Program-made: the position numbers and the translations under genes
Source of the DNA: Pontibacter kalidii
GTDB lineage: Bacteria; Bacteroidota; Bacteroidia; Cytophagales; Hymenobacteraceae
Assembly: GCF_026278245.1 (NCBI RefSeq)
Contig: NZ_CP111079.1
Location: 808,501-872,500, forward strand
Direction: 5' to 3'
Length of the DNA: 64,000 nucleotides
Part shown: piece after piece, positions 1 to 64,000 of the stretch
Numbering within the stretch: position 1 is the first letter of the stretch
Layout: each line of letters opens with the position of its first letter
The notes under the pieces: generated by a model
What the model was told of the DNA's origin: nothing
Database searches by the model: none
The model's input: the letters and a program-made list of their open reading frames with translations, nothing else

Positions 1-28
1 TAGGCTGCGCCATACTTAGGAGACGTAA

Positions 29-1165
29 ATGAGACCAACCCTTATACTTATACTTTTGGTGATGCTGTACACGCAGGCATGGGGGCAGGAGCGCAAACGG
101 GCCAGGGACTATGGCGTAAAGATAGGAGTGCTGCCAACAGGGAAGTATAATGCCATCACCGACGTGGACGGAATTCGTGTTGGCCAGACCACACTTATGC
201 AAGGAGAGCATATCCGCACCGGCGTCACGGCCATCCTTCCGCATGCGGGGAATATTTTCCAAGAGAAGGTGCCGGCTGCCATTTTTGTGGGCAACGGCTT
301 TGGCAAACTGGCCGGCAGCACGCAAGTGCAGGAACTGGGAAACCTCGAGACCCCCATCATACTTACCAACACCCTAGGCGTGGGCACTGCCCTGAACGCG
401 GTGGTAGGCCATACCTTGCAGCAGCCCGGCAACGAGCAGGTGCAGTCGGTGAATGCCGTGGTGGGAGAGACAAACGACGGCTATCTGAACGACATTCGGG
501 GCAGGCATGTGCGGGAGGAGCATGTGCTGGAGGCCATGCAGCAGGCAAAAGGCGGAGCGGTGCAGGAGGGAAATGTGGGTGCCGGGACGGGCACCGTGTG
601 CTTCGGGTTTAAAGGCGGCATCGGAACCTCGTCGCGTAAGCTGCCGCAGAGCGCGGGGGGCTATACCGTGGGCGTACTGGTGCAGACTAACTTTGGCGGT
701 GTGCTGCAGGTAAACGGTGTGCCGGTGGGGCAGGAACTGGACCAGTATTTCATGAACCAGCAGATCAAGGACAGCGCCGACGGCTCCTGCATGATCATAG
801 TGGCTACCGATGCGCCCGTGGATGCGCGCAACCTGGAGCGCATGGCCAGCCGGGCCATGCTGGGCCTTGCCAAAACAGGCGGTATCGCCTCCAACGGCAG
901 CGGCGATTACGTGATCGCCTTCTCCACCAACGAAGATTTACGCATTCCCTATACTTCAACTGATAAAACCCAGGCAACTCCTATACTTCGCAACGATGAA
1001 ATGTCGCCGCTCTTTATGGCGGTGATCGAGGCCACCGAGGAGGCCATCATCAACTCCCTGTTTATGGCCGAGACCATGACCGGCAAAGATGGTAGAAAGG
1101 TGGAGGCGCTGCCGCTTAACAAGGTTCTAAAGCTGTTAAAGAAACACCATGCAATCAACCCCTAA
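29..1165 (+). CDS. S58 (DmpA-type) P1 family aminopeptidase/D-esterase, exported
   Basis: A 378-residue protein with an N-terminal signal peptide (residues 1-20, hydrophobic core after Arg2, ending TQAWGQ), so it probably acts in the periplasm or at the envelope. The rest matches the DmpA/P1 peptidase fold: an early ITDVDGIRVGQTT segment and a late SNGSGDY segment. S58 enzymes self-cleave before a serine, which becomes the N-terminal nucleophile; Gly290-Ser291 is the expected site here. The family releases N-terminal residues from peptides or amides; the substrate is not readable from sequence. AGGAG lies 8 nt before the ATG, and the gene overlaps the next one by 17 bp, implying translational coupling. 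Codons 5-9 spell CTT-ATA-CTT-ATA-CTT, two copies of the dispersed AAGTATA motif. Confidence 0.88.
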   Translation: MRPTLILILLVMLYTQAWGQERKRARDYGVKIGVLPTGKYNAITDVDGIRVGQTTLMQGEHIRTGVTAILPHAGNIFQEKVPAAIFVGNGFGKLAGSTQVQELGNLETPIILTNTLGVGTALNAVVGHTLQQPGNEQVQSVNAVVGETNDGYLNDIRGRHVREEHVLEAMQQAKGGAVQEGNVGAGTGTVCFGFKGGIGTSSRKLPQSAGGYTVGVLVQTNFGGVLQVNGVPVGQELDQYFMNQQIKDSADGSCMIIVATDAPVDARNLERMASRAMLGLAKTGGIASNGSGDYVIAFSTNEDLRIPYTSTDKTQATPILRNDEMSPLFMAVIEATEEAIINSLFMAETMTGKDGRKVEALPLNKVLKLLKKHHAINP

Positions 1166-2003
1166 CTATGCCTACGTGCGCGGCCAGGTGCTGCCACTCG
1201 AGCAGGCCACGCTGCACATCAGCGACTTGTCCATCCAACGCGGCTACGGCGTGTTCGATTACTTCAGGGTATACAATGGCAAGCCCGTTTTCCTGGATGA
1301 CTACCTGGCGCGTTTACGCGCATCAGCACAGGCGCTGCACCTGCCGGTGCTGCTCTCGGATGATGAGTTGAAAGAGGTAGTCCAGGAGTTGATCCATAAA
1401 AATGCTATGCCTGCGTCCGGCATGAAGATGATTTTGACGGGAGGCTACTCTGCTAATGGCTTCGACCCTGCCGAGCCAAGCCTGGTTATACTTCAACAGC
1501 CGCTTAACCTGCCCGGCCCGGACATGCTGGAGAGGGGCATCAAAGTTATCACCCATGACTATGTGCGGGAGGTGCCGCGTGCCAAGACCATCAACTATAC
1601 CATGGGCATCCGGTTGATTGAGGAAATCCGCAGGCGCGGCGCCAGCGATGTACTCTACCAGCGCGATGGCGTGGTGTCGGAGTTTCCGCGGTGCAACCTG
1701 TTCATCGTAACCCATGAGGATACGGTGATAACACCTGCTGAGAACGTGCTGCTGGGCGTAACCCGGAAAAATGTACTGGCGTTGGCCGGCAAGAGGTATA
1801 AAGCTAAAGAGGGAACGGTGACGCTGGAGGACGTGTACCAGGCCAGGGAGGTATTCCTGACCAGCACCACCAAACGCATCCTGCCCATTGTGCAGGTAGA
1901 TGAGCAGGCGATCGGATCGGGTAAGCCGGGGGAGGTGACGCTCTCGCTGCTAAAGGACCTGATAAAGCTGGAGGAGGAAACAAGCCTGGTGCACAAAGTA
2001 TAA
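1149..2003 (+). CDS. Class IV (fold type IV) PLP aminotransferase
   Basis: A 284-residue class IV aminotransferase, the family of branched-chain aminotransferase, D-amino-acid aminotransferase and aminodeoxychorismate lyase. The N-terminus has the usual SIQRGYGVFDYFRVYNG segment. Lys146, in RAKTINY, is the expected pyridoxal-phosphate lysine, and the RCNLFIV and GVTRKNVL segments belong to the cofactor-binding half. It starts inside the end of the upstream peptidase gene and ends about 440 bp before ilvE, but the attenuator region between them suggests separate regulation. Substrate is uncertain: a second branched-chain enzyme, a D-amino-acid enzyme or an aminodeoxychorismate lyase are all possible. 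Its stop codon is supplied by a copy of the dispersed motif (AAAGTATAA). Confidence 0.85.
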   Translation: MQSTPNYAYVRGQVLPLEQATLHISDLSIQRGYGVFDYFRVYNGKPVFLDDYLARLRASAQALHLPVLLSDDELKEVVQELIHKNAMPASGMKMILTGGYSANGFDPAEPSLVILQQPLNLPGPDMLERGIKVITHDYVREVPRAKTINYTMGIRLIEEIRRRGASDVLYQRDGVVSEFPRCNLFIVTHEDTVITPAENVLLGVTRKNVLALAGKRYKAKEGTVTLEDVYQAREVFLTSTTKRILPIVQVDEQAIGSGKPGEVTLSLLKDLIKLEEETSLVHKV

Positions 2004-2065
2004 AGAAGGTCAGCCACTTTTGCCTCTAAAGCAAACGATTGCGTAAAAAATAAACCAAATTTATC

Positions 2066-2095
2066 TTGCATCTTCGGCACCAGCCTTTACATTTG
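2066..2095 (+). promoter_or_regulatory. Bacteroidetes-type housekeeping promoter before the ilv attenuators
   Basis: TTG at 2066-2068, a 19-nt spacer and TACATTTG at 2088-2095 match the Bacteroidetes sigma consensus (TTG at about -33, TAnnTTTG at about -7). Transcription would start near 2102, about 20 nt before the first leader ATG. A weaker overlapping alternative is TTG 2039-2041 with TATCTTG 2062-2068. Confidence 0.65.
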
Positions 2096-2121
2096 CATTC
2101 ATTAGAAAAGAAATTCAAAGT

Positions 2122-2202
2122 ATGAAGCAGCTAGTCCTATCCATTTCTATTATTATTCGCGTGGTCATTCCACGTGAAGTAGAGATGGTATGCCGACGCT
2201 GA
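2122..2202 (+). CDS. Leader peptide 1 of the ilv attenuator (26 aa)
   Basis: A 26-codon reading frame: after MKQ it reads LVLSISIIIRVVI, then PREVEMVCRR and a TGA. Ten of residues 4-16 are Leu, Ile or Val, so ribosome stalling would sense shortage of charged branched-chain tRNAs. It lies 20-30 nt after the predicted start of transcription, and an intrinsic terminator follows 27 nt after the stop. GAGATGG at 2182-2188, near the end of the frame, can pair with CCATCTC at 2232-2238, the 5' arm of the terminator. Stalling on the Ile/Val run would leave that antiterminator segment free. This is the classic attenuation layout; expression itself is inferred. Confidence 0.8.
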   Translation: MKQLVLSISIIIRVVIPREVEMVCRR

Positions 2203-2228
2203 ATATAACTTAAAGTTTATACGAACTG

Positions 2229-2263
2229 CAGCCATCTCCTAAAAGAGATGGCTGTTTTTGTTT
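2229..2263 (+). terminator. Attenuator terminator 1
   Basis: A perfect 10-bp stem, CAGCCATCTC (2229-2238) with GAGATGGCTG (2245-2254), a 6-nt loop CTAAAA, and a following TTTTTGTTT tail. The 5' arm is also complementary to the distal part of leader peptide 1 (2182-2188), giving mutually exclusive terminator and antiterminator structures. Confidence 0.88.
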
Positions 2264-2286
2264 CAGGCTGACATTCAAAGAAAACT

Positions 2287-2346
2287 ATGTTTTTAGCACT
2301 TGTAGTAGTCATTATTATTCTCATTCGTCCTCTACCGCCGGGTTGA
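2287..2346 (+). CDS. Leader peptide 2 of the ilv attenuator (19 aa)
   Basis: A second leader frame of 19 codons: MFLALVVVIIILIRPLPPG then TGA. Nine of residues 5-13 run L-V-V-V-I-I-I-L-I without a break. It lies after terminator 1 and before terminator 2, so it can be translated only on transcripts that escaped the first terminator. An ATTCAAAG box precedes both leader starts (2113-2120 and 2273-2280), which suggests the two units arose by duplication. GGGTTGAAGG at its end (2340-2349) can pair imperfectly with CCTTCTGACCACCC (2377-2390) as an antiterminator. Confidence 0.8.
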   Translation: MFLALVVVIIILIRPLPPG

Positions 2347-2373
2347 AGGAATGGCCTACTATTATCTGAATGC

Positions 2374-2407
2374 GCCCTTCTGACCACCCGGTTGGAAGGG
2401 CTTTTTT
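2374..2407 (+). terminator. Attenuator terminator 2
   Basis: Stem GCCCTTC (2374-2380) with GAAGGGC (2395-2401), a 14-nt loop that itself contains ACC/GGT pairing potential, and six T residues at 2402-2407. It ends 34 nt before the ilvE start, so it would decide whether ilvE is transcribed. Confidence 0.85.
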
Positions 2408-2441
2408 ATGTATGAATATCTAACCTTATACTTTTAAAACC

Positions 2442-3323
2442 ATGTATTTCAACAGTAACACGCTCGTTTACCTCGACGGAAAATTTGTGAAGGCCGATGA
2501 TGCCTCCTGCTCCGTTTATGCCCAAAGCCTGCATTACGGTTTCTCTGTTTTCGAAGGAATCCGGTCTTACAAAACGCCGGATGGCACGCGTATTTTCAAG
2601 GCTGAGGAGCATTACGATCGCCTGCATTTCTCCTGCCGCACGGTTGGACTTCCGCTAAAGTACTCCGTGGCCGAGCTTACGCAGTTAACTTACCAGCTGC
2701 TGGAACTGAACAACCTGCAGGATGCCTACATCCGCCCGTTGGTTTATGCCGCAACGCCGAACATGAGCCTGACCGCACCGCAGGAGAGCAACCTGATGCT
2801 TGCGGCCTGGGAGTGGGGGAAGTATCTGGGTGATAGAACGCTGCGTGTGATGGTCTCTCCCTACGAGCGTCCAAACCCAAAGTCGGTGCCGGTGGAGGCG
2901 AAGGTTTCGGGACACTATGTGAACTCGACCGTTGCCTGCTCCGATGCCAAGGCCAAGGGGTATGACGAGGCACTGCTGCTGGACATGAACGGTTTTGTGG
3001 CCGAAGGCCCTGGTTCGAACTTCTTCTATGAGAAGGACGGGAAGCTTTTTACCGCGCCTCCCGGAAGTATACTTCGGGGCATCACCCGCAACACCATCAT
3101 CGATCTGGCCCGCGAAGCCGGTATAACCGTGCATGAAAAATTCTTTACTCCGGACGTGCTGCAAGAGGCGGATGCCGCTTTCCTGACGGGTACCGCGGCA
3201 GAGGTAGTAGGGGTGCAGTCCATCGATGCGCATGTTTTTAAAAAGCCGTTTGAGGAAAGTATTGGGGCCTTTTTAGCTCGGAGATATTCGGCCCTGGTAA
3301 CTGGCGGGCTTGTACCGGCTTAA
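2442..3323 (+). CDS. ilvE: Branched-chain amino acid aminotransferase
   Basis: A 293-residue class IV aminotransferase catalysing the last step of Ile, Leu and Val synthesis (2-keto acid plus glutamate). It has the usual LHYGFSVFEGIRSY start, PLP lysine Lys154 in EAKVSGHYVNS, and the EGPGSNFFYEKDGKLFTAPPG and TGTAAEV segments. Length agrees with bacterial IlvE (about 300 aa). It is the first gene after the tandem leader-peptide attenuator, which identifies the likely physiological signal as charged branched-chain tRNAs. The gap to ilvD is 276 bp and contains a possible terminator, so ilvD may have its own promoter. One Ser-Ile-Leu-Arg stretch is encoded through a full AAGTATACTT palindrome at 3064-3073. 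Confidence 0.95.
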   Translation: MYFNSNTLVYLDGKFVKADDASCSVYAQSLHYGFSVFEGIRSYKTPDGTRIFKAEEHYDRLHFSCRTVGLPLKYSVAELTQLTYQLLELNNLQDAYIRPLVYAATPNMSLTAPQESNLMLAAWEWGKYLGDRTLRVMVSPYERPNPKSVPVEAKVSGHYVNSTVACSDAKAKGYDEALLLDMNGFVAEGPGSNFFYEKDGKLFTAPPGSILRGITRNTIIDLAREAGITVHEKFFTPDVLQEADAAFLTGTAAEVVGVQSIDAHVFKKPFEESIGAFLARRYSALVTGGLVPA

Positions 3324-3338
3324 CAGCTGTTTGCGCAT

Positions 3339-3384
3339 GAGCAAATATAAAATCACTAGTTAGAGATGGTAGTTTGCTCTTTTT
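3339..3384 (+). terminator. Possible terminator after ilvE
   Basis: GAGCAAA (3339-3345) pairs with TTTGCTC (3373-3379), followed by TTTTT. The 27-nt loop is long, so this is a weak prediction. The remaining gap before ilvD shows no other structure I can name. Confidence 0.4.
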
Positions 3385-3599
3385 GTACTTGCTTAAAATC
3401 AACTAGTTATGTGTTTTAGTTATAGGGTTAGAAAGGATGGAAGTGGCGAAAGATTGCCTCAGCCTACTATTTAGATACCTGAACTTGCGGATGCAGATGC
3501 TATAGATTGGCTGCTCTCAGCACTATGGCATGCATCGAATTAACCTGTAACGTAGCCCTCCTCGGAGAGCTTTAGTTTACCTCTAACCACCTTAAAACA

Positions 3600-5318
3600 A
3601 TGGCATTAAACAAATACAGCCGCATCTACACCCAAGACGATAGCCTACCGGCCTCACAGGCCATGCTCATTGGCTCGGGCCTGTCGGAAGCCGACCTACG
3701 CAAACCTTTTGTGGGCATCTGCTCCACGGGATTTGACGGGAACACGTGTAACATGCACCTCAACGGCCTGGCCGACGAGGTAAAGCAGGGCGTGAACCAA
3801 CTGGGCATGGTGGGGCTGCGCTTCAACACGGTTGGCGTGAGCGACGGCATTACCAACGGCACGCCGGGCATGCGCTATTCGCTGGTATCCCGCGAGGTGA
3901 TCGCGGACTCCATCGAAACCATCACTGGGGCGCATAACTACGATGCGCTGGCCTGCGTGGTGGGCTGTGACAAGAACATGCCGGGTTCCCTGATGGCCAT
4001 GGCGCGCCTCAACCGGCCTTCGCTGATGGTGTACGGCGGTACGATCAAGGGCGGCGACTTTAAAGGGCAGAAGCTCAACATCGTTTCTTGCTTTGAGGCC
4101 TACGGCAAAAAACTGAACGGCGCCATCTCTGAGGAAGATTACAAAGGCATCATCCGCAATGCCTGTCCGGGGCCGGGTGCCTGTGGCGGCATGTATACGG
4201 CCAACACCATGGCCTCTGCAGCCGAGGCCTTGGGGATGTCCATCCCGTTTTCTTCCTCTTCCCCGGCCATCAGCGCCGAGAAGCAGGCCGAGTGCCTCAC
4301 CACAGGCCACTACCTGCTGCGCCTGCTCGAGCGCGACATCAAACCAAGGGATATACTGGTCCGCGAGGCTTTTGAAAATGCATTGGTGCTGATCACGGTG
4401 CTAGGTGGCTCCACCAATGCCGTGCTGCACCTGATCGCCATTGCGCATGCCGCCGGTGTGAAGCTCTCGCTGCAGGATTTCCAGGAGGTGAGCAACCGGG
4501 TGCCGGTGCTGGCTGACCTGAAGCCCAGCGGCAAGTACCTGATGGAGGATTTGTCGGCGCTGGGGGGCGTGCCTGCCGTGATGCGCACCCTGTTGGACGA
4601 GGGCCTGCTGACGGGAGACCTGCTGACAGTGACCGGACAGACAGTGGCCGAGAACCTGGCCGATGTAAAGCCGCTGGGCGAGGAGCAGGACCTGCTCCGC
4701 CCGCTGTCCAACCCGATCAAGGCAGACGGTCATATACAGACGCTGTTTGGCAACCTTGCTACGAAAGGCGCGGTGGCGAAGATCTCCGGCAAAGAGGGGC
4801 AAAAGTTCGAAGGACCGGCGATCGTGTTTAATTCCGAAGAAGAACTTAACGAAGGCATCACGCAGGGCAAGATAAAACCCGGTCATGTGGTCGTCATCCG
4901 CTACGTAGGGCCGAAAGGCGGGCCGGGCATGCCGGAGATGCTCAAGCCAACCTCTGCCATCATGGGAGCCGGTTTGGGCGATAAGGTTGCCTTGATCACA
5001 GACGGTCGCTTCTCAGGTGGCACGCATGGCTTCGTGATCGGTCATGTTTGCCCGGAGGCGTACGATGGCGGCGCCATCGCCCTGGTGGAAAACGATGATT
5101 TGATCACCCTAGATGCTACTACCAACAGCATTCACCTGCACGTGGACGAGGCATTGCTGCAGCTGCGCCGTGCCAACTGGCAGCAACCAGCGCCTAATGT
5201 AAAGCAGGGCGTGCTGCTGAAGTACATGCGAACGGTGAGCGACGCCAGTAACGGATGTATAACTGATTTAGAGGAATCTCATGTTAACGAAAGAGAAACA
5301 AGCGCCAGCATCGCCTAG
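3600..5318 (+). CDS. ilvD: Dihydroxy-acid dehydratase
   Basis: A 572-residue IlvD, which dehydrates 2,3-dihydroxy-isovalerate and -methylvalerate to keto acids. Three conserved iron-sulphur cysteines are visible: Cys50 (GNTCNMH), Cys123 (GCDKNMPG) and Cys195 ([12 protein letters not shown]). The [10 protein letters not shown] and late [16 protein letters not shown] segments are also present ([17 protein letters not shown]). The last 38 bp overlap the start of ilvB, so the two are cotranscribed and probably translationally coupled. The 5' leader CCTTAAAACAATGG resembles the leader before ilvC. Confidence 0.97.
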
Positions 5319-7014
5319 GGAGGCTAAAACCATTTCCGGGGCCGAGGCGCTCATACTTGCCCTGTTGGAAGAGAAGGTAGACACCGTCTTTGGCTACCCG
5401 GGCGGGGCCATCATGCCGGTGTACGACGCCCTGTACGACTATACAGCTAAGCTGAACCATGTGCTGGTGCGCCACGAGCAGGGAGGCATTCATGCCGGCC
5501 AGGGCTACGCGCGCTCCTCGGGTAAGGTAGGCGTGGTGTTTGCCACCAGCGGCCCCGGTGCTACCAACCTGGTAACCGGGTTGGCGGATGCACAGATCGA
5601 TAGTACGCCGCTTGTTTGCATTACGGGGCAGGTGTTCGCGCACCTGCTGGGCACCGACGCCTTTCAGGAAACAGACATCCTCAACATCACCACCCCGGTT
5701 ACCAAATGGAATTATCAGGTCACCGATGCGAGTGAGATACCTGATGTGCTGGCCAAAGCTTTCTATATTGCCCGAAGCGGTCGTCCGGGGCCGGTGTTGA
5801 TCGACATTACCAAGAATGCCCAGCTGCAGCAGTTTGAATTTACCGGTTATCAGCCTTGCAGACACATCCGCAGTTATAAGCCAAAGCCAACCGTGCGGCA
5901 CGAGTACATTGTGGAGGCGGCCGAGCTGATTAACCAGGCCAGAAAACCATTTATACTTTGGGGCCAGGGGGTGATGCTGGGTACGGCCGAGCAGGAGTTC
6001 AAAGCTTTTGTGGAAAAGAGCGGTATTCCGGCTGCCTGGACCATCCTGGGCGCAGGCGCCCTGCCCACTGACCACCCACAGAACGTGGGCATGCTGGGCA
6101 TGCACGGCAACTATGGCCCTAACGTGCTCACCAACGAGTGCGATGTGCTCATTGCCATCGGCATGCGCTTCGATGACCGCGTAACCGGCCGGCTGGACAA
6201 GTATGCCAAGCAGGCCAAAGTCATCCACCTGGACATAGACCCGACAGAGATCGGCAAGAATGTGCCAGTAACCGTGCCCGTGTGGGGCGATTGTAAGGAA
6301 ACGCTTCCGCTCCTGACCCAACTGGTGGAGGCAAAGGAGCACCAGGAGTGGCTGCAGCAGTTCCGGAAGTATAACGACCAGGAAGTGGAGGCGGTGATAC
6401 AGGAGGAGCTTTTCCCTACCTCCGAGGAGATGACGATGGGGGAGGTGATGCAGCAGCTCAACGAGCTGACGGACGGTAACGCCATTGTGGTATCGGATGT
6501 GGGGCAGCACCAGATGGTAGCCTGCCGCTATGCCCGGCTGAACCATACCCGCAGCAATATCACCAGCGGTGGCCTGGGCACCATGGGCTTTGCCCTGCCG
6601 GCTGCCATTGGCGCCAAATTCGGCACACCCGACAGAACCGTGGTGGCCGTGATTGGCGACGGCGGTTTTCAGATGACGCTGCAGGAAATGGGCACCATCA
6701 TGCAGAGCGGGATCGATGTGAAGATCCTGATCCTCAACAACCGGTTCCTGGGCATGGTGCGCCAGTGGCAGGAGCTTTTCCACGAGCGTCGCTACTCTTT
6801 TGTAGACATCACCAGCCCGGACTTTGTGAAAGTAGCCAGCGGCTATGGCATCAGCGGCAAAAGCATCAACAGAAGAGAGGAGCTAAGAATGGCGCTGCAG
6901 GAGATGCTCTCGCACAAAGGTTCTTTCCTTTTGGAAGTGATGGTGACCAAAGAGAACAACGTGTTCCCGATGGTACCGCAGGGATGTAGTGTAAGTGAGA
7001 TCAGGCTGAAATAG
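5281..7014 (+). CDS. ilvB: Acetolactate synthase large (catalytic) subunit
   Basis: A 577-residue thiamine-diphosphate enzyme, the first common step of branched-chain synthesis (two pyruvate to acetolactate, or pyruvate plus 2-ketobutyrate). The pyrimidine-binding half contains the catalytic glutamate Glu66 in VRHEQGG. The central domain includes RFDDRVTGR. The diphosphate-binding half shows the GDGGFQMT...ILNN motif, followed by FLGMVRQWQ. Length is normal. It overlaps ilvD by 38 bp and is followed after 23 bp by its regulatory subunit. A long open antisense frame across this gene is a composition artefact. Confidence 0.97.
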
Positions 7015-7037
7015 TAGCCGCATAAACAAGTATAAGT

Positions 7038-7646
7038 ATGCGTAACGAGACCCATACCGACAAGCAGGAGTTCAACATCACGGTTTATACCGAGAACCAC
7101 ATCGGGCTTCTCACCCGCGTTGCCATCATCTTCTCCCGGAGAAAGATCAACGTGGAAAGCCTCAACACCTCACCATCCGAGATCGAGGGCATTCACCGCT
7201 TTAACATCGTGATCACAGAAACAGCGGAAGTGGTGCGTAAGATAGCCGGGCAGATCGAAAAGCAGGTGGGCGTGCTGAAAGTATACTTCAACACCAACCA
7301 GGACGTGATCTGGCAGGAGATGGCCCTCTACAAAGTGCCTACCGATGTAATTGCCGAACGTGCCGTCGTGGAGCGCCTGCTGCGGGAGAACGGTGCCCGC
7401 GCCGTGGTGATCCGCAAGGATTATACCGTGTTCGAGACCACCGGCCAGCGCGAAGAGACAGACAACCTGATCAAAGTGCTGGAGCCTTACGGGCTGATCG
7501 AGTTCGTGCGCAGCGCCCGCATCGCTATCATCAAAGACAGCGAGGGCTTCCACCGTAAACTGCAGGAGTTCGAGCAAAGCGAGCCTGGCGACGAGGTGGT
7601 GGAGAACGAGTACCTGAGCAGCCGCGAGAAAGTTTTTACCATGTAA
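7038..7646 (+). CDS. ilvN: Acetolactate synthase small (regulatory) subunit
   Basis: A 202-residue regulatory subunit. An N-terminal ACT domain (about residues 9-85, YTENHIGLLTRVAIIFSRRKINVESL) would bind valine or another branched-chain end product and feed back on IlvB. The C-terminal part matches the ALS_ss_C region. It belongs to the long form (about 160-200 aa) typical of biosynthetic enzymes. It lies directly after ilvB in the same operon. KVYFN at about residue 82 is encoded across an AAGTATACTT palindrome. Confidence 0.93.
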   Translation: MRNETHTDKQEFNITVYTENHIGLLTRVAIIFSRRKINVESLNTSPSEIEGIHRFNIVITETAEVVRKIAGQIEKQVGVLKVYFNTNQDVIWQEMALYKVPTDVIAERAVVERLLRENGARAVVIRKDYTVFETTGQREETDNLIKVLEPYGLIEFVRSARIAIIKDSEGFHRKLQEFEQSEPGDEVVENEYLSSREKVFTM

Positions 7647-7653
7647 TTATTTA

Positions 7654-7739
7654 GACAAAAGACAAAGGACGTTTTGACAAAAGACAACACAATCGGGAAG
7701 TATAAAGCATCGATCTCTACTAGTCTTTTGTCCTTTGTC
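7654..7739. repeat. Inverted-repeat hairpin between ilvN and ilvC
   Basis: GACAAAGGAC (7661-7670) is the exact complement of GTCCTTTGTC (7730-7739). GACAAAAGAC occurs at 7654-7663 and 7676-7685 and is complementary to GTCTTTTGTC (7723-7732), so two alternative 10-bp stems compete for the same right arm. The loop contains GGGAAGTATAAAGC. There is no T tract, so a simple terminator is unlikely. An RNA-processing, stability or pausing element is possible. Confidence 0.6.
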
Positions 7740-7789
7740 AAACAGTCTTTCATCAAAAGTATAAATCAACCTTAAAACAAATTAAACCA

Positions 7790-8830
7790 ATGGCAACTAT
7801 CAATTTTGGAGGAGTAGACGAAACCGTTATCACCCGCGACGAATTCCCGCTGGCAAAGGCACGCGAAGTGCTGAAAGACGAGGTGATCGCCGTGATCGGT
7901 TATGGCGTGCAGGGCCCAGGCCAGGCACTGAACCTGAGAGACAACGGCTTTAACGTGATCGTGGGCCAGCGCCAGGATTCGGCCTCCTGGGAGAAAGCAA
8001 AAAGCGACGGTTGGGTAGAGGGCGAAACCCTTTTCTCGATCGAGGAAGCGGCGGAGCGCGGCACCATCATCGCCAACCTGCTGTCGGATGCCGGCCAGAT
8101 TGCCGTGTGGCCAACCCTGAAAGAAAGGCTGAAGCCAGGCAAAGCGCTATACTTCTCACACGGCTTCGGCATTACGTTTAAGGAGCACACGAGCATTGTA
8201 CCGCCTGCCGATGTGGATGTGATTCTGGCGGCCCCGAAAGGCAGCGGCACGAGCCTGCGCAGGCTGTTCCTGAGCGGCGGCGGCCTTAACTCTTCTTTCG
8301 CCGTGTACCAGGATGCCACAGGCAAAGCCTATGAGAAGGCTGTGGCGATGGGCATCGGCATTGGTTCAGGTTACCTGTTCGAGACTGACTTTAAAAAAGA
8401 AGTATTCAGCGACCTGACAGGCGAGCGTGGCGTGTTGATGGGCGCCCTGGCCGGTATCATTGAGGCACAGTACCAGGTGCTGCGTCAGCGTGGCCACTCG
8501 CCGTCGGAGGCTTTCAACGAAACCGTGGAAGAGCTAACCCAAAGCCTGGTGCCGCTGGTAGGCGAAAACGGCATGGACTGGATGTTCTCCAACTGCTCGG
8601 TAACGGCTCAGCGTGGCGCCCTGGATTGGAAAGGCAAGTTCAGAGAAGCAACACTGCCGGTGCTCAACGAGCTGTACGACAGCGTGGCCTCCGGCAAAGA
8701 GGCGGAGCGTACCATTCAGCGCGGCTCTACACCGGGATACCGCAAGGAACTGGAGGCAGAACTGGCAGAGATACGCGAATCAGAATTATGGCAAACGGGA
8801 GCAACGGTGCGTAAGCTCCGCTCCAAGTAA
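7790..8830 (+). CDS. ilvC: Ketol-acid reductoisomerase, class I
   Basis: A 346-residue IlvC that isomerises and reduces acetolactate or acetohydroxybutyrate to the dihydroxy acid. The Rossmann motif GYGVQGPGQALNLRDNG is followed by GQRQDSASWEKA, whose Arg and Ser residues are compatible with NADPH use, though this is inference. The GSGTSLRRLF and late SPSEAFNETVEELTQSL segments are typical of the family. It is the short class I form. It lies 143 bp after ilvN across a hairpin-forming gap and 8 bp before ilvA. Confidence 0.96.
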   Translation: MATINFGGVDETVITRDEFPLAKAREVLKDEVIAVIGYGVQGPGQALNLRDNGFNVIVGQRQDSASWEKAKSDGWVEGETLFSIEEAAERGTIIANLLSDAGQIAVWPTLKERLKPGKALYFSHGFGITFKEHTSIVPPADVDVILAAPKGSGTSLRRLFLSGGGLNSSFAVYQDATGKAYEKAVAMGIGIGSGYLFETDFKKEVFSDLTGERGVLMGALAGIIEAQYQVLRQRGHSPSEAFNETVEELTQSLVPLVGENGMDWMFSNCSVTAQRGALDWKGKFREATLPVLNELYDSVASGKEAERTIQRGSTPGYRKELEAELAEIRESELWQTGATVRKLRSK

Positions 8831-8838
8831 TTAGTAGT

Positions 8839-10110
8839 ATGGATAAAGATGTAGCTTTAGAGAATACCGTCGTAGCCCTGGAGAGGGTGCAGCGGGCGGC
8901 AATGAATTTGAGGGGAGTGATCTACAAGACGCCCCTGTTGCAGAACCACTGGCTTTCCCAGACCTATGGTGCCGACATTTACCTGAAACGCGAGGACCTG
9001 CAGATCGTGCGCTCCTACAAGATCAGGGGGGCGTACAACAAGATTTCTACGCTTTCTGCCCAGCAGGCGGAGCGGGAGATAGTGTGCGCCAGCGCCGGCA
9101 ACCATGCTCAGGGAGTGGCCTATGCCTGCCAGCTGCTCGGTATTAAAGGCTACATCTTTATGCCTGCCAACACACCCGCCCAAAAGGTGGGCAAGGTGCG
9201 GCTTTTCGGAAAGGATAAGGTGGAGGTGGTGCTTACCGGCAACACGTACGATGAAGCCTATGCCGCTGCCAAGGATTTATGTGATAGCCACGGCGCCACC
9301 TTTATTCACCCCTTCGACGACATGGCCATTGTAGAGGGGCAGGCAACGGTGGGCTTGGAGGTGCTGCAGGACGCTACCTTCGACATCGACTACTGCTTTG
9401 TGCCGATAGGCGGGGGCGGCTTGGCGTCCGGAGTGGCCAGCGTGTTCAAGCAATTGAGCCCGAAAACAAAGATCGTGGGCGTGCAGCCCATGGGGGCGCC
9501 TTCCATGTATACTTCCATCCGGGAGGACAGGCGGCAGGCGCTGGAAAGCATAGATAGCTTTGTGGACGGGGCCGCGGTGAAATGCCCGGGTGAGCTGACC
9601 TATGAGCTGTGCCGGGAACTGCTGGATGACATCGTGCTGGTGCCGGAAGGACAGGTTTGCGAAGACCTCCTGAAGATGTACAACGAGGAAGGAATCGTAT
9701 TGGAGCCGGCGGGTACGCTTACGGTGTCGGTACTGAAAACGTATGCTGATAAAATCGCCGGAAAGAACGTGGTCTGCGTGATCAGTGGCAGCAACAACGA
9801 TATCACCCGCATGGAGGATATAAAGGAGCGGGCCATGCAGCACCAGGGTTTGAAACACTACTTCATGGTGACTTTCAACCAGAAGCCCGGTGCCCTCCGT
9901 ACGTTCATGAACCAGGTGCTACACCCCAGCGATGACATCATCCATTTCCAGTACATCAAGAAGAACAACAAGGAAAAAGGCCCTGTATTTATCGGCATCG
10001 AGGTAAAACAGCCGCACGATGTGGAGAACATCAAGCACCGCATGGCCGAAGAGGGTTTTGCCTACGAATACTTGAACGGAAAGCAGGATTTCCTGAATCT
10101 GCTGGTGTAA
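8839..10110 (+). CDS. ilvA: Threonine ammonia-lyase (biosynthetic threonine deaminase)
   Basis: A 423-residue PLP enzyme converting threonine to 2-ketobutyrate, the first committed step to isoleucine. Lys61 in RSYKIRGAYN is the PLP lysine, and a PIGGGGLASG glycine loop binds the phosphate. The last 90 residues (HYFMVTFNQKPGALRTF...) form one ACT-like regulatory domain, so isoleucine feedback is likely. One regulatory domain rather than two matches the roughly 420-residue family. It is the last gene of the cluster; a strong terminator follows 20 nt after its stop. Confidence 0.94.
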   Translation: MDKDVALENTVVALERVQRAAMNLRGVIYKTPLLQNHWLSQTYGADIYLKREDLQIVRSYKIRGAYNKISTLSAQQAEREIVCASAGNHAQGVAYACQLLGIKGYIFMPANTPAQKVGKVRLFGKDKVEVVLTGNTYDEAYAAAKDLCDSHGATFIHPFDDMAIVEGQATVGLEVLQDATFDIDYCFVPIGGGGLASGVASVFKQLSPKTKIVGVQPMGAPSMYTSIREDRRQALESIDSFVDGAAVKCPGELTYELCRELLDDIVLVPEGQVCEDLLKMYNEEGIVLEPAGTLTVSVLKTYADKIAGKNVVCVISGSNNDITRMEDIKERAMQHQGLKHYFMVTFNQKPGALRTFMNQVLHPSDDIIHFQYIKKNNKEKGPVFIGIEVKQPHDVENIKHRMAEEGFAYEYLNGKQDFLNLLV

Positions 10111-10130
10111 ACCAACCCTATCTGAAAGTA

Positions 10131-10172
10131 TAAGTCTCCGCCGGGTGCATATCGGGCGGAGACTTATATTTT
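10131..10172 (+). terminator. Terminator of the ilv operon
   Basis: A 12-bp perfect stem, TAAGTCTCCGCC (10131-10142) with GGCGGAGACTTA (10155-10166), a 12-nt loop and a TATTTT tail. The 5' arm overlaps an AAGTATAAG copy of the dispersed motif. Confidence 0.85.
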
Positions 10173-10449
10173 ACAGGAGCTTAAAGTGCTGTACTCTGAA
10201 AGGATGAACGCCTGCTGCGGTAAGTCAAATGAATGTCAGGAAGTATAACAGCGATACTCCGGAAACGTAAGGCGCTGATTTTGCCTGATTAAAGAACAAC
10301 TCTCCCTGATTTCCCGGGATTGGTTTAACCCAAGGCATTTAGGGAGGAGTTTCGGCCTGGGAGAGCACCATAGCCCATCATGAAACATGCTGCCTGTAAG
10401 ACTCAGGGTGAACCGCAACTACGCCAGCAAAATCAAAATAACACACGCC

Positions 10450-11979
10450 ATGCTCACATTACCTACTATTCTTAGCCTCGATAGCATTACTGTTCGCTAT
10501 TTAAACCAGCAGCTTTTCCAAAACCTGAGCTTTACGGTTAACAAAGGCGAGCACTGGGCATTAACAGGGGAGGGGGCAACAGATTTGTTGCAAACCATTG
10601 CCGGGAAGTATAATGTAACACAGGGAAGCGTGCGGCATGTGTATTACGAGGAGTACCTGAAGGAGAATCCCCAGCAGAAGTTGCCCTTCACGCCTTCCGA
10701 TCTGGTGGCAGAGGTTATGCAGAAGCACAACTTCCGAAACCTGTCATCTAACGCCACCGAGTTTTACTACCAGCAACGCTATCATGCCCGTGACTCTGAG
10801 GATGCTCCACAAGTTAAAACGTATCTATCGGAGATAAAGCCGGCCACCACTACTCCGGCTGTCTGGAACTATGACCAGGTTGTGCATACGTTCAGGCTGG
10901 GAAACCTGCTGGAGAAAGAGTTGATCAAGCTGTCGAATGGGGAAACCAAGCGGTTGCTTGTTGCTGCTGCGTTGCTGCGGAACCCCAGCCTGTTGCTCCT
11001 CGACTATCCGCTAACGGGGCTGGATGTGGAGTCCCGCGCTTCTTTCAGCGACGTCATTAACCAGATCATTGCCTCAGGTATAACGGTGATCATGACATCT
11101 TCCGCTACGGAGATACCGGAAGGAATAACGCATGTGGCGGTGCTGGAAGAAAGGCAAATCGCGGCGGCTGTACTGAAAGAAGCCTACTTGCCCCTGCAGG
11201 CAAGAAACTTTCCTGCAGTTACCATAACCAAGCAGGAGCTGCAGGAGCTGTTTTCTCCCGATCCGTCCGTACAATGCGGTATAGTGGTGCAGCTGACAGA
11301 CGTGTCGATCAAGTATGGCGATAAGCTGGTGCTGGATAGTATAAACTGGCGGATAAGGCAAGGCGACCGCTGGGCACTGCTGGGGCATAACGGTGCTGGT
11401 AAGTCTACGTTGCTTAGCCTCATTACGGGCGATAACCCGCAGGCCTACGCTAAGAAAATCATACTCTTCGGCCGCCAAAGGGGTAGCGGCGAGAGCATCT
11501 GGGACATTAAAAAAAGAATTGGGTTTGTGTCTCCGGAGCTGTACCAGTACTTCCCTGACAACTGTACGTGCCTGGAGGTGGTGGAGTCTGGCTTCTATGA
11601 TACCCTTGGCCTCGTTCGCCCGGGCGAGGCTGCTAATGGCGAAAAAGCCCGACGCTGGATGAAACTTCTGGGCATGGAGCAGGAATCAGACAAGCTCCTG
11701 AAACATGTTCCTGTGAGTGTGCAGCGGGTGTGCCTGCTGGCCAGGGCCCTTGTCAAGAATCCGCCGCTGCTGATTTTGGATGAGCCTTGCCAGGGGATGG
11801 ATCAGCACCAGAAGTTATACTTTAAACAGCTGCTGGATACTATCTGCACGCACAGCAGCACAACACTGGTGTACGTTACCCACTACCAGGAAGAAATCCC
11901 TGAATCGGTGGATAAGGTGCTGCAGCTAAAAGAAGGGAAGGTAATAAGCAAGGGAGTTGTGGAACCTGTGGAGGGGTGA
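10450..11979 (+). CDS. Tandem ABC ATPase with complementary degenerate sites (ModF-like)
   Basis: Two ABC domains in one soluble chain (about 509 residues from the preferred ATG at 10450; another ATG in frame lies at 10387). Domain 1 has a broken Walker A (GEGATDLL, no GKS/T) and a Walker B with Tyr in place of the catalytic Glu (LLLLDYPLTGLD), but a good signature (LSNGETKR). Domain 2 has an intact Walker A (GHNGAGKST) and Walker B (LLILDEPCQGMD), but its signature is degraded (VSVQRVCL). In a head-to-tail dimer only one composite site would hydrolyse ATP. No membrane partner is adjacent. The architecture resembles ModF/PhrA-type tandem ATPases; transport function is unproven. Confidence 0.85.
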   Translation: MLTLPTILSLDSITVRYLNQQLFQNLSFTVNKGEHWALTGEGATDLLQTIAGKYNVTQGSVRHVYYEEYLKENPQQKLPFTPSDLVAEVMQKHNFRNLSSNATEFYYQQRYHARDSEDAPQVKTYLSEIKPATTTPAVWNYDQVVHTFRLGNLLEKELIKLSNGETKRLLVAAALLRNPSLLLLDYPLTGLDVESRASFSDVINQIIASGITVIMTSSATEIPEGITHVAVLEERQIAAAVLKEAYLPLQARNFPAVTITKQELQELFSPDPSVQCGIVVQLTDVSIKYGDKLVLDSINWRIRQGDRWALLGHNGAGKSTLLSLITGDNPQAYAKKIILFGRQRGSGESIWDIKKRIGFVSPELYQYFPDNCTCLEVVESGFYDTLGLVRPGEAANGEKARRWMKLLGMEQESDKLLKHVPVSVQRVCLLARALVKNPPLLILDEPCQGMDQHQKLYFKQLLDTICTHSSTTLVYVTHYQEEIPESVDKVLQLKEGKVISKGVVEPVEG

Positions 11980-12118
11980 GTTCAGAAGGAGTAAGGTGTC
12001 ATTTTGCGCACGACCTATTCGGTGTTTGCACAGGGAGATTTTAAGAGAACCTCTAGCGCTGTTTGAGATAATACATCATCCTTTTTCAAAACCTGAAGTA
12101 TAAAGCTGATAAAACAAC

Positions 12119-12155
12119 AAAGGCGGCACCCTGTTTCAGGAGCCGCCTTTGTTTA
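12119..12155. terminator. Bidirectional terminator between the ABC gene and the selO remnant
   Basis: AAAGGCGGC (12119-12127) pairs with GCCGCCTTT (12142-12150), with a 14-nt loop. The plus-strand tail is GTTTAT and the minus-strand tail is TTGTTGTTTTATC. It probably ended the ABC gene on the plus strand and the ancestral selO on the minus strand. Confidence 0.75.
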
Positions 12156-12166
12156 TACTTGCATTT

Positions 12167-12369
12167 TTACGAACTGCACGACAGCATGGAGCATCCGGCC
12201 TTCTGCGTGGCCCACCCCGGCCTTGTCTCAAAGAATTCGTCATACTTATCGGAGTACGGCTCCCGAAGCGCTTGCTGCAATTTTTCGAACAGCGCCGTTT
12301 CGCCTTTCTCCAGCTCCTCTATGGCTTGGTGCAGCAGGTAGTTGCGAAGGATGAAGCGCGGGTTGGTTT
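12167..12369 (-). pseudogene. Duplicated 3' fragment of selO (left copy of the island-flanking direct repeat)
   Basis: These 203 bp match the last 203 bp of selO (39568-39770) with only three differences that I can see (two adjacent at 12244-12245, one at 12256). The fragment encodes the last 66 residues of SelO, from TNPRFILRN to the stop, with one change (DKYDEF for DKHDEF). Both copies begin exactly at the stop codon. The reading frame stays open for a further 7 codons beyond the repeat but those are unrelated to SelO. The 129 bp from 12370 to 12498, up to the EPS gene, carry nothing I recognise. The two copies bracket the whole EPS locus. Confidence 0.93.
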
Positions 12370-12498
12370 CCCAGGGCGAGAGAAGCAGCATTGGGAACCA
12401 CTGTCAGGTGCTTCGCTATGGGAATCAGGGGAGAGAAGGTGTCCTAAGCAATTAGTAGTCAGAAAAGAATGCCACTAGTACAGGTGCTGAGTGGGGGG

Positions 12499-13890
12499 CT
12501 AAAATGCTTTTTCATCTCCTTTGAGCACTTGCCATACTGTTAGCAGTACTATCTTAAGATCCAGGAACATTGACCAATTCTCCAGGTACCACAGGTCAGC
12601 CTGCACGCGGTTTATCATAGCGCTGGTTTCTTTTGTTTCGCCTCTGTGGCCCATGATTTGAGCCCAACCTGTTATACCAGGTGTCAGTAAATGGCGAACC
12701 ATGTAGCTGTTGATGAGCTGTGAATAGTCTTGTGTATGCTTAATCATGTGAGGGCGAGGACCAACCACTGACATGTCTCCCAGTAGCACGTTAAAGAACT
12801 GGGGCAACTCATCTATACTTGTTTGTCTTATAAATCTTCCGACCCTGGTTATTCTCATGTCATCTTTACTTGCCTGCAGGTCGTCACATTGGTTGTTTTG
12901 AGCCATACTCCTGAACTTAAGGCAGTAAAATGGCTTATTATTTTTACCTGAGCGCAATTGTCTGAAGAATATAGGTCCGCTGGAATCTAGTTTTATAATA
13001 ATGCCCAGTAGAGGAATCAGCCAGCTTAACAGAAAGGTAATTACGAGAGAGGAGAAAAGAATATCAAAAACTCTTTTTACTACTTCGTTAGCCTTATTAT
13101 TTAGCGGTTCCTGCCGAGGTATGAGTACAGGCATAAAGCCGTAGAGTTCAACCATAAAGTTTCTGTCAATCGTACCTTTTACATCCGGCACCAGCCTAAA
13201 CCGGATCATATGGTTATCAGCTTCCTGTAGGAGCCTGTTTATGGTTTCACTATCACTTGTAGGCAGAGCGCAATATATTTCCTGGACATCATGCGCACAG
13301 GCATAATCGATACAATCCTGTATGTGCCCTAGGTATTTTACATCAGGGGAAAGCTGAGGCGTATCTTCGCCGAAGATGCCGAGAACGTTATACCCTAACT
13401 GTGTATTCGTGCTTATGTATTTGTACAAGCCAGTGCCTACAGTACTTGTGCCCACTATTACTACATTTGTGTACTGTATCCAGAACTGTCGCCTGTATTT
13501 TCTTAGTAAGAGAAATGCCGTTCTCCATAGCAGTAGCAGCAAAGAAAAGAATACTGCCATAAATGCTAAGGAGAGGAAGGAAATGTTCAGGTCTGGTAAT
13601 ATAATTTTGAGGTTTACCGAGAGGAGGATGTAAAGCCCCAAGCAGGCAATGTTAGCCGTCATCGTAGGGACAGCTTCGCGCTTCAAGATATTGTTGTAAA
13701 GATCGAAAATGTTGGAGCAGAAGAACCAGCATAAATTAGATATCAAGAGAATCAATCTGAAGTCATACAGACCCATTACCCCCAGGTTCGGGTTAAAAAT
13801 GAGGAAGGATATAAATAGGATAATATTTAGTATTAAATAGTCTACTAAGATATTTATCCACTTGAAAAGCGTTGTGTATTTATGCTGCAT
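12499..13890 (-). CDS. Undecaprenyl-phosphate sugar phosphotransferase (WcaJ-type, EPS initiation)
   Basis: A 463-residue polyisoprenyl-phosphate hexose-1-phosphate transferase, loading the first sugar of the repeat unit onto the lipid carrier at the inner membrane. The N-terminal part has about four hydrophobic helices, followed by a CoA-binding-like domain (VVIVGTSTVGTGLYKYI). The C-terminal catalytic domain begins KRVFDILFSSLV, includes a membrane-embedded segment, and shows FFRQLRSGKNNKPFYCLKFRSM, DELPQFFNVLLGDMSVVGPRP and TGWAQIMGHRG. Glucose is the common substrate of this family. It is the last minus-strand gene of the island, separated from the rest by one plus-strand gene. Confidence 0.93.
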   Translation of the reverse strand: MQHKYTTLFKWINILVDYLILNIILFISFLIFNPNLGVMGLYDFRLILLISNLCWFFCSNIFDLYNNILKREAVPTMTANIACLGLYILLSVNLKIILPDLNISFLSLAFMAVFFSLLLLLWRTAFLLLRKYRRQFWIQYTNVVIVGTSTVGTGLYKYISTNTQLGYNVLGIFGEDTPQLSPDVKYLGHIQDCIDYACAHDVQEIYCALPTSDSETINRLLQEADNHMIRFRLVPDVKGTIDRNFMVELYGFMPVLIPRQEPLNNKANEVVKRVFDILFSSLVITFLLSWLIPLLGIIIKLDSSGPIFFRQLRSGKNNKPFYCLKFRSMAQNNQCDDLQASKDDMRITRVGRFIRQTSIDELPQFFNVLLGDMSVVGPRPHMIKHTQDYSQLINSYMVRHLLTPGITGWAQIMGHRGETKETSAMINRVQADLWYLENWSMFLDLKIVLLTVWQVLKGDEKAF

Positions 13891-14326
13891 AGTAAACCTT
13901 CTCTAGTAAACTATATATGTTAACCTAGTGTATACTGAAATATTAAATATAGACGATTCTGGAGTTTGTATTATTTACACATACAATACAGAAACACAGT
14001 TTGGGAGTTATATAAGCAGCTTGTTAAGCTGATGTTAACTTGTAAAAGTTAATGTAAATATAACATGATAATTTATACATCGTTTAAGGGAAAACGATCA
14101 TAGTTTTCATCTTTCTTTAGGTAAAGAGATATAATGGAGAGTAAATGATCTTTTTAATGATACGAAGATTAAATTAACTTATTCTTATACTCGTTGATGT
14201 TCTAGCTAATGATGTGTTTCAGAGCGATTTATGATAAAATAAACATAATCTAGCTGCCATAGGCAAGTCTCAGGAGGCAAATCCACTGGTAGTCATAGGG
14301 GCTTCCCAGGTAACAAGAACTCTGAA
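13891..14326. other. AT-rich divergent intergenic region
   Basis: 436 bp between two divergently read EPS genes. It is strongly AT-rich and should hold promoters for both. I see no clear TTG/TAnnTTTG pair with good spacing, no JUMPstart-like element and no reading frame worth reporting. Confidence 0.6.
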
Positions 14327-15985
14327 ATGAATTTTGAAAAGCTGAAAGTCGCCCTAATCTTAGACCAGGAGATAATTCCACTATGGCAGTACCAGTTGAT
14401 TGAAACTTTAGTAAAATCAGCTTATGCTGAGATAAGCTTGGTGCTGATGCTCACCTCCCTTGCTACAAACAAAAGGTGCAGGAAAAGGGCGGCTGGAAAG
14501 AAGTATACTGCTGTAGTGAACCTCCATTTGCAAGTGGATAGAATGTTGTTTGGCAGCACTACAAATTTTGACCGACCATCGGACCTGAAGGAAGCACTTG
14601 GTCAAACTGATATACTAAGTGTATACCTGAAAGAAGAAAGTGCGGGGAGTGCTATTTCTAATTCAAAAATAGTTTCACAGATAAACTACTATGACCTGGA
14701 TGTGATACTTCAACTGGCAGGAGACAAATTATCAGGTGAAATTCTTTCTGTTCCTAGGTATGGTGTGTGGGCTTACCAACATAAAGTAAACGACTGCCCG
14801 GTCGGTTATATGGAGGTAGTTAACCAGCAGGATACCCTCCGCACAGATCTACTGCTTTTTAGTCCCTTCTTTCCAAATGGCCAACTCATTTACCGCTCGT
14901 TCATGCTGCCAGACCACCTTTCTATCATCAATACACAGCACGCGGCTTACTGGAGAACTTCCCTTGCCATGCCCCGGATTTTGCAGGGCCTATTCAAGTA
15001 TGGAGAAGGTTATCTACAGAATCTAGCGAAGAGGTTTGATACCAAGGATCCCAAAGGCAGATTGGAAGCTCTACCTAACCCTGTGCAAGCATTAACTAAA
15101 GCCGTCAGTCATTTTACCTATCTTCTGTACCGGGTGTGGAGAAAAATCATGTATAGGGACCACTGGTTCATCCTGTTTTCCACCCAAACTGAAGACCCAC
15201 TGACAACCTCTCTCTCCAGGTATAAAAGGCTTGCCCAGCCCGCAGACAGGTTCTGGGCTGATCCATTCCTAGTAACTCATGCCGAAAAGCATTACCTCTT
15301 TGTTGAGGAGTTACTTAATAGGACGGGTAAAGGTCATATAACGGTTGTGGAGACAAATAGTAATGGGGAAGTGCTTCATTTTGAAAAAGTGCTTGAAAAG
15401 GAGTATCACTTGTCTTACCCTTTTCTTCTAAACCACAACAACACCTATTATATGATACCCGAAACAGGGGCAAATAGAACTGTGGAGCTTTACCGATGTA
15501 CCGAGTTTCCTTATAAGTGGGAGTTTGTAATGAACCTGATGGAAAATGTTTTAACTGCTGACGTCACCCTGTTTTTCTACAATGGAAAGTGGTGGATGTT
15601 CTGTTGTGTCGATGGCACAGATCAGAACATTGGTATGCTGGATGAACTACACCTGTACTACTCAGAGGAACTCTTCTCTACGGAGTGGATAAGCCATCCT
15701 TGCAACCCGATTATTACAGACGTAAGCAGAGCCAGGCCAGCAGGCAGGATCTTCATGAAAGATAACAAAATATATCGCCCTTCACAGGATTGTTCGGGTA
15801 TGTATGGCAAAGCTATCAATATAAACCAGGTAACGGCTCTGTCCGAAACAGAATATAATGAGCATCTTTTGACAAAAATTTTACCAGATAAGGGCAATGG
15901 TATACTAGGCACCCACACTTATAATTTCAGCGATAGCTTTACTGTATTGGATGGCTTTAGGTACCTGAGAAAAAGGTTCTTATAG
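14327..15985 (+). CDS. Formyltransferase-like / GINT1-type beta-propeller protein
   Basis: A 552-residue two-part protein. Residues 1-230 resemble a folate-type formyltransferase core: an early VALILDQEIIPLWQYQLI segment, a VILQLAGDKLSGEIL segment, and GVWAYQHKVNDCPVGYMEV, which resembles the family's GVW..H..D..P..F.EV pattern. Residues 290-550 resemble the N-terminal region of plant glucosamine inositolphosphorylceramide transferase 1, a GH43-like propeller (RFWADPFLV, FVEELLNRTGKGHI, SYPFLL, MIPETGANRTVELYRC, DGTDQNIGMLDELHLYYS, RPSQDC). It is the only plus-strand gene in the island. A sugar-modifying or sugar-transferring role fits the context but the activity is unknown. Confidence 0.7.
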   Translation: MNFEKLKVALILDQEIIPLWQYQLIETLVKSAYAEISLVLMLTSLATNKRCRKRAAGKKYTAVVNLHLQVDRMLFGSTTNFDRPSDLKEALGQTDILSVYLKEESAGSAISNSKIVSQINYYDLDVILQLAGDKLSGEILSVPRYGVWAYQHKVNDCPVGYMEVVNQQDTLRTDLLLFSPFFPNGQLIYRSFMLPDHLSIINTQHAAYWRTSLAMPRILQGLFKYGEGYLQNLAKRFDTKDPKGRLEALPNPVQALTKAVSHFTYLLYRVWRKIMYRDHWFILFSTQTEDPLTTSLSRYKRLAQPADRFWADPFLVTHAEKHYLFVEELLNRTGKGHITVVETNSNGEVLHFEKVLEKEYHLSYPFLLNHNNTYYMIPETGANRTVELYRCTEFPYKWEFVMNLMENVLTADVTLFFYNGKWWMFCCVDGTDQNIGMLDELHLYYSEELFSTEWISHPCNPIITDVSRARPAGRIFMKDNKIYRPSQDCSGMYGKAININQVTALSETEYNEHLLTKILPDKGNGILGTHTYNFSDSFTVLDGFRYLRKRFL

Positions 15986-16020
15986 ACTGATAGGGAAGCA
16001 CAACAAATGTGACTTATAAG

Positions 16021-19000
16021 TTAGTTACTTAATAATAGTTTAATTGATTTTGTGCCTTGATTAGTCTGCAATCTAATAATGTACATGCCAACAGATAGTG
16101 TCGCTCTATCAATAATTGTTTGGTACTGTTCACCGGCAATGGCTCTTCCCCTTTTTAATTCAGCTATCTGCATGCCTTTGCTATCATTTAACATAAGGAC
16201 ATAGTCTCCATCTTTAACAAGGCTAAACGTAATTGTTGCCTGAGTTTGATAGGGGTTTGGGAAAACAGCCAATTTACCTTGTACACCTTCCTCTGGTAAT
16301 ATGACAAAGGAAGCAGAGGAAGCGGAGGCTAACATGGAAGGGGAAACTGTAGTCAACTCCATAATTTGTGATGCACTTAAGGCCGTATTATAGACGCGTG
16401 CATCATCAATTGCCCCTTGGAATTTACTGCCCCCGTCACTCTGCGCTCCGATACCCAGAGCAAGGGCGTTGACGTTTATTGAAGATGGGGCAGAGAGAGT
16501 TTTATAGCTGTTTAGTTTCCCATTTATATATATGTTGATTACCGTGCCATCATAAGTGGCAGCAACGTGCATCCAGGTAGTACCATCCGTAGGGTACGAT
16601 GCTACGGAGTTTTGCCGGTACATATCACCAGAAGAGGCCTGGTTAAACCTGAAGAATACCTTGCCAGCATTTGAAAGTGAAAGCTCATAGCCGTTGGTGC
16701 CGCTTTGGGTTGCCTTTTTCAGTAGGTACTGCGTGGCCACTTTCTCGGGCTTGATCCAGGCTGCTAATGTGATAGACCCGGTTATATCCAGCGAGGTATT
16801 ATCTGGAACAGTTGCATATTGAGAAGATCCATTCAATTGCAAAGCCTGCCCTACGACTCCGCCAGTCCAGGTTGGGTTTCCAACCGTGGTGGCATGGTTT
16901 TTATACTCAGAGGCGTCTAAAAGTGTTGTGCCGCTTGCCTCTTCCATCTTCCAGTGGCCTACCAATGTATTGGTTGGGGCAGAACTGGTTTTAAAGCTCC
17001 AGGCACTAGACCAACTGCTGCTACCATCTGCATTGATACCTTTCACACGCCAGAAATAGCTTGTGTTAAAAGCTAAACCGGAGATGTCAACGGATGTATT
17101 GGTGGTTCCGTCATCAAATATTACGCTACTGAAATCAGCAACTGAGGATACCTGCACCTGATAAGAAGTTGCACCTGATGCACTATTCCAACCCAGAGTT
17201 GGAGCTGACTCAACTCCTGTTGCGCCGTTGGTAGGGGAAGCCAAAACAGGCACCGACGGTACCGATTCAATCGTTCCATCACTTGCCAGGACACCTACGG
17301 CTTCCGTACTGCTAGATGCAAGTATAACTACATCGGTATTGAAATTGGCCTTAGTACTGGTGGAGTTATCATAAGTGCCCCCCTTGATCAACGTGAGTTG
17401 AGTACTTAACAAAATATTGGAGGTTGAGGACTCTCTGTATAAAATATCTCCTCCATATTCCTGAGAAGAATATACTATTCTGAATTTACTGTTGGTTTCG
17501 TTCAGGATCACGATAGGGCGGGTACCGTTTGGAGATACCTCGTATAAAGGATCCCAGTTGCCGGATAGGCGGCGAACGAGCAGGATAAGCTTAGGATATC
17601 CGTTGATGTCGTAACTGGTCTTAACGGCGCAGTACAAGGTGCCGTCGCTTCCGACCGCCATGTTCATGTGGTCATCAGCCATGCCATTACCTACCTCTAA
17701 GGCCTCATTCGCAGCAGGCGCTTCATCTGCCGACCAGTCGGAAGGCGCTGCTCCGTCGCTGTGGGTTTTGAAACCAAACCGTTTGGTGTTCTGATTCGAC
17801 CAAAGTACCCCAATTTTTTTTGATTTGGGTAGAGCGATAACGGCACATATGTCATCATCCTTTACACCGGTAGCGATGGTGACCGGTGCACTCCAGTTTG
17901 AATAAGGAGCGTCGCTCCAACGCACGTTCACGTCACTCACGCCAGCAGAAGCTACCCACATCCTGCCCTCGCTATCGATGTCGATGGTGGCCGTTTCAAC
18001 GCCGGTGTCCAGGGAAAGACCTACAGTGGAAGTTCTTCGCGACCAGAGTTTGTACGTTCCCAGGGAAGGAACATACTCTACCGAGGCCATTTGCGATGAA
18101 GGGCCCTGATATAGCAGAATGTGTGCTATGTTATTGACTAGTTTACAGTCTGCTTTTGTGGTTGTACGGGAGGATAACTTGAGCACGTTCGTCCAGGATG
18201 TTCCATCGAGCCGCCAAAGATAAGTACCCGAAGAGTTGGGTAATACCGCCCAATGCTTTCCGTCATAGGTCCATACTTTGGATTGTGGCTTTTCGCCTGT
18301 ACTGGTAGAAATGGGTACGGGATTCAGACGGACTAAAGAAGCAAAGCCTTTTGCCTGTGGAGGAGCTGGATCTGTTGGTTCTTCTCCGGTCAGATCCTGC
18401 TCAATGGTGTATGTCTGCCCCGCAGTATAGCCGCTGCTGATGGCATTTCCGGCTGTATCTGCAATGCCCGTTTCGTTGCTTTTCAGGTCAAGCCGAAGTA
18501 CGCCATTGCCGCTCACCGAGTTTACAGTTACGTCATAGGTACTACCCGCTGTGCCAACAGCGGCTACTGCATCGGGTGAAAGTATGCCTGTTACACTGCC
18601 GGAAACTTCGGTGAGGTTAAAGTCGCCTCGGTCTACCCCAGTCACCGGTTCTGAGAAGGTGGTCCTAAATGTAATGTTGGTGGCCTCTGTGATTGACGTG
18701 GTGGGGGACTGTCGATTTATGCTAAGTACGGCAGGTGCCGTCTGATCTACAGGTGTCGCAGATGTGATAGTGACGCTTATACCTGTAGACGGGGTGGAGG
18801 CACCCGCCCCGTCGGTTGCCTTGGCTGAGAGTTGGTAGGTGCCCACACTTGTAGGGTTCCAGGAAATGCTGTAGGGGCTGGAGGCATCTTCCCCTACTTT
18901 GGTGTCGTTGGCGAAAAACTCAACCTTTGCCAAAGAACCTTCCGGATCGGAGGCACTTGCTGTGATTTGAACATCCTGCCCTAAAGTATAACTTGTATTA

Positions 19001-19623
19001 TTTGTAGGACTCTCGATCTGTACTATGGGAGGCTGATTTGTCGGAGCAGTAACTCCTGTGGCTAACAGTTCCAGGTCAAAAGCAATATCAGAACTGGTCA
19101 GACTGGCCTGGTGAATCTCTACGGCAACGGTGTTAACTCCACTTCTAAAGGCGGAAGCCGTAATAGTAAAAGGGATCGGGGTAGCGCCGTCATCGCCACC
19201 GGAGGTTCCTGCTGCCAGCGTAGTGTAGGAAATCGTACCCGATGGCATGTTATTGCGGTATACTTCCACCCCATTTACATACACGATCACTCCGTCATCC
19301 CGGTTCACTTTGGCTTGGTAGGAAGAGAAAAGCGCAGCATCGGCAATGGTTATACTTTTCCGGAAATAGGTAGTGATGTATTTGCTGTTGGACTTGCCTC
19401 CGTAGCTGACTACCGTGGCGGCATCGCTTATGCCATAGCCGAGTTTGCCGTTGCCTGTTTTCCAAGTCGCATCATCAAAAGACACGTCTCGCCAGCTAGT
19501 GCCTTGGTTGGTACCGTTGTCGAGGTATTTCCAGGTAGATTTAAAGGGTATGACACTTGATTGTGCTGTTAATTTAAAGGAAATCAGCAGGACACAGGCT
19601 GCTAGGTAAATAAATTTGCTCAT
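16021..19623 (-). CDS. Large secreted multidomain protein with T9SS C-terminal sorting domain
   Basis: A 1200-residue exported protein. It has a signal peptide (about 1-20) and a galactose-binding-like N-terminal domain (to about 190). Ig-like domains follow (PPIVQIESPTNN..., TAPAVLSINRQSP...), then a BNR-like propeller (about 440-800), a fibronectin-III domain (PVLASPTNGATGVESAPTLGW...), and a LamG/concanavalin-type domain (LVGHWKMEEASGTTLLDAS...). The last 80 residues are a type A sorting domain (VFPNPYQTQATITFSL...VGMYIIRLQTNQGTKSIKLLLSN), which sends cargo out through the type IX system. The lectin-like domains and EPS context suggest binding or processing of polysaccharide, but no catalytic motif is evident. 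It ends 35 bp from the convergent plus-strand gene. Confidence 0.85.
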   Translation of the reverse strand: MSKFIYLAACVLLISFKLTAQSSVIPFKSTWKYLDNGTNQGTSWRDVSFDDATWKTGNGKLGYGISDAATVVSYGGKSNSKYITTYFRKSITIADAALFSSYQAKVNRDDGVIVYVNGVEVYRNNMPSGTISYTTLAAGTSGGDDGATPIPFTITASAFRSGVNTVAVEIHQASLTSSDIAFDLELLATGVTAPTNQPPIVQIESPTNNTSYTLGQDVQITASASDPEGSLAKVEFFANDTKVGEDASSPYSISWNPTSVGTYQLSAKATDGAGASTPSTGISVTITSATPVDQTAPAVLSINRQSPTTSITEATNITFRTTFSEPVTGVDRGDFNLTEVSGSVTGILSPDAVAAVGTAGSTYDVTVNSVSGNGVLRLDLKSNETGIADTAGNAISSGYTAGQTYTIEQDLTGEEPTDPAPPQAKGFASLVRLNPVPISTSTGEKPQSKVWTYDGKHWAVLPNSSGTYLWRLDGTSWTNVLKLSSRTTTKADCKLVNNIAHILLYQGPSSQMASVEYVPSLGTYKLWSRRTSTVGLSLDTGVETATIDIDSEGRMWVASAGVSDVNVRWSDAPYSNWSAPVTIATGVKDDDICAVIALPKSKKIGVLWSNQNTKRFGFKTHSDGAAPSDWSADEAPAANEALEVGNGMADDHMNMAVGSDGTLYCAVKTSYDINGYPKLILLVRRLSGNWDPLYEVSPNGTRPIVILNETNSKFRIVYSSQEYGGDILYRESSTSNILLSTQLTLIKGGTYDNSTSTKANFNTDVVILASSSTEAVGVLASDGTIESVPSVPVLASPTNGATGVESAPTLGWNSASGATSYQVQVSSVADFSSVIFDDGTTNTSVDISGLAFNTSYFWRVKGINADGSSSWSSAWSFKTSSAPTNTLVGHWKMEEASGTTLLDASEYKNHATTVGNPTWTGGVVGQALQLNGSSQYATVPDNTSLDITGSITLAAWIKPEKVATQYLLKKATQSGTNGYELSLSNAGKVFFRFNQASSGDMYRQNSVASYPTDGTTWMHVAATYDGTVINIYINGKLNSYKTLSAPSSINVNALALGIGAQSDGGSKFQGAIDDARVYNTALSASQIMELTTVSPSMLASASSASFVILPEEGVQGKLAVFPNPYQTQATITFSLVKDGDYVLMLNDSKGMQIAELKRGRAIAGEQYQTIIDRATLSVGMYIIRLQTNQGTKSIKLLLSN

Positions 19624-19943
19624 GTTGTTGTCAAATAAGGTGAGCAGAAATTAAAGATCTGTAACTGTATAAACCGTCCGGAGCCACATGCACACCTTAC
19701 CACTTCCTTATAGTTCAGGTAGTAAAAAGCGAGTGATGTGTAATTGGAAAGTTACTTTGTCGGTATAGTATTCCAGCAGACGAAGAGGTAATGGATAACG
19801 GGAAGTATAAGAATATCACAAATTATACCTGTTTATACTTTAGCAGTTACTTGGCTAGTTGCTTTGAAGAATTTGCACCATAAGTAAGCGGGCCGCTATA
19901 ACATGAAGAGCTATGCCTGGGCTGGAAGTATGGTAAGGACGGA
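19624..19943. other. Intergenic region upstream of the T9SS protein gene
   Basis: 320 bp separating the T9SS protein gene from the upstream glycosyltransferase gene on the same strand. It contains two copies of the dispersed motif, GGGAAGTATAAG near 19801 and TTTATACTTTAG near 19832, with no gene. A promoter for the T9SS gene is expected here but I cannot place it. Confidence 0.5.
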
Positions 19944-21086
19944 TTATGAAGTACGAATAAGCTCCTTTTCATTGACACCTTTCTTGAATGCACCAGCCAT
20001 TACATCCTTAAAAAATTGTTCGTATTCGTCAGTTATTTTCGTCCAGGTATAATCTTCTAGTATTCTGTTGATTGCCTTCGTACTGAAGGTTGACCTCACG
20101 TAAGGGTTGTCTACAAGAAATTGCATCTTCTCGGCAAGATCCTCTGATGATCTTTGATACATAATTCCTGCATCTTTTATTACTTCAGCATTGAAAGGCA
20201 CGTCTAATGCCAAAACTGTATTACCATATCCCAAGGCCTTTAACAGAGCTGGATTGGTGCCTCCAACTTCATTTCCATGGACGTAGGCATAACAGTGACA
20301 ATGCAGCTCTTTGATGTGCCCTTCTTTGTATACAGGACCTAAAAAACGGATCCTTTTATCTGTTGTTTTTTCTAGGTTTTTAATAAAGCTGCTTTTGTAA
20401 TTAGCACCACCCGCAATCACCAGTTGTTTGTCTGTCTTTACTTTTTCAAAAGCTTTTACCGTTAAATCAGCATTGTTTTCTGGCTCTAGTCGACTCGCAA
20501 CAAAAAAGTAGCTGCCTGGTTCTAACCCATATTCTTGTAGTATCTCAGGCCTTGTAGACTGTTCTATCTGGGCACCATAAGCGATAAATGTAGAATCTGT
20601 TTTATACCTTTCAAGATAGTAGTCTCTGATACCCATTGAGTCTGAAATTACCCTGTCTGAAAAAATAGTAGACAGCCTTTCCGCAAACTGATAATAATTA
20701 CGACCAAACCAACCCCATTTTTTTCGCCTCCACTCCAGCCCATCAACATTAATTACTACCCTTTTCCCTAAGAGCCAAGGTATGATGCAAATGGGACTGT
20801 TGGCGGTATTCATTACATAGATAATATCTACTTTCTGGGCTAATACATGAAACATTGAAAGCAATGTATTTGAAAATGTCTCAGTGACTTTCCCTTTCAA
20901 TCTCGGGATGTGATAAATTCTGACGCCTTTGTAATAATTTTCCTGATCATTGTAGTTTCCCTTTCTACCATATACCAAAACTTCATGGCCTCTTCTGGCT
21001 AATTCCACACTTATTTCCTCAGCACAGGTCTCAAATCCTCCGTAATTGGCTGGGACACCTCTGGTACCTAATATTGCTATTTTCAT
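19944..21086 (-). CDS. Glycosyltransferase, DUF1972/GT4 (rhamnosyltransferase-like)
   Basis: A 380-residue GT-B glycosyltransferase. The first 190 residues match DUF1972 (MKIAILGTRGVPANYGGFET), found in Cps2T-type beta-1,4-rhamnosyltransferases. The second half is a GT4 donor-binding domain (FFVASRLEPENNADLTVKAF, VHGNEVGGTNPALLKALGYGN). It would add one sugar to the lipid-linked EPS repeat on the cytoplasmic side. It lies 6 bp downstream of the epimerase gene, so they are cotranscribed. Linkage and donor sugar cannot be read from sequence. Confidence 0.88.
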   Translation of the reverse strand: MKIAILGTRGVPANYGGFETCAEEISVELARRGHEVLVYGRKGNYNDQENYYKGVRIYHIPRLKGKVTETFSNTLLSMFHVLAQKVDIIYVMNTANSPICIIPWLLGKRVVINVDGLEWRRKKWGWFGRNYYQFAERLSTIFSDRVISDSMGIRDYYLERYKTDSTFIAYGAQIEQSTRPEILQEYGLEPGSYFFVASRLEPENNADLTVKAFEKVKTDKQLVIAGGANYKSSFIKNLEKTTDKRIRFLGPVYKEGHIKELHCHCYAYVHGNEVGGTNPALLKALGYGNTVLALDVPFNAEVIKDAGIMYQRSSEDLAEKMQFLVDNPYVRSTFSTKAINRILEDYTWTKITDEYEQFFKDVMAGAFKKGVNEKELIRTS

Positions 21087-21092
21087 AATTTT

Positions 21093-22133
21093 CTACTTTA
21101 AAATGTTGTTATCTGAGGAAACAATGTTAGCAGGTTCCTGATCACTAACCCATACCGATGGAAGCTTTTCCAAAATTTCGATTTCATGAAAGGGTTTGGT
21201 TTTACGAGCTCCATGTTGATTTACCCAATCAGCCATTCGAGCCACCCCTTCCCTTAATGTTGTATAGTTTGTAATGTGGAAGACTTCTTTAGCTTTGGTA
21301 TGGTCTGAATAGGCATGGAGCACTTCGTTTCGGGGAGGTAGATGCTCTATCGCTACTTCCTTTCCCATTATCTCCATGATGGTAGTAGCTAGCTCATTGA
21401 CTGAATAGTCCTGATCGGCACCGATGTTAAAAGTCTGACCGTACGCTTCTGGAACGTTAACCGAATTGGCTATGTAAGGAGCTACATCCCCTATGTAACT
21501 AAAAGCACGGGTTTGAGATCCATCTCCAAAAACTGTCAGAGGTTTGTTCTGAAGTATCTGGTTCATGAAAATGCCCAGAACGTTTCGATAGCGATCCGCA
21601 ATGTTCTGATACTCTCCATAAACATTGTGTGGCCTGAAGATAATGTAGTCCAGACCAAACATGCTGTGTGCAGATTTTAAGTCCTGTTCCACTGCAAATT
21701 TTGATATACCATAGGGATCCTCTGGTGCAGGTACCATGTCTTCACTCATCGGGAGCTGTCCGGCACCATAAACAGCTATAGAAGATGTAAAAACAAAGCA
21801 TTTAACCTTTGCTTTAATGGATTCATTGATCAGGTTGATGCTACCAATGAGGTTATTAGTATAGTTGAACCTCCTGATAAAATGACTCAATCCTTCAGCG
21901 GCATAGGCTGCCAAGTGATAAACATAATCAATCCGGTTATCAGCAAAAATCTTTTGGACCAGCTCATGATCGGTTATAGATCCAAGTATAAATTCAGCCT
22001 TGGGGTTGATGTTGTCTTCATAGCCACCACTTAAATCATCAACAACAATTACCCGATGACCAAGGCCGATTAATTCATTTGTTACGTGGCCGCCAATAAA
22101 GCCAGCGCCACCAGTTACTAAGGAAGTTACCAT
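21093..22133 (-). CDS. NAD-dependent epimerase/dehydratase (extended SDR)
   Basis: A 346-residue extended short-chain dehydrogenase. It has the NAD-binding TGGAGFIGGHV motif near the N-terminus, the FTSSIAVYG segment, and the active-site YGISK (Tyr-x-x-x-Lys). The FRPHNVYGEYQN segment is typical of UDP-glucose 4-epimerase and related sugar-nucleotide enzymes. It probably makes a UDP-sugar precursor for the EPS. It is followed closely by the DUF1972 glycosyltransferase and preceded by a 400-bp gap that may hold gene debris. Confidence 0.88.
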   Translation of the reverse strand: MVTSLVTGGAGFIGGHVTNELIGLGHRVIVVDDLSGGYEDNINPKAEFILGSITDHELVQKIFADNRIDYVYHLAAYAAEGLSHFIRRFNYTNNLIGSINLINESIKAKVKCFVFTSSIAVYGAGQLPMSEDMVPAPEDPYGISKFAVEQDLKSAHSMFGLDYIIFRPHNVYGEYQNIADRYRNVLGIFMNQILQNKPLTVFGDGSQTRAFSYIGDVAPYIANSVNVPEAYGQTFNIGADQDYSVNELATTIMEIMGKEVAIEHLPPRNEVLHAYSDHTKAKEVFHITNYTTLREGVARMADWVNQHGARKTKPFHEIEILEKLPSVWVSDQEPANIVSSDNNILK

Positions 22134-22533
22134 AGGATGTTTGTTTTAATTATGATTGATATGTTAGGATCAAGGTAGTACTTGGCAAGAGGCAGGCTGC
22201 CAGCTTTGATGATAGTAAAGGCATTGATTTTGATGACAGTATTTTTCCGGATGGCCAGGAAAGCTATGACGGAGAACAGTGGGTTAAATAATCCGACCCT
22301 GTTGCCCTAGAAAGATAATAGCTGGATAACATTCCACTCATAGTTGTGCAGGCTTAAAAAGGGATACAGGTCTTCAATGGCATCCAACTTTCCCAGCATT
22401 GTAGGAGCAGCGTATAGCTGCAACGACTGTAGGCTCCAGTTCTGGCTCATTGAAACTAGAAGGACGTAATCAAGTTTAGCAACTTGCAGGCTGCTGGTAG
22501 CCCAAGGCGATCGAGTGTTTCTGTGATCGCTTG
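22134..22533 (-). pseudogene. Possible gene remnant in a 400-bp intergenic gap
   Basis: On the minus strand one frame stays open from 22533 to the next gene except for a single in-frame TAG at 22308-22310. The conceptual product is protein-like, for example LQVAKLDYVLLVSMSQNWS and, beyond the stop, GLFNPLFSVIAFLAIRKN. About six stops would be expected by chance over this length. I recognise no family, and the frame could still be accidental. Confidence 0.3.
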
Positions 22534-23658
22534 CTAATAAGTAACTGTGATTTCCTGACCGGTTCGAATGTTAGCACTATTCAATACATGCTCATAGGCA
22601 CGCAGGGTTTGTCTGGCTGTTTTCTCCCAGGTATAATGCTGCAGAACGTGTGCCTGTAATTGACTGTTACGAGGTGCTTCTAACGCCCTTATAACAGCCC
22701 TTTTTATAGATCCTACATCGTCGGGTTCGCAGTAGAATGCCATGTTCCCAAAATATTCTTTGGTGTCGCCCTTTTCTGTGATCACGACATTGCATCCCAT
22801 TGCAGCAGCTTCCAGGGAGCTTAAGCCGGTCGTTTCGAACCAACTGGGTAACGCATGAACCTTTGCGGCCTTGTAGATACTTGCCAGTTTTGTATGATCA
22901 ATATGTTCAATGAATTGGATGTTAGATGCTGTGGCCCCCAATCTTCTGCATTCATTATAGTAGGCTTGCTGATTTAAAGCAGGCTTCCCAATTATTACAA
23001 GTGGGATAGCAGTATCTAGCAGGGCCTTTATCAAATTCAACTGATTCTTCAAACCCTCAATTCTGCCGACACATAGGACATGGTTATCATAAGCTAAATT
23101 TCTTTTAACTGAAGCGCTGAAAACCTGATGATCTATTGCATTGACTACTTTTAGATAGGGAGGCCTCAGAGTAGTACAATTACTTAAGCGCCTGTACTCG
23201 CTATGGGAATTGGGCAGAAGTAATTCGGAGCGCCTAAGAATGTACTCAATAGATTTATTTTGTCCATGCAGTAAAAAGTATAAGGATTTAATCTTATCTC
23301 CCTTAACAAAATACCTGGCAACAGCTTTCAGATATTCAATTTGCCCTTTGGATAAAAGTCGGAAAAGCAATCCCGATAGCCCTTTCCTTGCCTGTTTATC
23401 GAATTCCGAATAATCGACAAAGATTGTAGAAATGACAAATGGCAAGCCACTGCTTAAATGGGGTAAAATATCATCTGGTCTGATCAGGTTGAAAAAGTGT
23501 ATTAACCTGTACTTGGTGTAATCTATCGTCTCATCGGCTAAAGCAATGGCAACTTCTACACCCAAAAGCCTCAGATACTTCGCTGTCATCTCAATCTGGG
23601 TCGTATCTCCACCCGGAGATTTGTAAAGGGTGGATCGGGCGATCATCAGAATTGCCAT
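22534..23658 (-). CDS. Glycosyltransferase family 4
   Basis: A 374-residue GT-B glycosyltransferase. The N-terminal acceptor half includes ARSTLYKSPGGDTTQIEM. The donor half has VLCVGRIEGLKNQLNLIKAL, then HALPSWFETTGLSSLEAAAMGCNVVITEKG, the usual GT4 pattern with the E-x7-E-type motif. The C-terminus has HYTWEKTARQTLRAYE, typical of the family. It probably adds one sugar to the EPS repeat. It is followed by the 400-bp gap and preceded 63 bp upstream by the GH99-like gene. Confidence 0.9.
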   Translation of the reverse strand: MAILMIARSTLYKSPGGDTTQIEMTAKYLRLLGVEVAIALADETIDYTKYRLIHFFNLIRPDDILPHLSSGLPFVISTIFVDYSEFDKQARKGLSGLLFRLLSKGQIEYLKAVARYFVKGDKIKSLYFLLHGQNKSIEYILRRSELLLPNSHSEYRRLSNCTTLRPPYLKVVNAIDHQVFSASVKRNLAYDNHVLCVGRIEGLKNQLNLIKALLDTAIPLVIIGKPALNQQAYYNECRRLGATASNIQFIEHIDHTKLASIYKAAKVHALPSWFETTGLSSLEAAAMGCNVVITEKGDTKEYFGNMAFYCEPDDVGSIKRAVIRALEAPRNSQLQAHVLQHYTWEKTARQTLRAYEHVLNSANIRTGQEITVTY

Positions 23659-23721
23659 AGAACTGATCTTTATTTGTTTTTCAGGTAATGGGACCTAATG
23701 CTCAAAGAGGCAAAAAACGAA

Positions 23722-24789
23722 TTACTCCGTCAGCGCTTTTTTAACCCCATCCAACAAATTATCTTCTGAATTTTTAGAAGGTGTTAACCAAGCACCTTCT
23801 CCATATTCATTCCATGCATAAAGCAAGCCTATCGGATCTTTTGTTGTTTGTTCTTTATTCTCTTTTATCCATGCTGTCAATGATTTAGTTGACTTGTAGA
23901 CAGAGTTAGATGAAAAACCTGTGTAATAACGCTTGGTGTGATATTCAGCAGAGTCAGCCCATGGGCGGGCATCCCAGTTAAGCGTTGAGGCAGGTACATA
24001 AGGAAGTTTACTCAATTGAGCAACTCTGTCCCAAATTCTCTTTTCTGATACAATTAAACTATCAATCGGAGTCTGGCGGCTTTCTCCTTCATTGAAACCA
24101 ACACTGGGATAATTGTAAGCAGTTATGATATCAAAGCCACAGGCTTCAGCCTTAGCGATGCCTTTTGTAGAAGGAGAAGCGCACACAGCTATTACAACTC
24201 CTTTTAGACCCTCTTTCTGAGCTTTCTTTCGCAGCAAGTCAAAAGCTTCCTTTACATGTTCAGCACTATTAAACCTTTCGATTAGAGAGCTAACCTCGAA
24301 GAAAATTAGCAGGGGCTTTCCATCTACAGTCATGTACGAATCACCCTTGAAAAGCTTTATCCATTCTGTGGTCACTTTGTTCCAATCGTTGGGCCCTATT
24401 TCATTATGAGGATGGTTAGCAACCATCAGGCAATACTTTAAGCGCTCGCGGTTTGGTGAGTTCAGGTATACTTTAATAATGGGGTTGGATTCTTCCAGTG
24501 GCTTTCGCTTGTTGTAATACCAGCAAAAACTAAAAAAGGTCAAACCTGCATTGGCTGCTTCGTTTATTTGTGCATCCATAATTTCCTGAGTGTTAGTAAC
24601 CCATCCCCAAATAGGCTCTCTTTCAGGAAAAGAATCAACAAGGTATTGGGTTATATGGGTACTGTCGGGCCTCCAACCATTAAAATAATAGGCTCCTAAG
24701 GCGACAGGTTGCTCAGTAGCCGTTTTATGGTTCTGAAATGACAATAGTACAATTATGATAACCAGTAAAAGAAATGACAATTTATACAT
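23722..24789 (-). CDS. GH99-like (WbsX-type) protein, exported or membrane-anchored
   Basis: A 355-residue protein with an N-terminal hydrophobic segment (about 1-18), so it is exported or anchored. The body matches the WbsX / glycosyltransferase-WbsX family with a GH99-like barrel: LGAYYFNGW, FFSFCWYYNKRKPLEESNP, IKVYLNS, GKPLLIFFEVSSL and WNEYGEGAWLTPSK. GH99 enzymes are endo-acting mannosidases, and WbsX-like proteins recur in polysaccharide loci with poorly defined roles. EPS trimming or release is a reasonable guess. It lies between the Wzy gene and a GT4 gene. Confidence 0.78.
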   Translation of the reverse strand: MYKLSFLLLVIIIVLLSFQNHKTATEQPVALGAYYFNGWRPDSTHITQYLVDSFPEREPIWGWVTNTQEIMDAQINEAANAGLTFFSFCWYYNKRKPLEESNPIIKVYLNSPNRERLKYCLMVANHPHNEIGPNDWNKVTTEWIKLFKGDSYMTVDGKPLLIFFEVSSLIERFNSAEHVKEAFDLLRKKAQKEGLKGVVIAVCASPSTKGIAKAEACGFDIITAYNYPSVGFNEGESRQTPIDSLIVSEKRIWDRVAQLSKLPYVPASTLNWDARPWADSAEYHTKRYYTGFSSNSVYKSTKSLTAWIKENKEQTTKDPIGLLYAWNEYGEGAWLTPSKNSEDNLLDGVKKALTE

Positions 24790-24880
24790 TGGAGTTTCTA
24801 TTTAATACATGGGTAAAGGAGATATCACTTCAGCGAAATACACTGGCAAAAGTGGAGTACCTGATGCAGGCCTAAGGAAG

Positions 24881-26212
24881 TTACCCTCTTACTGTAGAGT
24901 ATACATGTTTCTTATGTGAACTTGTATGCAAGGAATTGATTGAGCCTGAAAGCTCCTTTCTCTTAATAATTCCTATAAACAGTCCCATGATAATGGATAT
25001 ATAGGCACTACCTTGACTAAAAAGTCCTGTCATAGTAAACGTATTTAGAATGAGTACAACACTTATCCCGGAAAGCATCTGGTAATAGTAGTAAAGTTCT
25101 ACATCTTGATTAGCATGCTCATCAATTTTAGAGAAGCCAACTTTGTAAATAAAGACTAAGTAAAATAGTAAGCCTAAGATTCCGCTCTTCACTAGTAAGG
25201 CTACATATCCATTATGTATGATGGGTACCTTCTCATATTCTTTTCCCGCTAATCTCATTCTAAGTTCTAAATCAATTAATGCTCCGAAGCCATGACCAAA
25301 AAATTTCTTTAGGTCACTCGCCTTGTAAAACATCTTTAAACCTTGTGAGGCTTCATACCCTCTCCAGTTATCCCGAATATCAGCCAGGGGCGTGGCATAG
25401 TTATTTTTATCTTCCCAGAGTACTTCTTCAGGAGCCCTTTCAAATTTTTCAACCAAAGTGGTGACAAACCCCTGTGGTGGGAGTAAAGAAACGACAAAGC
25501 CAGAAGAGACAATGATGAGTGCTAAGAAGAGCACAGCATAGGGCAGACGTCTGTTTCTGCTCGAAATAAAGTACCGGATGTTAATTAGGTTGCTTAAGAA
25601 AAAAGTAAGTACGACAGATGTTAAGATCATTGTTCTGGAGAAGTACAGCAAAAAAGAAACAAGGATAACAGCAGCAAAAATCTTGTTAACCCCATAAAGA
25701 GAGGGAATCAGTTTTCGAAATTCCTTATTGAAAAGGCGGGCGAATAGAAAACTAACATAAATTGCTTCGCTCAGATTGGTCATGCCTGTTGCCTCCCGGT
25801 ATTTCTGAAGAGACTCAAAGTGACCAAAGTTGGCTGCCACCAGCCCGAGGTGAAGGATAGAGGATAAAACCACTACCAAAGAAAAGTACTGGAAAAAGGT
25901 ATCGGAGCTTTGGACATACTTGCTTAACAGCACACCACCAATTATATAGACGAGCACACCTGCAAACAGGAAAATATCCCGGTAAAAGTCTCTGTTCAAT
26001 TCTTGCAGATTCATTAAACCCGCTAGAAAACCAATTCCTATTAAAAGTGTAACTGGCCAGAGGAGTCTGAACAATTGCCCATACACTGCTGCTTTATCTT
26101 GTGGCAACAGCAGAAGCAATACCCCACAGATTATCAGGAAATTAAGCTCCTTGCTTACAAAATAGTCAAGACCTGCCAGTAGCAATGCAAGCACCAGTAA
26201 ACTTACCTTCAT
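24881..26212 (-). CDS. O-antigen/EPS polymerase (Wzy-like)
   Basis: A 443-residue integral membrane protein with about ten or more hydrophobic helices and one large periplasmic loop (about residues 250-330, FERAPEEVLWEDKN...HGFGALIDLELRMRLAGKE). HNGYVALLVKSGILGLLFYL after the loop is typical of Wzy/WaaL family polymerases and ligases. It would polymerise flipped repeat units in the periplasm. It is adjacent to the flippase gene. Sequence alone cannot separate polymerase from ligase; a polymerase fits an EPS locus with Wzx and Wzc. Confidence 0.82.
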   Translation of the reverse strand: MKVSLLVLALLLAGLDYFVSKELNFLIICGVLLLLLPQDKAAVYGQLFRLLWPVTLLIGIGFLAGLMNLQELNRDFYRDIFLFAGVLVYIIGGVLLSKYVQSSDTFFQYFSLVVVLSSILHLGLVAANFGHFESLQKYREATGMTNLSEAIYVSFLFARLFNKEFRKLIPSLYGVNKIFAAVILVSFLLYFSRTMILTSVVLTFFLSNLINIRYFISSRNRRLPYAVLFLALIIVSSGFVVSLLPPQGFVTTLVEKFERAPEEVLWEDKNNYATPLADIRDNWRGYEASQGLKMFYKASDLKKFFGHGFGALIDLELRMRLAGKEYEKVPIIHNGYVALLVKSGILGLLFYLVFIYKVGFSKIDEHANQDVELYYYYQMLSGISVVLILNTFTMTGLFSQGSAYISIIMGLFIGIIKRKELSGSINSLHTSSHKKHVYSTVRG

Positions 26213-26260
26213 ATCTGATGCACTTTTCGGAAAAAGGTGTGAAGAAGTAGTTAGGAATTG

Positions 26261-27796
26261 TTAACCCAGAAGCCCTTTTAGTCTCGGTTTATCCCCATAC
26301 TTTAAGAAGAAGAAAAATGCTATCGGTATAGCTGCTAAAGCAAAACTTAGGGTAAACTTTGTTAATAGCCTCAGCAATAAATTATCAATTGTAATTGGCA
26401 GCAGGCTTACCGCATAAAAGGCCATAAAGGCAAGTACGATCAGTACCAAATTTTCAAGCTCGTATGGGAAGATGTTATAGTAATATTTTACTTCGATCAC
26501 CTTTATTAGGTTGATCAAAGCCAGACTAAGACTAGACGCTGCGGCAACACCGAGCACTCCATAATATCTAAAGCCTATAAAGTTTAATACAATAGCTAAC
26601 ACGACGAATAATATGGAGTTTATTAAATCCACCTTCGCAAATTTGCCAATAACAAGTAGGCTCCCGTTAGGTCCTGTCAGAAACTGCAACAATTGCCCCC
26701 ATATCAGCACCCTTAAAATAGGTGTGCCAGAGGTAAACTCTTTACCAAAAAATAATAGAATATCCTCGGTGAAAATGATGAGGAACATAATGAAGGGGAG
26801 GGCGATCAACAAGGAGTTTCTGGTAGTAATTTTAAATTCTTTTTCCAATTCGCTAATCCTACCTAAAAAGATATAATTTGAAATTTTTGGAAGGAACCGG
26901 TTATAAACTACTGTCGAAAAAGATATAAGAATAACCAAGGTTGAAACAAGTCCATAAACCCCTAACGTCTCTAAAGAAACATATTTACTAAGGATTATTT
27001 TGTCTAGCTGAAGTACGATGTAGTAGTTCAGACTAGTGAAAAAGAAGGTATAGTTTTCTCTGCTAATTATAATGTTTTCTTTCTTAATGGCTAAATACTG
27101 TTTTATTTTTTTCCAGTCTATGATGAAGACATACAGCAGTAAAGAGAAGAAATAAGCAACTACTACACCAGCGATAATGATATTATCTCCTACAATACTT
27201 CTTACATTGAAGTAAAGAAGTAAGACGGTGCAGAAGCAGATGACTTTGTATACAATTTCTGATCTTATAGAACTTAACTCGGCTCTTTGGGTTGCAATCT
27301 GTACTTTTCCAAACAGGGTGAAAGCAGTGGATAAAACGGTTCCTGTCGCAACCAGAAGCCAGGTAGTTCTGGATATTTCTTTCGAAAAAAAACTAGACGT
27401 TAATACTTGGTGCGGCACTAAAAAAGCAAACAAAAGAAAAATAACGCTATTCAATGCAACCATGTGCATTAATTTGTCGAGTGTTGCTTTGAAAGTGTTT
27501 TGTTTCTTCTGAAGATACAAATAGCTCAGTTCTTTAATGATCAGTCTGTCATATCCCAGGAATAAAAGTATAGAAAAGAAGTTAGTCCATGTGAGGAAAA
27601 GGACATAAAGACCGTACTCCCTCACCCCGATAACTCTTGTAAATACTAGCTGCATGATAAAACCTAAGACAAGTCCTGTAGCCTTAACCGAGGAAAGTTT
27701 TAGGTCCTTTGTCGTACTGTCACCAGCTAGACCGTTAATTTCATGCTCATCTTTATGTTTCACTTCAAGAAAAATAGGGCGTTTTCCTACAGGCAT
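26261..27796 (-). CDS. Oligosaccharide flippase (Wzx-like)
   Basis: A 511-residue membrane protein with about 12-14 helices and the polysaccharide-biosynthesis flippase pattern (GLVLGFIMQLVFTRVIGVREYGLYV near the N-terminus, YKVICFCTVLLLYF in the middle, LRVLIWGQLLQFLTGPNGSLL later). It would move lipid-linked repeat units across the inner membrane. It lies between the decoration genes and the polymerase gene. The gene is clearly AT-rich compared with the flanking ilv genes. Confidence 0.9.
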   Translation of the reverse strand: MPVGKRPIFLEVKHKDEHEINGLAGDSTTKDLKLSSVKATGLVLGFIMQLVFTRVIGVREYGLYVLFLTWTNFFSILLFLGYDRLIIKELSYLYLQKKQNTFKATLDKLMHMVALNSVIFLLFAFLVPHQVLTSSFFSKEISRTTWLLVATGTVLSTAFTLFGKVQIATQRAELSSIRSEIVYKVICFCTVLLLYFNVRSIVGDNIIIAGVVVAYFFSLLLYVFIIDWKKIKQYLAIKKENIIISRENYTFFFTSLNYYIVLQLDKIILSKYVSLETLGVYGLVSTLVILISFSTVVYNRFLPKISNYIFLGRISELEKEFKITTRNSLLIALPFIMFLIIFTEDILLFFGKEFTSGTPILRVLIWGQLLQFLTGPNGSLLVIGKFAKVDLINSILFVVLAIVLNFIGFRYYGVLGVAAASSLSLALINLIKVIEVKYYYNIFPYELENLVLIVLAFMAFYAVSLLPITIDNLLLRLLTKFTLSFALAAIPIAFFFFLKYGDKPRLKGLLG

Positions 27797-27838
27797 TATA
27801 GCTGTTCTGTAAGACGTTGGGTATGGGGTTATACATTG

Positions 27839-29563
27839 TTAAGAAACCCTTTCTATAAAGGCCTCTTTCTGAAGAGTTGAACAAAGAAACTTATCTGCAA
27901 CATTAATCACGGCATATATTTCTCTATCAGATGAAATTAAATTTGAAACAGTAGCGAGAAAATCTTGGAGTTGGCTCCTGCCTTTGGGGTGGCAGTACAC
28001 ATTGTAGATTAGCTTCGATCCATCCGGAATTGCGTGTTTCAACTCAACAGCAGAACCCTTAGAGTTACGGGCCTGTTCTTTTACCCATACACAACAGAGT
28101 AAACAGGTGCCCTCTGTTAAAGTATAAGCATGTTGGCCCAGTTCAAATTTTCCCATTGCGTTAGTCAAGAACTCTCCGCGCAATAATTTAGAACTTGAAT
28201 CATACTTTAACAGATCTTCCAGATCATCTATCTTTATATTTTCTTTGAGCTTGGCAACACTGCTTGCTCTGATTTTAAAGACTTTATACTTTAGGGAGAT
28301 TCTGCTTTTCAACAGAAACTGACTTCCCCAAAGTGTGGCCTCAGAATCGTTGGGTTTAGTGTGCCGTACTGTTTCTGCAACTATCTTTATTTTCCGTATA
28401 GTTTGTCTTAATGTCTTAGGGCTAATGCCAATCCTTGAAAAGAGAGCATAGATCTTTGCCTTCTTCTTTACTACATTATCAAAGTATAGCTTCGTGCATC
28501 GGGCGGTCACCAAGGATTTCGCAGTACCGGTAATATGTAACTCAGAAGCCAGCAAGTTTTTTGTTGCCAACTCCTTTTTAAAAGCGTCTTCTCCTGGCGT
28601 AAGATCAAATGTAGAGCAGCCTTCGTGCATCAAACGCTTTGCCAAGAACAGGAAATGCAGCATGCCGGGGGAATAAGGCGCATAAGCGGGTGCGTAAGAG
28701 CTCACACCTTGCGAAATGATACAATTGTCAGCTTTTGTGGCAACCTTAGCCGCGATGATTTTCTCATTCAGCTTGATGATACTCACATGTAGGAAATCTT
28801 TCTCAAATAGTTTTAGTAAGAGCTCTTTTCGCTGTGGATCTTCCTGAAAAGGTGTGGTATTATAAATTGCTCCTTTTCTAAAATCTGATTGTATTATAAT
28901 AAAGTCTATAATAGATCTAAACTGTTCGACAGTGGTGATCACTTCCAGCGTCAGTTCGCCCAGTTTTTTTAAGTGGTTGATTTTACTTTTTTGTTTTTTT
29001 AAACGTCTTGCAATCTTTTCGTTTTCAAGTTCCCATAGAGGTTGATTAAAAGCTCGTAAGACGCATATTCTCCTCCAAGGCGCCTCTTTACGTGCCCATT
29101 CCAGAGGTACATTGGGAGGTATAAATTTGAGTATTATGTCGCACGTTGGAAAGGCTTTTCTGACCTCACCCAGTGCTTCTTTTATAAACTTTACTCCCTC
29201 CGCAGCCTCAGCCAACCAGGTCTGGTATTCGGCTCGGTTTGCTCCCGCTCCAACGATAGTTCCTTTGTTACTTTTTGCCAGCAAGAGAAGGCCCGTTAGT
29301 TTATCGTTGGTGGAAGACTTAACAAGAATGGGTAAATACTCTTCTGTATAAAGCGAATACCAGGTTAGCACGAACGTTTTGCTCTGAAAAACAGTAGCCC
29401 AGGGACATGATTCATAGAGCTCGTTCCACGCGGCCTGGAAAGTAGGATCAGACAACAATTCCAATGCATCATGTCCTGCAAGCAATTCTATGAAACTACA
29501 GGGCACAGCAGCCTTTATAGCGACCTTTCTCTCCTCCATTTCTTCTTTCGCAATCCCAATCAT
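27839..29563 (-). CDS. BioF2-like/GNAT-type acyltransferase, paralogue 1
   Basis: About 574 residues from the preferred ATG at 29563. Residues about 30-350 resemble the acetyltransferase_6 (CelD/BcsL, FemAB-like) fold: ELYESCPWATVFQSKTFVLTWYSLY, then SKINHLKKLGELTLEVI and FLFLAKRLMHEGCSTFDLTPGEDAFKKELA. The last 200 residues form a second region I cannot name. It is a paralogue of the protein at 30578-32323 and sits directly after its own LicD gene. Acylation or peptidyl-type modification of a sugar or amine is the family expectation; the true substrate is unknown. Confidence 0.7.
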   Translation of the reverse strand: MIGIAKEEMEERKVAIKAAVPCSFIELLAGHDALELLSDPTFQAAWNELYESCPWATVFQSKTFVLTWYSLYTEEYLPILVKSSTNDKLTGLLLLAKSNKGTIVGAGANRAEYQTWLAEAAEGVKFIKEALGEVRKAFPTCDIILKFIPPNVPLEWARKEAPWRRICVLRAFNQPLWELENEKIARRLKKQKSKINHLKKLGELTLEVITTVEQFRSIIDFIIIQSDFRKGAIYNTTPFQEDPQRKELLLKLFEKDFLHVSIIKLNEKIIAAKVATKADNCIISQGVSSYAPAYAPYSPGMLHFLFLAKRLMHEGCSTFDLTPGEDAFKKELATKNLLASELHITGTAKSLVTARCTKLYFDNVVKKKAKIYALFSRIGISPKTLRQTIRKIKIVAETVRHTKPNDSEATLWGSQFLLKSRISLKYKVFKIRASSVAKLKENIKIDDLEDLLKYDSSSKLLRGEFLTNAMGKFELGQHAYTLTEGTCLLCCVWVKEQARNSKGSAVELKHAIPDGSKLIYNVYCHPKGRSQLQDFLATVSNLISSDREIYAVINVADKFLCSTLQKEAFIERVS

Positions 29564-29619
29564 CCGAACCGTTGCCAATTTAATTTCCGACTGAAGTATA
29601 AAACTGTTTTATAGTAGAG

Positions 29620-30438
29620 CTAAGCTTGTTTTGCTGCTTGCCAGTAGAGTATTTCTGTATGCCGACACGGTGTAAAAGGATTTGGCAGATCTGCTACGCT
29701 ATGGTGTCCTTTCTGTTTTTCAAGAGGGGGGAGTTGCATGTAGTTTCCGTACTGCCTTTTCAGACACTTGTCCCATCCGGCAGGAATGGTGGCCTGCATG
29801 TCTTCGTATTTGACTTTGATCAGTTTGCGGAGCTCTTCTTCTTCGATATAATTTGCTCCAAATTTCCACATCCCCGGTTTTTGCAGGTAGCTGCTGGCAT
29901 ATACCAAAGGGAGGGGCACGTGTTTGTTAATCCACTTCAACGCTTTTGCCCTTTTGGCATCGCTGCCTAACAGGCCGAGGAGCATGTTTTGTAAAATGAT
30001 GAAGTAGTTGTGCGGCAGGAACGCCCGGTCGTAAACGAAGATATCAACCTGCAGCCCTTCATGCCATTGGTCGTTGTTGAGGGTATAGTTACTGTACTTG
30101 TCCCTTAAACGTGCCTCGACCTGCTCACTATAAGGGTAATTTCGATCCGTTTCACTGTTTTGAAAAAAGATATCCTGTGGAAGTGCCGGTACGACCAATT
30201 CTACAAATTTTTCATAATTCTCCCGGGTCATGCCCACGTCCAGATCATCGTCCCAGGGAATAAAGCCCTGATGGCGAATAGCACCTAATAAAGAACCACC
30301 TACTAAGAAATACTGTATATGGTGCTTGTTACACAGATGGTCCATAATCTGGAGCATGCGCAGCATCACCAGCTGGCACTGCTTTATCAGTGTCTCACCT
30401 TCTTCTCTCTTATCCGGAAATAGCTCATTCAGGCTCAT
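29620..30438 (-). CDS. LicD/fukutin-family phosphotransferase 1
   Basis: A 272-residue LicD protein. The hallmark is the acidic motif in IPWDDDLDVGMTRENYEKF, preceded by HHIQYFLVGGSLLGAIRHQGF. LicD-type enzymes move a phospho-alcohol such as phosphocholine, ribitol phosphate or glycerol phosphate from a CDP donor onto a glycan. Three LicD genes in this island surround a gene for making a CDP-activated alcohol, which supports this role. It lies 56 bp upstream of acyltransferase-like paralogue 1. Confidence 0.9.
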   Translation of the reverse strand: MSLNELFPDKREEGETLIKQCQLVMLRMLQIMDHLCNKHHIQYFLVGGSLLGAIRHQGFIPWDDDLDVGMTRENYEKFVELVVPALPQDIFFQNSETDRNYPYSEQVEARLRDKYSNYTLNNDQWHEGLQVDIFVYDRAFLPHNYFIILQNMLLGLLGSDAKRAKALKWINKHVPLPLVYASSYLQKPGMWKFGANYIEEEELRKLIKVKYEDMQATIPAGWDKCLKRQYGNYMQLPPLEKQKGHHSVADLPNPFTPCRHTEILYWQAAKQA

Positions 30439-30577
30439 ATAAATTAAGGATACTTAAAAGTTCTTCTATCCATGAACTTCTAGGCTCCACGCTATCGTGG
30501 ATTAAAAGTCATTTCTGAAGTGGTAGGTCATCGGAACTTTCAAATTGAGGCAATAACTAAAGCAATGCGAAATATAT

Positions 30578-32323
30578 TTAGTCTTTCCTCGGTATCTCAT
30601 TTTTACCTACTATCTGAACAAAGTCAGCTTTTTTAACCCTTTCATTCAGGATACGATCCCTGGTATCAGCAGCAAAATAGATACTACTTATAAGGCACTC
30701 ACTTAGCATTCTTACTACGGTCGCCTCGATGAAGCTCTCTATCTGATCCTTCAATTGATACTGACAATAACTATCATAAAGGATAATAGAATCGCTTTGG
30801 GGAGGGATCGCACTATAAGCAATGGAAGGAGCCATGCTGTTGGATTGGTTGATAGCCCAAATACAAAATATCAAGGAATGATTATCTGAAATGGTGTAAA
30901 CATGAGAACCATTTTCCAGCTTCCTCATGGCGTCAGATAAAAATTCATACTTTGTCAGATCCCGCCCGGTTGGCTTATAATTTAGCAGATCGTGAAGATT
31001 ATCCTTTTGAACCGAGGCTCTGTTGTTACCTACTGCGTGAGCATTAACTTTATAGATAGTATACCTTTTGTTCTTTCCTGTAGAAGGTACTAGTTCTCTG
31101 AAAAGAGGACCCGGTCCTTTTCGTTTGGCGTTTTGTAGTCGTTCCAGATAAACCAATAAGTTTCGAAACGCTTTTTGCTTGTCGTTTCTCGGAAACGCAG
31201 GCAAAATACCTGCTCTAACCAGCCTGTTTAAAATACTACTCTCATTACTTAGTTGCTCATCCACCTTCATGGTAACGACACTTTGCAAATAATACTTCGT
31301 GCTCCCCGCAATTCTTAATTCATATGCGACAGCCTGCTTATTTGCTAAAAGGTTTTTATAACTATCACCTCCGGGAGTTAAGTCAAACGTCTTAAAACCC
31401 TCTTCGGCCAAGAACCTGCACAACATCAAAAAATGCAGGATACCGGGAGAGTATTTTGAATAGGGCGGGGAGTGCGTGTTCATGCCGCATAGATGTACCC
31501 ACGGTTTTCCTATTGTTCCGACATTGGAGGCAATGATAGCATCGTTAACTTTCAAGATGGTGACATGAACGAGTCCTGCATCGAATAAAGCCAACAGAAA
31601 TTGTTTTGCTAAAGGAGAGCTGAAAAAGCGCGATTTGTTGTACATCGCTCCTTTGCGAAAATCATATTGCGCAGCAATATCATCGAATATGTTTGAAAAG
31701 GTCTCTTTATCTTCGACGTGCACAAATTGAAGATCCCCCAATCTTTTTAGCCGGTTGATCTTTTCGCGCCTGTTTTTCTTTCTGAGTTCTTGTGAAATAT
31801 AGGTCTTATCAAGAGCTAATAATGGTTGAGCATACGTTAAGAGCACACACCTTTTTTTCCATTGTGGTCTTGCTAACCACTTGAGTGGTGCTGCACCAGG
31901 TAAAAACCTGAATTGGAAGTTTGCGCCAGGAAACTCCTTCCATATTTCTAGCAGTGCTTTTTCTATAAAAGAGTTTCCATTCCATACTTTTGAAATCCAA
32001 ACATGATACTCCCCAATCCCAAGAATCAAATCAGCTTCTTTCTTACATAGAGGTAAAAGGCCTACTAATTCTGCTCCGCAAGCAGCTCTGACAAGTATGG
32101 GGGTATTTTTCTCGTGGTATACTCTATACCAATTGATGACAAATTCTTTGCTTTGGTAAATGGTGGCCCACGGACAAGTATGGTAAAGTGAATCCCACTT
32201 CTCTAAAAACAGATTATCAGATAATAATTCCAGTGCCTTGGAACCGACCAATACTTCTACAGTCACGGAAACCTCCGCTATTTGTACATCTTCCCTCCCG
32301 GACACCGTGGTTTTAGTTAACAT
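30578..32323 (-). CDS. BioF2-like/GNAT-type acyltransferase, paralogue 2
   Basis: A 581-residue paralogue of the 27839-29563 product, colinear over its full length (YHTCPWATIYQSKEFVINWYRVYHE; RREKINRLKRLGDLQFVHVE; FLMLCRFLAEEGFKTFDLTPGGDSYKNLLA). The two have diverged considerably, so the duplication is old or both were acquired. It lies 65 bp downstream of the second LicD gene, repeating the LicD-acyltransferase order. No signal peptide or membrane segment is evident, so it should act in the cytoplasm on a lipid-linked or nucleotide sugar. Confidence 0.7.
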   Translation of the reverse strand: MLTKTTVSGREDVQIAEVSVTVEVLVGSKALELLSDNLFLEKWDSLYHTCPWATIYQSKEFVINWYRVYHEKNTPILVRAACGAELVGLLPLCKKEADLILGIGEYHVWISKVWNGNSFIEKALLEIWKEFPGANFQFRFLPGAAPLKWLARPQWKKRCVLLTYAQPLLALDKTYISQELRKKNRREKINRLKRLGDLQFVHVEDKETFSNIFDDIAAQYDFRKGAMYNKSRFFSSPLAKQFLLALFDAGLVHVTILKVNDAIIASNVGTIGKPWVHLCGMNTHSPPYSKYSPGILHFLMLCRFLAEEGFKTFDLTPGGDSYKNLLANKQAVAYELRIAGSTKYYLQSVVTMKVDEQLSNESSILNRLVRAGILPAFPRNDKQKAFRNLLVYLERLQNAKRKGPGPLFRELVPSTGKNKRYTIYKVNAHAVGNNRASVQKDNLHDLLNYKPTGRDLTKYEFLSDAMRKLENGSHVYTISDNHSLIFCIWAINQSNSMAPSIAYSAIPPQSDSIILYDSYCQYQLKDQIESFIEATVVRMLSECLISSIYFAADTRDRILNERVKKADFVQIVGKNEIPRKD

Positions 32324-32388
32324 ATCATAATGCTGACATTTAAATGCCGAACTATTCGCTCAATTGAAGTGCTCCATTCGATGTTTTG

Positions 32389-33213
32389 TTACCAATACAA
32401 GATTTCAGTATGATCACATGGTATAAACGGGTTCGGAACATCAATGCTATGGTGGCCTTTCTGCTTTTCGGGAGGAGGTGGCTGCATATAGTTGCCATAC
32501 CGCCTGGCCAGGTAATTATCCCAGCCTATAGGGATGTAAGCCTTCATGCCTTCGAAGTCTGTTTCAAGCAGTTCTGCCAGTTCTTGTTCCTTGATATAAT
32601 ATTTGCCCAGTTTAACCATCCGGCGGTTGTTGATATAGCTGCTGGCATACACCAGTGGAATCGGTGAATGCCGGGCTATCCAGCGGAGCGCGCGCGCGCG
32701 GGCTTTATTGCTTTTGCGCTGCAGAAAAAAGATGAGCAGCCGGTTTTGCAGGTAGATGAAAAAATTATGCGGCAAATAAGCCTGATCAAAAACGGCAATA
32801 TCTACCTGCAAGCCATCATGCCATTTCAACCAGGATGCTTTGTCTTCAGCACGACGGACATAGCTGCTGTACTTGTCTCTTAGCTTTGCTTCAATTATAT
32901 GACCTGCAGGAAAGTAACGGTCGGTCTCATCGCTCTGGAAAAAAATATCCTGTGGCAACTCGGGAACAGCGAATTCGACGAACTTCTCGTAATTTTCCCG
33001 CGTCATGCCCACGTCCAGGTCATCGTCCCACGGAATCATGCCCTGATGGCGGATGGCGCCCAGTAAGGTGCCTCCGTTTAAAAAGTACTGGATCTGGTGT
33101 TTGCGGCACAGGAAATCCAGGATCTTGAACATTCTCAACATTACCAGCTGGCACTGCCTGAAACGGTCACTTTCTTTCTCTCGCTCGTCAGGGAAGAGGT
33201 GTTCAAAATTCAT
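32389..33213 (-). CDS. LicD/fukutin-family phosphotransferase 2
   Basis: A 274-residue LicD protein with the same layout as its neighbours: RKHQIQYFLNGGTLLGAIRHQGM, then the catalytic IPWDDDLDVGMTRENYEKF, then a C-terminus ending PCDHTEILYW. It is close to LicD 1 and LicD 3. It probably transfers a CDP-activated alcohol phosphate to the EPS. It lies 74 bp downstream of the fused cytidylyltransferase/dehydrogenase gene. Confidence 0.9.
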   Translation of the reverse strand: MNFEHLFPDEREKESDRFRQCQLVMLRMFKILDFLCRKHQIQYFLNGGTLLGAIRHQGMIPWDDDLDVGMTRENYEKFVEFAVPELPQDIFFQSDETDRYFPAGHIIEAKLRDKYSSYVRRAEDKASWLKWHDGLQVDIAVFDQAYLPHNFFIYLQNRLLIFFLQRKSNKARARALRWIARHSPIPLVYASSYINNRRMVKLGKYYIKEQELAELLETDFEGMKAYIPIGWDNYLARRYGNYMQPPPPEKQKGHHSIDVPNPFIPCDHTEILYW

Positions 33214-33287
33214 CTCAGGCTTTTTTAGAGTAGACTTACTTCCTAGATTATACTTTTGGTGTTAACGTTCCTACTTCACTTAGAAGA

Positions 33288-34790
33288 TCAGGACAAATGG
33301 TACGAGGTGTCGTATACTTTAAATCTTTCCAGAAAGACAAGAAACTCGTTGTATACATCTTCAAACTGCATGTTTTTACAGGTATCAAGCACCGTAAACC
33401 GCCCGGGCCTCATCTTAAAGGAAGTTTCATAGATCATGGAAAGTTTGTCTGCCAGCTTTTCATCCAGCAGATGGAACGCCAGCGGGATATTAAGCTCCTG
33501 GGCGTAGTTGATACACTTGGCATCCAGCTTTTTCTGCAGGTAAAGGCAAAAGATGCTGATGGAGCCGACCTGATACCCGTGCAGCGTCGTTTCGGAAAGG
33601 TTATTATAATCTATGGCATGACTGATCAGGTGTTCGCTTCCGCTGCATGGGCGGCTGGTACCTGCCAGGGCCATAGACAGACCGGAGTTGATCTGGCAAT
33701 AGATCACCTGTTTTAAGAAATTTCTGTTTCGGATGTCTTTCGACTCGTGGTGAACAAGTGCAAAGGCAGCGCTTCGCGACAGCATGTAAGCCAAGTCATG
33801 AATCGGCTCTCCCTTGTTTCGAGCGGCCAAGACCCAATCGTTTGTTGCCGAAATATTCGAAAGGATATCGCCTGCGGCAGCCTGCAGAAATTTAGTTGGA
33901 GAGTTGCGGATGATGCTGATGTCTATAACCGCGCCGAAAGGAGTTCTGCCAGGCAAACTTAGGGTTTGGCCCTGGTTGTCTTTGATAACGGCTATGGGCG
34001 ACACCAGCCCGTCGTTCGAGATAATGGTGGGAACAAGCAGATTCTCTATATCGGCCAGCAAACTTACCCGCTTTGCAATATCCAGGATAGAGCCGCCGCC
34101 AACACCAATAAGCAAGTCAATGTTTTTTGTTAAACAATATTCTTTTAGTTCTTCTACCGTCTCCTCGTTGTTCCGATAAGCGATCAAGTGATCTGCCTCC
34201 AGGGTCTGAAGTATGATTTTGGCATAGACCAGCGAGCTGGTACTGCCGGATATAACCAGTATGTGCTTGAAGGTAAGCTTGGCTTGTTTTAAAAAGAGCG
34301 GAATTTTATCGAGGATGTTCTCATTCACCTGGAAAATGGTGGGAAGCTGAACCGTTTTGTTTTGGCAATACCTGTTTCCTTTGATCTTCTCAATGAGGCT
34401 GGAGGTGCTGATACCGGAGGTATAAGGAACCAAAACCATCTCGATGTTGCGTGTTTTCAGGTATTGCTCTGTAACCCTTATCTGCTCTAAATAGCTGTGC
34501 CGTTCCCAATCATCACCGTGCACGATCGCCTCAATTTTATACTTTTCAAGGTAGGGTTTATTATCGTACTCTCTGATGATGAAGGCTTCATCGACATACT
34601 TGCAGGCCTTGATTATGGCAAGCCTATCCTGTTCCGAGTGGAATGGCTTTCGCTTGTATTCTGCTACCATCTCATCTCCGTTTACCGCAACGATGAGCCT
34701 TTGCCCGAGGGCTTTAGCTTTACGCAGTAGCTCGGTGTGTCCTCTATGGAAGAGGTCGAAGACGCCTATGACATAAACATTTTGATACAT
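33288..34790 (-). CDS. Fused cytidylyltransferase and sn-glycerol-1-phosphate dehydrogenase-like enzyme
   Basis: A 500-residue fusion. Residues 1-135 are a TagD/GCT-type cytidylyltransferase: GVFDLFHRGHTELL (HxGH), FHSEQDRLAIIKA, IVHGDDW and YTSGISTSSLI. Residues 150-490 are an iron-containing alcohol dehydrogenase-like domain closest to glycerol-1-phosphate dehydrogenase (EgsA/AraM). It shows GVGGGSILDIAKR, PTIISNDGLVSPIAV, SRPCSGSEHLISHAID and LHGYQVGSI, with Asp and the two His as likely metal ligands. The fusion would reduce dihydroxyacetone phosphate to glycerol-1-phosphate and activate it as CDP-glycerol, feeding the adjacent LicD enzymes. Domain identity is firm; the exact polyol phosphate is inferred. 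Confidence 0.85.
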   Translation of the reverse strand: MYQNVYVIGVFDLFHRGHTELLRKAKALGQRLIVAVNGDEMVAEYKRKPFHSEQDRLAIIKACKYVDEAFIIREYDNKPYLEKYKIEAIVHGDDWERHSYLEQIRVTEQYLKTRNIEMVLVPYTSGISTSSLIEKIKGNRYCQNKTVQLPTIFQVNENILDKIPLFLKQAKLTFKHILVISGSTSSLVYAKIILQTLEADHLIAYRNNEETVEELKEYCLTKNIDLLIGVGGGSILDIAKRVSLLADIENLLVPTIISNDGLVSPIAVIKDNQGQTLSLPGRTPFGAVIDISIIRNSPTKFLQAAAGDILSNISATNDWVLAARNKGEPIHDLAYMLSRSAAFALVHHESKDIRNRNFLKQVIYCQINSGLSMALAGTSRPCSGSEHLISHAIDYNNLSETTLHGYQVGSISIFCLYLQKKLDAKCINYAQELNIPLAFHLLDEKLADKLSMIYETSFKMRPGRFTVLDTCKNMQFEDVYNEFLVFLERFKVYDTSYHLS

Positions 34791-34795
34791 GCCTG

Positions 34796-35659
34796 CTATA
34801 CTTTTATCGGCTCAACAACGACGTGTGCTTGCTGTCTGTCCTTCCAGTGAAGAACCTCAGTGTGGTGGCAGGGGGTGAAAGGATCAGGTATACCGATACT
34901 GTGGTGACCTTTTTGCTTTTCAGGTGGAGGCGGCTGCAGGTAGTTGCCGTAGCGCCTAGTTAGGTAACGGTGCCAGCCCTTTGGGATATAGGTGCTTACG
35001 CCTTTAAACTCTATTTCTACTAGCTCCGAGATTTCCTCTTCTTTAAAATAGTTTGCCCCGAGTTTTACCATCTGGCGGCTGTTGATAAAGCTGCTAGCAT
35101 ACACCAGCGGAATCGGTGTATGCTGTGTTATCCAGCGGAGCACACGAGCGCGGGCCTTGTTGCCATTGCGCTGCAGGAAAAAGATGAGCAGACGGTTCTG
35201 CAGGTAAATGAAAAAATTATGTGGCAGAAACGCTTTGTCAAAAACAAGTATGTCGAGCATTAAACCGCAGTGCCACTTTACCTGCTGCATACTTTCCGGC
35301 ATATTGTAGCTGCTATACTTGTCTCGCAATTTGGCTTCCACCCGGTGGCAGTCAGGAAAGAAAGCATCTGTTTCGGGTGTCTGAAAGAAGATATCCCCAG
35401 GAAGTTCGGGCACGGCGTGCTGCACAAACTTTTCATAGTTTTCCCGTGTCATGCCTACATCCAGGTCATCGTCCCAAGGCTTGAACCCTTTGTAAATGAC
35501 AGCCGCTTTTAGTGTGCCGCTGCATAAAAAATACTGAATCTGGTGTTTCCGACACAGCAAATCGAATATCTTAAACATTCTCAGCAGTACCAGATGGCAT
35601 TGCTCTATGCGCGTTTCTCCTTTCTCTCTCTCATCAGGAATCAAGTGCTCGAAATTCAT
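34796..35659 (-). CDS. LicD/fukutin-family phosphotransferase 3
   Basis: A 287-residue LicD protein: QIQYFLCSGTLKAAVIYKGFKPWDDDLDVGMTRENYEKF. The segment before the acidic motif differs from LicD 1 and 2 (SGTLKAAVIYKGF for GGTLLGAIRHQG), which may mean a different acceptor. The C-terminus PCHHTEVLHWKDRQQAH is extended by a short tail. Its stop is 5 bp before the fused cytidylyltransferase gene, so donor synthesis and transfer are tightly coupled. Confidence 0.9.
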   Translation of the reverse strand: MNFEHLIPDEREKGETRIEQCHLVLLRMFKIFDLLCRKHQIQYFLCSGTLKAAVIYKGFKPWDDDLDVGMTRENYEKFVQHAVPELPGDIFFQTPETDAFFPDCHRVEAKLRDKYSSYNMPESMQQVKWHCGLMLDILVFDKAFLPHNFFIYLQNRLLIFFLQRNGNKARARVLRWITQHTPIPLVYASSFINSRQMVKLGANYFKEEEISELVEIEFKGVSTYIPKGWHRYLTRRYGNYLQPPPPEKQKGHHSIGIPDPFTPCHHTEVLHWKDRQQAHVVVEPIKV

Positions 35660-35668
35660 AAAGGCTCA

Positions 35669-36406
35669 CTAATTCAAGGTCGTTTTACTTTGTAACACAT
35701 GATCCAAAATGACTGCTGTGGCTTGTTGTGCCGTTTGTTTCATATCTTGTTCATTGTTAATGACAGTGCAGTTAGAGAGGAATCTGTGGAGGTTCAAATA
35801 TTCATACCTTAACTTCTCTGCCATTTCGAAATTTAGCTCCTGTTTTCGTTGTAGTAGCACCTCTGTCGGAAGGTCAAGTATTATCCAGAGGTCCGGTTTC
35901 GGGAGAATATGATGTATGAGTTTGATATAAAATTTATTCCCCTTTATGCGATAGCGTAGCGGATCAGCTAATACATCAACAAAGTAACGATCATACAAAA
36001 CGAGGTGCGACTTTGCCTTAAAAGGGTATACTTTTAACCAGTAACCAAGCATAAATTCAATTAGAAGAAGGTTTAGCTTGAGGAAAGAAGCAAGGATACC
36101 TCTTTCTTTATATTGGTGTGGCTTAGAAAAATGATAGCCTTCGTTCTTGTTTAGTATAGCGCCTTTATAGAGAATAGCAGGCATTTTTTTGAAAGTAACT
36201 GTATTCTTGAATAGAGAACCTAATGGCCCTGCCGCTATCTCGTTGATAAAAGTAGACTTCCCGCACCCATCTCTGCCTAATATTCCTATAACAAGGCCAT
36301 CTCGCATAGGCTTACCACCTAGTAATTTCAGTTTCTCCTGTAGTTCTTGCTTTAACTGAATTGGCCCCATTACTTCTAAGTTTGCAGAGAAATTATTCCT
36401 TAGCAT
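35669..36406 (-). CDS. Thymidylate kinase-like P-loop kinase
   Basis: A 245-residue P-loop kinase of the nucleoside/nucleotide (thymidylate kinase-like) class, with Walker A GRDGCGKST at about residues 44-52, a HLVLYDRYFVDVL DR-type motif, and WIILDLPTEVLLQRKQEL. Its stop lies 9 bp before LicD 3. In this setting it might phosphorylate a nucleotide (CMP recycling), a sugar or a polyol. I cannot choose between these. It is not the housekeeping thymidylate kinase, given its EPS context and extra N-terminal 35 residues. Confidence 0.7.
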   Translation of the reverse strand: MLRNNFSANLEVMGPIQLKQELQEKLKLLGGKPMRDGLVIGILGRDGCGKSTFINEIAAGPLGSLFKNTVTFKKMPAILYKGAILNKNEGYHFSKPHQYKERGILASFLKLNLLLIEFMLGYWLKVYPFKAKSHLVLYDRYFVDVLADPLRYRIKGNKFYIKLIHHILPKPDLWIILDLPTEVLLQRKQELNFEMAEKLRYEYLNLHRFLSNCTVINNEQDMKQTAQQATAVILDHVLQSKTTLN

Positions 36407-36702
36407 TTTCAGTTTTTCGATGTTTGTGAATTTAGCTGTACAGTACTAGCACATAATAAAGCCTGGTTCCAAAAAGGTATCTCGATCTTCCTAATTGTCC
36501 AAGGCTTCGCCTATCTCAGTCACATCTGGTAACCGGAGAAAAATGGTTGTAGGAAACTTAAAATGGGTGATTAGTGGGAAGCTTAATTCCCCTTCTGAAC
36601 TTGAACACTTTATATGTACTAAGGCAAAGTAAGACCTTTATCCATATCAGAAATGTTTAGAATAAGTACTTATATGGCACTACTTCCAAAGTATAAATTA
36701 GA

Positions 36703-39012
36703 TTATGCTCCAACTTTCACTTTCCTTGCCTGGTAAGTCTTGTCTTTGTACATACTTGCCCGTCCGTAACCGTAGCCATAGCCGTATTGGCCTTTTACAA
36801 AGCCCCTGGGTTTAACGCCATTAAATACTAATGCCACATTGTTTAATGCCTTCAGTACATCGTTTTGAGAAAGGTCCTGAACCAAGTTTTTGGGTGTATG
36901 GGCATGTCTCATTACCAGCAGTGTTACGTCACAATATTTAGAGAGAACATAGGCATCTGAAACCAGGTCTATTGGTGGCGTATCTACAATGATGTAATCG
37001 AACTTCTTCTCTAAGTAGCTGAAGAGCGCCTTAAATTTTCCATTCAAGATCAGGTCTGTATGGTCGCCTATAGCTATACCAGCCGGCACCACGTTCAGAT
37101 GGATGAATGGGGTACTTTTTACTATTGATTCAGACGTTGCTCCACCAAAAAGGTACTCTATGATGCCTTCCTGCTTGTACATGTCGAAAAGCACGGAAGT
37201 ATTAGGATTCCTTAAGTCAAAATCAACAAGCACCACTTTCTTTCCAGAACAGGCCAGATTGTAAGCTAAATTCGAGCTGACAAAGCTCTTGCCTTCGCCA
37301 GGGATACTGGAGGTAACCATAATCTTCTTCTTGTTACATTTACCATACAGTCCCATGTTAATTCTTAGCTTTCTGAACTGCTCCACAGTCGGAATCGCTG
37401 TAGGTGCCTTAAATATTCCTCCCTTTTCCTGCTTCATGAGAGACAGTTCCGCAACAATAGGTGCATGCACATGCTCTTCGATTTCTGATCTGAATAAGAG
37501 CTTCCTATTGAAGAGTTCTTTAACCGTGACAGTAGAAACAGCCGAAGCAAGCGAGAAAATTACCGCTATCAGATATAAACGCGTAGGTTTAGGACTGACA
37601 GGTATGGATGAAGATTCAGCCATATCCACGATTCTGCTATCGCCAGCGCTCGGGGCGTACGAGAGAACCGTTTCCTCCCTTTTCTGCAAAAGAAAACTGT
37701 AGGCATTATTTTTTATGGCTTGCTGTCGGCTAATCTCCATTAGCTCTCTTTCCTGTTGAGGTATAGACTTTAAAGAGGTTTGATATTGGCTGTTTGTAGA
37801 GGTAAGGTTGGCACGGCTCGCCAGCAGTGCCGCACGTTGGTTGCTTATATTTTCCAGTATACTGGGACGCACTTTTTCAATCTCTTCAGCTAGTAAAATC
37901 AATATAGGGTTATTTTCAGCTGTTGTATTTTTTAGTTTCTGATACTCAATTTCTGCGTTATACAATTTGTGTAGAAGCTGCGACAGGACAGGGTCGTTGA
38001 CACCCAAGGTAGATGGTACTATACCTGCCGATTTGTTTTTTGAGATTACGTAACTTTCTACCTTTTCAAGAACGGCTAGCTGCAGGCTGATTTCACCTAA
38101 TTTTTGATCAATGTTGCCTACACTTTCTAAATATAATCTTCCCTGTTCACTTAGATTTATTACGCCTTTTGTTGATTTGTATTTTACAACCTGACTCTCA
38201 AGGTTTTCTAGTTCTTTTTCTACAAGCTTAATTCGGCCCTCCACAAACTCGAGTGTATTAGCGGCCAGCCTATTTCTCTCGCTAATTGCTACCCTATTGT
38301 AGGTCTTTATAAGCGCATTCAAAATGTCTTCGCCTCGCTCAGGCACCGGATCATACATGGTGAAATTTATAACTGTGGAAAGTTTATTCTCCGCCTCAAT
38401 ATTTATGCTTTTAAATAACTCTTCAGTTATTTTTTTCGGCTTGACTAGAGAAAAGTAGAGCGGGTTTGTATCCAAATTAGTCCGCTTTTCATTGGTTACA
38501 AATTGTAACACACCAAATGGTGTCCTAACCCATTCTCCGAGAGGATAAACGTCACTATCAATCTTAATTTCTCCATGCACCTCGTCCACAGTGAAGTATA
38601 TTTTTGATGCTTCTTTAAGCTTATCCGGGGATTGCACTCTAATTTGGACAGGAGATGAAGTATAAGCCGAAGTGGTCTTTAGCTTTCCTTCTTCAAACAC
38701 CGGTGCATACAGATGCAGGTCATTTACTACATTCTTCATTAACGCACGGGAGTAGAGTACTTTTATCTCATTTTCAATAATGTTATTAGAGGTAAATGCA
38801 TCTATAGATTCCGTCATTTTAGAATCGTTAACTCCCTTCTTTTCATCTTTGATGATCAATGAAGCTGAGACCTCATAAGTAGGGGTTGCAAAAAAACTTA
38901 GATACCCCCATGTCCCGATGAGGGAAACAATTAAGATCGCTAAAAATAATGGCCAGTATGGCTGGTATTTGTAGATTATAGTTAAGAACAGGTTGTTTTC
39001 AGGGCTTCGCAT
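36703..39012 (-). CDS. Polysaccharide copolymerase/tyrosine autokinase (Wzc-like)
   Basis: About 769 residues from the ATG at 39012; a frame extension uses a TTG at 39090, which is less likely. It has an N-terminal membrane helix, a Wzz domain, coiled coils (about 250-430), a second helix near residue 480 and a C-terminal BY-kinase. The kinase shows Walker A SIPGEGKS, Walker A' LVDFDLRNP, Walker B DYIIVDTPP and a tyrosine-rich tail (GQYGYGYGYGRASMY). It controls EPS chain length and export by cycles of Tyr phosphorylation. It is probably the first gene of the long minus-strand operon. No Wza-type export gene is in the window. Confidence 0.93.
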   Translation of the reverse strand: MRSPENNLFLTIIYKYQPYWPLFLAILIVSLIGTWGYLSFFATPTYEVSASLIIKDEKKGVNDSKMTESIDAFTSNNIIENEIKVLYSRALMKNVVNDLHLYAPVFEEGKLKTTSAYTSSPVQIRVQSPDKLKEASKIYFTVDEVHGEIKIDSDVYPLGEWVRTPFGVLQFVTNEKRTNLDTNPLYFSLVKPKKITEELFKSINIEAENKLSTVINFTMYDPVPERGEDILNALIKTYNRVAISERNRLAANTLEFVEGRIKLVEKELENLESQVVKYKSTKGVINLSEQGRLYLESVGNIDQKLGEISLQLAVLEKVESYVISKNKSAGIVPSTLGVNDPVLSQLLHKLYNAEIEYQKLKNTTAENNPILILLAEEIEKVRPSILENISNQRAALLASRANLTSTNSQYQTSLKSIPQQERELMEISRQQAIKNNAYSFLLQKREETVLSYAPSAGDSRIVDMAESSSIPVSPKPTRLYLIAVIFSLASAVSTVTVKELFNRKLLFRSEIEEHVHAPIVAELSLMKQEKGGIFKAPTAIPTVEQFRKLRINMGLYGKCNKKKIMVTSSIPGEGKSFVSSNLAYNLACSGKKVVLVDFDLRNPNTSVLFDMYKQEGIIEYLFGGATSESIVKSTPFIHLNVVPAGIAIGDHTDLILNGKFKALFSYLEKKFDYIIVDTPPIDLVSDAYVLSKYCDVTLLVMRHAHTPKNLVQDLSQNDVLKALNNVALVFNGVKPRGFVKGQYGYGYGYGRASMYKDKTYQARKVKVGA

Positions 39013-39265
39013 ACTATAAAGAGTATAAGTAGGTTGAGAACACGGAATCGAGCGTACAATTTGCACTAATTGATGCTTAGGTGAAGCCAAATGGAACTAA
39101 TATCGGAAGGCTATGCAGTCAGAAACATACCAAGCCTAATTTTCTATACCATGAACCAATCTCGGTTTTAACGAGTTTGCTATGGGTCTAGGGTGTAAAA
39201 AATGATTATAAGAATATTTTTTATAAATATTTAATAAAGAAACAACAAAGGTGATATTGTGTTGT

Positions 39266-39298
39266 CTTTGTTAAGTTTTATTTAAACTTTGTTAAGTT
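39266..39298. repeat. Two 12-bp direct repeats, possible EPS operator
   Basis: CTTTGTTAAGTT occurs at 39266-39277 and again at 39287-39298, a 21-bp period, which is two helical turns. It lies about 260 bp before the Wzc start. The spacing suits a protein that binds the same DNA face twice. Confidence 0.45.
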
Positions 39299-39507
39299 AA
39301 ATACGATTGCTTCTTACTTTCTGTTTGGGTATCAGGTGCTTTAATTGCGGGAGTTGAAAAAAACAAAGCTAACAGGTAAAAAGAATGGGCCAAATAGAAA
39401 CGGTAGAAGGTGAGAAAAATATAATAGATTGTTTAATGAGGCTTCTGCAGGAGTAGCTTTGAGGCTAGTGAAGAGTTGAAGGTTTTTCTGTTATAGTTCA
39501 ACCGAAA

Positions 39508-39555
39508 GCAAGCCTTTTACCCATTGGTATTTCAGGCATGAGGTAAAAGGCTTGC
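39508..39555 (-). terminator. Terminator of selO
   Basis: GCAAGCCTTTTACC (39508-39521) pairs perfectly with GGTAAAAGGCTTGC (39542-39555), with a 20-nt loop. It starts 12 nt after the selO stop on the minus strand and has a short TTTCGG tail. It differs from the terminator beside the left selO fragment. Confidence 0.7.
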
Positions 39556-39567
39556 TGCAGGAAATGA

Positions 39568-39770
39568 TTACGAACTGCACGACAGCATGGAGCATCCGGC
39601 CTTCTGCGTGGCCCACCCCGGCCTTGTCTCAAAGAATTCGTCATGTTTATCGGAGTATGGCTCCCGAAGCGCTTGCTGCAATTTTTCGAACAGCGCCGTT
39701 TCGCCTTTCTCCAGCTCCTCTATGGCTTGGTGCAGCAGGTAGTTGCGAAGGATGAAGCGCGGGTTGGTTT
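39568..39770 (-). repeat. Right copy of the 203-bp island-flanking direct repeat
   Basis: This is the 3' end of the intact selO gene, 98-99 per cent identical to 12167-12369 in the same orientation. The distance between equivalent bases is 27,401 bp, so recombination between the copies would remove that length and leave selO intact. Confidence 0.93.
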
Positions 39771-41124
39771 TGCGCATCAACTCCTGCGAGGCCTGGCGCG
39801 TGATCGTATTCGTGTTGAGGCGCTCCAGGTAGTTCTCAATTAAAGAATACAGCGCCTGCTGCTGCTCCTCGCTCAGCTCATCGTACAAACTCTCTTTAAA
39901 GTAGGTGGCCACTTCCTGGGCACTGCCCATGAACAGCGGCAGATCGATCAGGAGCTGGAAGAAGATGGTCATGTCGGGCTTGAGGGCGGCCAGCGTCTGC
40001 TCAAACTGCGTGATCAGGTCCGTATCGCCGCTCTTAAGCTTATCCAGGCCCAGCTTGTTGCCCATCATGGCATAGTACTTCCGCCAGTATACTTCCTTGT
40101 AGCTTTCCAGCGCAGTCAGTAATTGATCTTTCTCCACCAGGGGCAGTAGCGCTGCCGCCAGGCAACCCAGGTTCCAGTAGGCGATGCTAGGCTGTTTGCC
40201 AAAGGCATACCTTCTGCCCGGCAGGTCGGTGGTGTTGGGGGTAAAGTCCGGGTCGTAATCGTCCAAGAAGGAGTAGGGGCCATAGTCTATCGTGAGGCCA
40301 AGTATGGACATGTTATCCGTGTTCATCACGCCATGCACAAATCCCACGCGCTGCCACTCCACCATCAGGCTGGCGGTGCGCTCCACCACCTCCTTGAAGA
40401 ACGTCATCACTTTGTCTTCACCCGCTATGTGGGGGTAATAGCGGCTGATGGTCCAGTCTACGAGCTGGCGCAGGTGCTCGTGCTCCTTGCGGGCGTTCAG
40501 CAGCTCAAAGTTGCCGAAACGCAGGAAGCTCGGAGCCACGCGCATCACGATGGCGCCGGGCTCGTAGGCGGCGTTGCCGTTGTAGAACATGTCGCGCAGC
40601 ACGGGCTCGCCGGTAGCCACCAGGCTCAGGGCGCGGGTGGTCGGGATGCCGAGGTAGTGCATGGCCTCGCTCATCAGGTACTCACGCACCGAGGAGCGCA
40701 GCACCGCCCGGCCATCGGCGCGGCGGGAGTAGGCCGTAGGGCCACCGCCTTTCAGTTGCAGCTCGAAGGTCTTTCCTTCCGGCGCTTGCCACTCGCCCAG
40801 GGTAATGGCCCGGCCGTCGCCCAGCTGTCCGGCCCAGCCGCCGAACTGGTGGCCGGCGTAGCAGGCGGCGTAGGGGTACATGGCATCGGTCACATAGTTG
40901 CCGCCCAGTATATCCAGCTCCTGCTGCTCTTCCGGTTTCTTTATTCCCAGCTCTGCGGCCAATTCATCAGACCAGGCCAGCAGGGTTACCTTCTCCACAG
41001 GGGTGGGGACGGCTTTGCTGTACAGCACGCCCGGGGTCTGGCGGGGCGTCAGGTCGCCGGTCTCGTCGCCGGGAAAGGTGGTCACGAATTCTTTTTTATA
41101 GTTGTCGGAGCGAAGGCTCTTCAT
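39568..41124 (-). CDS. selO: Protein adenylyltransferase SelO (YdiU/UPF0061)
   Basis: About 518 residues from the ATG at 41124; an upstream TTG at 41190 is less likely. SelO is a pseudokinase-fold enzyme that transfers AMP to Ser, Thr or Tyr residues of proteins and is linked to redox stress. The AGHQFGGWAGQLGDGRA segment, the GPTAYSRRADGRAVLRSSVREYL segment and the DNMSILGLTIDYGPY segment are typical. The conserved cysteine-bearing C-terminus is CSMLSCSS, where some homologues have selenocysteine. Its last 203 bp are duplicated at 12167-12369. It marks the right edge of the EPS island. Confidence 0.95.
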   Translation of the reverse strand: MKSLRSDNYKKEFVTTFPGDETGDLTPRQTPGVLYSKAVPTPVEKVTLLAWSDELAAELGIKKPEEQQELDILGGNYVTDAMYPYAACYAGHQFGGWAGQLGDGRAITLGEWQAPEGKTFELQLKGGGPTAYSRRADGRAVLRSSVREYLMSEAMHYLGIPTTRALSLVATGEPVLRDMFYNGNAAYEPGAIVMRVAPSFLRFGNFELLNARKEHEHLRQLVDWTISRYYPHIAGEDKVMTFFKEVVERTASLMVEWQRVGFVHGVMNTDNMSILGLTIDYGPYSFLDDYDPDFTPNTTDLPGRRYAFGKQPSIAYWNLGCLAAALLPLVEKDQLLTALESYKEVYWRKYYAMMGNKLGLDKLKSGDTDLITQFEQTLAALKPDMTIFFQLLIDLPLFMGSAQEVATYFKESLYDELSEEQQQALYSLIENYLERLNTNTITRQASQELMRKTNPRFILRNYLLHQAIEELEKGETALFEKLQQALREPYSDKHDEFFETRPGWATQKAGCSMLSCSS

Positions 41125-41483
41125 AGGTTTCTGGTTTAGGTGGATGTTCTGCCGCACGCGCGTATACTTGCGTGGCCTTGAAGGTAACAAGTATGAGGCG
41201 GAATTAGTTGGGGAATGCTCTTAATCTTATTTCAAAACTTGGTAGTTTATACTTGTCCTGGAAGGCTTTAATTGCCCTTTTACTCTTGTGTTATACCTCT
41301 TGGCTCCTATTATGCTCCGGCGCGGCAAGTATAAATGGTCGTGGTTATCCATCCTGCCTGTCCGTACAACTCCGGAAATCCTGGCTCATAGCCTCCTCCA
41401 CCTCACACAGAACAGCGCCGGGTATATCTAATCCACTATTGCTGACGTATCTACTAAAAGATCATTAAAACAGCTACGAACAC

Positions 41484-41696
41484 ATGGAAAACTCATTGAC
41501 AAATACCTCCCTGCGGAGTCTTGTACAGGACCCTTCTCAACTGGCAGACATCATCAAAGACCCAACAAAGGGACTAGACTTTTACAAAGGGCTATCGGTT
41601 AAGGAGCAGCAGTATCTACTCTTCGCCGCCGCCTTCGGCCTGATTGGCTATGCCATCTACCTGGGCAGGCAACAGGGGCAGGACACGACAGCATAA
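41484..41696 (+). CDS. Small predicted membrane protein (70 aa)
   Basis: A 70-residue frame with a plausible protein profile: a polar, Asp-rich N-terminal half (PSQLADIIKDPTKGLDFYKGL), then one hydrophobic helix near residues 48-62 (LFAAAFGLIGYAIYLG) and a polar tail. Its ATG is followed by normal codon use for the flanks. I recognise no family. It stands alone between selO (divergent) and a terminator downstream. A small membrane-anchored protein is the most I can say. Confidence 0.65.
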   Translation: MENSLTNTSLRSLVQDPSQLADIIKDPTKGLDFYKGLSVKEQQYLLFAAAFGLIGYAIYLGRQQGQDTTA

Positions 41697-42029
41697 CCTC
41701 CCGTAAGGTGCTTCGTATAAAGAGTATACATCTTTTATTTTCGATCAGACAGGTGAAAGCCTGATTAAAGCTTGTAGAAGCTTTGCGACGATTACAATTA
41801 CGTTTGTTCGGAAAGCAAAGAGAAAGACCTGCCTCAAGTCCGACTTGAGGCAGGTTATTTTTTTAGTACCCGGGCCAGGGTGCCTTCAAACTTTAATCCT
41901 GACCCAAAGCATTCCTGATTTTTAGGCGACTTCATGCCTGCTCTTAAGCGGATAGGTTGTAACTTAGAGGCTGTAGCTGCAAATTCCTATCCTAAAATAT
42001 AAAGCAGCTGCTGATACTGAAACATACTT
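41697..42029. other. Intergenic region with a terminator
   Basis: 333 bp between the small membrane protein and the 2-hydroxyacid dehydrogenase gene. Besides the terminator listed separately, it has a GTATAAAGAGTATAC stretch near 41716 and nothing else I can identify. Confidence 0.6.
41827..41864 (+). terminator. Strong intrinsic terminator
   Basis: ACCTGCCTCAAG (41827-41838) pairs with CTTGAGGCAGGT (41844-41855). A further T-A pair leaves a CCG loop, and the tail is TATTTTTTT. Confidence 0.9.
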
Positions 42030-42959
42030 ATGTCAATTTCTATTTTTAGCCAGGGCAGAGACCTGAATCCCTGGGTGAAAGCGCTGAAAGCGGAAAGGCC
42101 GGAGCTGGATGTGCGCATCTACCCGGATGACCAGCCGCGCGAGGACGTAACTTTTGCCCTGGCCTGGAACCACCCACTGGGGGCCTTCACCGAATACCCG
42201 AACCTAAAATGCATCTCTTCCTTAGGGGCGGGGGTAGACCATATCCTGAAGGATCCGGCCATACCTGAGCCGGTGCAGATCACCCGCATCAAAGACGAGA
42301 ACCTGACCAGCGACATGGCCAATTTTACCATGGCCCTAGTGCTGAACCACCTGCGCGACCTGCACCAGTACAAAGCCGCCGAGCACGAGCGGAACTGGGA
42401 GCCGCTGCGGTACAGGAGAAACGAGGAAGTAACCGTAGGCGTGATGGGAATCGGCACGCTCGGCACGGAGGTGGCCCGCCGCCTCAGCAGCATCGGCTTC
42501 AGGGTAACGGGCTGGGCAAACTCCCCCAAGCAGCTGGGAAGTATAAAAGTATACGCGGGGGCTGCGGAACTGGATGCCTTCCTGGCTACCGCCAATGTCC
42601 TCATTTGCCTGCTGCCCCTTACACCGGAAACGGCCAATATCCTGAACAAAGAAACGTTCCAGAAGCTGCCGCAGAACGCTTACGTGATCAACGTGGCGCG
42701 CGGTGAGCACCTGGTCGATGAGGACCTGCTGGAGATGATAGAAGCAGGCCATCTGGCGGGCGCCAGCCTGGATGTGTTCCGGGAGGAGCCGCTCCCGAAA
42801 AACCACCCGTTCTGGGCGCACCCCAGGATACACGTGACGCCGCACATCGCCAGCGTGACCAACCCCGAGTCGGCGGTGGGGCAGATCCTGGAAAACTACG
42901 ACAGGCTTCGGAACGGCGAGCCGCTCCTCAATCTTGTTTCACGAATCAAAGGATACTAG
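42030..42959 (+). CDS. 2-hydroxyacid dehydrogenase, GhrA-like
   Basis: A 309-residue D-2-hydroxyacid dehydrogenase closest to glyoxylate/hydroxypyruvate reductase A. It has a GVMGIGTLGTEVARRL NAD(P)-binding loop, the catalytic Arg in VINVARGEHLVDEDLL, and the late HPFWAHPRIHVTPHIASVT with the catalytic His. It would reduce glyoxylate or hydroxypyruvate in the cytoplasm. It ends one base before the VOC gene, so the two are cotranscribed. Two copies of the dispersed motif abut at about 42539-42554 (GAAGTATAAAAGTATAC). Confidence 0.88.
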   Translation: MSISIFSQGRDLNPWVKALKAERPELDVRIYPDDQPREDVTFALAWNHPLGAFTEYPNLKCISSLGAGVDHILKDPAIPEPVQITRIKDENLTSDMANFTMALVLNHLRDLHQYKAAEHERNWEPLRYRRNEEVTVGVMGIGTLGTEVARRLSSIGFRVTGWANSPKQLGSIKVYAGAAELDAFLATANVLICLLPLTPETANILNKETFQKLPQNAYVINVARGEHLVDEDLLEMIEAGHLAGASLDVFREEPLPKNHPFWAHPRIHVTPHIASVTNPESAVGQILENYDRLRNGEPLLNLVSRIKGY

Positions 42960-42960
42960 C

Positions 42961-43374
42961 ATGAACCCTTTCCACTACGCTTTCAAGATAAGAGACATCG
43001 CTTCCACCCGCAGGTTTTATGTGGATATCCTGGGCTGCCGGGAGGGCCGGAGCACCGAGCAATGGATCGACTTCGACTTTTTCGGGCACCAGCTCTCGGG
43101 CCACGTAAGCGCTAACATCCCGGAGCTGGATTACTGCGGCAAGGTAGACGGCGTGAGCGTGCCGGTGCCGCACTTTGGCTGCATCCTGAATTATGAGCAG
43201 TTCGATCAGTTGCAGGAAAGGCTGCAGCAGCATGATATTAAATTTGTGGTGAAGGCGCACACGCGCTACGAGGGGCAGGTGGGGGAGCAGCGCACCATGT
43301 TCGTTCTCGATTTGAGCGGCAATCCGCTGGAGTTCAAAGCATTCAAAAACCCGGAGGAGGTGTTTGCTTCCTGA
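42961..43374 (+). CDS. VOC-family (glyoxalase-like) protein
   Basis: About 137 residues from the ATG at 42961. It is a vicinal-oxygen-chelate protein with FHYAFKIRDIASTRRFYVDILGC, the HVSANIPEL segment, and a C-terminal FVLDLSGNPLEFKAF bearing the usual metal-binding Glu. Many such proteins act on small reactive compounds; the substrate is unknown here. It follows the GhrA-like gene by one base. Two large hairpins lie in the convergent gap after it. Confidence 0.82.
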   Translation: MNPFHYAFKIRDIASTRRFYVDILGCREGRSTEQWIDFDFFGHQLSGHVSANIPELDYCGKVDGVSVPVPHFGCILNYEQFDQLQERLQQHDIKFVVKAHTRYEGQVGEQRTMFVLDLSGNPLEFKAFKNPEEVFAS

Positions 43375-43413
43375 TTATTGTCCAAAAGTATGAACTGAAG
43401 GTGTAAAGTATAT

Positions 43414-43467
43414 AAAGTTCTCCGCGCGGCTGCTGCAAAGTATAAAGTAACTGGAGCGGAGAACTTT
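43414..43467. terminator. Hairpin 1 in a convergent gap, motif in the loop
   Basis: AAAGTTCTCCGC (43414-43425) pairs perfectly with GCGGAGAACTTT (43456-43467). The 30-nt loop contains CAAAGTATAAAGT. It probably ends the VOC gene transcript. Confidence 0.65.
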
Positions 43468-43544
43468 AAGCCCTCCGAAGCACTGCTGGTGGGTCAAACA
43501 AGCCAGCAAGGGCAGTAAACCCTAAGCACCCTCAAAGTATAAAA

Positions 43545-43596
43545 ACGGCCTCTGCGCCCGCTATAAAGTATAAACTTTAGCAGGCGCAGAGGCCGT
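43545..43596. terminator. Hairpin 2 in a convergent gap, motif in the loop
   Basis: ACGGCCTCTGCGCC (43545-43558) pairs perfectly with GGCGCAGAGGCCGT (43583-43596). The 24-nt loop can fold again (TAAAGT-ATAA-ACTTTA, 43564-43579), and that inner hairpin is an AAGTATAA copy. It probably terminates transcription from both sides. Confidence 0.7.
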
Positions 43597-43618
43597 GTCT
43601 CTTTAGGTAAAGTATAAA

Positions 43619-44056
43619 CTACCTGCCTTTCTTGCCGCGCCCTTTCTGCTGCTGTTTCTTCTGCCTGATGTGCTCCGCCTTCAACTCCTTAAATTCCTCG
43701 TTCGATACCGTCACGGTATAGTATAAAGAGGAGAGGATCGTTACATCCGCGTCAAAATCGTATTCTATACTTAAGGATAGCTGCTTATCGGGGTTCAGCG
43801 TGTACGCATCGCCTTCCTTATCGTACACCTCAAACTCATACTCGCCTTCCGCCAGGAGTTTGTTCTGGATGCGGGCCAGGCGGTCGCCGGTAAGCACTAT
43901 AGGGTCTTCCAGCTCCACCTCCAGGTCGAAGGGCTGGAAGAAGCGGCCGTCCTTTTTGTGCGTGATGTACTCCATCCTGCTGATGTGCAGGGCGATGTCC
44001 TGGTTCCTGTTCTCGCGGGTGTACTTTATATCGTTGATGTTTCCGATCAGCTTCAT
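43619..44056 (-). CDS. Hypothetical protein, 145 aa, basic C-terminus
   Basis: I do not recognise this family. It is a soluble 145-residue protein with alternating beta-type segments (NRNQDIALHISRMEYITHK, GEYEFEVYDKEGDAYTL, VTILSSLYYTVTVS) and a highly basic tail (RQKKQQQKGRGKKGR) that may bind nucleic acid. No signal peptide is present. It lies between the convergent hairpins and the histidine kinase gene, 86 bp from the latter, in a gap rich in the dispersed motif. Codon use matches the flanking core genes. Confidence 0.75.
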   Translation of the reverse strand: MKLIGNINDIKYTRENRNQDIALHISRMEYITHKKDGRFFQPFDLEVELEDPIVLTGDRLARIQNKLLAEGEYEFEVYDKEGDAYTLNPDKQLSLSIEYDFDADVTILSSLYYTVTVSNEEFKELKAEHIRQKKQQQKGRGKKGR

Positions 44057-44142
44057 GTGCTAGTATACTTTGCAGCTACAAAGGTAGTTAATAAAGTATG
44101 GCAATGCAGGTATAAAAGCGGGTGCAGGAAAGTATAAACCAA

Positions 44143-45501
44143 TTACCGGTTAGGCGGGAAGCGCAGCAGAAATGCCGTCCCCTCTCCCTCAGCCGACTGC
44201 ACCTGGATAGAGCCGGAATGGAGCATGATGATCTGCTTACACAGGCTCAGGCCAATGCCGGTGCCATTCTTGCGGGTGCTGAAGAATGGGATGAAGATCT
44301 TCTCCTGCACCTCTCGCGACATCCCGGCGCCATTGTCCGCAATTCTGATAAACGTGTTCTCTCCAGAAGTATAGGCCGACAACACAATGGCCGGCTCCGG
44401 CTGCCCTTTTACCGCCTCCATGGCATTCACCAGCAGGTTGATGAGCACTTGGTCGAGCAGGTTTTTATCGGCCTGCAGGCGCAGCGTAGGGTCTTCCAGC
44501 GAGATCTCCAGCGCAATGTTTTTCTGAGCCATGGTCGGGTGCATCAGGTGTCTTAAGTTGGCAAACACCTCTTTCACCGCCACATCTGCCAGGTTCAGTT
44601 TGGTGATGCGGTTCAGGTTGCGGTATACTTCGGCAAAGCGCAGCAGGCCCACACTCCGGTTCTTAATGGTGGTCACGCTCAGCTCAAAGTCCTCCAGGTC
44701 GTGCGGCGAGGGGCCGGTGGCGGCCGTTTCGTGCAGGCGGGTTTTCAAGGTATCGGCCAGGGAGGCGATAGGGGCCACAGAGTTCATGATCTCGTGCGTC
44801 ATCACGTTCAGCAGCTTCTGCCAAGCTCGGGATTCCGTTTCGTCCAGGGCCTCGCTCACGTTCTGGAAAGCCACCAGTTTAAAGGTGCGTCCCTCGCTCC
44901 GGAAGGCGGTGGCCGAGAGCAGTACTTTCAGGGTGCTTTTCTCGAAGTTGGAAGTATAAGCCGTGGCGATCTTGGAGCGGCCTGGCTGCAGCTCCTGCAC
45001 GGCCTGGTAGAGCTCCTGGTCCCGCTTCTCCAGGTGGTGGATCGTCTTCATGAAAGGCAGGTGCAGGAGCTTTTTCAGCGAGTCGTTCATCAGCACCACC
45101 TCACCGCTTTCGGTGTCGTAAGACAGGATGCCGGTCTCGACCAGCTCCATGATCTTCTGCAGGTGCAGGTGCTGGCTTTCCTTCTCCTTGTTGATACTTT
45201 TAAGGGTGGAGTTGATCTCGTTGAAACCCTTGTGCAGCAACTGTAGCCTGGCGCTGGGGTACTGCTCATTATAAAACCTGGAGAAGTCCCGGTAATGCAC
45301 CGACTCGATGAACTGGTTCAGCTCATCCTGCGACTTTCTGACAAACCGGATCAGGTCGGCCACCTGGTAAGCAATGATGGGAAGTATGAACACGAGCGCC
45401 TCCGACCAGCCGTTGATGATGGCGATTGCCGGCGCACTCAGGGTAAGGAGGAGCAAGGCCACCCGCAGCAGCACATCCCAGTCAAACCCCTTAAAGCCCA
45501 T
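44143..45501 (-). CDS. NtrY-like sensor histidine kinase
   Basis: About 452 residues from the ATG at 45501. Two membrane helices (about 12-55) are joined by a very short loop, so there is no periplasmic sensor domain. A PAS-like segment follows (LQKIMELVETGILSYDTESGEVVLMND). The H-box is LLNVMTHEIMNSVAPI, and the ATP-binding domain shows INLLVNAMEAV, IADNGAGMS and STRKNGTGIGLSL. It should phosphorylate the sigma-54 activator encoded just upstream, whose stop overlaps this start by 11 bp. The signal may come from within the membrane or cytoplasm. Confidence 0.9.
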   Translation of the reverse strand: MGFKGFDWDVLLRVALLLLTLSAPAIAIINGWSEALVFILPIIAYQVADLIRFVRKSQDELNQFIESVHYRDFSRFYNEQYPSARLQLLHKGFNEINSTLKSINKEKESQHLHLQKIMELVETGILSYDTESGEVVLMNDSLKKLLHLPFMKTIHHLEKRDQELYQAVQELQPGRSKIATAYTSNFEKSTLKVLLSATAFRSEGRTFKLVAFQNVSEALDETESRAWQKLLNVMTHEIMNSVAPIASLADTLKTRLHETAATGPSPHDLEDFELSVTTIKNRSVGLLRFAEVYRNLNRITKLNLADVAVKEVFANLRHLMHPTMAQKNIALEISLEDPTLRLQADKNLLDQVLINLLVNAMEAVKGQPEPAIVLSAYTSGENTFIRIADNGAGMSREVQEKIFIPFFSTRKNGTGIGLSLCKQIIMLHSGSIQVQSAEGEGTAFLLRFPPNR

Positions 45502-46849
45502 ACTTGCCAAGTCTTCGGTACAGGGCGGTACGGGTGATACCCAACTCTTTGGAGGCCCTGGTCAGGTTACCGCCATGCTTTTGCAGCACCCGGTTGATGG
45601 TAACCCGCTCGAGTTCCTCCAGGTTACTTTCCTCCGTCTGCTTTTCCTCTACCGGTGCCAACTCGATGGGGGAGAAAATAATGTCGTCGGCCTGCAGCAC
45701 GGGGCCATCGGCCATGATTACGGCGCGCTCTATGGCGTACTGCAGTTCCCGCACGTTGCCCGGGTAGTGGTATTGCAGCAGCTTCTCCAGGGCGGTTTTA
45801 CTGAGCTCAGGTGCAGGTTTCATGTACTTATCGGCATACACAGCGGCAAAATGTCTGGCCAACAGTAGGATGTCATTGCCCCTTTTCCGCAAGGGCGGAA
45901 TGGTGATCTCCACGGTGTTGATGCGGTAGACAAGGTCTTTACGGAAGCGGGACTCGTTCGCCAGCTCTGCCAGGGGCACGTTGGTGGCGCAAAGCAGGCG
46001 CACGTCAACATTCACCGCCTCGTTGGTGCCCAGGCGGATAACCTGCCGGTTCTGCAGCACGCTAAGCAGCTTGGCCTGTTGGTGCAGCGAGATGTTGCCA
46101 ATCTCATCCAGGAAAATCGTACCCCCGTTGGCTGCCTCAAACCTGCCGGCGCGGTCTTCGCGGGCATCCGTGAAAGCGCCTTTTTTGTGGCCAAACAGCT
46201 CACTCTCGAACAGCGATTCGGTCAGGGCGCCCACATCCACTTTAACATAGGGCTTAGTTGCCCGTAGGGAAAAATGGTGTATCGCTTTAGCCACCAGTTC
46301 CTTTCCGGTGCCGTTCTCACCCAAAATCAGGATATTGGCATCGGTGGGGGCTACCTTTCGGATCTTCAGGAAGATATCCTGCATGGCCTCTGAAGTACCC
46401 AACAGCTCCGTGCCAAAGATCTCCGCAGTGCTTTCTGTCGCGCTGGAGGGGGTACCCTTACTTTTTGTTCCTACAGCGTCGGCCAGAATAGCCAGCAGTT
46501 TGTCGTTATGCCAGGGCTTTACCACAAAGTCTGCCGCGCCTTCTTTCAGGGAGCGTATGGCCAGGTCGATGTCGCCATAAGCTGTGATCATGATCACGGC
46601 CACATCCGGCTTCAGTTCCTTTATCTTCCGGAGCCAGTATAAACCCTCGTTGCCCGTGTTCAGGGCGCTCTTAAAGTTCATGTCCAGCAGGATCAGGTCG
46701 AAGCTTTGCTGCCGGAGCAGGGCGGGAAGCGCGTCCGGGTTTTTCTCCACGGCGATGTCCCGCACGTGTGGCCGCAGCAACAGCCGAACAGCGGTCAGCA
46801 CATCGGTGTCATCATCTACTAACAGTACGGAGGCCTTTTTTAACTGCAT
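45491..46849 (-). CDS. NtrC-family sigma-54 activator response regulator
   Basis: About 452 residues from the ATG at 46849; a TTG at 46900 is in frame. It has a receiver domain (VLLVDDDTDV, phospho-acceptor Asp in LILLDMNF), then an AAA+ domain with Walker A GENGTGKE, and the sigma-54-contact loop GAFTDA where most members have GAFTGA. A Fis-type helix-turn-helix follows at the C-terminus (NRVLQKHGGNLTRASKELGITRTALYRRLGKYGL). It would activate the divergent sigma-54 promoter at 47036-47051 from two palindromic sites at 46947-46981. Overlap with the kinase gene shows an operon. Confidence 0.93.
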   Translation of the reverse strand: MQLKKASVLLVDDDTDVLTAVRLLLRPHVRDIAVEKNPDALPALLRQQSFDLILLDMNFKSALNTGNEGLYWLRKIKELKPDVAVIMITAYGDIDLAIRSLKEGAADFVVKPWHNDKLLAILADAVGTKSKGTPSSATESTAEIFGTELLGTSEAMQDIFLKIRKVAPTDANILILGENGTGKELVAKAIHHFSLRATKPYVKVDVGALTESLFESELFGHKKGAFTDAREDRAGRFEAANGGTIFLDEIGNISLHQQAKLLSVLQNRQVIRLGTNEAVNVDVRLLCATNVPLAELANESRFRKDLVYRINTVEITIPPLRKRGNDILLLARHFAAVYADKYMKPAPELSKTALEKLLQYHYPGNVRELQYAIERAVIMADGPVLQADDIIFSPIELAPVEEKQTEESNLEELERVTINRVLQKHGGNLTRASKELGITRTALYRRLGKYGL

Positions 46850-46946
46850 ACACTTACATTTACAGCACCTAAAGAAACTATAATTATGCCATTGATACAA
46901 CTACCTCAACCAGAGCCCCTAGGGCAATGGTAGCCAAGGGGTGAGC

Positions 46947-46981
46947 GTGCGAAATCGCACACCTGCTGCGCGATACTGCAC
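46947..46981. promoter_or_regulatory. Two activator-binding-like sites (UAS) for the NtrC-type regulator
   Basis: A perfect palindrome GTGCGA-AA-TCGCAC (46947-46960) is followed by a degenerate copy GCGCGATACTGCAC (46968-46981, 10 of 14 matches). Their centres are 21 bp apart, two helical turns, and lie about 60-90 bp before the sigma-54 promoter. This is the usual arrangement for a dimeric NtrC-type activator. Confidence 0.65.
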
Positions 46982-47035
46982 GCTGTAAAAGTATACATAC
47001 GCGGTAATGGCTTGATAAACAAGGATATTTTGTTT

Positions 47036-47051
47036 TGGCACTGCGTGTGCA
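47036..47051 (+). promoter_or_regulatory. Sigma-54 (-24/-12) promoter
   Basis: TGGCACTGCGTGTGCA matches the consensus TGGCACGNNNNTTGCW, with the GG and GC doublets at the correct spacing and mismatches only at positions 7 and 12. It would start transcription near 47063, about 70 nt before the permease ATG at 47132. The adjacent sigma-54 activator gene supports it. Confidence 0.75.
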
Positions 47052-47131
47052 AGCCAGCTTTGTGGCAGATGAGGCGCCAAGTGGCCGCGCTTGTACTGCT
47101 GTTACAGTCAAAGCTCTTATTCCATAAAACT

Positions 47132-49558
47132 ATGCTGAGGAATTACCTGAAAACCGCCTACCGGAACCTTGTACGCCACAAGGCCTTTTCCATGATCAAC
47201 ATTGCCGGCCTGGCTCTGGGGCTTACCACCTGTCTGCTCATCGGCCTGTTTGTGTACGACGAACTGCAGTATGACAAGTTCCTGCCAGAAGGGGATAGGG
47301 TGTATCGTATCTATAACGACATGTCGGCAAGAGAGGCGGGCTCCACGGTTGCCCCGGTGCCCCCCATGTTCGGCACCACCCTGGAGCAGGAGTTCCCACA
47401 GGTAGAGCAGGTAGCCCGTATCCTGATGCTGCAGTTTGATGCCAACAACCTGGTGGAAGTAGGGGAGAAACGCTTGTACGAAAATGGCCGCACCTTTACC
47501 GATCCTACCTTTTTTGAGGTGTTCCAGCTGCCCTTCAAGTATGGCTCCCCCGAAAAGGCCCTGGCCGACCCATCTTCCATTGTGCTGTCGGATAAAATGG
47601 CCGCGCGCGTGTTTGGCGACAAAGACCCGGTGGGGGAGAAGATCAGTGTAAACAAGATACCGTACATTGTGCGGGGTGTGTTCTACAGCAACGACCGCTT
47701 TCACCTGCCCGTGAACTTTATTCAGCCGATGGAGGCTGCCGAGATTCCGGCCGAGCGCATGAAGAAATGGAGCTGGCAGCAGTTTTACACGTACGTTAAA
47801 CTACGGGAGGGCACAGATCCGCAGTTCGTGGAGGCACAGTTCCGGGATGTTGTGGGCAAGCAGATCGACCCAGCCCAGAACAGGCCGTATGATTATGTGC
47901 CGCACTTTCAGCCACTGCACGACGTGTACCTGCATTCCGCCGATTTTAAGTATGACCAGGCTATAAGAGGAAACATCACCTATGTGAAGGCCCTGAGCAT
48001 TGTGGCTGTATTTATACTGCTGATCGCTTGCTTTAACTTCGTGAACCTGGCAACGGCTAAATCAGTGCAGCGGGCCAAAGAGGTGGGGGTGAGAAAAGCG
48101 GTGGGCGCCAGCCGCAGCCAGTTGGTGGTGCAGTTCATCGCTGAGACCCTGCTGCTCACGCTCATCAGCGTTATCTTTGCCGCCGCGCTTACCTCGCTGC
48201 TGCTACCTTCGCTCAACGCTTTCACTGGCAAACAAATGAGCTTTAACATCTTCACCAATCCCTTGCTGCTCCTGTTGCTGCTCTTTTTAACTGTGGTAGT
48301 AGGCGTTTTAGCAGGCTTTTACCCAGCGCTTGTCTTATCCGGCTTCCAACCAGTAAAAGTACTCAAAAGCGCCGTGATGGTAGATAGCAGGGTGGGCCGG
48401 ATACAGTGGCTGCGCCATGGGCTGATTGTGGTGCAGTTTGCTCTGTCTATTTTTCTCATTATCAGTGCCTTTGTGGTATTCAAGCAAGTGACCTATCTGC
48501 ACAGCAAAGACCTGGGTTTTAACAGGGAGCAGGTTATGTTCTTTCAGATGCGGGGCGAGCAGATGTTCGAAAACTATGAGACGTTCAAGAACGAGCTGAA
48601 GAAAGTGCCCGGTATTAAAAATGTGTCGATCGGCTACGGGTTTCCGGGCGACGCCACGGCCGGCGACGGAATTACCACGATTAAAGACGGAGAGCAAACG
48701 AACCACAGCGTGACCCAGCTCATGGTGGACTATGATTATGTGAACACGCTGGACGTGAAGCTGCGGGCGGGCAGGGCCTTCTCGAAAGAGTTCCGGACAG
48801 ATGCCGACCAGGCGTTCATGATCAACGAGACAGCGGTAAGGGAACTAGGCTTCGGCACTCCTGAGAAAGCCCTTGGCCAGCCGCTGCGCTGGAACATTTG
48901 GAACGATGTGAACCCTGACTCCATCAAGGAGGGAAAGATCATCGGTGTGGTAAAAGACTTCCACTTCAAGAGCCTCTACGAGAGGGTGGAACCGACGGTG
49001 CTTCAGATTTTCCCGGGCGCTTACTGGAAAGTGGCCGTAAAGATGGACGCGGCCGATGTGGCCGGCACGATAGCGCAGGTAAAGCAGGTATGGAGCAAGT
49101 TCTCGCCGGATTACCCGATCGAATATGTGTTTATGGATGAGAACTTTGCCAAAATGTACAAGGCGGAGGACAAGCTGAAAACGCTGCTCTGGATTTTCAC
49201 CGGCATCGCCATTTTTGTGGCCTGTCTGGGCTTGTTCGGGTTGGCAGCCTATGCAGCAGAGCGCCGGAAAAAGGAAATCGGTATCCGCAAAGTGCTGGGA
49301 GCCGAGAACGCAACCATTGTAGCGTTGCTCTCCAAGGAATTCCTGGCGCTTATTATCGTAGCCGCCCTCATCGCCTTCCCGCTGGCCTGGTACGCCATGA
49401 GCATATGGCTGCAGAACTTTGCCTATCGCATCGATATCCCCGTATGGGTGTTTTTTGCGGCAGGAATAACAGCCGCGCTGGTGGCCTTCCTGACAGTAAG
49501 TTATCAGGCACTGAAAGCCGCATCAATGAACCCGGTCGCCAATCTTCGGTTTGATTAA
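47132..49558 (+). CDS. FtsX/MacB-type ABC permease
   Basis: About 808 residues from the ATG at 47132; the frame upstream only extends to a TTG. It has a first helix (residues about 19-42), a periplasmic MacB-like domain (about 50-270), then two FtsX permease modules, each ending in a conserved signature: RAKEVGVRKAVGASRSQLV and RRKKEIGIRKVLGAENATIV. About eight membrane helices are visible. Such Bacteroidetes permeases work with separate ATPases in export or envelope-stress roles; none is adjacent. The gene sits behind a sigma-54 promoter and divergent to its presumed regulators, so it is the likely target of this two-component system. Confidence 0.9.
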   Translation: MLRNYLKTAYRNLVRHKAFSMINIAGLALGLTTCLLIGLFVYDELQYDKFLPEGDRVYRIYNDMSAREAGSTVAPVPPMFGTTLEQEFPQVEQVARILMLQFDANNLVEVGEKRLYENGRTFTDPTFFEVFQLPFKYGSPEKALADPSSIVLSDKMAARVFGDKDPVGEKISVNKIPYIVRGVFYSNDRFHLPVNFIQPMEAAEIPAERMKKWSWQQFYTYVKLREGTDPQFVEAQFRDVVGKQIDPAQNRPYDYVPHFQPLHDVYLHSADFKYDQAIRGNITYVKALSIVAVFILLIACFNFVNLATAKSVQRAKEVGVRKAVGASRSQLVVQFIAETLLLTLISVIFAAALTSLLLPSLNAFTGKQMSFNIFTNPLLLLLLLFLTVVVGVLAGFYPALVLSGFQPVKVLKSAVMVDSRVGRIQWLRHGLIVVQFALSIFLIISAFVVFKQVTYLHSKDLGFNREQVMFFQMRGEQMFENYETFKNELKKVPGIKNVSIGYGFPGDATAGDGITTIKDGEQTNHSVTQLMVDYDYVNTLDVKLRAGRAFSKEFRTDADQAFMINETAVRELGFGTPEKALGQPLRWNIWNDVNPDSIKEGKIIGVVKDFHFKSLYERVEPTVLQIFPGAYWKVAVKMDAADVAGTIAQVKQVWSKFSPDYPIEYVFMDENFAKMYKAEDKLKTLLWIFTGIAIFVACLGLFGLAAYAAERRKKEIGIRKVLGAENATIVALLSKEFLALIIVAALIAFPLAWYAMSIWLQNFAYRIDIPVWVFFAAGITAALVAFLTVSYQALKAASMNPVANLRFD

Positions 49559-49566
49559 GTATACCC

Positions 49567-49606
49567 CTATGCCTATTGCTTTTACTGAGGAAAGCAATAG
49601 GCATAG
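49567..49606 (+). terminator. Terminator of the permease gene
   Basis: A 16-bp perfect stem, CTATGCCTATTGCTTT (49567-49582) with AAAGCAATAGGCATAG (49591-49606), loop TACTGAGG. A T run follows only about ten bases later, so the tail is imperfect. Confidence 0.8.
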
Positions 49607-49663
49607 CGGGCACCTTATTTTTTTATACTTCGCCAAGCTTTCAAAAATAAATCGCTCCGGATG

Positions 49664-49694
49664 CTGTAACCTTTCCGAGAACCCGAGTTTACCT
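49664..49694 (+). promoter_or_regulatory. Putative ECF-sigma promoter before the outer-membrane protein gene
   Basis: CTGTAAC-C-TTTCC followed by an AACC then AGTTT block (to 49690). The 31-bp site matches 24 positions of the site before the ECF sigma gene (52527-52557). It lies about 230 bp before the ATG at 49921; the rest of that 362-bp gap holds only the terminator listed and no gene. Confidence 0.5.
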
Positions 49695-49920
49695 AATTGA
49701 GCACCGGCCAGTTGGTAAGGATACCCTTGCGTGGCAGCAGCTGAGAAGGAAGTTTAGAAATGCAGACAGCATACCTGAAGCCATGCTGCATCTGTCGGGT
49801 TTGAGAAGATAGCGTAAAATTTTACAGGAATTCAGGTAGGCGTGCAACTGTGGCTCACAGCTTTTGTCTTTACGCTATACCTTAACAACATTATCACATT
49901 CACATCTTAACTACTGAACT

Positions 49921-52413
49921 ATGAAAAAAAGAAGACTCTTCTTGCTGGGACAACTATGCCTTCTCCTCAGCCTGTTTGGCTTCTCAGGCCTGGCACAGGA
50001 TGGCGCGCAGCAGCAAGCCGGGGCTAGTCTGAAGGGAAACGGCGCCATAACAGGCACCTTAACCGACTCGCTCACGGGCAAACCACTGGAATATGCCACT
50101 GTGGCTCTGCTGCAACAAGGATCTGCACAGGCTGTGGGCGGCACCCTCACAGATGAGAAAGGGCACTTTAAGCTCGAAAATATCGGTTTCGGAACGTATG
50201 ACCTGGCCTTTAGCTTTATTGGCTATACTTCGAAGACCGTTCGGCAGGTGAACGTAACAGCCGGCAAGCCGCAGGTAAGTATAGGCAAGGTTGCCCTGGG
50301 CACCTCCACGGCCACCACCTTGCAGGAGGTGCAGGTGCAGGCGCTGCGGCCCACTATTACGCAGGAGGCAGACCGCCTGGTGGTCAGTATAGAGGGCACC
50401 GCCCTGGCAGCGGGCAAAACGGCCTATGATGTGCTGGCTACCTCTCCGGGTGTGTTTGTAGACCAGGAGGGCAATATACAGCTCAATGGCAGGAGCGGGG
50501 TAACTGTGATGCTGGACGGAAAGCTCACCTACCTCTCGGCCCGCGACCTCCGCTCTCTGCTGGAAGGCATGCCGGCAGAGAACATCCGTAACATCGAGAT
50601 CATCACCAACCCCTCCGCCAAGTATGATGCCCAGGGATCCTCCGGCATCCTCAACATTAACCTGAAACAGAACACACAACAGGGCGTGAATGGCAGTGTT
50701 TATGCAGGCACGACCTACAACGGCAAGCAGGTAGGCTATTCGGGCGGCGCCACGATCAACTACAAATCCGGTGACTGGAACTCCTTCCTGAACCTGGATG
50801 CGGCCCGCCGTGTGGGAGGCCGCGACGCTACGTTTACCCGTGTGTTCAAGGGAGAAGAAGAATCCGTATACTTCGACCAGGAAGCGACCGAGGACTATGA
50901 GGTACAGGGACCGCCAGCGGTGCGCCTGGGTACCGATTATAGCATAGACGAGCGCCATAGTGTGGGGGTGATGGGCTACTTTGTGACGAACAAGTTCAAT
51001 GCTGATTTCCTAACGGAGACTTACCTGGGCAATGCGCCGGGCCAGCCAACGCAGTTTATAGATGCGGATAACTTTAGGGAGAACCGTTTCACGAACTATA
51101 CCGGCAACGTGCACTACGTGGGTAAGTTCGATACGCTGGGCACGCAGCTGAGCGCGGACCTGGACCTGGTAAAGATCCGAAACAGGGGAGACGCCTACTT
51201 TTATAACTACTTCTACGACCTGACGGGGGAGGGGGCCGACAGACAGGATTTCCTCTACACGGAGACGCCCTCCGGTTTCGATATTTTCTCTGGGAAGGTA
51301 GATTACACCAAAGCCTTCTCCAATAGCCGCAAGCTGGAGCTAGGCGTGAAAGCTAGCCGGGTGGCCTCGGATGCTGACTCCCGCTTTTATTTTAACAACG
51401 GCGATGTGCGTGTGCCGGACCTTTCGCGCACGAACCACTTCCTCTACGACGAGGACATTTACGCGGCCTACGTGAACTGGAGCAGCAAACTCGGAGAGCG
51501 CTTTAACCTGCAGGCTGGCCTGCGGGCAGAGCAAACCGTATCCAAAGGGGAGTCGCTGACCACGGGGCAGGTGACCAAACGCGATTACCTGGATTTGTTC
51601 CCGAGCCTTTTCCTGATGCAAAAGGTGAGCGACGACTATGAGTTGAACTACAACTACAGCCGCCGCATTTACCGGCCAAACTACGGCTCGCTCAACCCTT
51701 TCTTCTCCTACCGCGACCCGTACACCTACTGGCTCGGAAACCCTTACCTGAGGCCGCAGTACACCCATTCCTTCGGCATCACGCAGACCTATAAGAAAAA
51801 CTACAGCCTGGCGCTCAGCTACCAGCTCCAGCAGGACGTGATTGCGGAGCTTCCTATCATTGATGCCGAAACCTCCACGACCATTTACACCATAGGCAAC
51901 GTGGACGACGCCATCAACCTGAGCATGACAGCGGTAGTGCCAGTGCAGATCATGAAGAAGTGGGACACGAGCAACACGCTGGTGGTGGCCTACAACGAGT
52001 TTAGCACCATCGTGGATAGGCAGCAGGTGACGAATGATCAGGTGTTTTACATGCTGCAGTCCAACCATACCATCCTGCTGCCCTGGAAGCTGAAAGCTGA
52101 GATCAACGGCACCTACCAGGGGCCCGGCGCCTACGCGCTGTATCGGGTGGACCCGCGCTGGTGGCTGAATGTGGGGCTGAAGCGAAGCTTTATGGACGAA
52201 AAACTGGATCTGACCGTCAACGCCAACGATATTTTCCATACCCAGCACCTCATCATCGGGGCCAATGTGGGCGAAGGCAACGTGAGTGATTGGGACCAGT
52301 ACTTCCGGCAGCGCAACGTAGGCTTAACGCTTCGCTACAAGTTCAGCAGGGGCGCGAAGTTGGAAGAGCGCAAGCGCAATAACCTGGAGGAGCTGAACCG
52401 CACCGGAGGTTGA
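49921..52413 (+). CDS. Outer-membrane beta-barrel (TonB-receptor-like) protein
   Basis: An 830-residue outer-membrane protein. It has a signal peptide (about 1-25), a carboxypeptidase-regulatory-like domain (about 38-125, GTLTDSLTGKPLEYATVALLQ), a plug-like domain (to about 235, GVFVDQEGNIQLNGRSGVTVMLDG), and a long aromatic-rich barrel. The barrel shows NYSRRIYRPNYGSLNPFFSYRDPYTYWLGNPYLRPQY, a hallmark of the outer membrane protein beta-barrel family (OMP_b-brl_3). It is not a full SusC homologue. It is transcribed alone, between its own terminator and the ECF sigma operon, and may belong to the ECF regulon by shared promoter motif. Confidence 0.88.
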   Translation: MKKRRLFLLGQLCLLLSLFGFSGLAQDGAQQQAGASLKGNGAITGTLTDSLTGKPLEYATVALLQQGSAQAVGGTLTDEKGHFKLENIGFGTYDLAFSFIGYTSKTVRQVNVTAGKPQVSIGKVALGTSTATTLQEVQVQALRPTITQEADRLVVSIEGTALAAGKTAYDVLATSPGVFVDQEGNIQLNGRSGVTVMLDGKLTYLSARDLRSLLEGMPAENIRNIEIITNPSAKYDAQGSSGILNINLKQNTQQGVNGSVYAGTTYNGKQVGYSGGATINYKSGDWNSFLNLDAARRVGGRDATFTRVFKGEEESVYFDQEATEDYEVQGPPAVRLGTDYSIDERHSVGVMGYFVTNKFNADFLTETYLGNAPGQPTQFIDADNFRENRFTNYTGNVHYVGKFDTLGTQLSADLDLVKIRNRGDAYFYNYFYDLTGEGADRQDFLYTETPSGFDIFSGKVDYTKAFSNSRKLELGVKASRVASDADSRFYFNNGDVRVPDLSRTNHFLYDEDIYAAYVNWSSKLGERFNLQAGLRAEQTVSKGESLTTGQVTKRDYLDLFPSLFLMQKVSDDYELNYNYSRRIYRPNYGSLNPFFSYRDPYTYWLGNPYLRPQYTHSFGITQTYKKNYSLALSYQLQQDVIAELPIIDAETSTTIYTIGNVDDAINLSMTAVVPVQIMKKWDTSNTLVVAYNEFSTIVDRQQVTNDQVFYMLQSNHTILLPWKLKAEINGTYQGPGAYALYRVDPRWWLNVGLKRSFMDEKLDLTVNANDIFHTQHLIIGANVGEGNVSDWDQYFRQRNVGLTLRYKFSRGAKLEERKRNNLEELNRTGG

Positions 52414-52437
52414 TTTAGCATTGTTTGTTTTAGTGAT

Positions 52438-52474
52438 AAAAGCAAGTGGGGCTCTATGGGTCCCTCTTGCTTTT
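52438..52474 (+). terminator. Terminator of the outer-membrane protein gene
   Basis: AAAAGCAAG (52438-52446) pairs with CTTGCTTTT (52466-52474), with an inner GGG/CCC extension and an AT-containing tail. It separates the outer-membrane protein gene from the ECF sigma operon. Confidence 0.75.
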
Positions 52475-52526
52475 ATAGGCACCGGGTAGTTCCTGATCCA
52501 GCTCCTGAAAAAAAACGGCAGAAATA

Positions 52527-52557
52527 CTGTAACTTTTCCCAAAACCGCAGTTTCCTT
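52527..52557 (+). promoter_or_regulatory. Putative ECF-sigma autoregulated promoter
   Basis: CTGTAAC-T-TTTCC, then AAAACC and AGTTT ending at 52553. The -10-like GTTT lies only 6 nt before the ATG at 52559, so a transcript from here would be leaderless or would use the downstream ATG at 52613. The same motif precedes the outer-membrane protein gene. Confidence 0.5.
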
Positions 52558-52558
52558 T

Positions 52559-53152
52559 ATGGAAGACAAAACCAAACCTGATCATTTGGAAATATTTACT
52601 GACAATGCTTTGATGCTCAAGGTAAAAGCCGGTGACCTTGACAAGCTCGGCCTCCTGTTCCAGCGGTACGGTAAAAGCCTGTACGGCTTCTACTTCCGCA
52701 TGACCCGGAACGCGGAGCTGAGCGAGGACCTGGTGCAGGATGTGTTTGAGCGGGTGCTGAAGTACCGCCACACGTTCCGGGGTGACGGAAAGTTCACCAC
52801 CTGGCTGTACCACCTGGCCCGCAACGTGCTGGCCGATCACCTGAAGAAGACAAAGCGTGCCGGTATCAGCACAGACATAGACCAGAAACAGGACAAGCTG
52901 CCGGACCTGTCGGTGCCGGAGGAGGCAAGGCAGAAAGAGGAGCACCTGCAGTTAATGGAGCGGGCACTGGACCAACTGAGTGAAGAGAAGCGGGAGCTGC
53001 TGCTGCTCACCAAGCTACAGGGCCTCAAGTACAAGGACATCGCCACGCTGCACAACTGCACCGAGACGTATGTGAAAGTAAAGGTTTTCCGGGCGGTAAA
53101 CGACCTGCGGGAGGTCTTTATGAAACTACAAGCGAAGGGTATAAACATATGA
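52559..53152 (+). CDS. ECF-type RNA polymerase sigma factor
   Basis: A 197-residue ECF sigma factor. Region 2 (about 25-90, LGLLFQRYGKSLYGFYFRMTRNAELSEDLVQDVFERVLKYRHTFRG) binds core polymerase and the -10 element. Region 4 (about 130-185, LDQLSEEKRELLLLTKLQGLKYKDIATLHNCTETYVKVKVFRAVNDL) contacts -35. The ATGA overlap with the next gene shows an operon with the presumed anti-sigma factor. The start at 52559 implies almost no 5' leader if the upstream motif is the promoter; Met19 at 52613 is an alternative start. Confidence 0.93.
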   Translation: MEDKTKPDHLEIFTDNALMLKVKAGDLDKLGLLFQRYGKSLYGFYFRMTRNAELSEDLVQDVFERVLKYRHTFRGDGKFTTWLYHLARNVLADHLKKTKRAGISTDIDQKQDKLPDLSVPEEARQKEEHLQLMERALDQLSEEKRELLLLTKLQGLKYKDIATLHNCTETYVKVKVFRAVNDLREVFMKLQAKGINI

Positions 53153-53961
53153 GAGACGAGAGACAACAGGTGCTGATCCTGGATTACCTGGAAGGAAACC
53201 TGGACGAGGCGCAACAAAAGGAGTTCGAGGCGCTGGTGCAGACAGGGGAGATCCGTGAGGAGGAGCTACAGGCGCTGCAGGCTACCTTCACAAGTATGAG
53301 CGTGCTGCCAGACCCGCAGCCAGGCGCTGGCCTGCAGGCGAAGTTCAACCGCATGCTGGCCGCCAAAATAGAGCAGGCGGAGCTGGCAAAGCCGCAGTAT
53401 ACCTGGGCCGATTTGTGGCAAAGTATGCAGACCCTTCTGAGCCCTGTGCGGCTGGCTTATACGTTGGTGGTATTCGCCTTTGGCTTCTTTGCCGCCTGGC
53501 TGGCTTTCTCGCCAAGCCAGCAACAGCAGCCAAACACAGACACCCAGATGCTGGCCATGGAGCTGAGCCAGGTAAGGCAGATGCTGTTTGCCACGCTGAT
53601 AGAGCAGCCGGCTGCAGTAGACCGGCTGCGGGCGGTAAACATCTCCAGCGAGATAGTGGATGCCGACGAGAAAGTAATCGGTGCCCTGTTTAACTCCCTC
53701 AACCACGACCCGAACGTGAACGTGCGTTTGGCCGCCGTAGAGGCCCTGAAAAAGCACACCGCCAACCCTCAGGTGCGCGAGCAGCTCATCCTGTCGATCA
53801 ACAAGCAGGAGTCGCCGATGGTGCAGATTGCACTGGCCGACCTGATGCAGGACCTGCAGGAGCGAAACGCGGTGCCGCAGCTCAAGCAGCTGCTGCAGGA
53901 TGAGAACACCAACGAACAGGTAAAAGATAAAATCAAGGAAAGTATAAACGTCTTAATCTAG
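53149..53961 (+). CDS. Putative anti-sigma factor with HEAT-like repeats
   Basis: A 270-residue protein that overlaps the sigma gene by ATGA. The cytoplasmic N-terminal part begins RQQVLILDYLEGNLDEAQQKEFEAL, as many anti-sigma N-termini do, without a visible zinc motif. One membrane helix lies near residues 100-121 (LAYTLVVFAFGFFAAWLAF). The C-terminal half has HEAT-like helices (NVNVRLAAVEALKKHTANPQVREQL, PMVQIALADLMQDL, NAVPQLKQLLQDENTNEQV). The layout suggests a membrane sensor that holds the sigma factor until an envelope signal arrives. Confidence 0.8.
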   Translation: MRDERQQVLILDYLEGNLDEAQQKEFEALVQTGEIREEELQALQATFTSMSVLPDPQPGAGLQAKFNRMLAAKIEQAELAKPQYTWADLWQSMQTLLSPVRLAYTLVVFAFGFFAAWLAFSPSQQQQPNTDTQMLAMELSQVRQMLFATLIEQPAAVDRLRAVNISSEIVDADEKVIGALFNSLNHDPNVNVRLAAVEALKKHTANPQVREQLILSINKQESPMVQIALADLMQDLQERNAVPQLKQLLQDENTNEQVKDKIKESINVLI

Positions 53962-53963
53962 AA

Positions 53964-54839
53964 ATGATGGAAAACATGAAGTCTTTGATCGTGCTGCTCC
54001 TATTCCTGCTAAACGGGGTAAGTTTGGTGGCGCAAAACCACACCGAGAAGATCGTGCGGGAGCTGAGCTTTGCCCGTAAGTCGGCGGCCAATGTGCTGAA
54101 GGTGGAGAACATAGACGGCTTCGTGCACGTGGAGCCCTACAACGGCGATAAGGTGCTGTTTGAGGTGGAGCGCATCATCCGGCCCAAAGCCGCAAACGGA
54201 CTGGAGAAGGCCAAGGAGCTGAGCGTGGAGTTTGAGGTAAGCGGCGACAGCATCATCAGTTACCTGAAGGCGCCCTATATCCAATCCCACCGAACAAACG
54301 CAAAAGGCAACCGGGGGATTAACATAGACCGGAAGCTGGAGTACGGCTTTACCCACAACTATACGATCAAGGTACCGCAGCACACGAACCTCTCCATCAT
54401 CACCATCAACAACGGGGACATCAAGATCCGGAACATCTCCACGGACTACATTGAGGCCTCTAACATTAACGGGGCGATCCTGCTGGAGAACATTGCCGCG
54501 GAAGTGGACGCCAAAACCATCAACGGGAATGTGGTGGTGAGTTACCGCGAGAACCCAAAAAAGCAGGCGAGGCTGGAAACGCTGAACGGCAACATTGAGC
54601 TGCTGTACCAGAAAGCGCTTTCAGCCACCATCGACTTCAGCTCCTTTAACGGCGACTTCTATACCGACCTGGAGGACCTGCAAAAGCTCTCGCCCAAGGT
54701 GGAGAAGGTCAGCAGCTCCGACGGATCAAGGACTACTTATAAACTGGGGCAGGCGGCATCCTTCAAAACAGGTGCGGGCGCAGCCAGGCTGGAGCTGAAA
54801 ACCTTTAACGGAAAAGTGATCGTGAAGGCGAGAGGCTAA
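53964..54839 (+). CDS. DUF4097 family envelope protein 1
   Basis: A 291-residue exported protein with an N-terminal hydrophobic segment (SLIVLLLFLLNGVSLVAQ). The rest is a right-handed beta-helix-like DUF4097 repeat domain, with recurring short strands ending in NG (ITINNGDIKIRNI, EASNINGAILLEN, DAKTINGNVVVSY, ETLNGNIELLY). It starts 2 bp after the anti-sigma stop, so it belongs to the same operon. DUF4097 proteins are common partners of ECF sigma and envelope-stress systems; the molecular role is unknown. Confidence 0.85.
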   Translation: MMENMKSLIVLLLFLLNGVSLVAQNHTEKIVRELSFARKSAANVLKVENIDGFVHVEPYNGDKVLFEVERIIRPKAANGLEKAKELSVEFEVSGDSIISYLKAPYIQSHRTNAKGNRGINIDRKLEYGFTHNYTIKVPQHTNLSIITINNGDIKIRNISTDYIEASNINGAILLENIAAEVDAKTINGNVVVSYRENPKKQARLETLNGNIELLYQKALSATIDFSSFNGDFYTDLEDLQKLSPKVEKVSSSDGSRTTYKLGQAASFKTGAGAARLELKTFNGKVIVKARG

Positions 54840-54883
54840 TTTATTACCCTGAATCATATTCAACCAACACAACAAACAGCATA

Positions 54884-55717
54884 ATGAAACGCAGCATACT
54901 TGTATTACTACTTTTGGTTATGAGCACATACGGCTTTGCCCAAAGTAGTACAACCGAAGAAATTGTAGTGCCCCTGACCAAGCCCAACGAAGCCGGCACC
55001 CTGGAAGTAGGGCTTATTTCCGGAGCGATCCGGGTTACAGGCACGAAGGCTAAAGAGGTGGTGATCAAAGCCAGCCTGGGGGAAAGAGACGCCAGGCGGC
55101 AGGGGCGAGAAAGGGCAAGTGAGGAGGTAGGCGGCCTGCGGAGAATTGCCAACACCAGCCTGGGCATTACGGTGGAAGAGCATAACAACAACGTGGAGGT
55201 ATTATCGGAGGCCATGAACCGCATTGTAAACCTGGAGATACAGGTGCCGCAGAACTTCAACCTGAAACTCTCGACCGTGAACAATGGCGAGATTCTGGTG
55301 CGCAACGTGAACGGCAATTTTGAGCTGGACAACGTGAACGGACCGATTACGCTAGAGAACGTATCGGGCAACGCGCTGGCCAACACCACCAATGGCAAAG
55401 TAAAGGCTAACTTCCTGAAGTGGGATAACAAGTCGCCCATGGCTTTCTCCACCCTGAACGGCGACGTGGACATTACCCTGCCGGCGGGTTCAAAATTCAC
55501 TGCTAAGCTGAATTCCGACAGAGGGGAGATATACACGGATTTCGACCTCACGAAAGACACCAAGCCGACACAGGTAAAATCCGGCGCCAGAACAGAGGGA
55601 GGCGTATACCGGGTGAGCACGGCAAACTTCGTGACGGGAAAAGTAAACGGCGGAGGTGCCGAGATCATGGTGAAAAGTATGAACGGCAACATCTTCATCA
55701 GGAAAAGCGGCAAATAG
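54884..55717 (+). CDS. DUF4097 family envelope protein 2
   Basis: A 277-residue paralogue of the preceding protein, with its own signal segment (SILVLLLLVMSTYGFAQ) and the same strand repeats (STVNNGEILVRNVNGNFELDNVNGPITLENVSGNAL, STLNGDVDITLPAG). It is 44 bp downstream, probably the last gene of the sigma operon, since a terminator follows. The Asn-Gly-rich turns are the DUF4097 hallmark. Two secreted paralogues from one sigma operon suggest a structural or adhesion layer made under stress. Confidence 0.85.
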   Translation: MKRSILVLLLLVMSTYGFAQSSTTEEIVVPLTKPNEAGTLEVGLISGAIRVTGTKAKEVVIKASLGERDARRQGRERASEEVGGLRRIANTSLGITVEEHNNNVEVLSEAMNRIVNLEIQVPQNFNLKLSTVNNGEILVRNVNGNFELDNVNGPITLENVSGNALANTTNGKVKANFLKWDNKSPMAFSTLNGDVDITLPAGSKFTAKLNSDRGEIYTDFDLTKDTKPTQVKSGARTEGGVYRVSTANFVTGKVNGGGAEIMVKSMNGNIFIRKSGK

Positions 55718-55766
55718 AAGCCTTGGCCTGTGCTACAAGAGTATAGCAGGTGTGATGAGAAATGGA

Positions 55767-55803
55767 AAGCTCATGAGGTGAAAGCTTCATGAGCTTATTT
55801 TTG
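55767..55803 (+). terminator. Terminator of the sigma/DUF4097 operon
   Basis: AAGCTCATGA (55767-55776) pairs with TCATGAGCTT (55787-55796), with a 10-nt loop and an ATTTTTG tail. Confidence 0.85.
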
Positions 55804-55828
55804 CCCTTGCTTCTGCATATCTTGCGGT

Positions 55829-56386
55829 ATGCAAACACCTAAACTTTTTATGCTGATGCTGGGCTGCAGGCCCGCCGGCAGAAACACCGAGCAGCACGAC
55901 ATGTTCTTCAGTGTGGCCGAAACGGTAAAAGACCTGGTGCCTGAGATCAAGGCTTTCTGGCCCGAGGCGAAAGGCAAGATTCACATAGACGCTTGGCGCG
56001 AGGTGACGCAGGTAAATGGCTATTGTATAAACGTGGTGCCGAAGGAGCAGGCGACCGAAGCCACAGACAAGCTTTTCTTCCTGAACCTGGGCGGGTACAA
56101 GCCGGGCGAGTTTGATGAGTTCCACTACAAGATGCTGGCTGTGGCCGGGGATACCGCCGGTGCCGTGCAACAGGCCAAGCAAACCGCCTTTTACAAGCAC
56201 ACCGGTTTTCAAGGAGCCACCTCGCACATCGACGATAAGTATGGCGTGGATGTGGATGAGTTTTTTGAAGTGCAGGATATTCTGCCGGAGGCCGTGAAGC
56301 AAAAGTATAGCCTGCTGGTCACCAAAACCAACAACGCGGCAGAAGACGAGCTGCACCTGGGGTACTTCCAGCTGCACAAGTTGTAA
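55829..56386 (+). CDS. DUF1543 domain protein
   Basis: A 185-residue soluble protein of the DUF1543 family. The recognisable parts are KLFMLMLGCRPAGRNTEQHDMFF near the N-terminus, IHIDAWREV, and FFLNLGGYKPGEFDEFHYKMLAVA. A second, weaker copy of the fold occupies the C-terminal third (HIDDKYGVDVDEFFEVQDIL, ELHLGYFQLHKL). Function is unknown for the family. It stands alone after the sigma operon terminator. Confidence 0.85.
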   Translation: MQTPKLFMLMLGCRPAGRNTEQHDMFFSVAETVKDLVPEIKAFWPEAKGKIHIDAWREVTQVNGYCINVVPKEQATEATDKLFFLNLGGYKPGEFDEFHYKMLAVAGDTAGAVQQAKQTAFYKHTGFQGATSHIDDKYGVDVDEFFEVQDILPEAVKQKYSLLVTKTNNAAEDELHLGYFQLHKL

Positions 56387-56492
56387 CACCAAAGTATAAG
56401 CTGGGCAAAAGGCGAGGTGGCCGGGCTGAAGGAACAAGTATTTGTTCGCTGCGTTAGTAGGGAAAGTATTTTAACCTAAAAGAACCGACGCT

Positions 56493-57188
56493 ATGAACAG
56501 ATACGATGAAAACAACTACCAGCGCAAAAACCATTACGCCGATTTCGACGAGCACGGCAATCCGCTGACCGGCAACCGGAACAGCCTCTCACACTATAAT
56601 CCCGAAGGAGGCTACGGCAGCGACAGGGATGCGCGCGATGAGCGCCGCCACGGAGAATACACCTCCAACTCGGCCCGCGCCTACGGTGACATGCGCCACG
56701 GCACCCGCTACGGCGAAGGCGGTAGCTACGAGGGCGGAGGTTCGGCCTACGGCCACTCCTACTATGGCCTATCCGGCCAGGAGGGGCCACGTTTTACGCA
56801 GCACGACAGAGGCTGGGATGAAAGCAGGCAGTACGATGCCTACGGAGACTCGGAGCATTACCGCAACCGCGACCAGCGCTTCAGCGACAGCTTTGGCCGC
56901 AGCAGCGACGGCGGTTATATAAACGAGAACCGGAACAGGGACAACCGTGGCTATCAGCGCCGCTACGACGACAGCTACCAGGGCAACCAGGGCTATGGCA
57001 ATGAGCGCCGCGAAAACTACGGCTACGACCGCGGCTACCGCGATTTTGGCGGCACCGGCTACGGCGCTACCGGCTACAACAACCGCGACGAAGACCGCAT
57101 GCGCAGCGCCTACGGCAGCCGTGATTATCGTGAGGAAGATGACCACCGCTACAACGAGCGCAACAGCAACAGGCACCAGAACTGGTAA
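56493..57188 (+). CDS. Disordered Gly/Tyr/Arg/Asp-rich protein
   Basis: A 231-residue, almost wholly low-complexity protein rich in Gly, Tyr, Arg, Asp, Asn and Ser, with very few hydrophobic residues. It has many short YG, GY, RD and NRD units (for example RYGEGGSYEGGGSAYGHSYYG and NRDNRGYQRRYDDSYQGN). No signal peptide or membrane segment is present, so it is cytoplasmic if real. The aromatic/arginine composition is that of proteins prone to condensate formation or RNA association, which is inference. A well-formed terminator follows. The other two frames of this stretch are also open but give repetitive nonsense. Confidence 0.75.
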   Translation: MNRYDENNYQRKNHYADFDEHGNPLTGNRNSLSHYNPEGGYGSDRDARDERRHGEYTSNSARAYGDMRHGTRYGEGGSYEGGGSAYGHSYYGLSGQEGPRFTQHDRGWDESRQYDAYGDSEHYRNRDQRFSDSFGRSSDGGYINENRNRDNRGYQRRYDDSYQGNQGYGNERRENYGYDRGYRDFGGTGYGATGYNNRDEDRMRSAYGSRDYREEDDHRYNERNSNRHQNW

Positions 57189-57281
57189 GACAAAAACTAG
57201 CAAACAGTAGCCAAGCCCGGTTTGTCATATAAGGCTTAGACCAAATTTTTACTGACATTTATACTTTAGCGTATGAATCTG

Positions 57282-57318
57282 AACAGCCGCTTGTGAGAAA
57301 CAGGCGGCTGTTTTTGTT
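57282..57318 (+). terminator. Terminator after the disordered-protein gene
   Basis: AACAGCCGC (57282-57290) pairs with GCGGCTGTT (57304-57312), with a further TGT/ACA extension and a TTTTGTTTT tail. A TATACTT copy lies just before it. Confidence 0.85.
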
Positions 57319-57389
57319 TTAGCGTGGCTTATGGAGCTAAATCACAGGAGGGGTAGGTATAAGTCCACTGAAATGCTTACATTTTGGCT

Positions 57390-58781
57390 ATGAAACTCTT
57401 TACACCCAAAGCTATACTTGTGCTGGCCTGTTTGCTGGCGCACACCGTTGCCTGGTCGCAGGCGGTGCCCCAAAAGCTGGCCGCTGCCTATAGTAAGTTC
57501 GAACAGGACCCGCAACTGCAGAATGCCATTGCCTCCCTCTACATCACAGATGCCAAGACCGGAGAGGTTATCTTCGACCGCAACAGCCGGATCGGGCTGG
57601 CGCCCGCCTCCACCATGAAGGTGATCACCAGCATCAGCGCCTACGAGCTGTTGGGCAGGGATTTCAGGTATGAGACAAAGTTTGCCTACCGCAAAAACAA
57701 GGGGAACAACGAGCTCGTCATACTTCCTTCCGGCGACCCTACCTTTGGCAGCTGGCGCTGGGCCGAAACCAAAGAAGACCAGGTACTGGCGGGACTGACG
57801 AAATCGCTGCAGCGCACAGGTATAAAATCCTATAAGCATGTAACGGTTGCCAACGAAGGCTGGAACGACGAGACCGTGCCCGACGGCTGGATGTGGCAGG
57901 ACATTGCCAACTACTACGGCGCAGGCCCGGCCAAGCTGAACTGGCGCGAAAACCAGTACGACGTTATACTCAGGTCAGGAACAAGTATAGGCGACCCGGT
58001 GGCGATCGTGAAAACGGTGCCGGAGCTGAACGGCTATGGCCTGCGCTCCGAGCTAACATCAGCCGCGGCCGGCACCGGCGACAATGCCTACATCTACTTT
58101 CCGCTTAGCGCGCCATCGGCCACCATCCGGGGTACTATCCCGGTAAACGAGAGCAGCTTTAAAATCTCGGGTGCCATGCCCTCTGCGGCACGCCAGTTTG
58201 TGAGCACTTTATCCGATACATTGCAGACGCTGGGCATCAAGCTGCCAAAGCAGCCGGTAGAGCACAACGCCCCGTTGCCTAATGGCTATACTGTGTTTCA
58301 CACCGTCACATCCCCTCCGCTGGATAGCATCATCTACTGGTTTAACCGCAAGAGCATCAACCTCTACGGCGAGGCGCTGGTGAAGACAATTGCCTACAAG
58401 CATACCTCCGACAGCCAGACAGGTAATGGTCTGAAGGAGATCCGTACTTTCTGGAAGCAGCGGGGCGTACCGGAAACAGAGTTGAGCATGGTGGATGGCT
58501 CGGGGCTGTCGCCGCTGAACCGGGTGACCACCCATGCCCAGGTACAGTTGCTGCAGCACGCTCAGTCGCAGCCCTGGTACAACGGCTTCTATGCTTCGCT
58601 GCCGGTGTTTAACGGCATGAAGATGAAAAGCGGCACCATACGCGGCGTAAAAGGCTTCTGCGGCTACCATCAGGGTAAGGACGGCAAGGAGTATGTCTTT
58701 TCCTTTATCGTCAACAACTACAACGGCTCGGCCTCCGCGCTTGTCAAGAAGATGTACCAGGTGCTCGATGAGCTCAAGTAG
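57390..58781 (+). CDS. dacB: D-alanyl-D-alanine carboxypeptidase/endopeptidase (PBP4, DacB)
   Basis: About 463 residues from the ATG at 57390. It is a periplasmic low-molecular-mass penicillin-binding protein of family S13. The signal peptide covers about residues 1-23. Motif 1 is PASTMK (Ser74, Lys77), motif 2 is RKSINLYGE, and motif 3 is MKSGTIRG, the KTG-like site. It trims or cleaves peptidoglycan peptide cross-links. Its normal length and all three motifs suggest an active enzyme. It stands alone, followed 30 bp later by a terminator. Confidence 0.93.
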   Translation: MKLFTPKAILVLACLLAHTVAWSQAVPQKLAAAYSKFEQDPQLQNAIASLYITDAKTGEVIFDRNSRIGLAPASTMKVITSISAYELLGRDFRYETKFAYRKNKGNNELVILPSGDPTFGSWRWAETKEDQVLAGLTKSLQRTGIKSYKHVTVANEGWNDETVPDGWMWQDIANYYGAGPAKLNWRENQYDVILRSGTSIGDPVAIVKTVPELNGYGLRSELTSAAAGTGDNAYIYFPLSAPSATIRGTIPVNESSFKISGAMPSAARQFVSTLSDTLQTLGIKLPKQPVEHNAPLPNGYTVFHTVTSPPLDSIIYWFNRKSINLYGEALVKTIAYKHTSDSQTGNGLKEIRTFWKQRGVPETELSMVDGSGLSPLNRVTTHAQVQLLQHAQSQPWYNGFYASLPVFNGMKMKSGTIRGVKGFCGYHQGKDGKEYVFSFIVNNYNGSASALVKKMYQVLDELK

Positions 58782-58812
58782 GCCTTTTCGGTAAAGTATA
58801 CTATAAATGCAA

Positions 58813-58840
58813 AAGGCCCGGAATTACCGGGCCTTCTTTG
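58813..58840. terminator. Terminator between dacB and the hydrophilic-protein gene
   Basis: AAGGCCCGG (58813-58821) pairs with CCGGGCCTT (58827-58835), loop AATTA, tail CTTTG. The convergent layout suggests it serves both genes. Confidence 0.8.
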
Positions 58841-58857
58841 TTAGTTGAAGTATAGAA

Positions 58858-59199
58858 TTATTTCTTCTTCTTGATATCTGCACTGCTTTTGTGGCTCTTG
58901 AGGGTGCTGGAGTTAGGCTGGTCGTTGCGGAACTCCTTGTCCGTGCTGTCGGCGCCGCGGGAGGTGGTGGTCAGGTTCGCGTGCGGGTCCTGTGGCGTTA
59001 CCTCGTCTCTTCTGCCATCCGTATTCTTGCCCTTTTTGGCACCGCCGCTGCTGCCTTCATGGCTTGGCTTGTTCTCACCACGGGTATTGTCGGCACCGCC
59101 AGCCACAGGGCCGGTCTGTTTGCCCTTGCCTAGTCCGCTCACGCCTTCGCCTTTTCTTGAATTTGGGTCTTCCGAGATATTTCTGTTGTTGCTACTCAT
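58858..59199 (-). CDS. Small disordered hydrophilic protein (113 aa)
   Basis: A 113-residue, fully hydrophilic protein with high Ser, Lys, Gly, Asn and Asp content and no hydrophobic segment (for example NISEDPNSRKGEGVSGLG, NTDGRRDEVTPQDPHANL, ending SSADIKKKK). Such proteins are typical of hydrophilin or stress-protein classes, but I cannot assign it. It is convergent with dacB and divergent from the AsmA-like gene. Its ATG lies inside a sequence that matches the flanks in base composition. Confidence 0.65.
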   Translation of the reverse strand: MSSNNRNISEDPNSRKGEGVSGLGKGKQTGPVAGGADNTRGENKPSHEGSSGGAKKGKNTDGRRDEVTPQDPHANLTTTSRGADSTDKEFRNDQPNSSTLKSHKSSADIKKKK

Positions 59200-59517
59200 A
59201 GTTTGTTTCCTTTCGTGTTAGATTAAAATTGTCACCCATCGGAATGCTCCGTGGTAGTCTTGTTGTACGCATGAAAGTACGGAGAGGGTTAAAAAAGAGT
59301 GCAATTCTGCCGGTTCAGCATCGGGTACCGTACACCTTGCCTACAATAGGGTAGGAAGGCGGGAGCAGTACCAGCAAGTCCTGTAAATATAGAACAAGGC
59401 TATAGTATAACAGAGGCCTGCGTTCGCTTTTGCGAGCACCAAACTTATTTAGGAAAAGTAAGTTAAAGGATAAGCTAGCCGGAAGAGTTTATTTCCGGAG
59501 ATGCCTTCGCTTACTAT
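59200..59517. other. Intergenic region before the AsmA-like gene
   Basis: 318 bp divergent gap between the hydrophilic protein and the AsmA-like gene. I see one AGTATAAC copy near 59403 and GC-rich flanks but no confident promoter or reading frame. Confidence 0.5.
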
Positions 59518-62500
59518 ATGAAAACGCACCCTGCGGTTAAATTCCTTTTGCTGATTACGGGCCTGATCCTATTACTGGTTCTGGGTGCTTTTCTTTTGCT
59601 TCCCCCGCTCTACGAGGCAAAAGCACCCGCCTACCTGCGCGCGAAGTTGGCTGGTAACTCAGACATGGTATTGGCTCCTTTACAGACGGAAATCTCCAGT
59701 TGGAAGAACTTCCCCTACTTAACGGTTTCATTCGACAATATCTCCTTAACAGACACCACGCAGGCCCACCCCCTGGAGGTGCTGCGTGTGCAACATGCAG
59801 AGGTGCTGCTGCCGCTGCTGCAGTTGCCAAACAGGGGCATCCGGATCAGCAAAGTATCTCTGGACGGGGTGTCTTTTCACCAGCGGGTAGACTCTGCCGG
59901 CAACAAGGTCAGCATCTCTTTCAGGAAAGATGAGAAAGAGGAACAGGACTCGGGCGGCTTTGCGCTAGATATCCGGCAGCTGCGCATCCGGAGTGCTCAA
60001 ATATTAAGCGAAAATCACTTCAAACAGAGCGCTTTCTCCCTGCAACTCCTAGACTCTGATCTGTCTGCGGAAGTAAAGGGCAACCGGCTGGAACTGAAGG
60101 GCAAACTACAAGGCCGAATCAACCATATCTCCAGCCGGGACCTGCAGCTTTTCCGGGACAGGGCGTTTACAGCCGACGCCGTTTATACTTTCGACCGCCA
60201 CAAGAAGCAGGGTCGGATAAAAGACAGTCGCGTCATCCTCAACGGGAACGAGGTGCTGATCTTCGGCACGCACCAGAAGGCCGTTCACGGCGTTGGCTCA
60301 GAACTGGATCTTCATTTTGAGGGAGAGCAGCCTTTCTTTTTTCTGCTAAACCAGATGGCCTCTGTGCGGTCTATCCCTTTGCTGAAGCAGGTGGAGAGCG
60401 ATGGCCGCGTGAAGCTGCAGTACCATATTGCCGGCCACTCCAGCCCCACGCAAAGGCCCCGCAGCAGGTTACACTTCGAGTTACAGGACGGCAGGCTGCA
60501 TTGGCCCACCAGCCGCATCACCCTGTCGCAAATACAGATCGCCGGGCAATTGGATAACGGCCCAAAGCACTCCCCCGAGTCGAGCTCCTTTACGCTGCAC
60601 CACCTGTCGGCCCGCACCGGCAACGACAGCCTGCAGCTCAAAGCCAACATCACCAACTTCAACAAGCCATACCTCGATGCCCAGCTGAGTGGGCGCTACA
60701 CTCTGGACAGCCTGGCCGAGGTTCTGCCGCCAGAATATGTTTCCCTGCCCCGGGGCATGCTTTCCGGTAACGTGGCCATTAAGGGGAACCTGCACGCCAG
60801 CGGGGACCGCCGGCAGGAGCAGGACCTGCAGTGGCAGGGGGCGATCAGCCTGCTCGGGGTCGGTTTTCAGCCGGCAAAGCTAACCGTGCCCTGCACAGAA
60901 GTAAATGGCGAAGCCAGGCTGGCAGGTAATGAGCTGCGACTGCACCAGCTTAGGGGCAAGGTCGGCGGGCGGGCGTTTGCCGTGGAGGGCTCCGTGAAAA
61001 ATGTGATGAATTACCTCCTGGGACAGCACCCTACAGTTTCAGTAGAGGGGGCAGTTAAACTAAAGCAGGTACAGACGGGCTGGATCAAGCTGGCGCCGGA
61101 GAATAAGACCATACCTGCCAAGTCAGATGCTGGCGCCGGGGAGGCCTCCACAACTATACTTCCCGGTTTCCTGCGCGTGAACATGCGCCTGCAGTGCGAG
61201 CAACTAGAGCTGCCGTCGGCTTCCGTTCAAAACATGCGGGCCCGGCTAAGGAGCGATGGGCGGCGGCTGACCCTCTCGGACATTGGCCTGACAACGCAAG
61301 GTATAGCGGTCAGTGGCAAGGTGTCGGTTCTGAATGACAGCAGGCAACTGTATGCCGCAGACCTGCAGCTGTCCGCCCGGCTCGATACCCTGGACCTGAC
61401 CAACATGGAGCAGATCAACTCCCTGGCCAGCGCAGCCGGCCCTAAAAAGTCTGCAGCGGCAAAAGGGAGCGGCTTGGATTATGTACTGCCACTGCAAAAG
61501 GCGCAAATCAACCTGCATGTAAAGCAGGTAAAGCTGCCGGGGGCGGAAGACCTGGAAAACCTGTCGGTGCAGCTGAATAAAAACAGGAGCCATGTGCTGA
61601 TGCGGGACATGCTCTTTCAAACCTCAAAAGGTGGTGCTGCTACTGCTTACGGTGGCTTTTACCTCATCAACTCGACAATTACCCGGCCTTACCTGGATGT
61701 GACCATGCAGTATGGTTTCCTCGACCTGCAGGCCTTTATGCAGAACATCGCCGCACTCAAAACGCTGCTTCCGCCAGCGGAGGCCGAGCCATTGCCGGAC
61801 AAGACTAATGGAAAAGACAAGCGCAGGGAGAAAGTATACGACCTGGGCCTGCACGTGAAGGCGCAGGAGCTCCGGTATGAGTACCTTACAGGGACAAACC
61901 TGGCCATCGACGCCCGCATGAACCGGGAGCAGGCACAGTTGGACAAGCTATACCTGAACGCTTTCGGGGGAACCATCTACGCACAGGGCGTGATGTACCT
62001 CAACGAGCCTTCCGACACCATCCCGGTCCGGCTGAAGGCGCAGGTACAGGAGGTGGACCTAGAGCAGCTGTTTGCCGTGGCCGAGCAGATGGAGCTGGAT
62101 ATGCTGGAGAGCCGGAACATCAAAGGCAAGGCTGACTGCAACGTGGCCGTTTTTACCAAACTCGACCAAGCCTTTGTTCCAAGTTTCGACCGCACGGTCG
62201 CCTATGCCAGCACTACTTTCCGTGACATGGAACTGATCAATGTGAAACCCATACAGGAGGCGCTCGGCTTTATGCGGGAGGAGCGGACCGGGCACCTGTA
62301 CTTTGAGGATGTGGCGGCAGATTTCGTGCTCTACAAAAACAAATTCGTGGCACCCGGTTTCAGCTTGAACAACAACCTGTCGGCCTTCGACCTGCGGGGA
62401 TCCTATACCATGAAAGGTAGCGCGCGCCTAAGTCTAGACGTGAATGTGTTCAATATTCTGTTCGGGAATAACGAGCGCCGCATAGGGCAGATACAGGAAG

Positions 62501-62685
62501 ACTCGCTATCCCTGAACAGCAGCCAGAACAAGCAGCACCTGTTGCTAGTGCGCGAGGAGGAAAAGTATAAGGTGAAGCTGAGCAACAGCAAAGAAAGAGA
62601 AGATATCTCGCAGGTGCTCTGCGATGAGTTCATGGATGTGCTACAGCACTACCAGATCGATACCGCCTTCACCGAAATCCAATAG
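59518..62685 (+). CDS. AsmA-family (AsmA-like) envelope protein
   Basis: A 1055-residue protein with a single N-terminal membrane helix (about 8-31, FLLLITGLILLLVLGAFLLL) and a very long periplasmic beta-rich body of AsmA/TamB-like repeats (LYEAKAPAYLRAKLAGNSDMVLAPLQTEISSWKNFPYLTV near the start). The C-terminal part resembles the AsmA_2 region (NIKGKADCNVAVFTK, GHLYFEDVAADFVLYKNKFVAPGFSLNNNLSAFDLRG). AsmA-like proteins are thought to form lipid channels between membranes. It stands alone, and its codons match the core genes. Confidence 0.88.
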   Translation: MKTHPAVKFLLLITGLILLLVLGAFLLLPPLYEAKAPAYLRAKLAGNSDMVLAPLQTEISSWKNFPYLTVSFDNISLTDTTQAHPLEVLRVQHAEVLLPLLQLPNRGIRISKVSLDGVSFHQRVDSAGNKVSISFRKDEKEEQDSGGFALDIRQLRIRSAQILSENHFKQSAFSLQLLDSDLSAEVKGNRLELKGKLQGRINHISSRDLQLFRDRAFTADAVYTFDRHKKQGRIKDSRVILNGNEVLIFGTHQKAVHGVGSELDLHFEGEQPFFFLLNQMASVRSIPLLKQVESDGRVKLQYHIAGHSSPTQRPRSRLHFELQDGRLHWPTSRITLSQIQIAGQLDNGPKHSPESSSFTLHHLSARTGNDSLQLKANITNFNKPYLDAQLSGRYTLDSLAEVLPPEYVSLPRGMLSGNVAIKGNLHASGDRRQEQDLQWQGAISLLGVGFQPAKLTVPCTEVNGEARLAGNELRLHQLRGKVGGRAFAVEGSVKNVMNYLLGQHPTVSVEGAVKLKQVQTGWIKLAPENKTIPAKSDAGAGEASTTILPGFLRVNMRLQCEQLELPSASVQNMRARLRSDGRRLTLSDIGLTTQGIAVSGKVSVLNDSRQLYAADLQLSARLDTLDLTNMEQINSLASAAGPKKSAAAKGSGLDYVLPLQKAQINLHVKQVKLPGAEDLENLSVQLNKNRSHVLMRDMLFQTSKGGAATAYGGFYLINSTITRPYLDVTMQYGFLDLQAFMQNIAALKTLLPPAEAEPLPDKTNGKDKRREKVYDLGLHVKAQELRYEYLTGTNLAIDARMNREQAQLDKLYLNAFGGTIYAQGVMYLNEPSDTIPVRLKAQVQEVDLEQLFAVAEQMELDMLESRNIKGKADCNVAVFTKLDQAFVPSFDRTVAYASTTFRDMELINVKPIQEALGFMREERTGHLYFEDVAADFVLYKNKFVAPGFSLNNNLSAFDLRGSYTMKGSARLSLDVNVFNILFGNNERRIGQIQEDSLSLNSSQNKQHLLLVREEEKYKVKLSNSKEREDISQVLCDEFMDVLQHYQIDTAFTEIQ

Positions 62686-62872
62686 CTATCCATACTTTCC
62701 AGTAGCCCCAGCCGCCGGATAACAGCACAATTTACTGCCCCCGCCCAATTCCTTTGCGGATTGTCGTTTACTAACCTAATGCTTCATATATACGTTTATT
62801 GTGTTGTGTAATTATTTGGCTTACAGCGGGTTATTTGTCCTGCTGTGGCCCTGGTTTAACAAACGATAAACT

Positions 62873-63298
62873 ATGGAAAGATTTTTAGGAAATTACAGCC
62901 CGCAGCTCTACGCCTTGCTGCGTATTGTTGCCGGCCTGCTGTTTGCCATGCACGGCACGCAGAAGCTTTTTGGATGGCCCGGAGACGGCGAAACCGTGGA
63001 ACTGGCGTCGCTGATGGGGCTGGCGGGCATCATTGAGCTGGTGGGCGGCCTCCTGATCGCCTTCGGCTTTCTGACCAGCTGGGCTGCCTTTATTGCCAGC
63101 GGCGAGATGGCAGTAGCTTATTTTATGGCCCATGTTCCACAGGGCCCATGGCCTATCCTGAACCAGGGCGAGTTGGCCCTGCTGTACGCTTTCCTGTTCC
63201 TCTACATGGCCGCACGGGGCTCCGGTATCTGGAGCGTGGATGCTGCCAGGCATACGGGCGTACGGGCCGGCACTGAAACTCACCACCGGGTGATATGA
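62873..63298 (+). CDS. DoxX family membrane protein
   Basis: A 141-residue membrane protein with four hydrophobic helices, matching the DoxX family: LYALLRIVAGLLFAMHGTQKLFGW, LASLMGLAGIIELVGGLLIAFGF, then AFIASGEMAVAYFMAHVPQGPWPILNQGELALLYAFLFLYMAARG. DoxX proteins are small quinone-linked or unknown-function membrane proteins. It is 187 bp downstream of the AsmA-like gene and 86 bp upstream of msrB. Confidence 0.88.
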   Translation: MERFLGNYSPQLYALLRIVAGLLFAMHGTQKLFGWPGDGETVELASLMGLAGIIELVGGLLIAFGFLTSWAAFIASGEMAVAYFMAHVPQGPWPILNQGELALLYAFLFLYMAARGSGIWSVDAARHTGVRAGTETHHRVI

Positions 63299-63384
63299 TA
63301 GCAAGCTGCAAAGAAGGTGCGGTAAAGAACACCGGGGCGGAATTATGTTCTTAGCAATAGGCTAAGTGCGTAAGCTTAGAGAAA

Positions 63385-63831
63385 ATGCTACGCTGGAAAG
63401 ACATCATTTACTATGCTAAATACAGCAATCCGGAACCTGCCAGTAGGGTAGAAAAAACGGAGGAGGAGTGGAAACAGCTGCTGAAGCCGGCACAGTACCG
63501 TGTGCTGCGGGAAAAGGGAACCGAGCCTCCTTACCGAAATGCCTACTGCCGGTCGTATGAACCCGGCAAGTATACCTGTGCCGGGTGCGGAAGCCTTTTG
63601 TTTAACTCCACCGAAAAGTACCATGCCATTTCCGGCTGGCCTAGTTTTACTCAACCCGCCAAAAGGGGCGCCGTCAGGTATGCCTTCGACAGCAGCCATC
63701 ATATGGAGCGGATAGAGGCGCTGTGCAATGTATGCGGTGGCCACTTAGGGCATGTGTTTCCGGATGGCCCGGAGCCAGCGGGCCTGCGTTACTGCATCAA
63801 CTCGGAAAGCTTGCATAGAATGGCCAAATAA
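63385..63831 (+). CDS. msrB: Peptide-methionine (R)-S-oxide reductase
   Basis: A 148-residue MsrB that repairs methionine-R-sulfoxide in proteins. The zinc site is two Cys pairs (CAGC and CNVC), the substrate region includes GWPSFTQP and HMERIEALCN, and the catalytic Cys lies in LRYCINSESL. It lacks an obvious signal peptide, although the N-terminal 35 residues are longer than the minimal domain. It is near DoxX and the 3' edge of the window. Confidence 0.93.
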   Translation: MLRWKDIIYYAKYSNPEPASRVEKTEEEWKQLLKPAQYRVLREKGTEPPYRNAYCRSYEPGKYTCAGCGSLLFNSTEKYHAISGWPSFTQPAKRGAVRYAFDSSHHMERIEALCNVCGGHLGHVFPDGPEPAGLRYCINSESLHRMAK

Positions 63832-63840
63832 TAGGTTGTT

Positions 63841-63857
63841 TACTAATAATATTAGTA
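63841..63857. repeat. AT-rich palindrome after msrB
   Basis: TACTAATAATATTAGTA is a perfect 8-bp inverted repeat around one central base, 10 nt after the msrB stop. There is no T tract. It could be an operator or a weak terminator. Confidence 0.4.
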
Positions 63858-63932
63858 TTATGGGTTGTAATAACTTTAAAATGGAAACATGATGTTCTGT
63901 TTTGCGTAAAATATTAGCAAAAACAGAAAAGT

Positions 63933-64000
63933 ATGAAGCTGAAAATAGATGAAAAACCATTTCTACCGGAAGGCCGGCACGTGGTGAAAATAACGGAAGT
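63933..64000 (+). CDS. Start of a gene truncated by the window edge
   Basis: An ATG at 63933 opens a frame that stays open to the edge (MKLKIDEKPFLPEGRHVVKI...). Only 22 codons are visible and I cannot assign a family. A GTATGAAG copy of the dispersed motif variant overlaps the start. Confidence 0.5.
   Translation, partial: MKLKIDEKPFLPEGRHVVKITE

Follow-up and report, generated by a model that had tools for sequence, protein, structure and literature searches.

A genome-wide heptamer with species dialects in Pontibacter, a probable DNA-uptake sequence

The heptamer AAGTATA is a DNA-level, double-stranded, non-palindromic signal that occurs throughout the genome of Pontibacter kalidii, and species dialects of the word within the genus are new here. 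Based on its distribution across genomes and replicons, AAGTATA is probably a DNA-uptake sequence (DUS), kept up by preferential uptake followed by recombination in a genus where no type IV pilus motor was found.

Abundance, form and distribution of AAGTATA

The window, a 64-kb stretch of the P. kalidii chromosome (G000:C1:808501-872500), contains 86 exact copies of AAGTATA (48 on the plus strand and 38 on the minus strand; 1.34/kb), which is precisely the count of about 86 given for AAGTATA/TATACTT in the earlier note. The figure of about 8 copies expected by chance was likewise sound: composition predicts 8.4, and dinucleotide-preserving shuffles yield 6.44 +/- 2.65 (maximum 15), with none of 100 reaching 86. 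The sites are listed below in window coordinates.

1..64000, unstranded, window, 86 AAGTATA sites (1.34/kb)
12400..39300, unstranded, low-GC (42.3%) stretch, surface-polysaccharide genes, motif-poor (0.93/kb)
43..49, minus, AAGTATA site
49..55, minus, AAGTATA site, tandem with 43..49, step 6
143..149, plus, AAGTATA site
950..956, minus, AAGTATA site
982..988, minus, AAGTATA site, step 32 from 950..956
1487..1493, minus, AAGTATA site
1996..2002, plus, AAGTATA site
2427..2433, minus, AAGTATA site
3065..3074, unstranded, overlapping plus and minus sites, palindrome AAGTATACTT
5952..5958, minus, AAGTATA site in TPP-enzyme (ilvB-like) gene
6367..6373, plus, AAGTATA site in TPP-enzyme (ilvB-like) gene
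7028..7034, plus, AAGTATA site
7279..7288, unstranded, overlapping plus and minus sites, palindrome AAGTATACTT
7698..7704, plus, AAGTATA site
7757..7763, plus, AAGTATA site
8148..8154, minus, AAGTATA site in ketol-acid reductoisomerase gene
9508..9514, minus, AAGTATA site in threonine dehydratase-like gene
10126..10132, plus, AAGTATA site
10241..10247, plus, AAGTATA site
10606..10612, plus, AAGTATA site
11816..11822, minus, AAGTATA site
12096..12102, plus, AAGTATA site
12154..12160, minus, AAGTATA site
12814..12820, minus, AAGTATA site
14501..14507, plus, AAGTATA site
17320..17326, plus, AAGTATA site
18984..18990, plus, AAGTATA site
19259..19265, minus, AAGTATA site
19351..19357, minus, AAGTATA site
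19803..19809, plus, AAGTATA site
19834..19840, minus, AAGTATA site
21984..21990, plus, AAGTATA site
23276..23282, plus, AAGTATA site
24467..24473, minus, AAGTATA site
27566..27572, plus, AAGTATA site
28120..28126, plus, AAGTATA site
28285..28291, minus, AAGTATA site
28482..28488, plus, AAGTATA site
29594..29600, plus, AAGTATA site
33249..33255, minus, AAGTATA site
33313..33319, minus, AAGTATA site
34538..34544, minus, AAGTATA site
34797..34803, minus, AAGTATA site
35314..35320, minus, AAGTATA site
36027..36033, minus, AAGTATA site
36689..36695, plus, AAGTATA site
38594..38600, plus, AAGTATA site
38658..38664, plus, AAGTATA site
40088..40094, minus, AAGTATA site
41163..41169, minus, AAGTATA site
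41248..41254, minus, AAGTATA site
41327..41333, plus, AAGTATA site
42539..42545, plus, AAGTATA site
42547..42553, plus, AAGTATA site, tandem with 42539..42545, step 8
43406..43412, plus, AAGTATA site
43438..43444, plus, AAGTATA site, same-orientation cluster, step 32
43535..43541, plus, AAGTATA site
43566..43572, plus, AAGTATA site, same-orientation cluster, step 31
43610..43616, plus, AAGTATA site
43766..43772, minus, AAGTATA site
44064..44070, minus, AAGTATA site
44130..44136, plus, AAGTATA site
44367..44373, plus, AAGTATA site
44624..44630, minus, AAGTATA site
44952..44958, plus, AAGTATA site
46989..46995, plus, AAGTATA site
49557..49563, plus, AAGTATA site
49624..49630, minus, AAGTATA site
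50224..50230, minus, AAGTATA site
50277..50283, plus, AAGTATA site
50867..50873, minus, AAGTATA site
53940..53946, plus, AAGTATA site
56303..56309, plus, AAGTATA site
56392..56398, plus, AAGTATA site
57260..57266, minus, AAGTATA site
57413..57419, minus, AAGTATA site
57983..57989, plus, AAGTATA site
58794..58800, plus, AAGTATA site
58848..58854, plus, AAGTATA site
60184..60190, minus, AAGTATA site
61155..61161, minus, AAGTATA site
61832..61838, plus, AAGTATA site
62563..62569, plus, AAGTATA site
63568..63574, plus, AAGTATA site

Across the 5.05-Mb genome there are 8,861 copies (4,451 + 4,410; 1.75/kb) against 356 of the reversed word (170 + 186), a 25-fold excess. The genome is not at its Markov expectation and the window, at 1.34/kb, is poorer than the genome, so that the two outcomes named in the earlier note as fatal to a signal (a genome at expectation, an exceptional window) were not found. 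A 444-kb sample of this chromosome holds 834 copies, where an order-2 Markov model predicts 58 and an order-3 model, computed after masking the motif, predicts 61; a maximal-order model applied to the window does not flag AAGTATA, because its own sub-words ATACTT and TATACT are inflated alongside it. The word is sharply defined: single-base variants number 29-156 copies each in the 444 kb, a 5- to 29-fold cost per base change, with the exception of the last-base variant AAGTATG (304 copies vs 57 expected; 2.7-fold cost), the commonest one-off word. Two variants, AAGTATG and AGGTATA, are clearly enriched. Of the extensions proposed earlier, AAGTATAA is common (46 of the 86 window copies), whereas the palindrome AAGTATACTT is not, with two copies in the window and the base after the motif being A in 480 and C in 142 of 832 sites in the 444-kb sample.

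Flanking positions carry at most 0.03 bits each outside one base before and two bases after the motif. Most of the frequent 12- to 14-mers in which it lies are motif pairs in tandem or extensions rich in A, and one 16-mer that includes it recurs eight times. A mobile or interspersed repeat was rejected, as the flanks are nearly information-free and the copies do not lie inside longer homologous repeats.

AAGTATA occupies all six codon frames and both gene strands (214 sense vs 182 antisense in called genes), and its presence on both strands and both inside and outside genes is as the earlier note described. The spread is not uniform, as had been supposed: density is about four times higher outside called genes (4.31/kb) than inside (1.14/kb), and the window is motif-poor at 12.4-39.3 kb (0.93/kb vs 2.02 and 1.46/kb on its two sides). 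The assignment to a genome-wide, non-mobile, non-coding-specific class of signal is supported by the whole-genome excess, with the window less dense than the genome. The proposed comparison of replication strands revealed no polarity (403 leading vs 363 lagging, p = 0.16; 766 sites), with replichores assigned from the GC skew of stretches and two near-zero-skew stretches left out. No orientation bias was found in 150-nt 3' flanks (67/64 and 59/56), and no clear bias to gene termini was seen. AT-rich as it is, the motif increases in density with the GC content of 5-kb bins (Spearman 0.30, p = 0.005).

Plasmid DNA is site-poor: plasmid contig C2 has 11 copies in 20 kb and two 50-kb stretches of a P. 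actiniarum plasmid have 27 and 12, which places the three stretches at 0.24-0.55/kb vs 1.88/kb for the sampled chromosome. Horizontally acquired or conjugative-type DNA (the plasmids and the low-GC stretch of the window) is thus poor in sites, as it would be for a signal of the DUS/USS class. Closely spaced copies form tandem instead of inverted pairs; the 444 kb has 81 clusters of like-oriented copies joined by short linkers, which contain 191 of its 834 sites, and such tandem clusters occur in AAGTATA genomes, mainly that of P. kalidii (G000). In the rpoB region, losses outnumber gains by 27 to 14 (ten control words: 50 vs 47). Twelve single-base gains, a small sample, fall at five of the seven motif positions and include three transversions; sites arise through substitutions of several kinds.

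Dialects of the word within Pontibacter

Dialect words were counted in 50 whole Pontibacter genomes and placed on a midpoint-rooted tree. AAGTATA is abundant (at least 0.82/kb) in 23 of them. A supported 12-species group uses AGGTATA (5,748-9,303 copies per genome) and a supported 7-species group AACTATA (6,094-13,168 copies per genome); three of the latter seven species are mixed, also having 5,110-9,116 copies of AAGTATA. A fourth dialect, ATATATAA, occurs in one genome, as sampled and not from a whole-genome count. Overall, a dialect is clear in 40 genomes, weak in two and absent from eight. The dialects (three counted in whole genomes, the fourth sampled) hold a common core and follow the phylogeny; all fit the template A-N-N-TATA-R, with AAGTATA of P. 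kalidii mostly followed by A or G, and the three counted dialects seldom have T at position 8 (33/832, 25/493 and 5/173).

Competence genes and explanations of the motif

Open frames of comEC and dprA are present in 48 of the 50 genomes; both genes are broken, with two or more lesions each, in the same two (G009 and G021), in which rpoB, rpoC and neighbours are open; the chance of the same two genomes losing both is 1 in 1,225. The frame of a ComEA-like protein with a double helix-hairpin-helix (304-346 residues) is open in 49 genomes and broken in G021. Merely having comEC and dprA is not very informative, since each gene is also found in 10 of 14 control genomes. All three genes are open in the eight dialect-less genomes, so genes and motif are not tightly coupled; nor does motif loss follow competence-gene loss among the 50 genomes. 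G009 shows no depletion of its own dialect, ranking seventh from the bottom among 12 with a ratio to control of 27.0; G021, a single genome, has the lowest values in its group of 12 on two ratios (8.8 and 2.98), with G020 below it by motif density. In motif-rich G018, the comEC frame is 561 residues (702-736 in most). With the PF00437 profile, a full PilB/PilT/GspE-type ATPase, the type IV pilus motor, was found in none of the 50 genomes, where matches cover no more than part of the profile (about 40-70 of its 370 positions) and score 25.9 bits or less, three of them at or slightly above the cut-off; among 154 genomes from other genera, four have full matches. DUF5689, the family of a Riemerella surface protein, is encoded in 22 of the 50 genomes and is absent from G000, G013, G014 and G208. 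The earlier note made no mention of dialects, of a test for pili or of competence genes being lost together.

In the proposed uptake mechanism, a surface or outer-membrane DNA receptor would bind the TATA core and read the neighbouring bases that vary between dialects. Because no type IV pilus motor was found in the genus, this receptor would have to differ from the Neisseria pilin ComP. Motif-bearing DNA, mostly from the same species, would be preferentially imported, passing via the ComEA-like protein and ComEC, and be recombined into the chromosome by DprA and RecA. Alleles in which a point mutation creates a site would be copied into the population more often than those that destroy one, as site-bearing fragments would enter cells more frequently; sites would therefore accumulate to about two per kb where tolerated, most of them between genes. 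A shift in receptor specificity would lead to the genome being rewritten to a new dialect, with mixed genomes as intermediates. The genome-wide excess, sharp word, lack of polarity, plasmid scarcity, dialects and joint loss of comEC and dprA all appear to favour uptake. Against it stand the eight dialect-less genomes with competence genes, undepleted G009, the failure to find a full pilus ATPase, the excess of losses over gains in the rpoB region, and the tandem close pairs, unlike the close pairs of uptake sequences in Neisseria and Haemophilus, which are inverted.

The classes of signal suggested in the earlier note hold up overall, although the lack of strand polarity weakens the case for Chi and KOPS, and the non-palindromic form of the motif that for HIP1 proper. 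Chi sequences are over-represented and differ between genera, which would suit a recombination signal read by an AddAB/RecBCD-like nuclease; with 403 leading and 363 lagging sites, an AT-rich motif and an enrichment far above that of Chi, this is a highly improbable source of the pattern. Functionless mutation or repair bias, such as a sequence-specific repair enzyme or short-repeat slippage yielding the word, also seems very unlikely: the same-orientation tandem clusters, mainly in G000, suggest that some copies stem from local duplication, but they account for 191 of 834 sites, sites come from several kinds of substitution, plasmid DNA is site-poor, and three dialects share one template and the same avoidance of T at position 8.

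Enrichment could also be driven by an orphan DNA methyltransferase with a species-specific target that, through a link to strand-directed mismatch repair, incidentally enriches its own site, changes of specificity giving rise to dialects. HIP1 is about as dense, and in some cyanobacteria its place is taken by alternate HIPs, for which corresponding methyltransferases exist (PMC4390886). The TATA common to the dialects forms a palindrome of 4 bp, the most frequent single-base variant, AAGTATG, deviates at the last base as HIPs also deviate terminally (PMC4390886), and motif loss alongside open competence genes would be easier to explain. We nevertheless consider this HIP-like process unlikely, as HIPs are palindromic and the motif is not (in its AAGTATAA, AGGTATAG and AACTATAG contexts), and the 12 single-base gains (five of seven positions, three transversions), though a small sample, reveal no dominant mismatch class. 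Rather doubtful, too, is a role in chromosome organisation, in which copies kept by selection every ~0.5 kb would serve as binding sites for a nucleoid-associated or domain-forming protein. The dense, non-polar spread, the scarcity of sites in plasmid DNA and islands, and the 81 short-linker clusters in 444 kb, which resemble cooperative binding arrays, accord with such a role; however, nucleoid-type proteins usually have degenerate sites and this motif is sharp (5- to 29-fold cost per base change; AAGTATG 2.7-fold), all-frame enrichment inside core genes at thousands of places demands strong selection per site, and the conversion of thousands of sites among closely related species demands a driver. 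Should uptake not be its role, a word that is enriched 25-fold across the genome, varies in dialects and has no known reader would pose just as open a problem.

Comparison with known systems

Uptake in the Pasteurellaceae and Neisseriaceae relies on type IV pili in both families. The DUS of the Neisseriaceae come in dialects that share an invariant core and track the phylogeny, two dialects are similarly numerous in one genome, some genomes are without any DUS, and 5,918 DUS in 2.4 Mb were called the highest density in 2013 (PMC3630211); conjugative elements have been found from DUS distributions (PMC7371117). The fixed-core dialects and two-dialect genomes of Pontibacter match this published pattern (PMC3630211), as do the thousands of copies per genome and the dialect-less genomes. 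The Pontibacter word differs in length (7 to 8 bp vs 10 to 12), core (TATA vs CTG), phylum, its tandem pairs, and the absence of a detected pilus motor and hence of a ComP-type receptor. The uptake signal sequences (USS) of the Pasteurellaceae are also genome-wide motifs, explained by biased uptake and mutation, with near matches gradedly enriched (PMC1939737), and biased to gene termini (PMC2346458); the Pontibacter sequence is unrelated, has no clear terminus bias and comes without a pilus motor. Cyanobacterial HIP1 is similar in its density near one per kb and in giving way to different words in certain species (PMC4390886), but HIPs, which have matching methyltransferases, are palindromic, unlike the Pontibacter motif. 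In Riemerella anatipestifer, also a member of the Bacteroidota, ComEC, DprA and a helix-hairpin-helix protein are essential for transformation (PMC8459023), and the same kinds of gene are retained, and lost together, in Pontibacter; the phrase 'uptake sequence' is absent from the main text of that paper (PMC8459023).

Short genomic uptake sequences have been described for the Pasteurellaceae and Neisseriaceae (PMC7811141). It is an evenly balanced question whether Pontibacter would add a third group beside these, of separate origin in the Bacteroidota, with up to about 3 sites/kb, three or four dialects, a novel pilus-independent receptor, and receptor dialects acting as recombination barriers between species. 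If so, dialect comparison would allow receptor specificity to be mapped, two-dialect genomes would be switches caught half-way, and the genus would be a natural experiment on the formation of recombination barriers; a third instance, free of pili and from another phylum, would point to a general drive behind the origin of uptake signals.

Excess and placement of AAGTATA

The earlier note's count by eye of about 86 copies of AAGTATA in the window, far above chance, proved exact: 86 copies are present over both strands, compared with 8.4 predicted from composition and 6.44 ± 2.65 (maximum 15) in 100 dinucleotide shuffles. A count across the whole Pontibacter kalidii genome (5,054,860 bases, two contigs) found 4,451 forward and 4,410 reverse copies, while the reversed word (the same letters backwards) reached 170 and 186; this fits the genome-wide signal that the note had proposed. 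The word occurs 834 times in a 444-kb chromosome sample made up of the window and 19 dispersed 20-kb stretches, against predictions of 58 (order-2 Markov model) and 61 (masked order-3 Markov model). One-base variants reach only 29 to 156 copies in the same 444 kb, except AAGTATG (304), and the surrounding context is small: T precedes just 97 of 832 sites, and the following base is A in 480/832 and T in 33/832. In the open-access literature searched, no title among the matches listed describes an AAGTATA/TATACTT signal and none concerns uptake sequences with natural transformation in Bacteroidetes; nothing was found for Pontibacter with an over-represented motif, one paper mentions both Pontibacter and natural transformation, and uptake-sequence terms were absent from the Bacteroidota, Hymenobacteraceae and Pontibacter papers among the matches listed.

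Outside genes called by a simple caller of our own (38 genes in the window) lie 422 of the 834 sites in 22% of the DNA, a share inflated by some missed island genes; 214 sites are sense, 182 antisense, and 16 on gene edges, with densities of 4.31/kb outside and 1.14/kb inside called genes. All six codon frames hold sites, and codon or peptide bias was therefore rejected as the cause. Density in gaps of 20–600 bp is 8.9/kb between convergent, 4.5/kb between co-directional, and 2.5/kb between divergent genes. A promoter, RNA or terminator signal was rejected for lack of orientation bias, both relative to genes and in the 150-nt 3′ flanks, where the orientations are balanced (67/64 and 59/56). 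The strand and replichore comparison suggested in the earlier note gave 403 leading and 363 lagging sites (p = 0.16; replichores set by GC skew, with two stretches of near-zero skew left out), and Chi or KOPS was rejected on this absence of replication polarity. In called genes of at least 450 bp, 210 sites are sense and 178 antisense (p = 0.12), and they display no terminus bias. Summed over gene-position bins, 119/210 sense sites fall in the 3′ half of called genes and 103/178 antisense sites in the 5′ half.

Despite being AT-rich, the motif favours GC-rich DNA, with approximately 2/kb in 5-kb bins above 50% GC and 0.8–0.9/kb in those below. It is scarce in 20 kb of the second contig of the genome (11 copies), which matches part of a Pontibacter actiniarum plasmid at 95% identity; the plasmid has conjugation genes and is typed as mobilizable, and two 50-kb stretches of that plasmid are similarly poor (27 and 12 copies).

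In P. kalidii, 191 of the 834 sites fall into 81 same-orientation clusters, each holding two to five sites with steps of at most 40 bp. Close pairs are strongly same-orientation in AAGTATA genomes, with a weaker tendency in genomes rich in the related word AGGTATA. Intergenic one-orientation AAGTATR arrays were seen in four sampled stretches (L002, L005, L011, and L012), with recurrent linkers (e.g., GCTC, GCCA, and ACCC) and steps of 7, 8, 11, 12, 19, and 22; some adjoin GC-rich palindromes. The 444-kb sample also contains recurring palindromic or long words, with 16-mers repeated as many as 10 times and 20-mers as many as 8, which are probably dispersed REP-like intergenic repeats. A mobile repeat as the source of AAGTATA was rejected.

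Within the polysaccharide stretch of the window we observed three mutually alike proteins of 248 to 288 codons (window 29620-35659), which may be LicD-like; their likeness was judged by eye:
29620-30438, minus strand, protein of the putative LicD-like trio
32389-33132, minus strand, protein of the putative LicD-like trio
34796-35659, minus strand, protein of the putative LicD-like trio

Dialects across the genus and site turnover

Among 50 Pontibacter genomes, AAGTATA density (based on rounded genome sizes) is 0.82–2.53/kb in 23, 0.43–0.59/kb in five, and at most 0.38/kb in 22. That the poor and intermediate genomes had lost the signal proved wrong for most: k-mer counts in stretches of 16 genomes, confirmed by whole-genome counts, revealed that they use other words. 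AGGTATA reaches 5,748–9,303 copies in 12 genomes (control 226–357), and AACTATA 12,524–13,168 copies in G206, G212, G030, and G018, 11,674 in G211, 8,118 in G026, and 6,094 in G032. The 12 AGGTATA genomes and the seven AACTATA genomes each form one group (SH-aLRT 100 for both) in a midpoint-rooted rpoB and rpoC tree. Two-dialect genomes occur: AAGTATA is also present in G211 (5,110 copies), G026 (7,552), and G032 (9,116), and G217, which is not in the AACTATA group, has 10,614 AAGTATA and 3,531 AACTATA. In sampled stretches of G215 (L186–L190), ATATATAA, which lacks G and C, is enriched and may be a fourth dialect; TATATAA occurs 108 times in the 100 kb sampled (18.6 expected). Thus, 40 of the 50 genomes have a clear dialect (23 AAGTATA, 12 AGGTATA, a further four AACTATA, and G215), two have a weak one (G007, mixed; G036, 3,132 AGGTATA), and eight have none (G002, G023, G024, G025, G027, G033, G210, and G214; for G024 from whole-genome counts plus 20 kb). 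A common template, A-N-N-T-A-T-A-R, underlies the three counted dialects, in which position 8 is seldom T (33/832, 25/493, and 5/173), and the G215 word fits this register. Mild 7-mer excesses in the sampled stretches of G023 (L214–L216; ACAACGA, 26 vs. 4.8 expected) and G025 (L203–L205; AATAATT, 32 vs. 5.9) could stem from coding or belong to signals of another kind.

Beyond Pontibacter, where AAGTATA alone was counted, the comparison with related Hymenobacteraceae (five further genera, 154 genomes) placed this word within approximately 2.5-fold of its reversal; in 22 genomes of other families it stayed within 2-fold. No comparable word was seen in G062 (one other genus, 40 kb) or, with one outlier, in 80 Bacteroidota-dominated loci of 5–22 kb. 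A Flavobacterium pectinovorum locus (L034, 21.7 kb) has 15 copies of CAGGGAC (0.8 expected), which may be a local repeat.

Turnover was assessed pairwise over 20-kb rpoB regions of 11 AAGTATA genomes, the pairs being non-independent: 720/1,330 aligned AAGTATA sites were unchanged in the other genome, as were 1,782/4,570 sites of 16 control words. Single substitutions at several positions were the most frequent changes. AGGTATA-group sites most often face AAGTATA in the AAGTATA group (210/1,108), and AGGTATA in just 35; reciprocally, AAGTATA-group sites align with AAGTATA in 375/1,523 cases and with AGGTATA in 210/1,523. This pattern would be expected if dialects switched in place at many sites, and conserved coding sequence may explain part of it. 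Across 10 outgroup-polarized trios there were 14 gains of AAGTATA (12 single substitutions at five positions, one gap, and one multiple change) and 27 losses, and the same polarization of ten control words gave 47 gains and 50 losses; these few events in the rpoB region do not support a net gain.

Competence genes and receptor candidates

The competence gene comEC (PF03772) was found in all 50 Pontibacter genomes, with stops within the match in G009 and G021 only, and dprA (TIGR00732) scored above cut-off in 48, failing in the same two; coincidence of two independent genome pairs has a chance of 1 in 1,225. In each of these genomes both genes have at least two lesions, while rpoB, rpoC, and adjoining long genes are open. 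Among the matches listed, the ComEA-like protein (304–346 residues, two helix-hairpin-helix matches) is encoded by an open gene in 49 genomes and is in pieces in G021. The decay of comEC and dprA is independent in G009 (L278 and L279) and G021 (L280, L281, and L282), extending to the ComEA-like gene in G021, and we predict these genomes to be two natural competence-loss lineages. The comEC of G018 (G018:C23:51507-52310) has an open frame of 561 residues, compared with 702–736 in most genomes, and may be truncated.

The single known role shared by ComEC, DprA, and the helix-hairpin-helix protein is transformation. We interpret the pattern of the three genes as a sign that selection maintains transformation in Pontibacter, with two putative losses. 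Essential counterparts of all three are described for Riemerella in part of PMC8459023. The link of these genes to the motif is weaker than the case for their retention. G021 has the lowest AAGTATA ratio in its group of 12 (8.8 to the control, 2.98 to AGGTATA), and the dialect ratio of G009 is mid-range within its own group despite the broken comEC and dprA; the competence genes are open in the eight dialect-free genomes.

A full-length PilB/PilT/GspE-type ATPase was detected in none of the 50 Pontibacter genomes; a type IV pilus receptor was thus rejected for the genus, and a pilin receptor like ComP of the Neisseriaceae is unlikely. Full-length secretion/pilus-type ATPases, rare in the family, are carried by four genomes of other genera (G067, G105, G168, and G181). 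From the Riemerella transformation system, the surface protein with DUF5689 was rejected as receptor: 22/50 genomes have it, and several motif-rich ones lack it. The surroundings of comEC in P. kalidii yielded no receptor candidate.

Comparison with known iterated motifs

The main rival is a role in methylation or repair, like that of the highly iterated palindromes (HIP) of cyanobacteria, and it stays first among rivals because alternate HIPs, as described in part of PMC4390886, likewise replace one another. We nonetheless consider AAGTATA, on balance, probably a DNA-uptake sequence. The motif, its dialects and distribution, and the shared loss of competence genes are observations; as an uptake sequence, it would have a receptor and confer preferential uptake, and drive would operate on it, following a model outlined in part of PMC1939737. 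We class AAGTATA as working like an uptake sequence, rather than as a proven member of that class. With DNA-uptake sequences, as portrayed in part of PMC3630211, it shares a sharp non-palindromic motif, no polarity, scarcity on plasmids, dialects consisting of a core plus variable positions, genomes with two dialects, and a co-retained transformation pathway.
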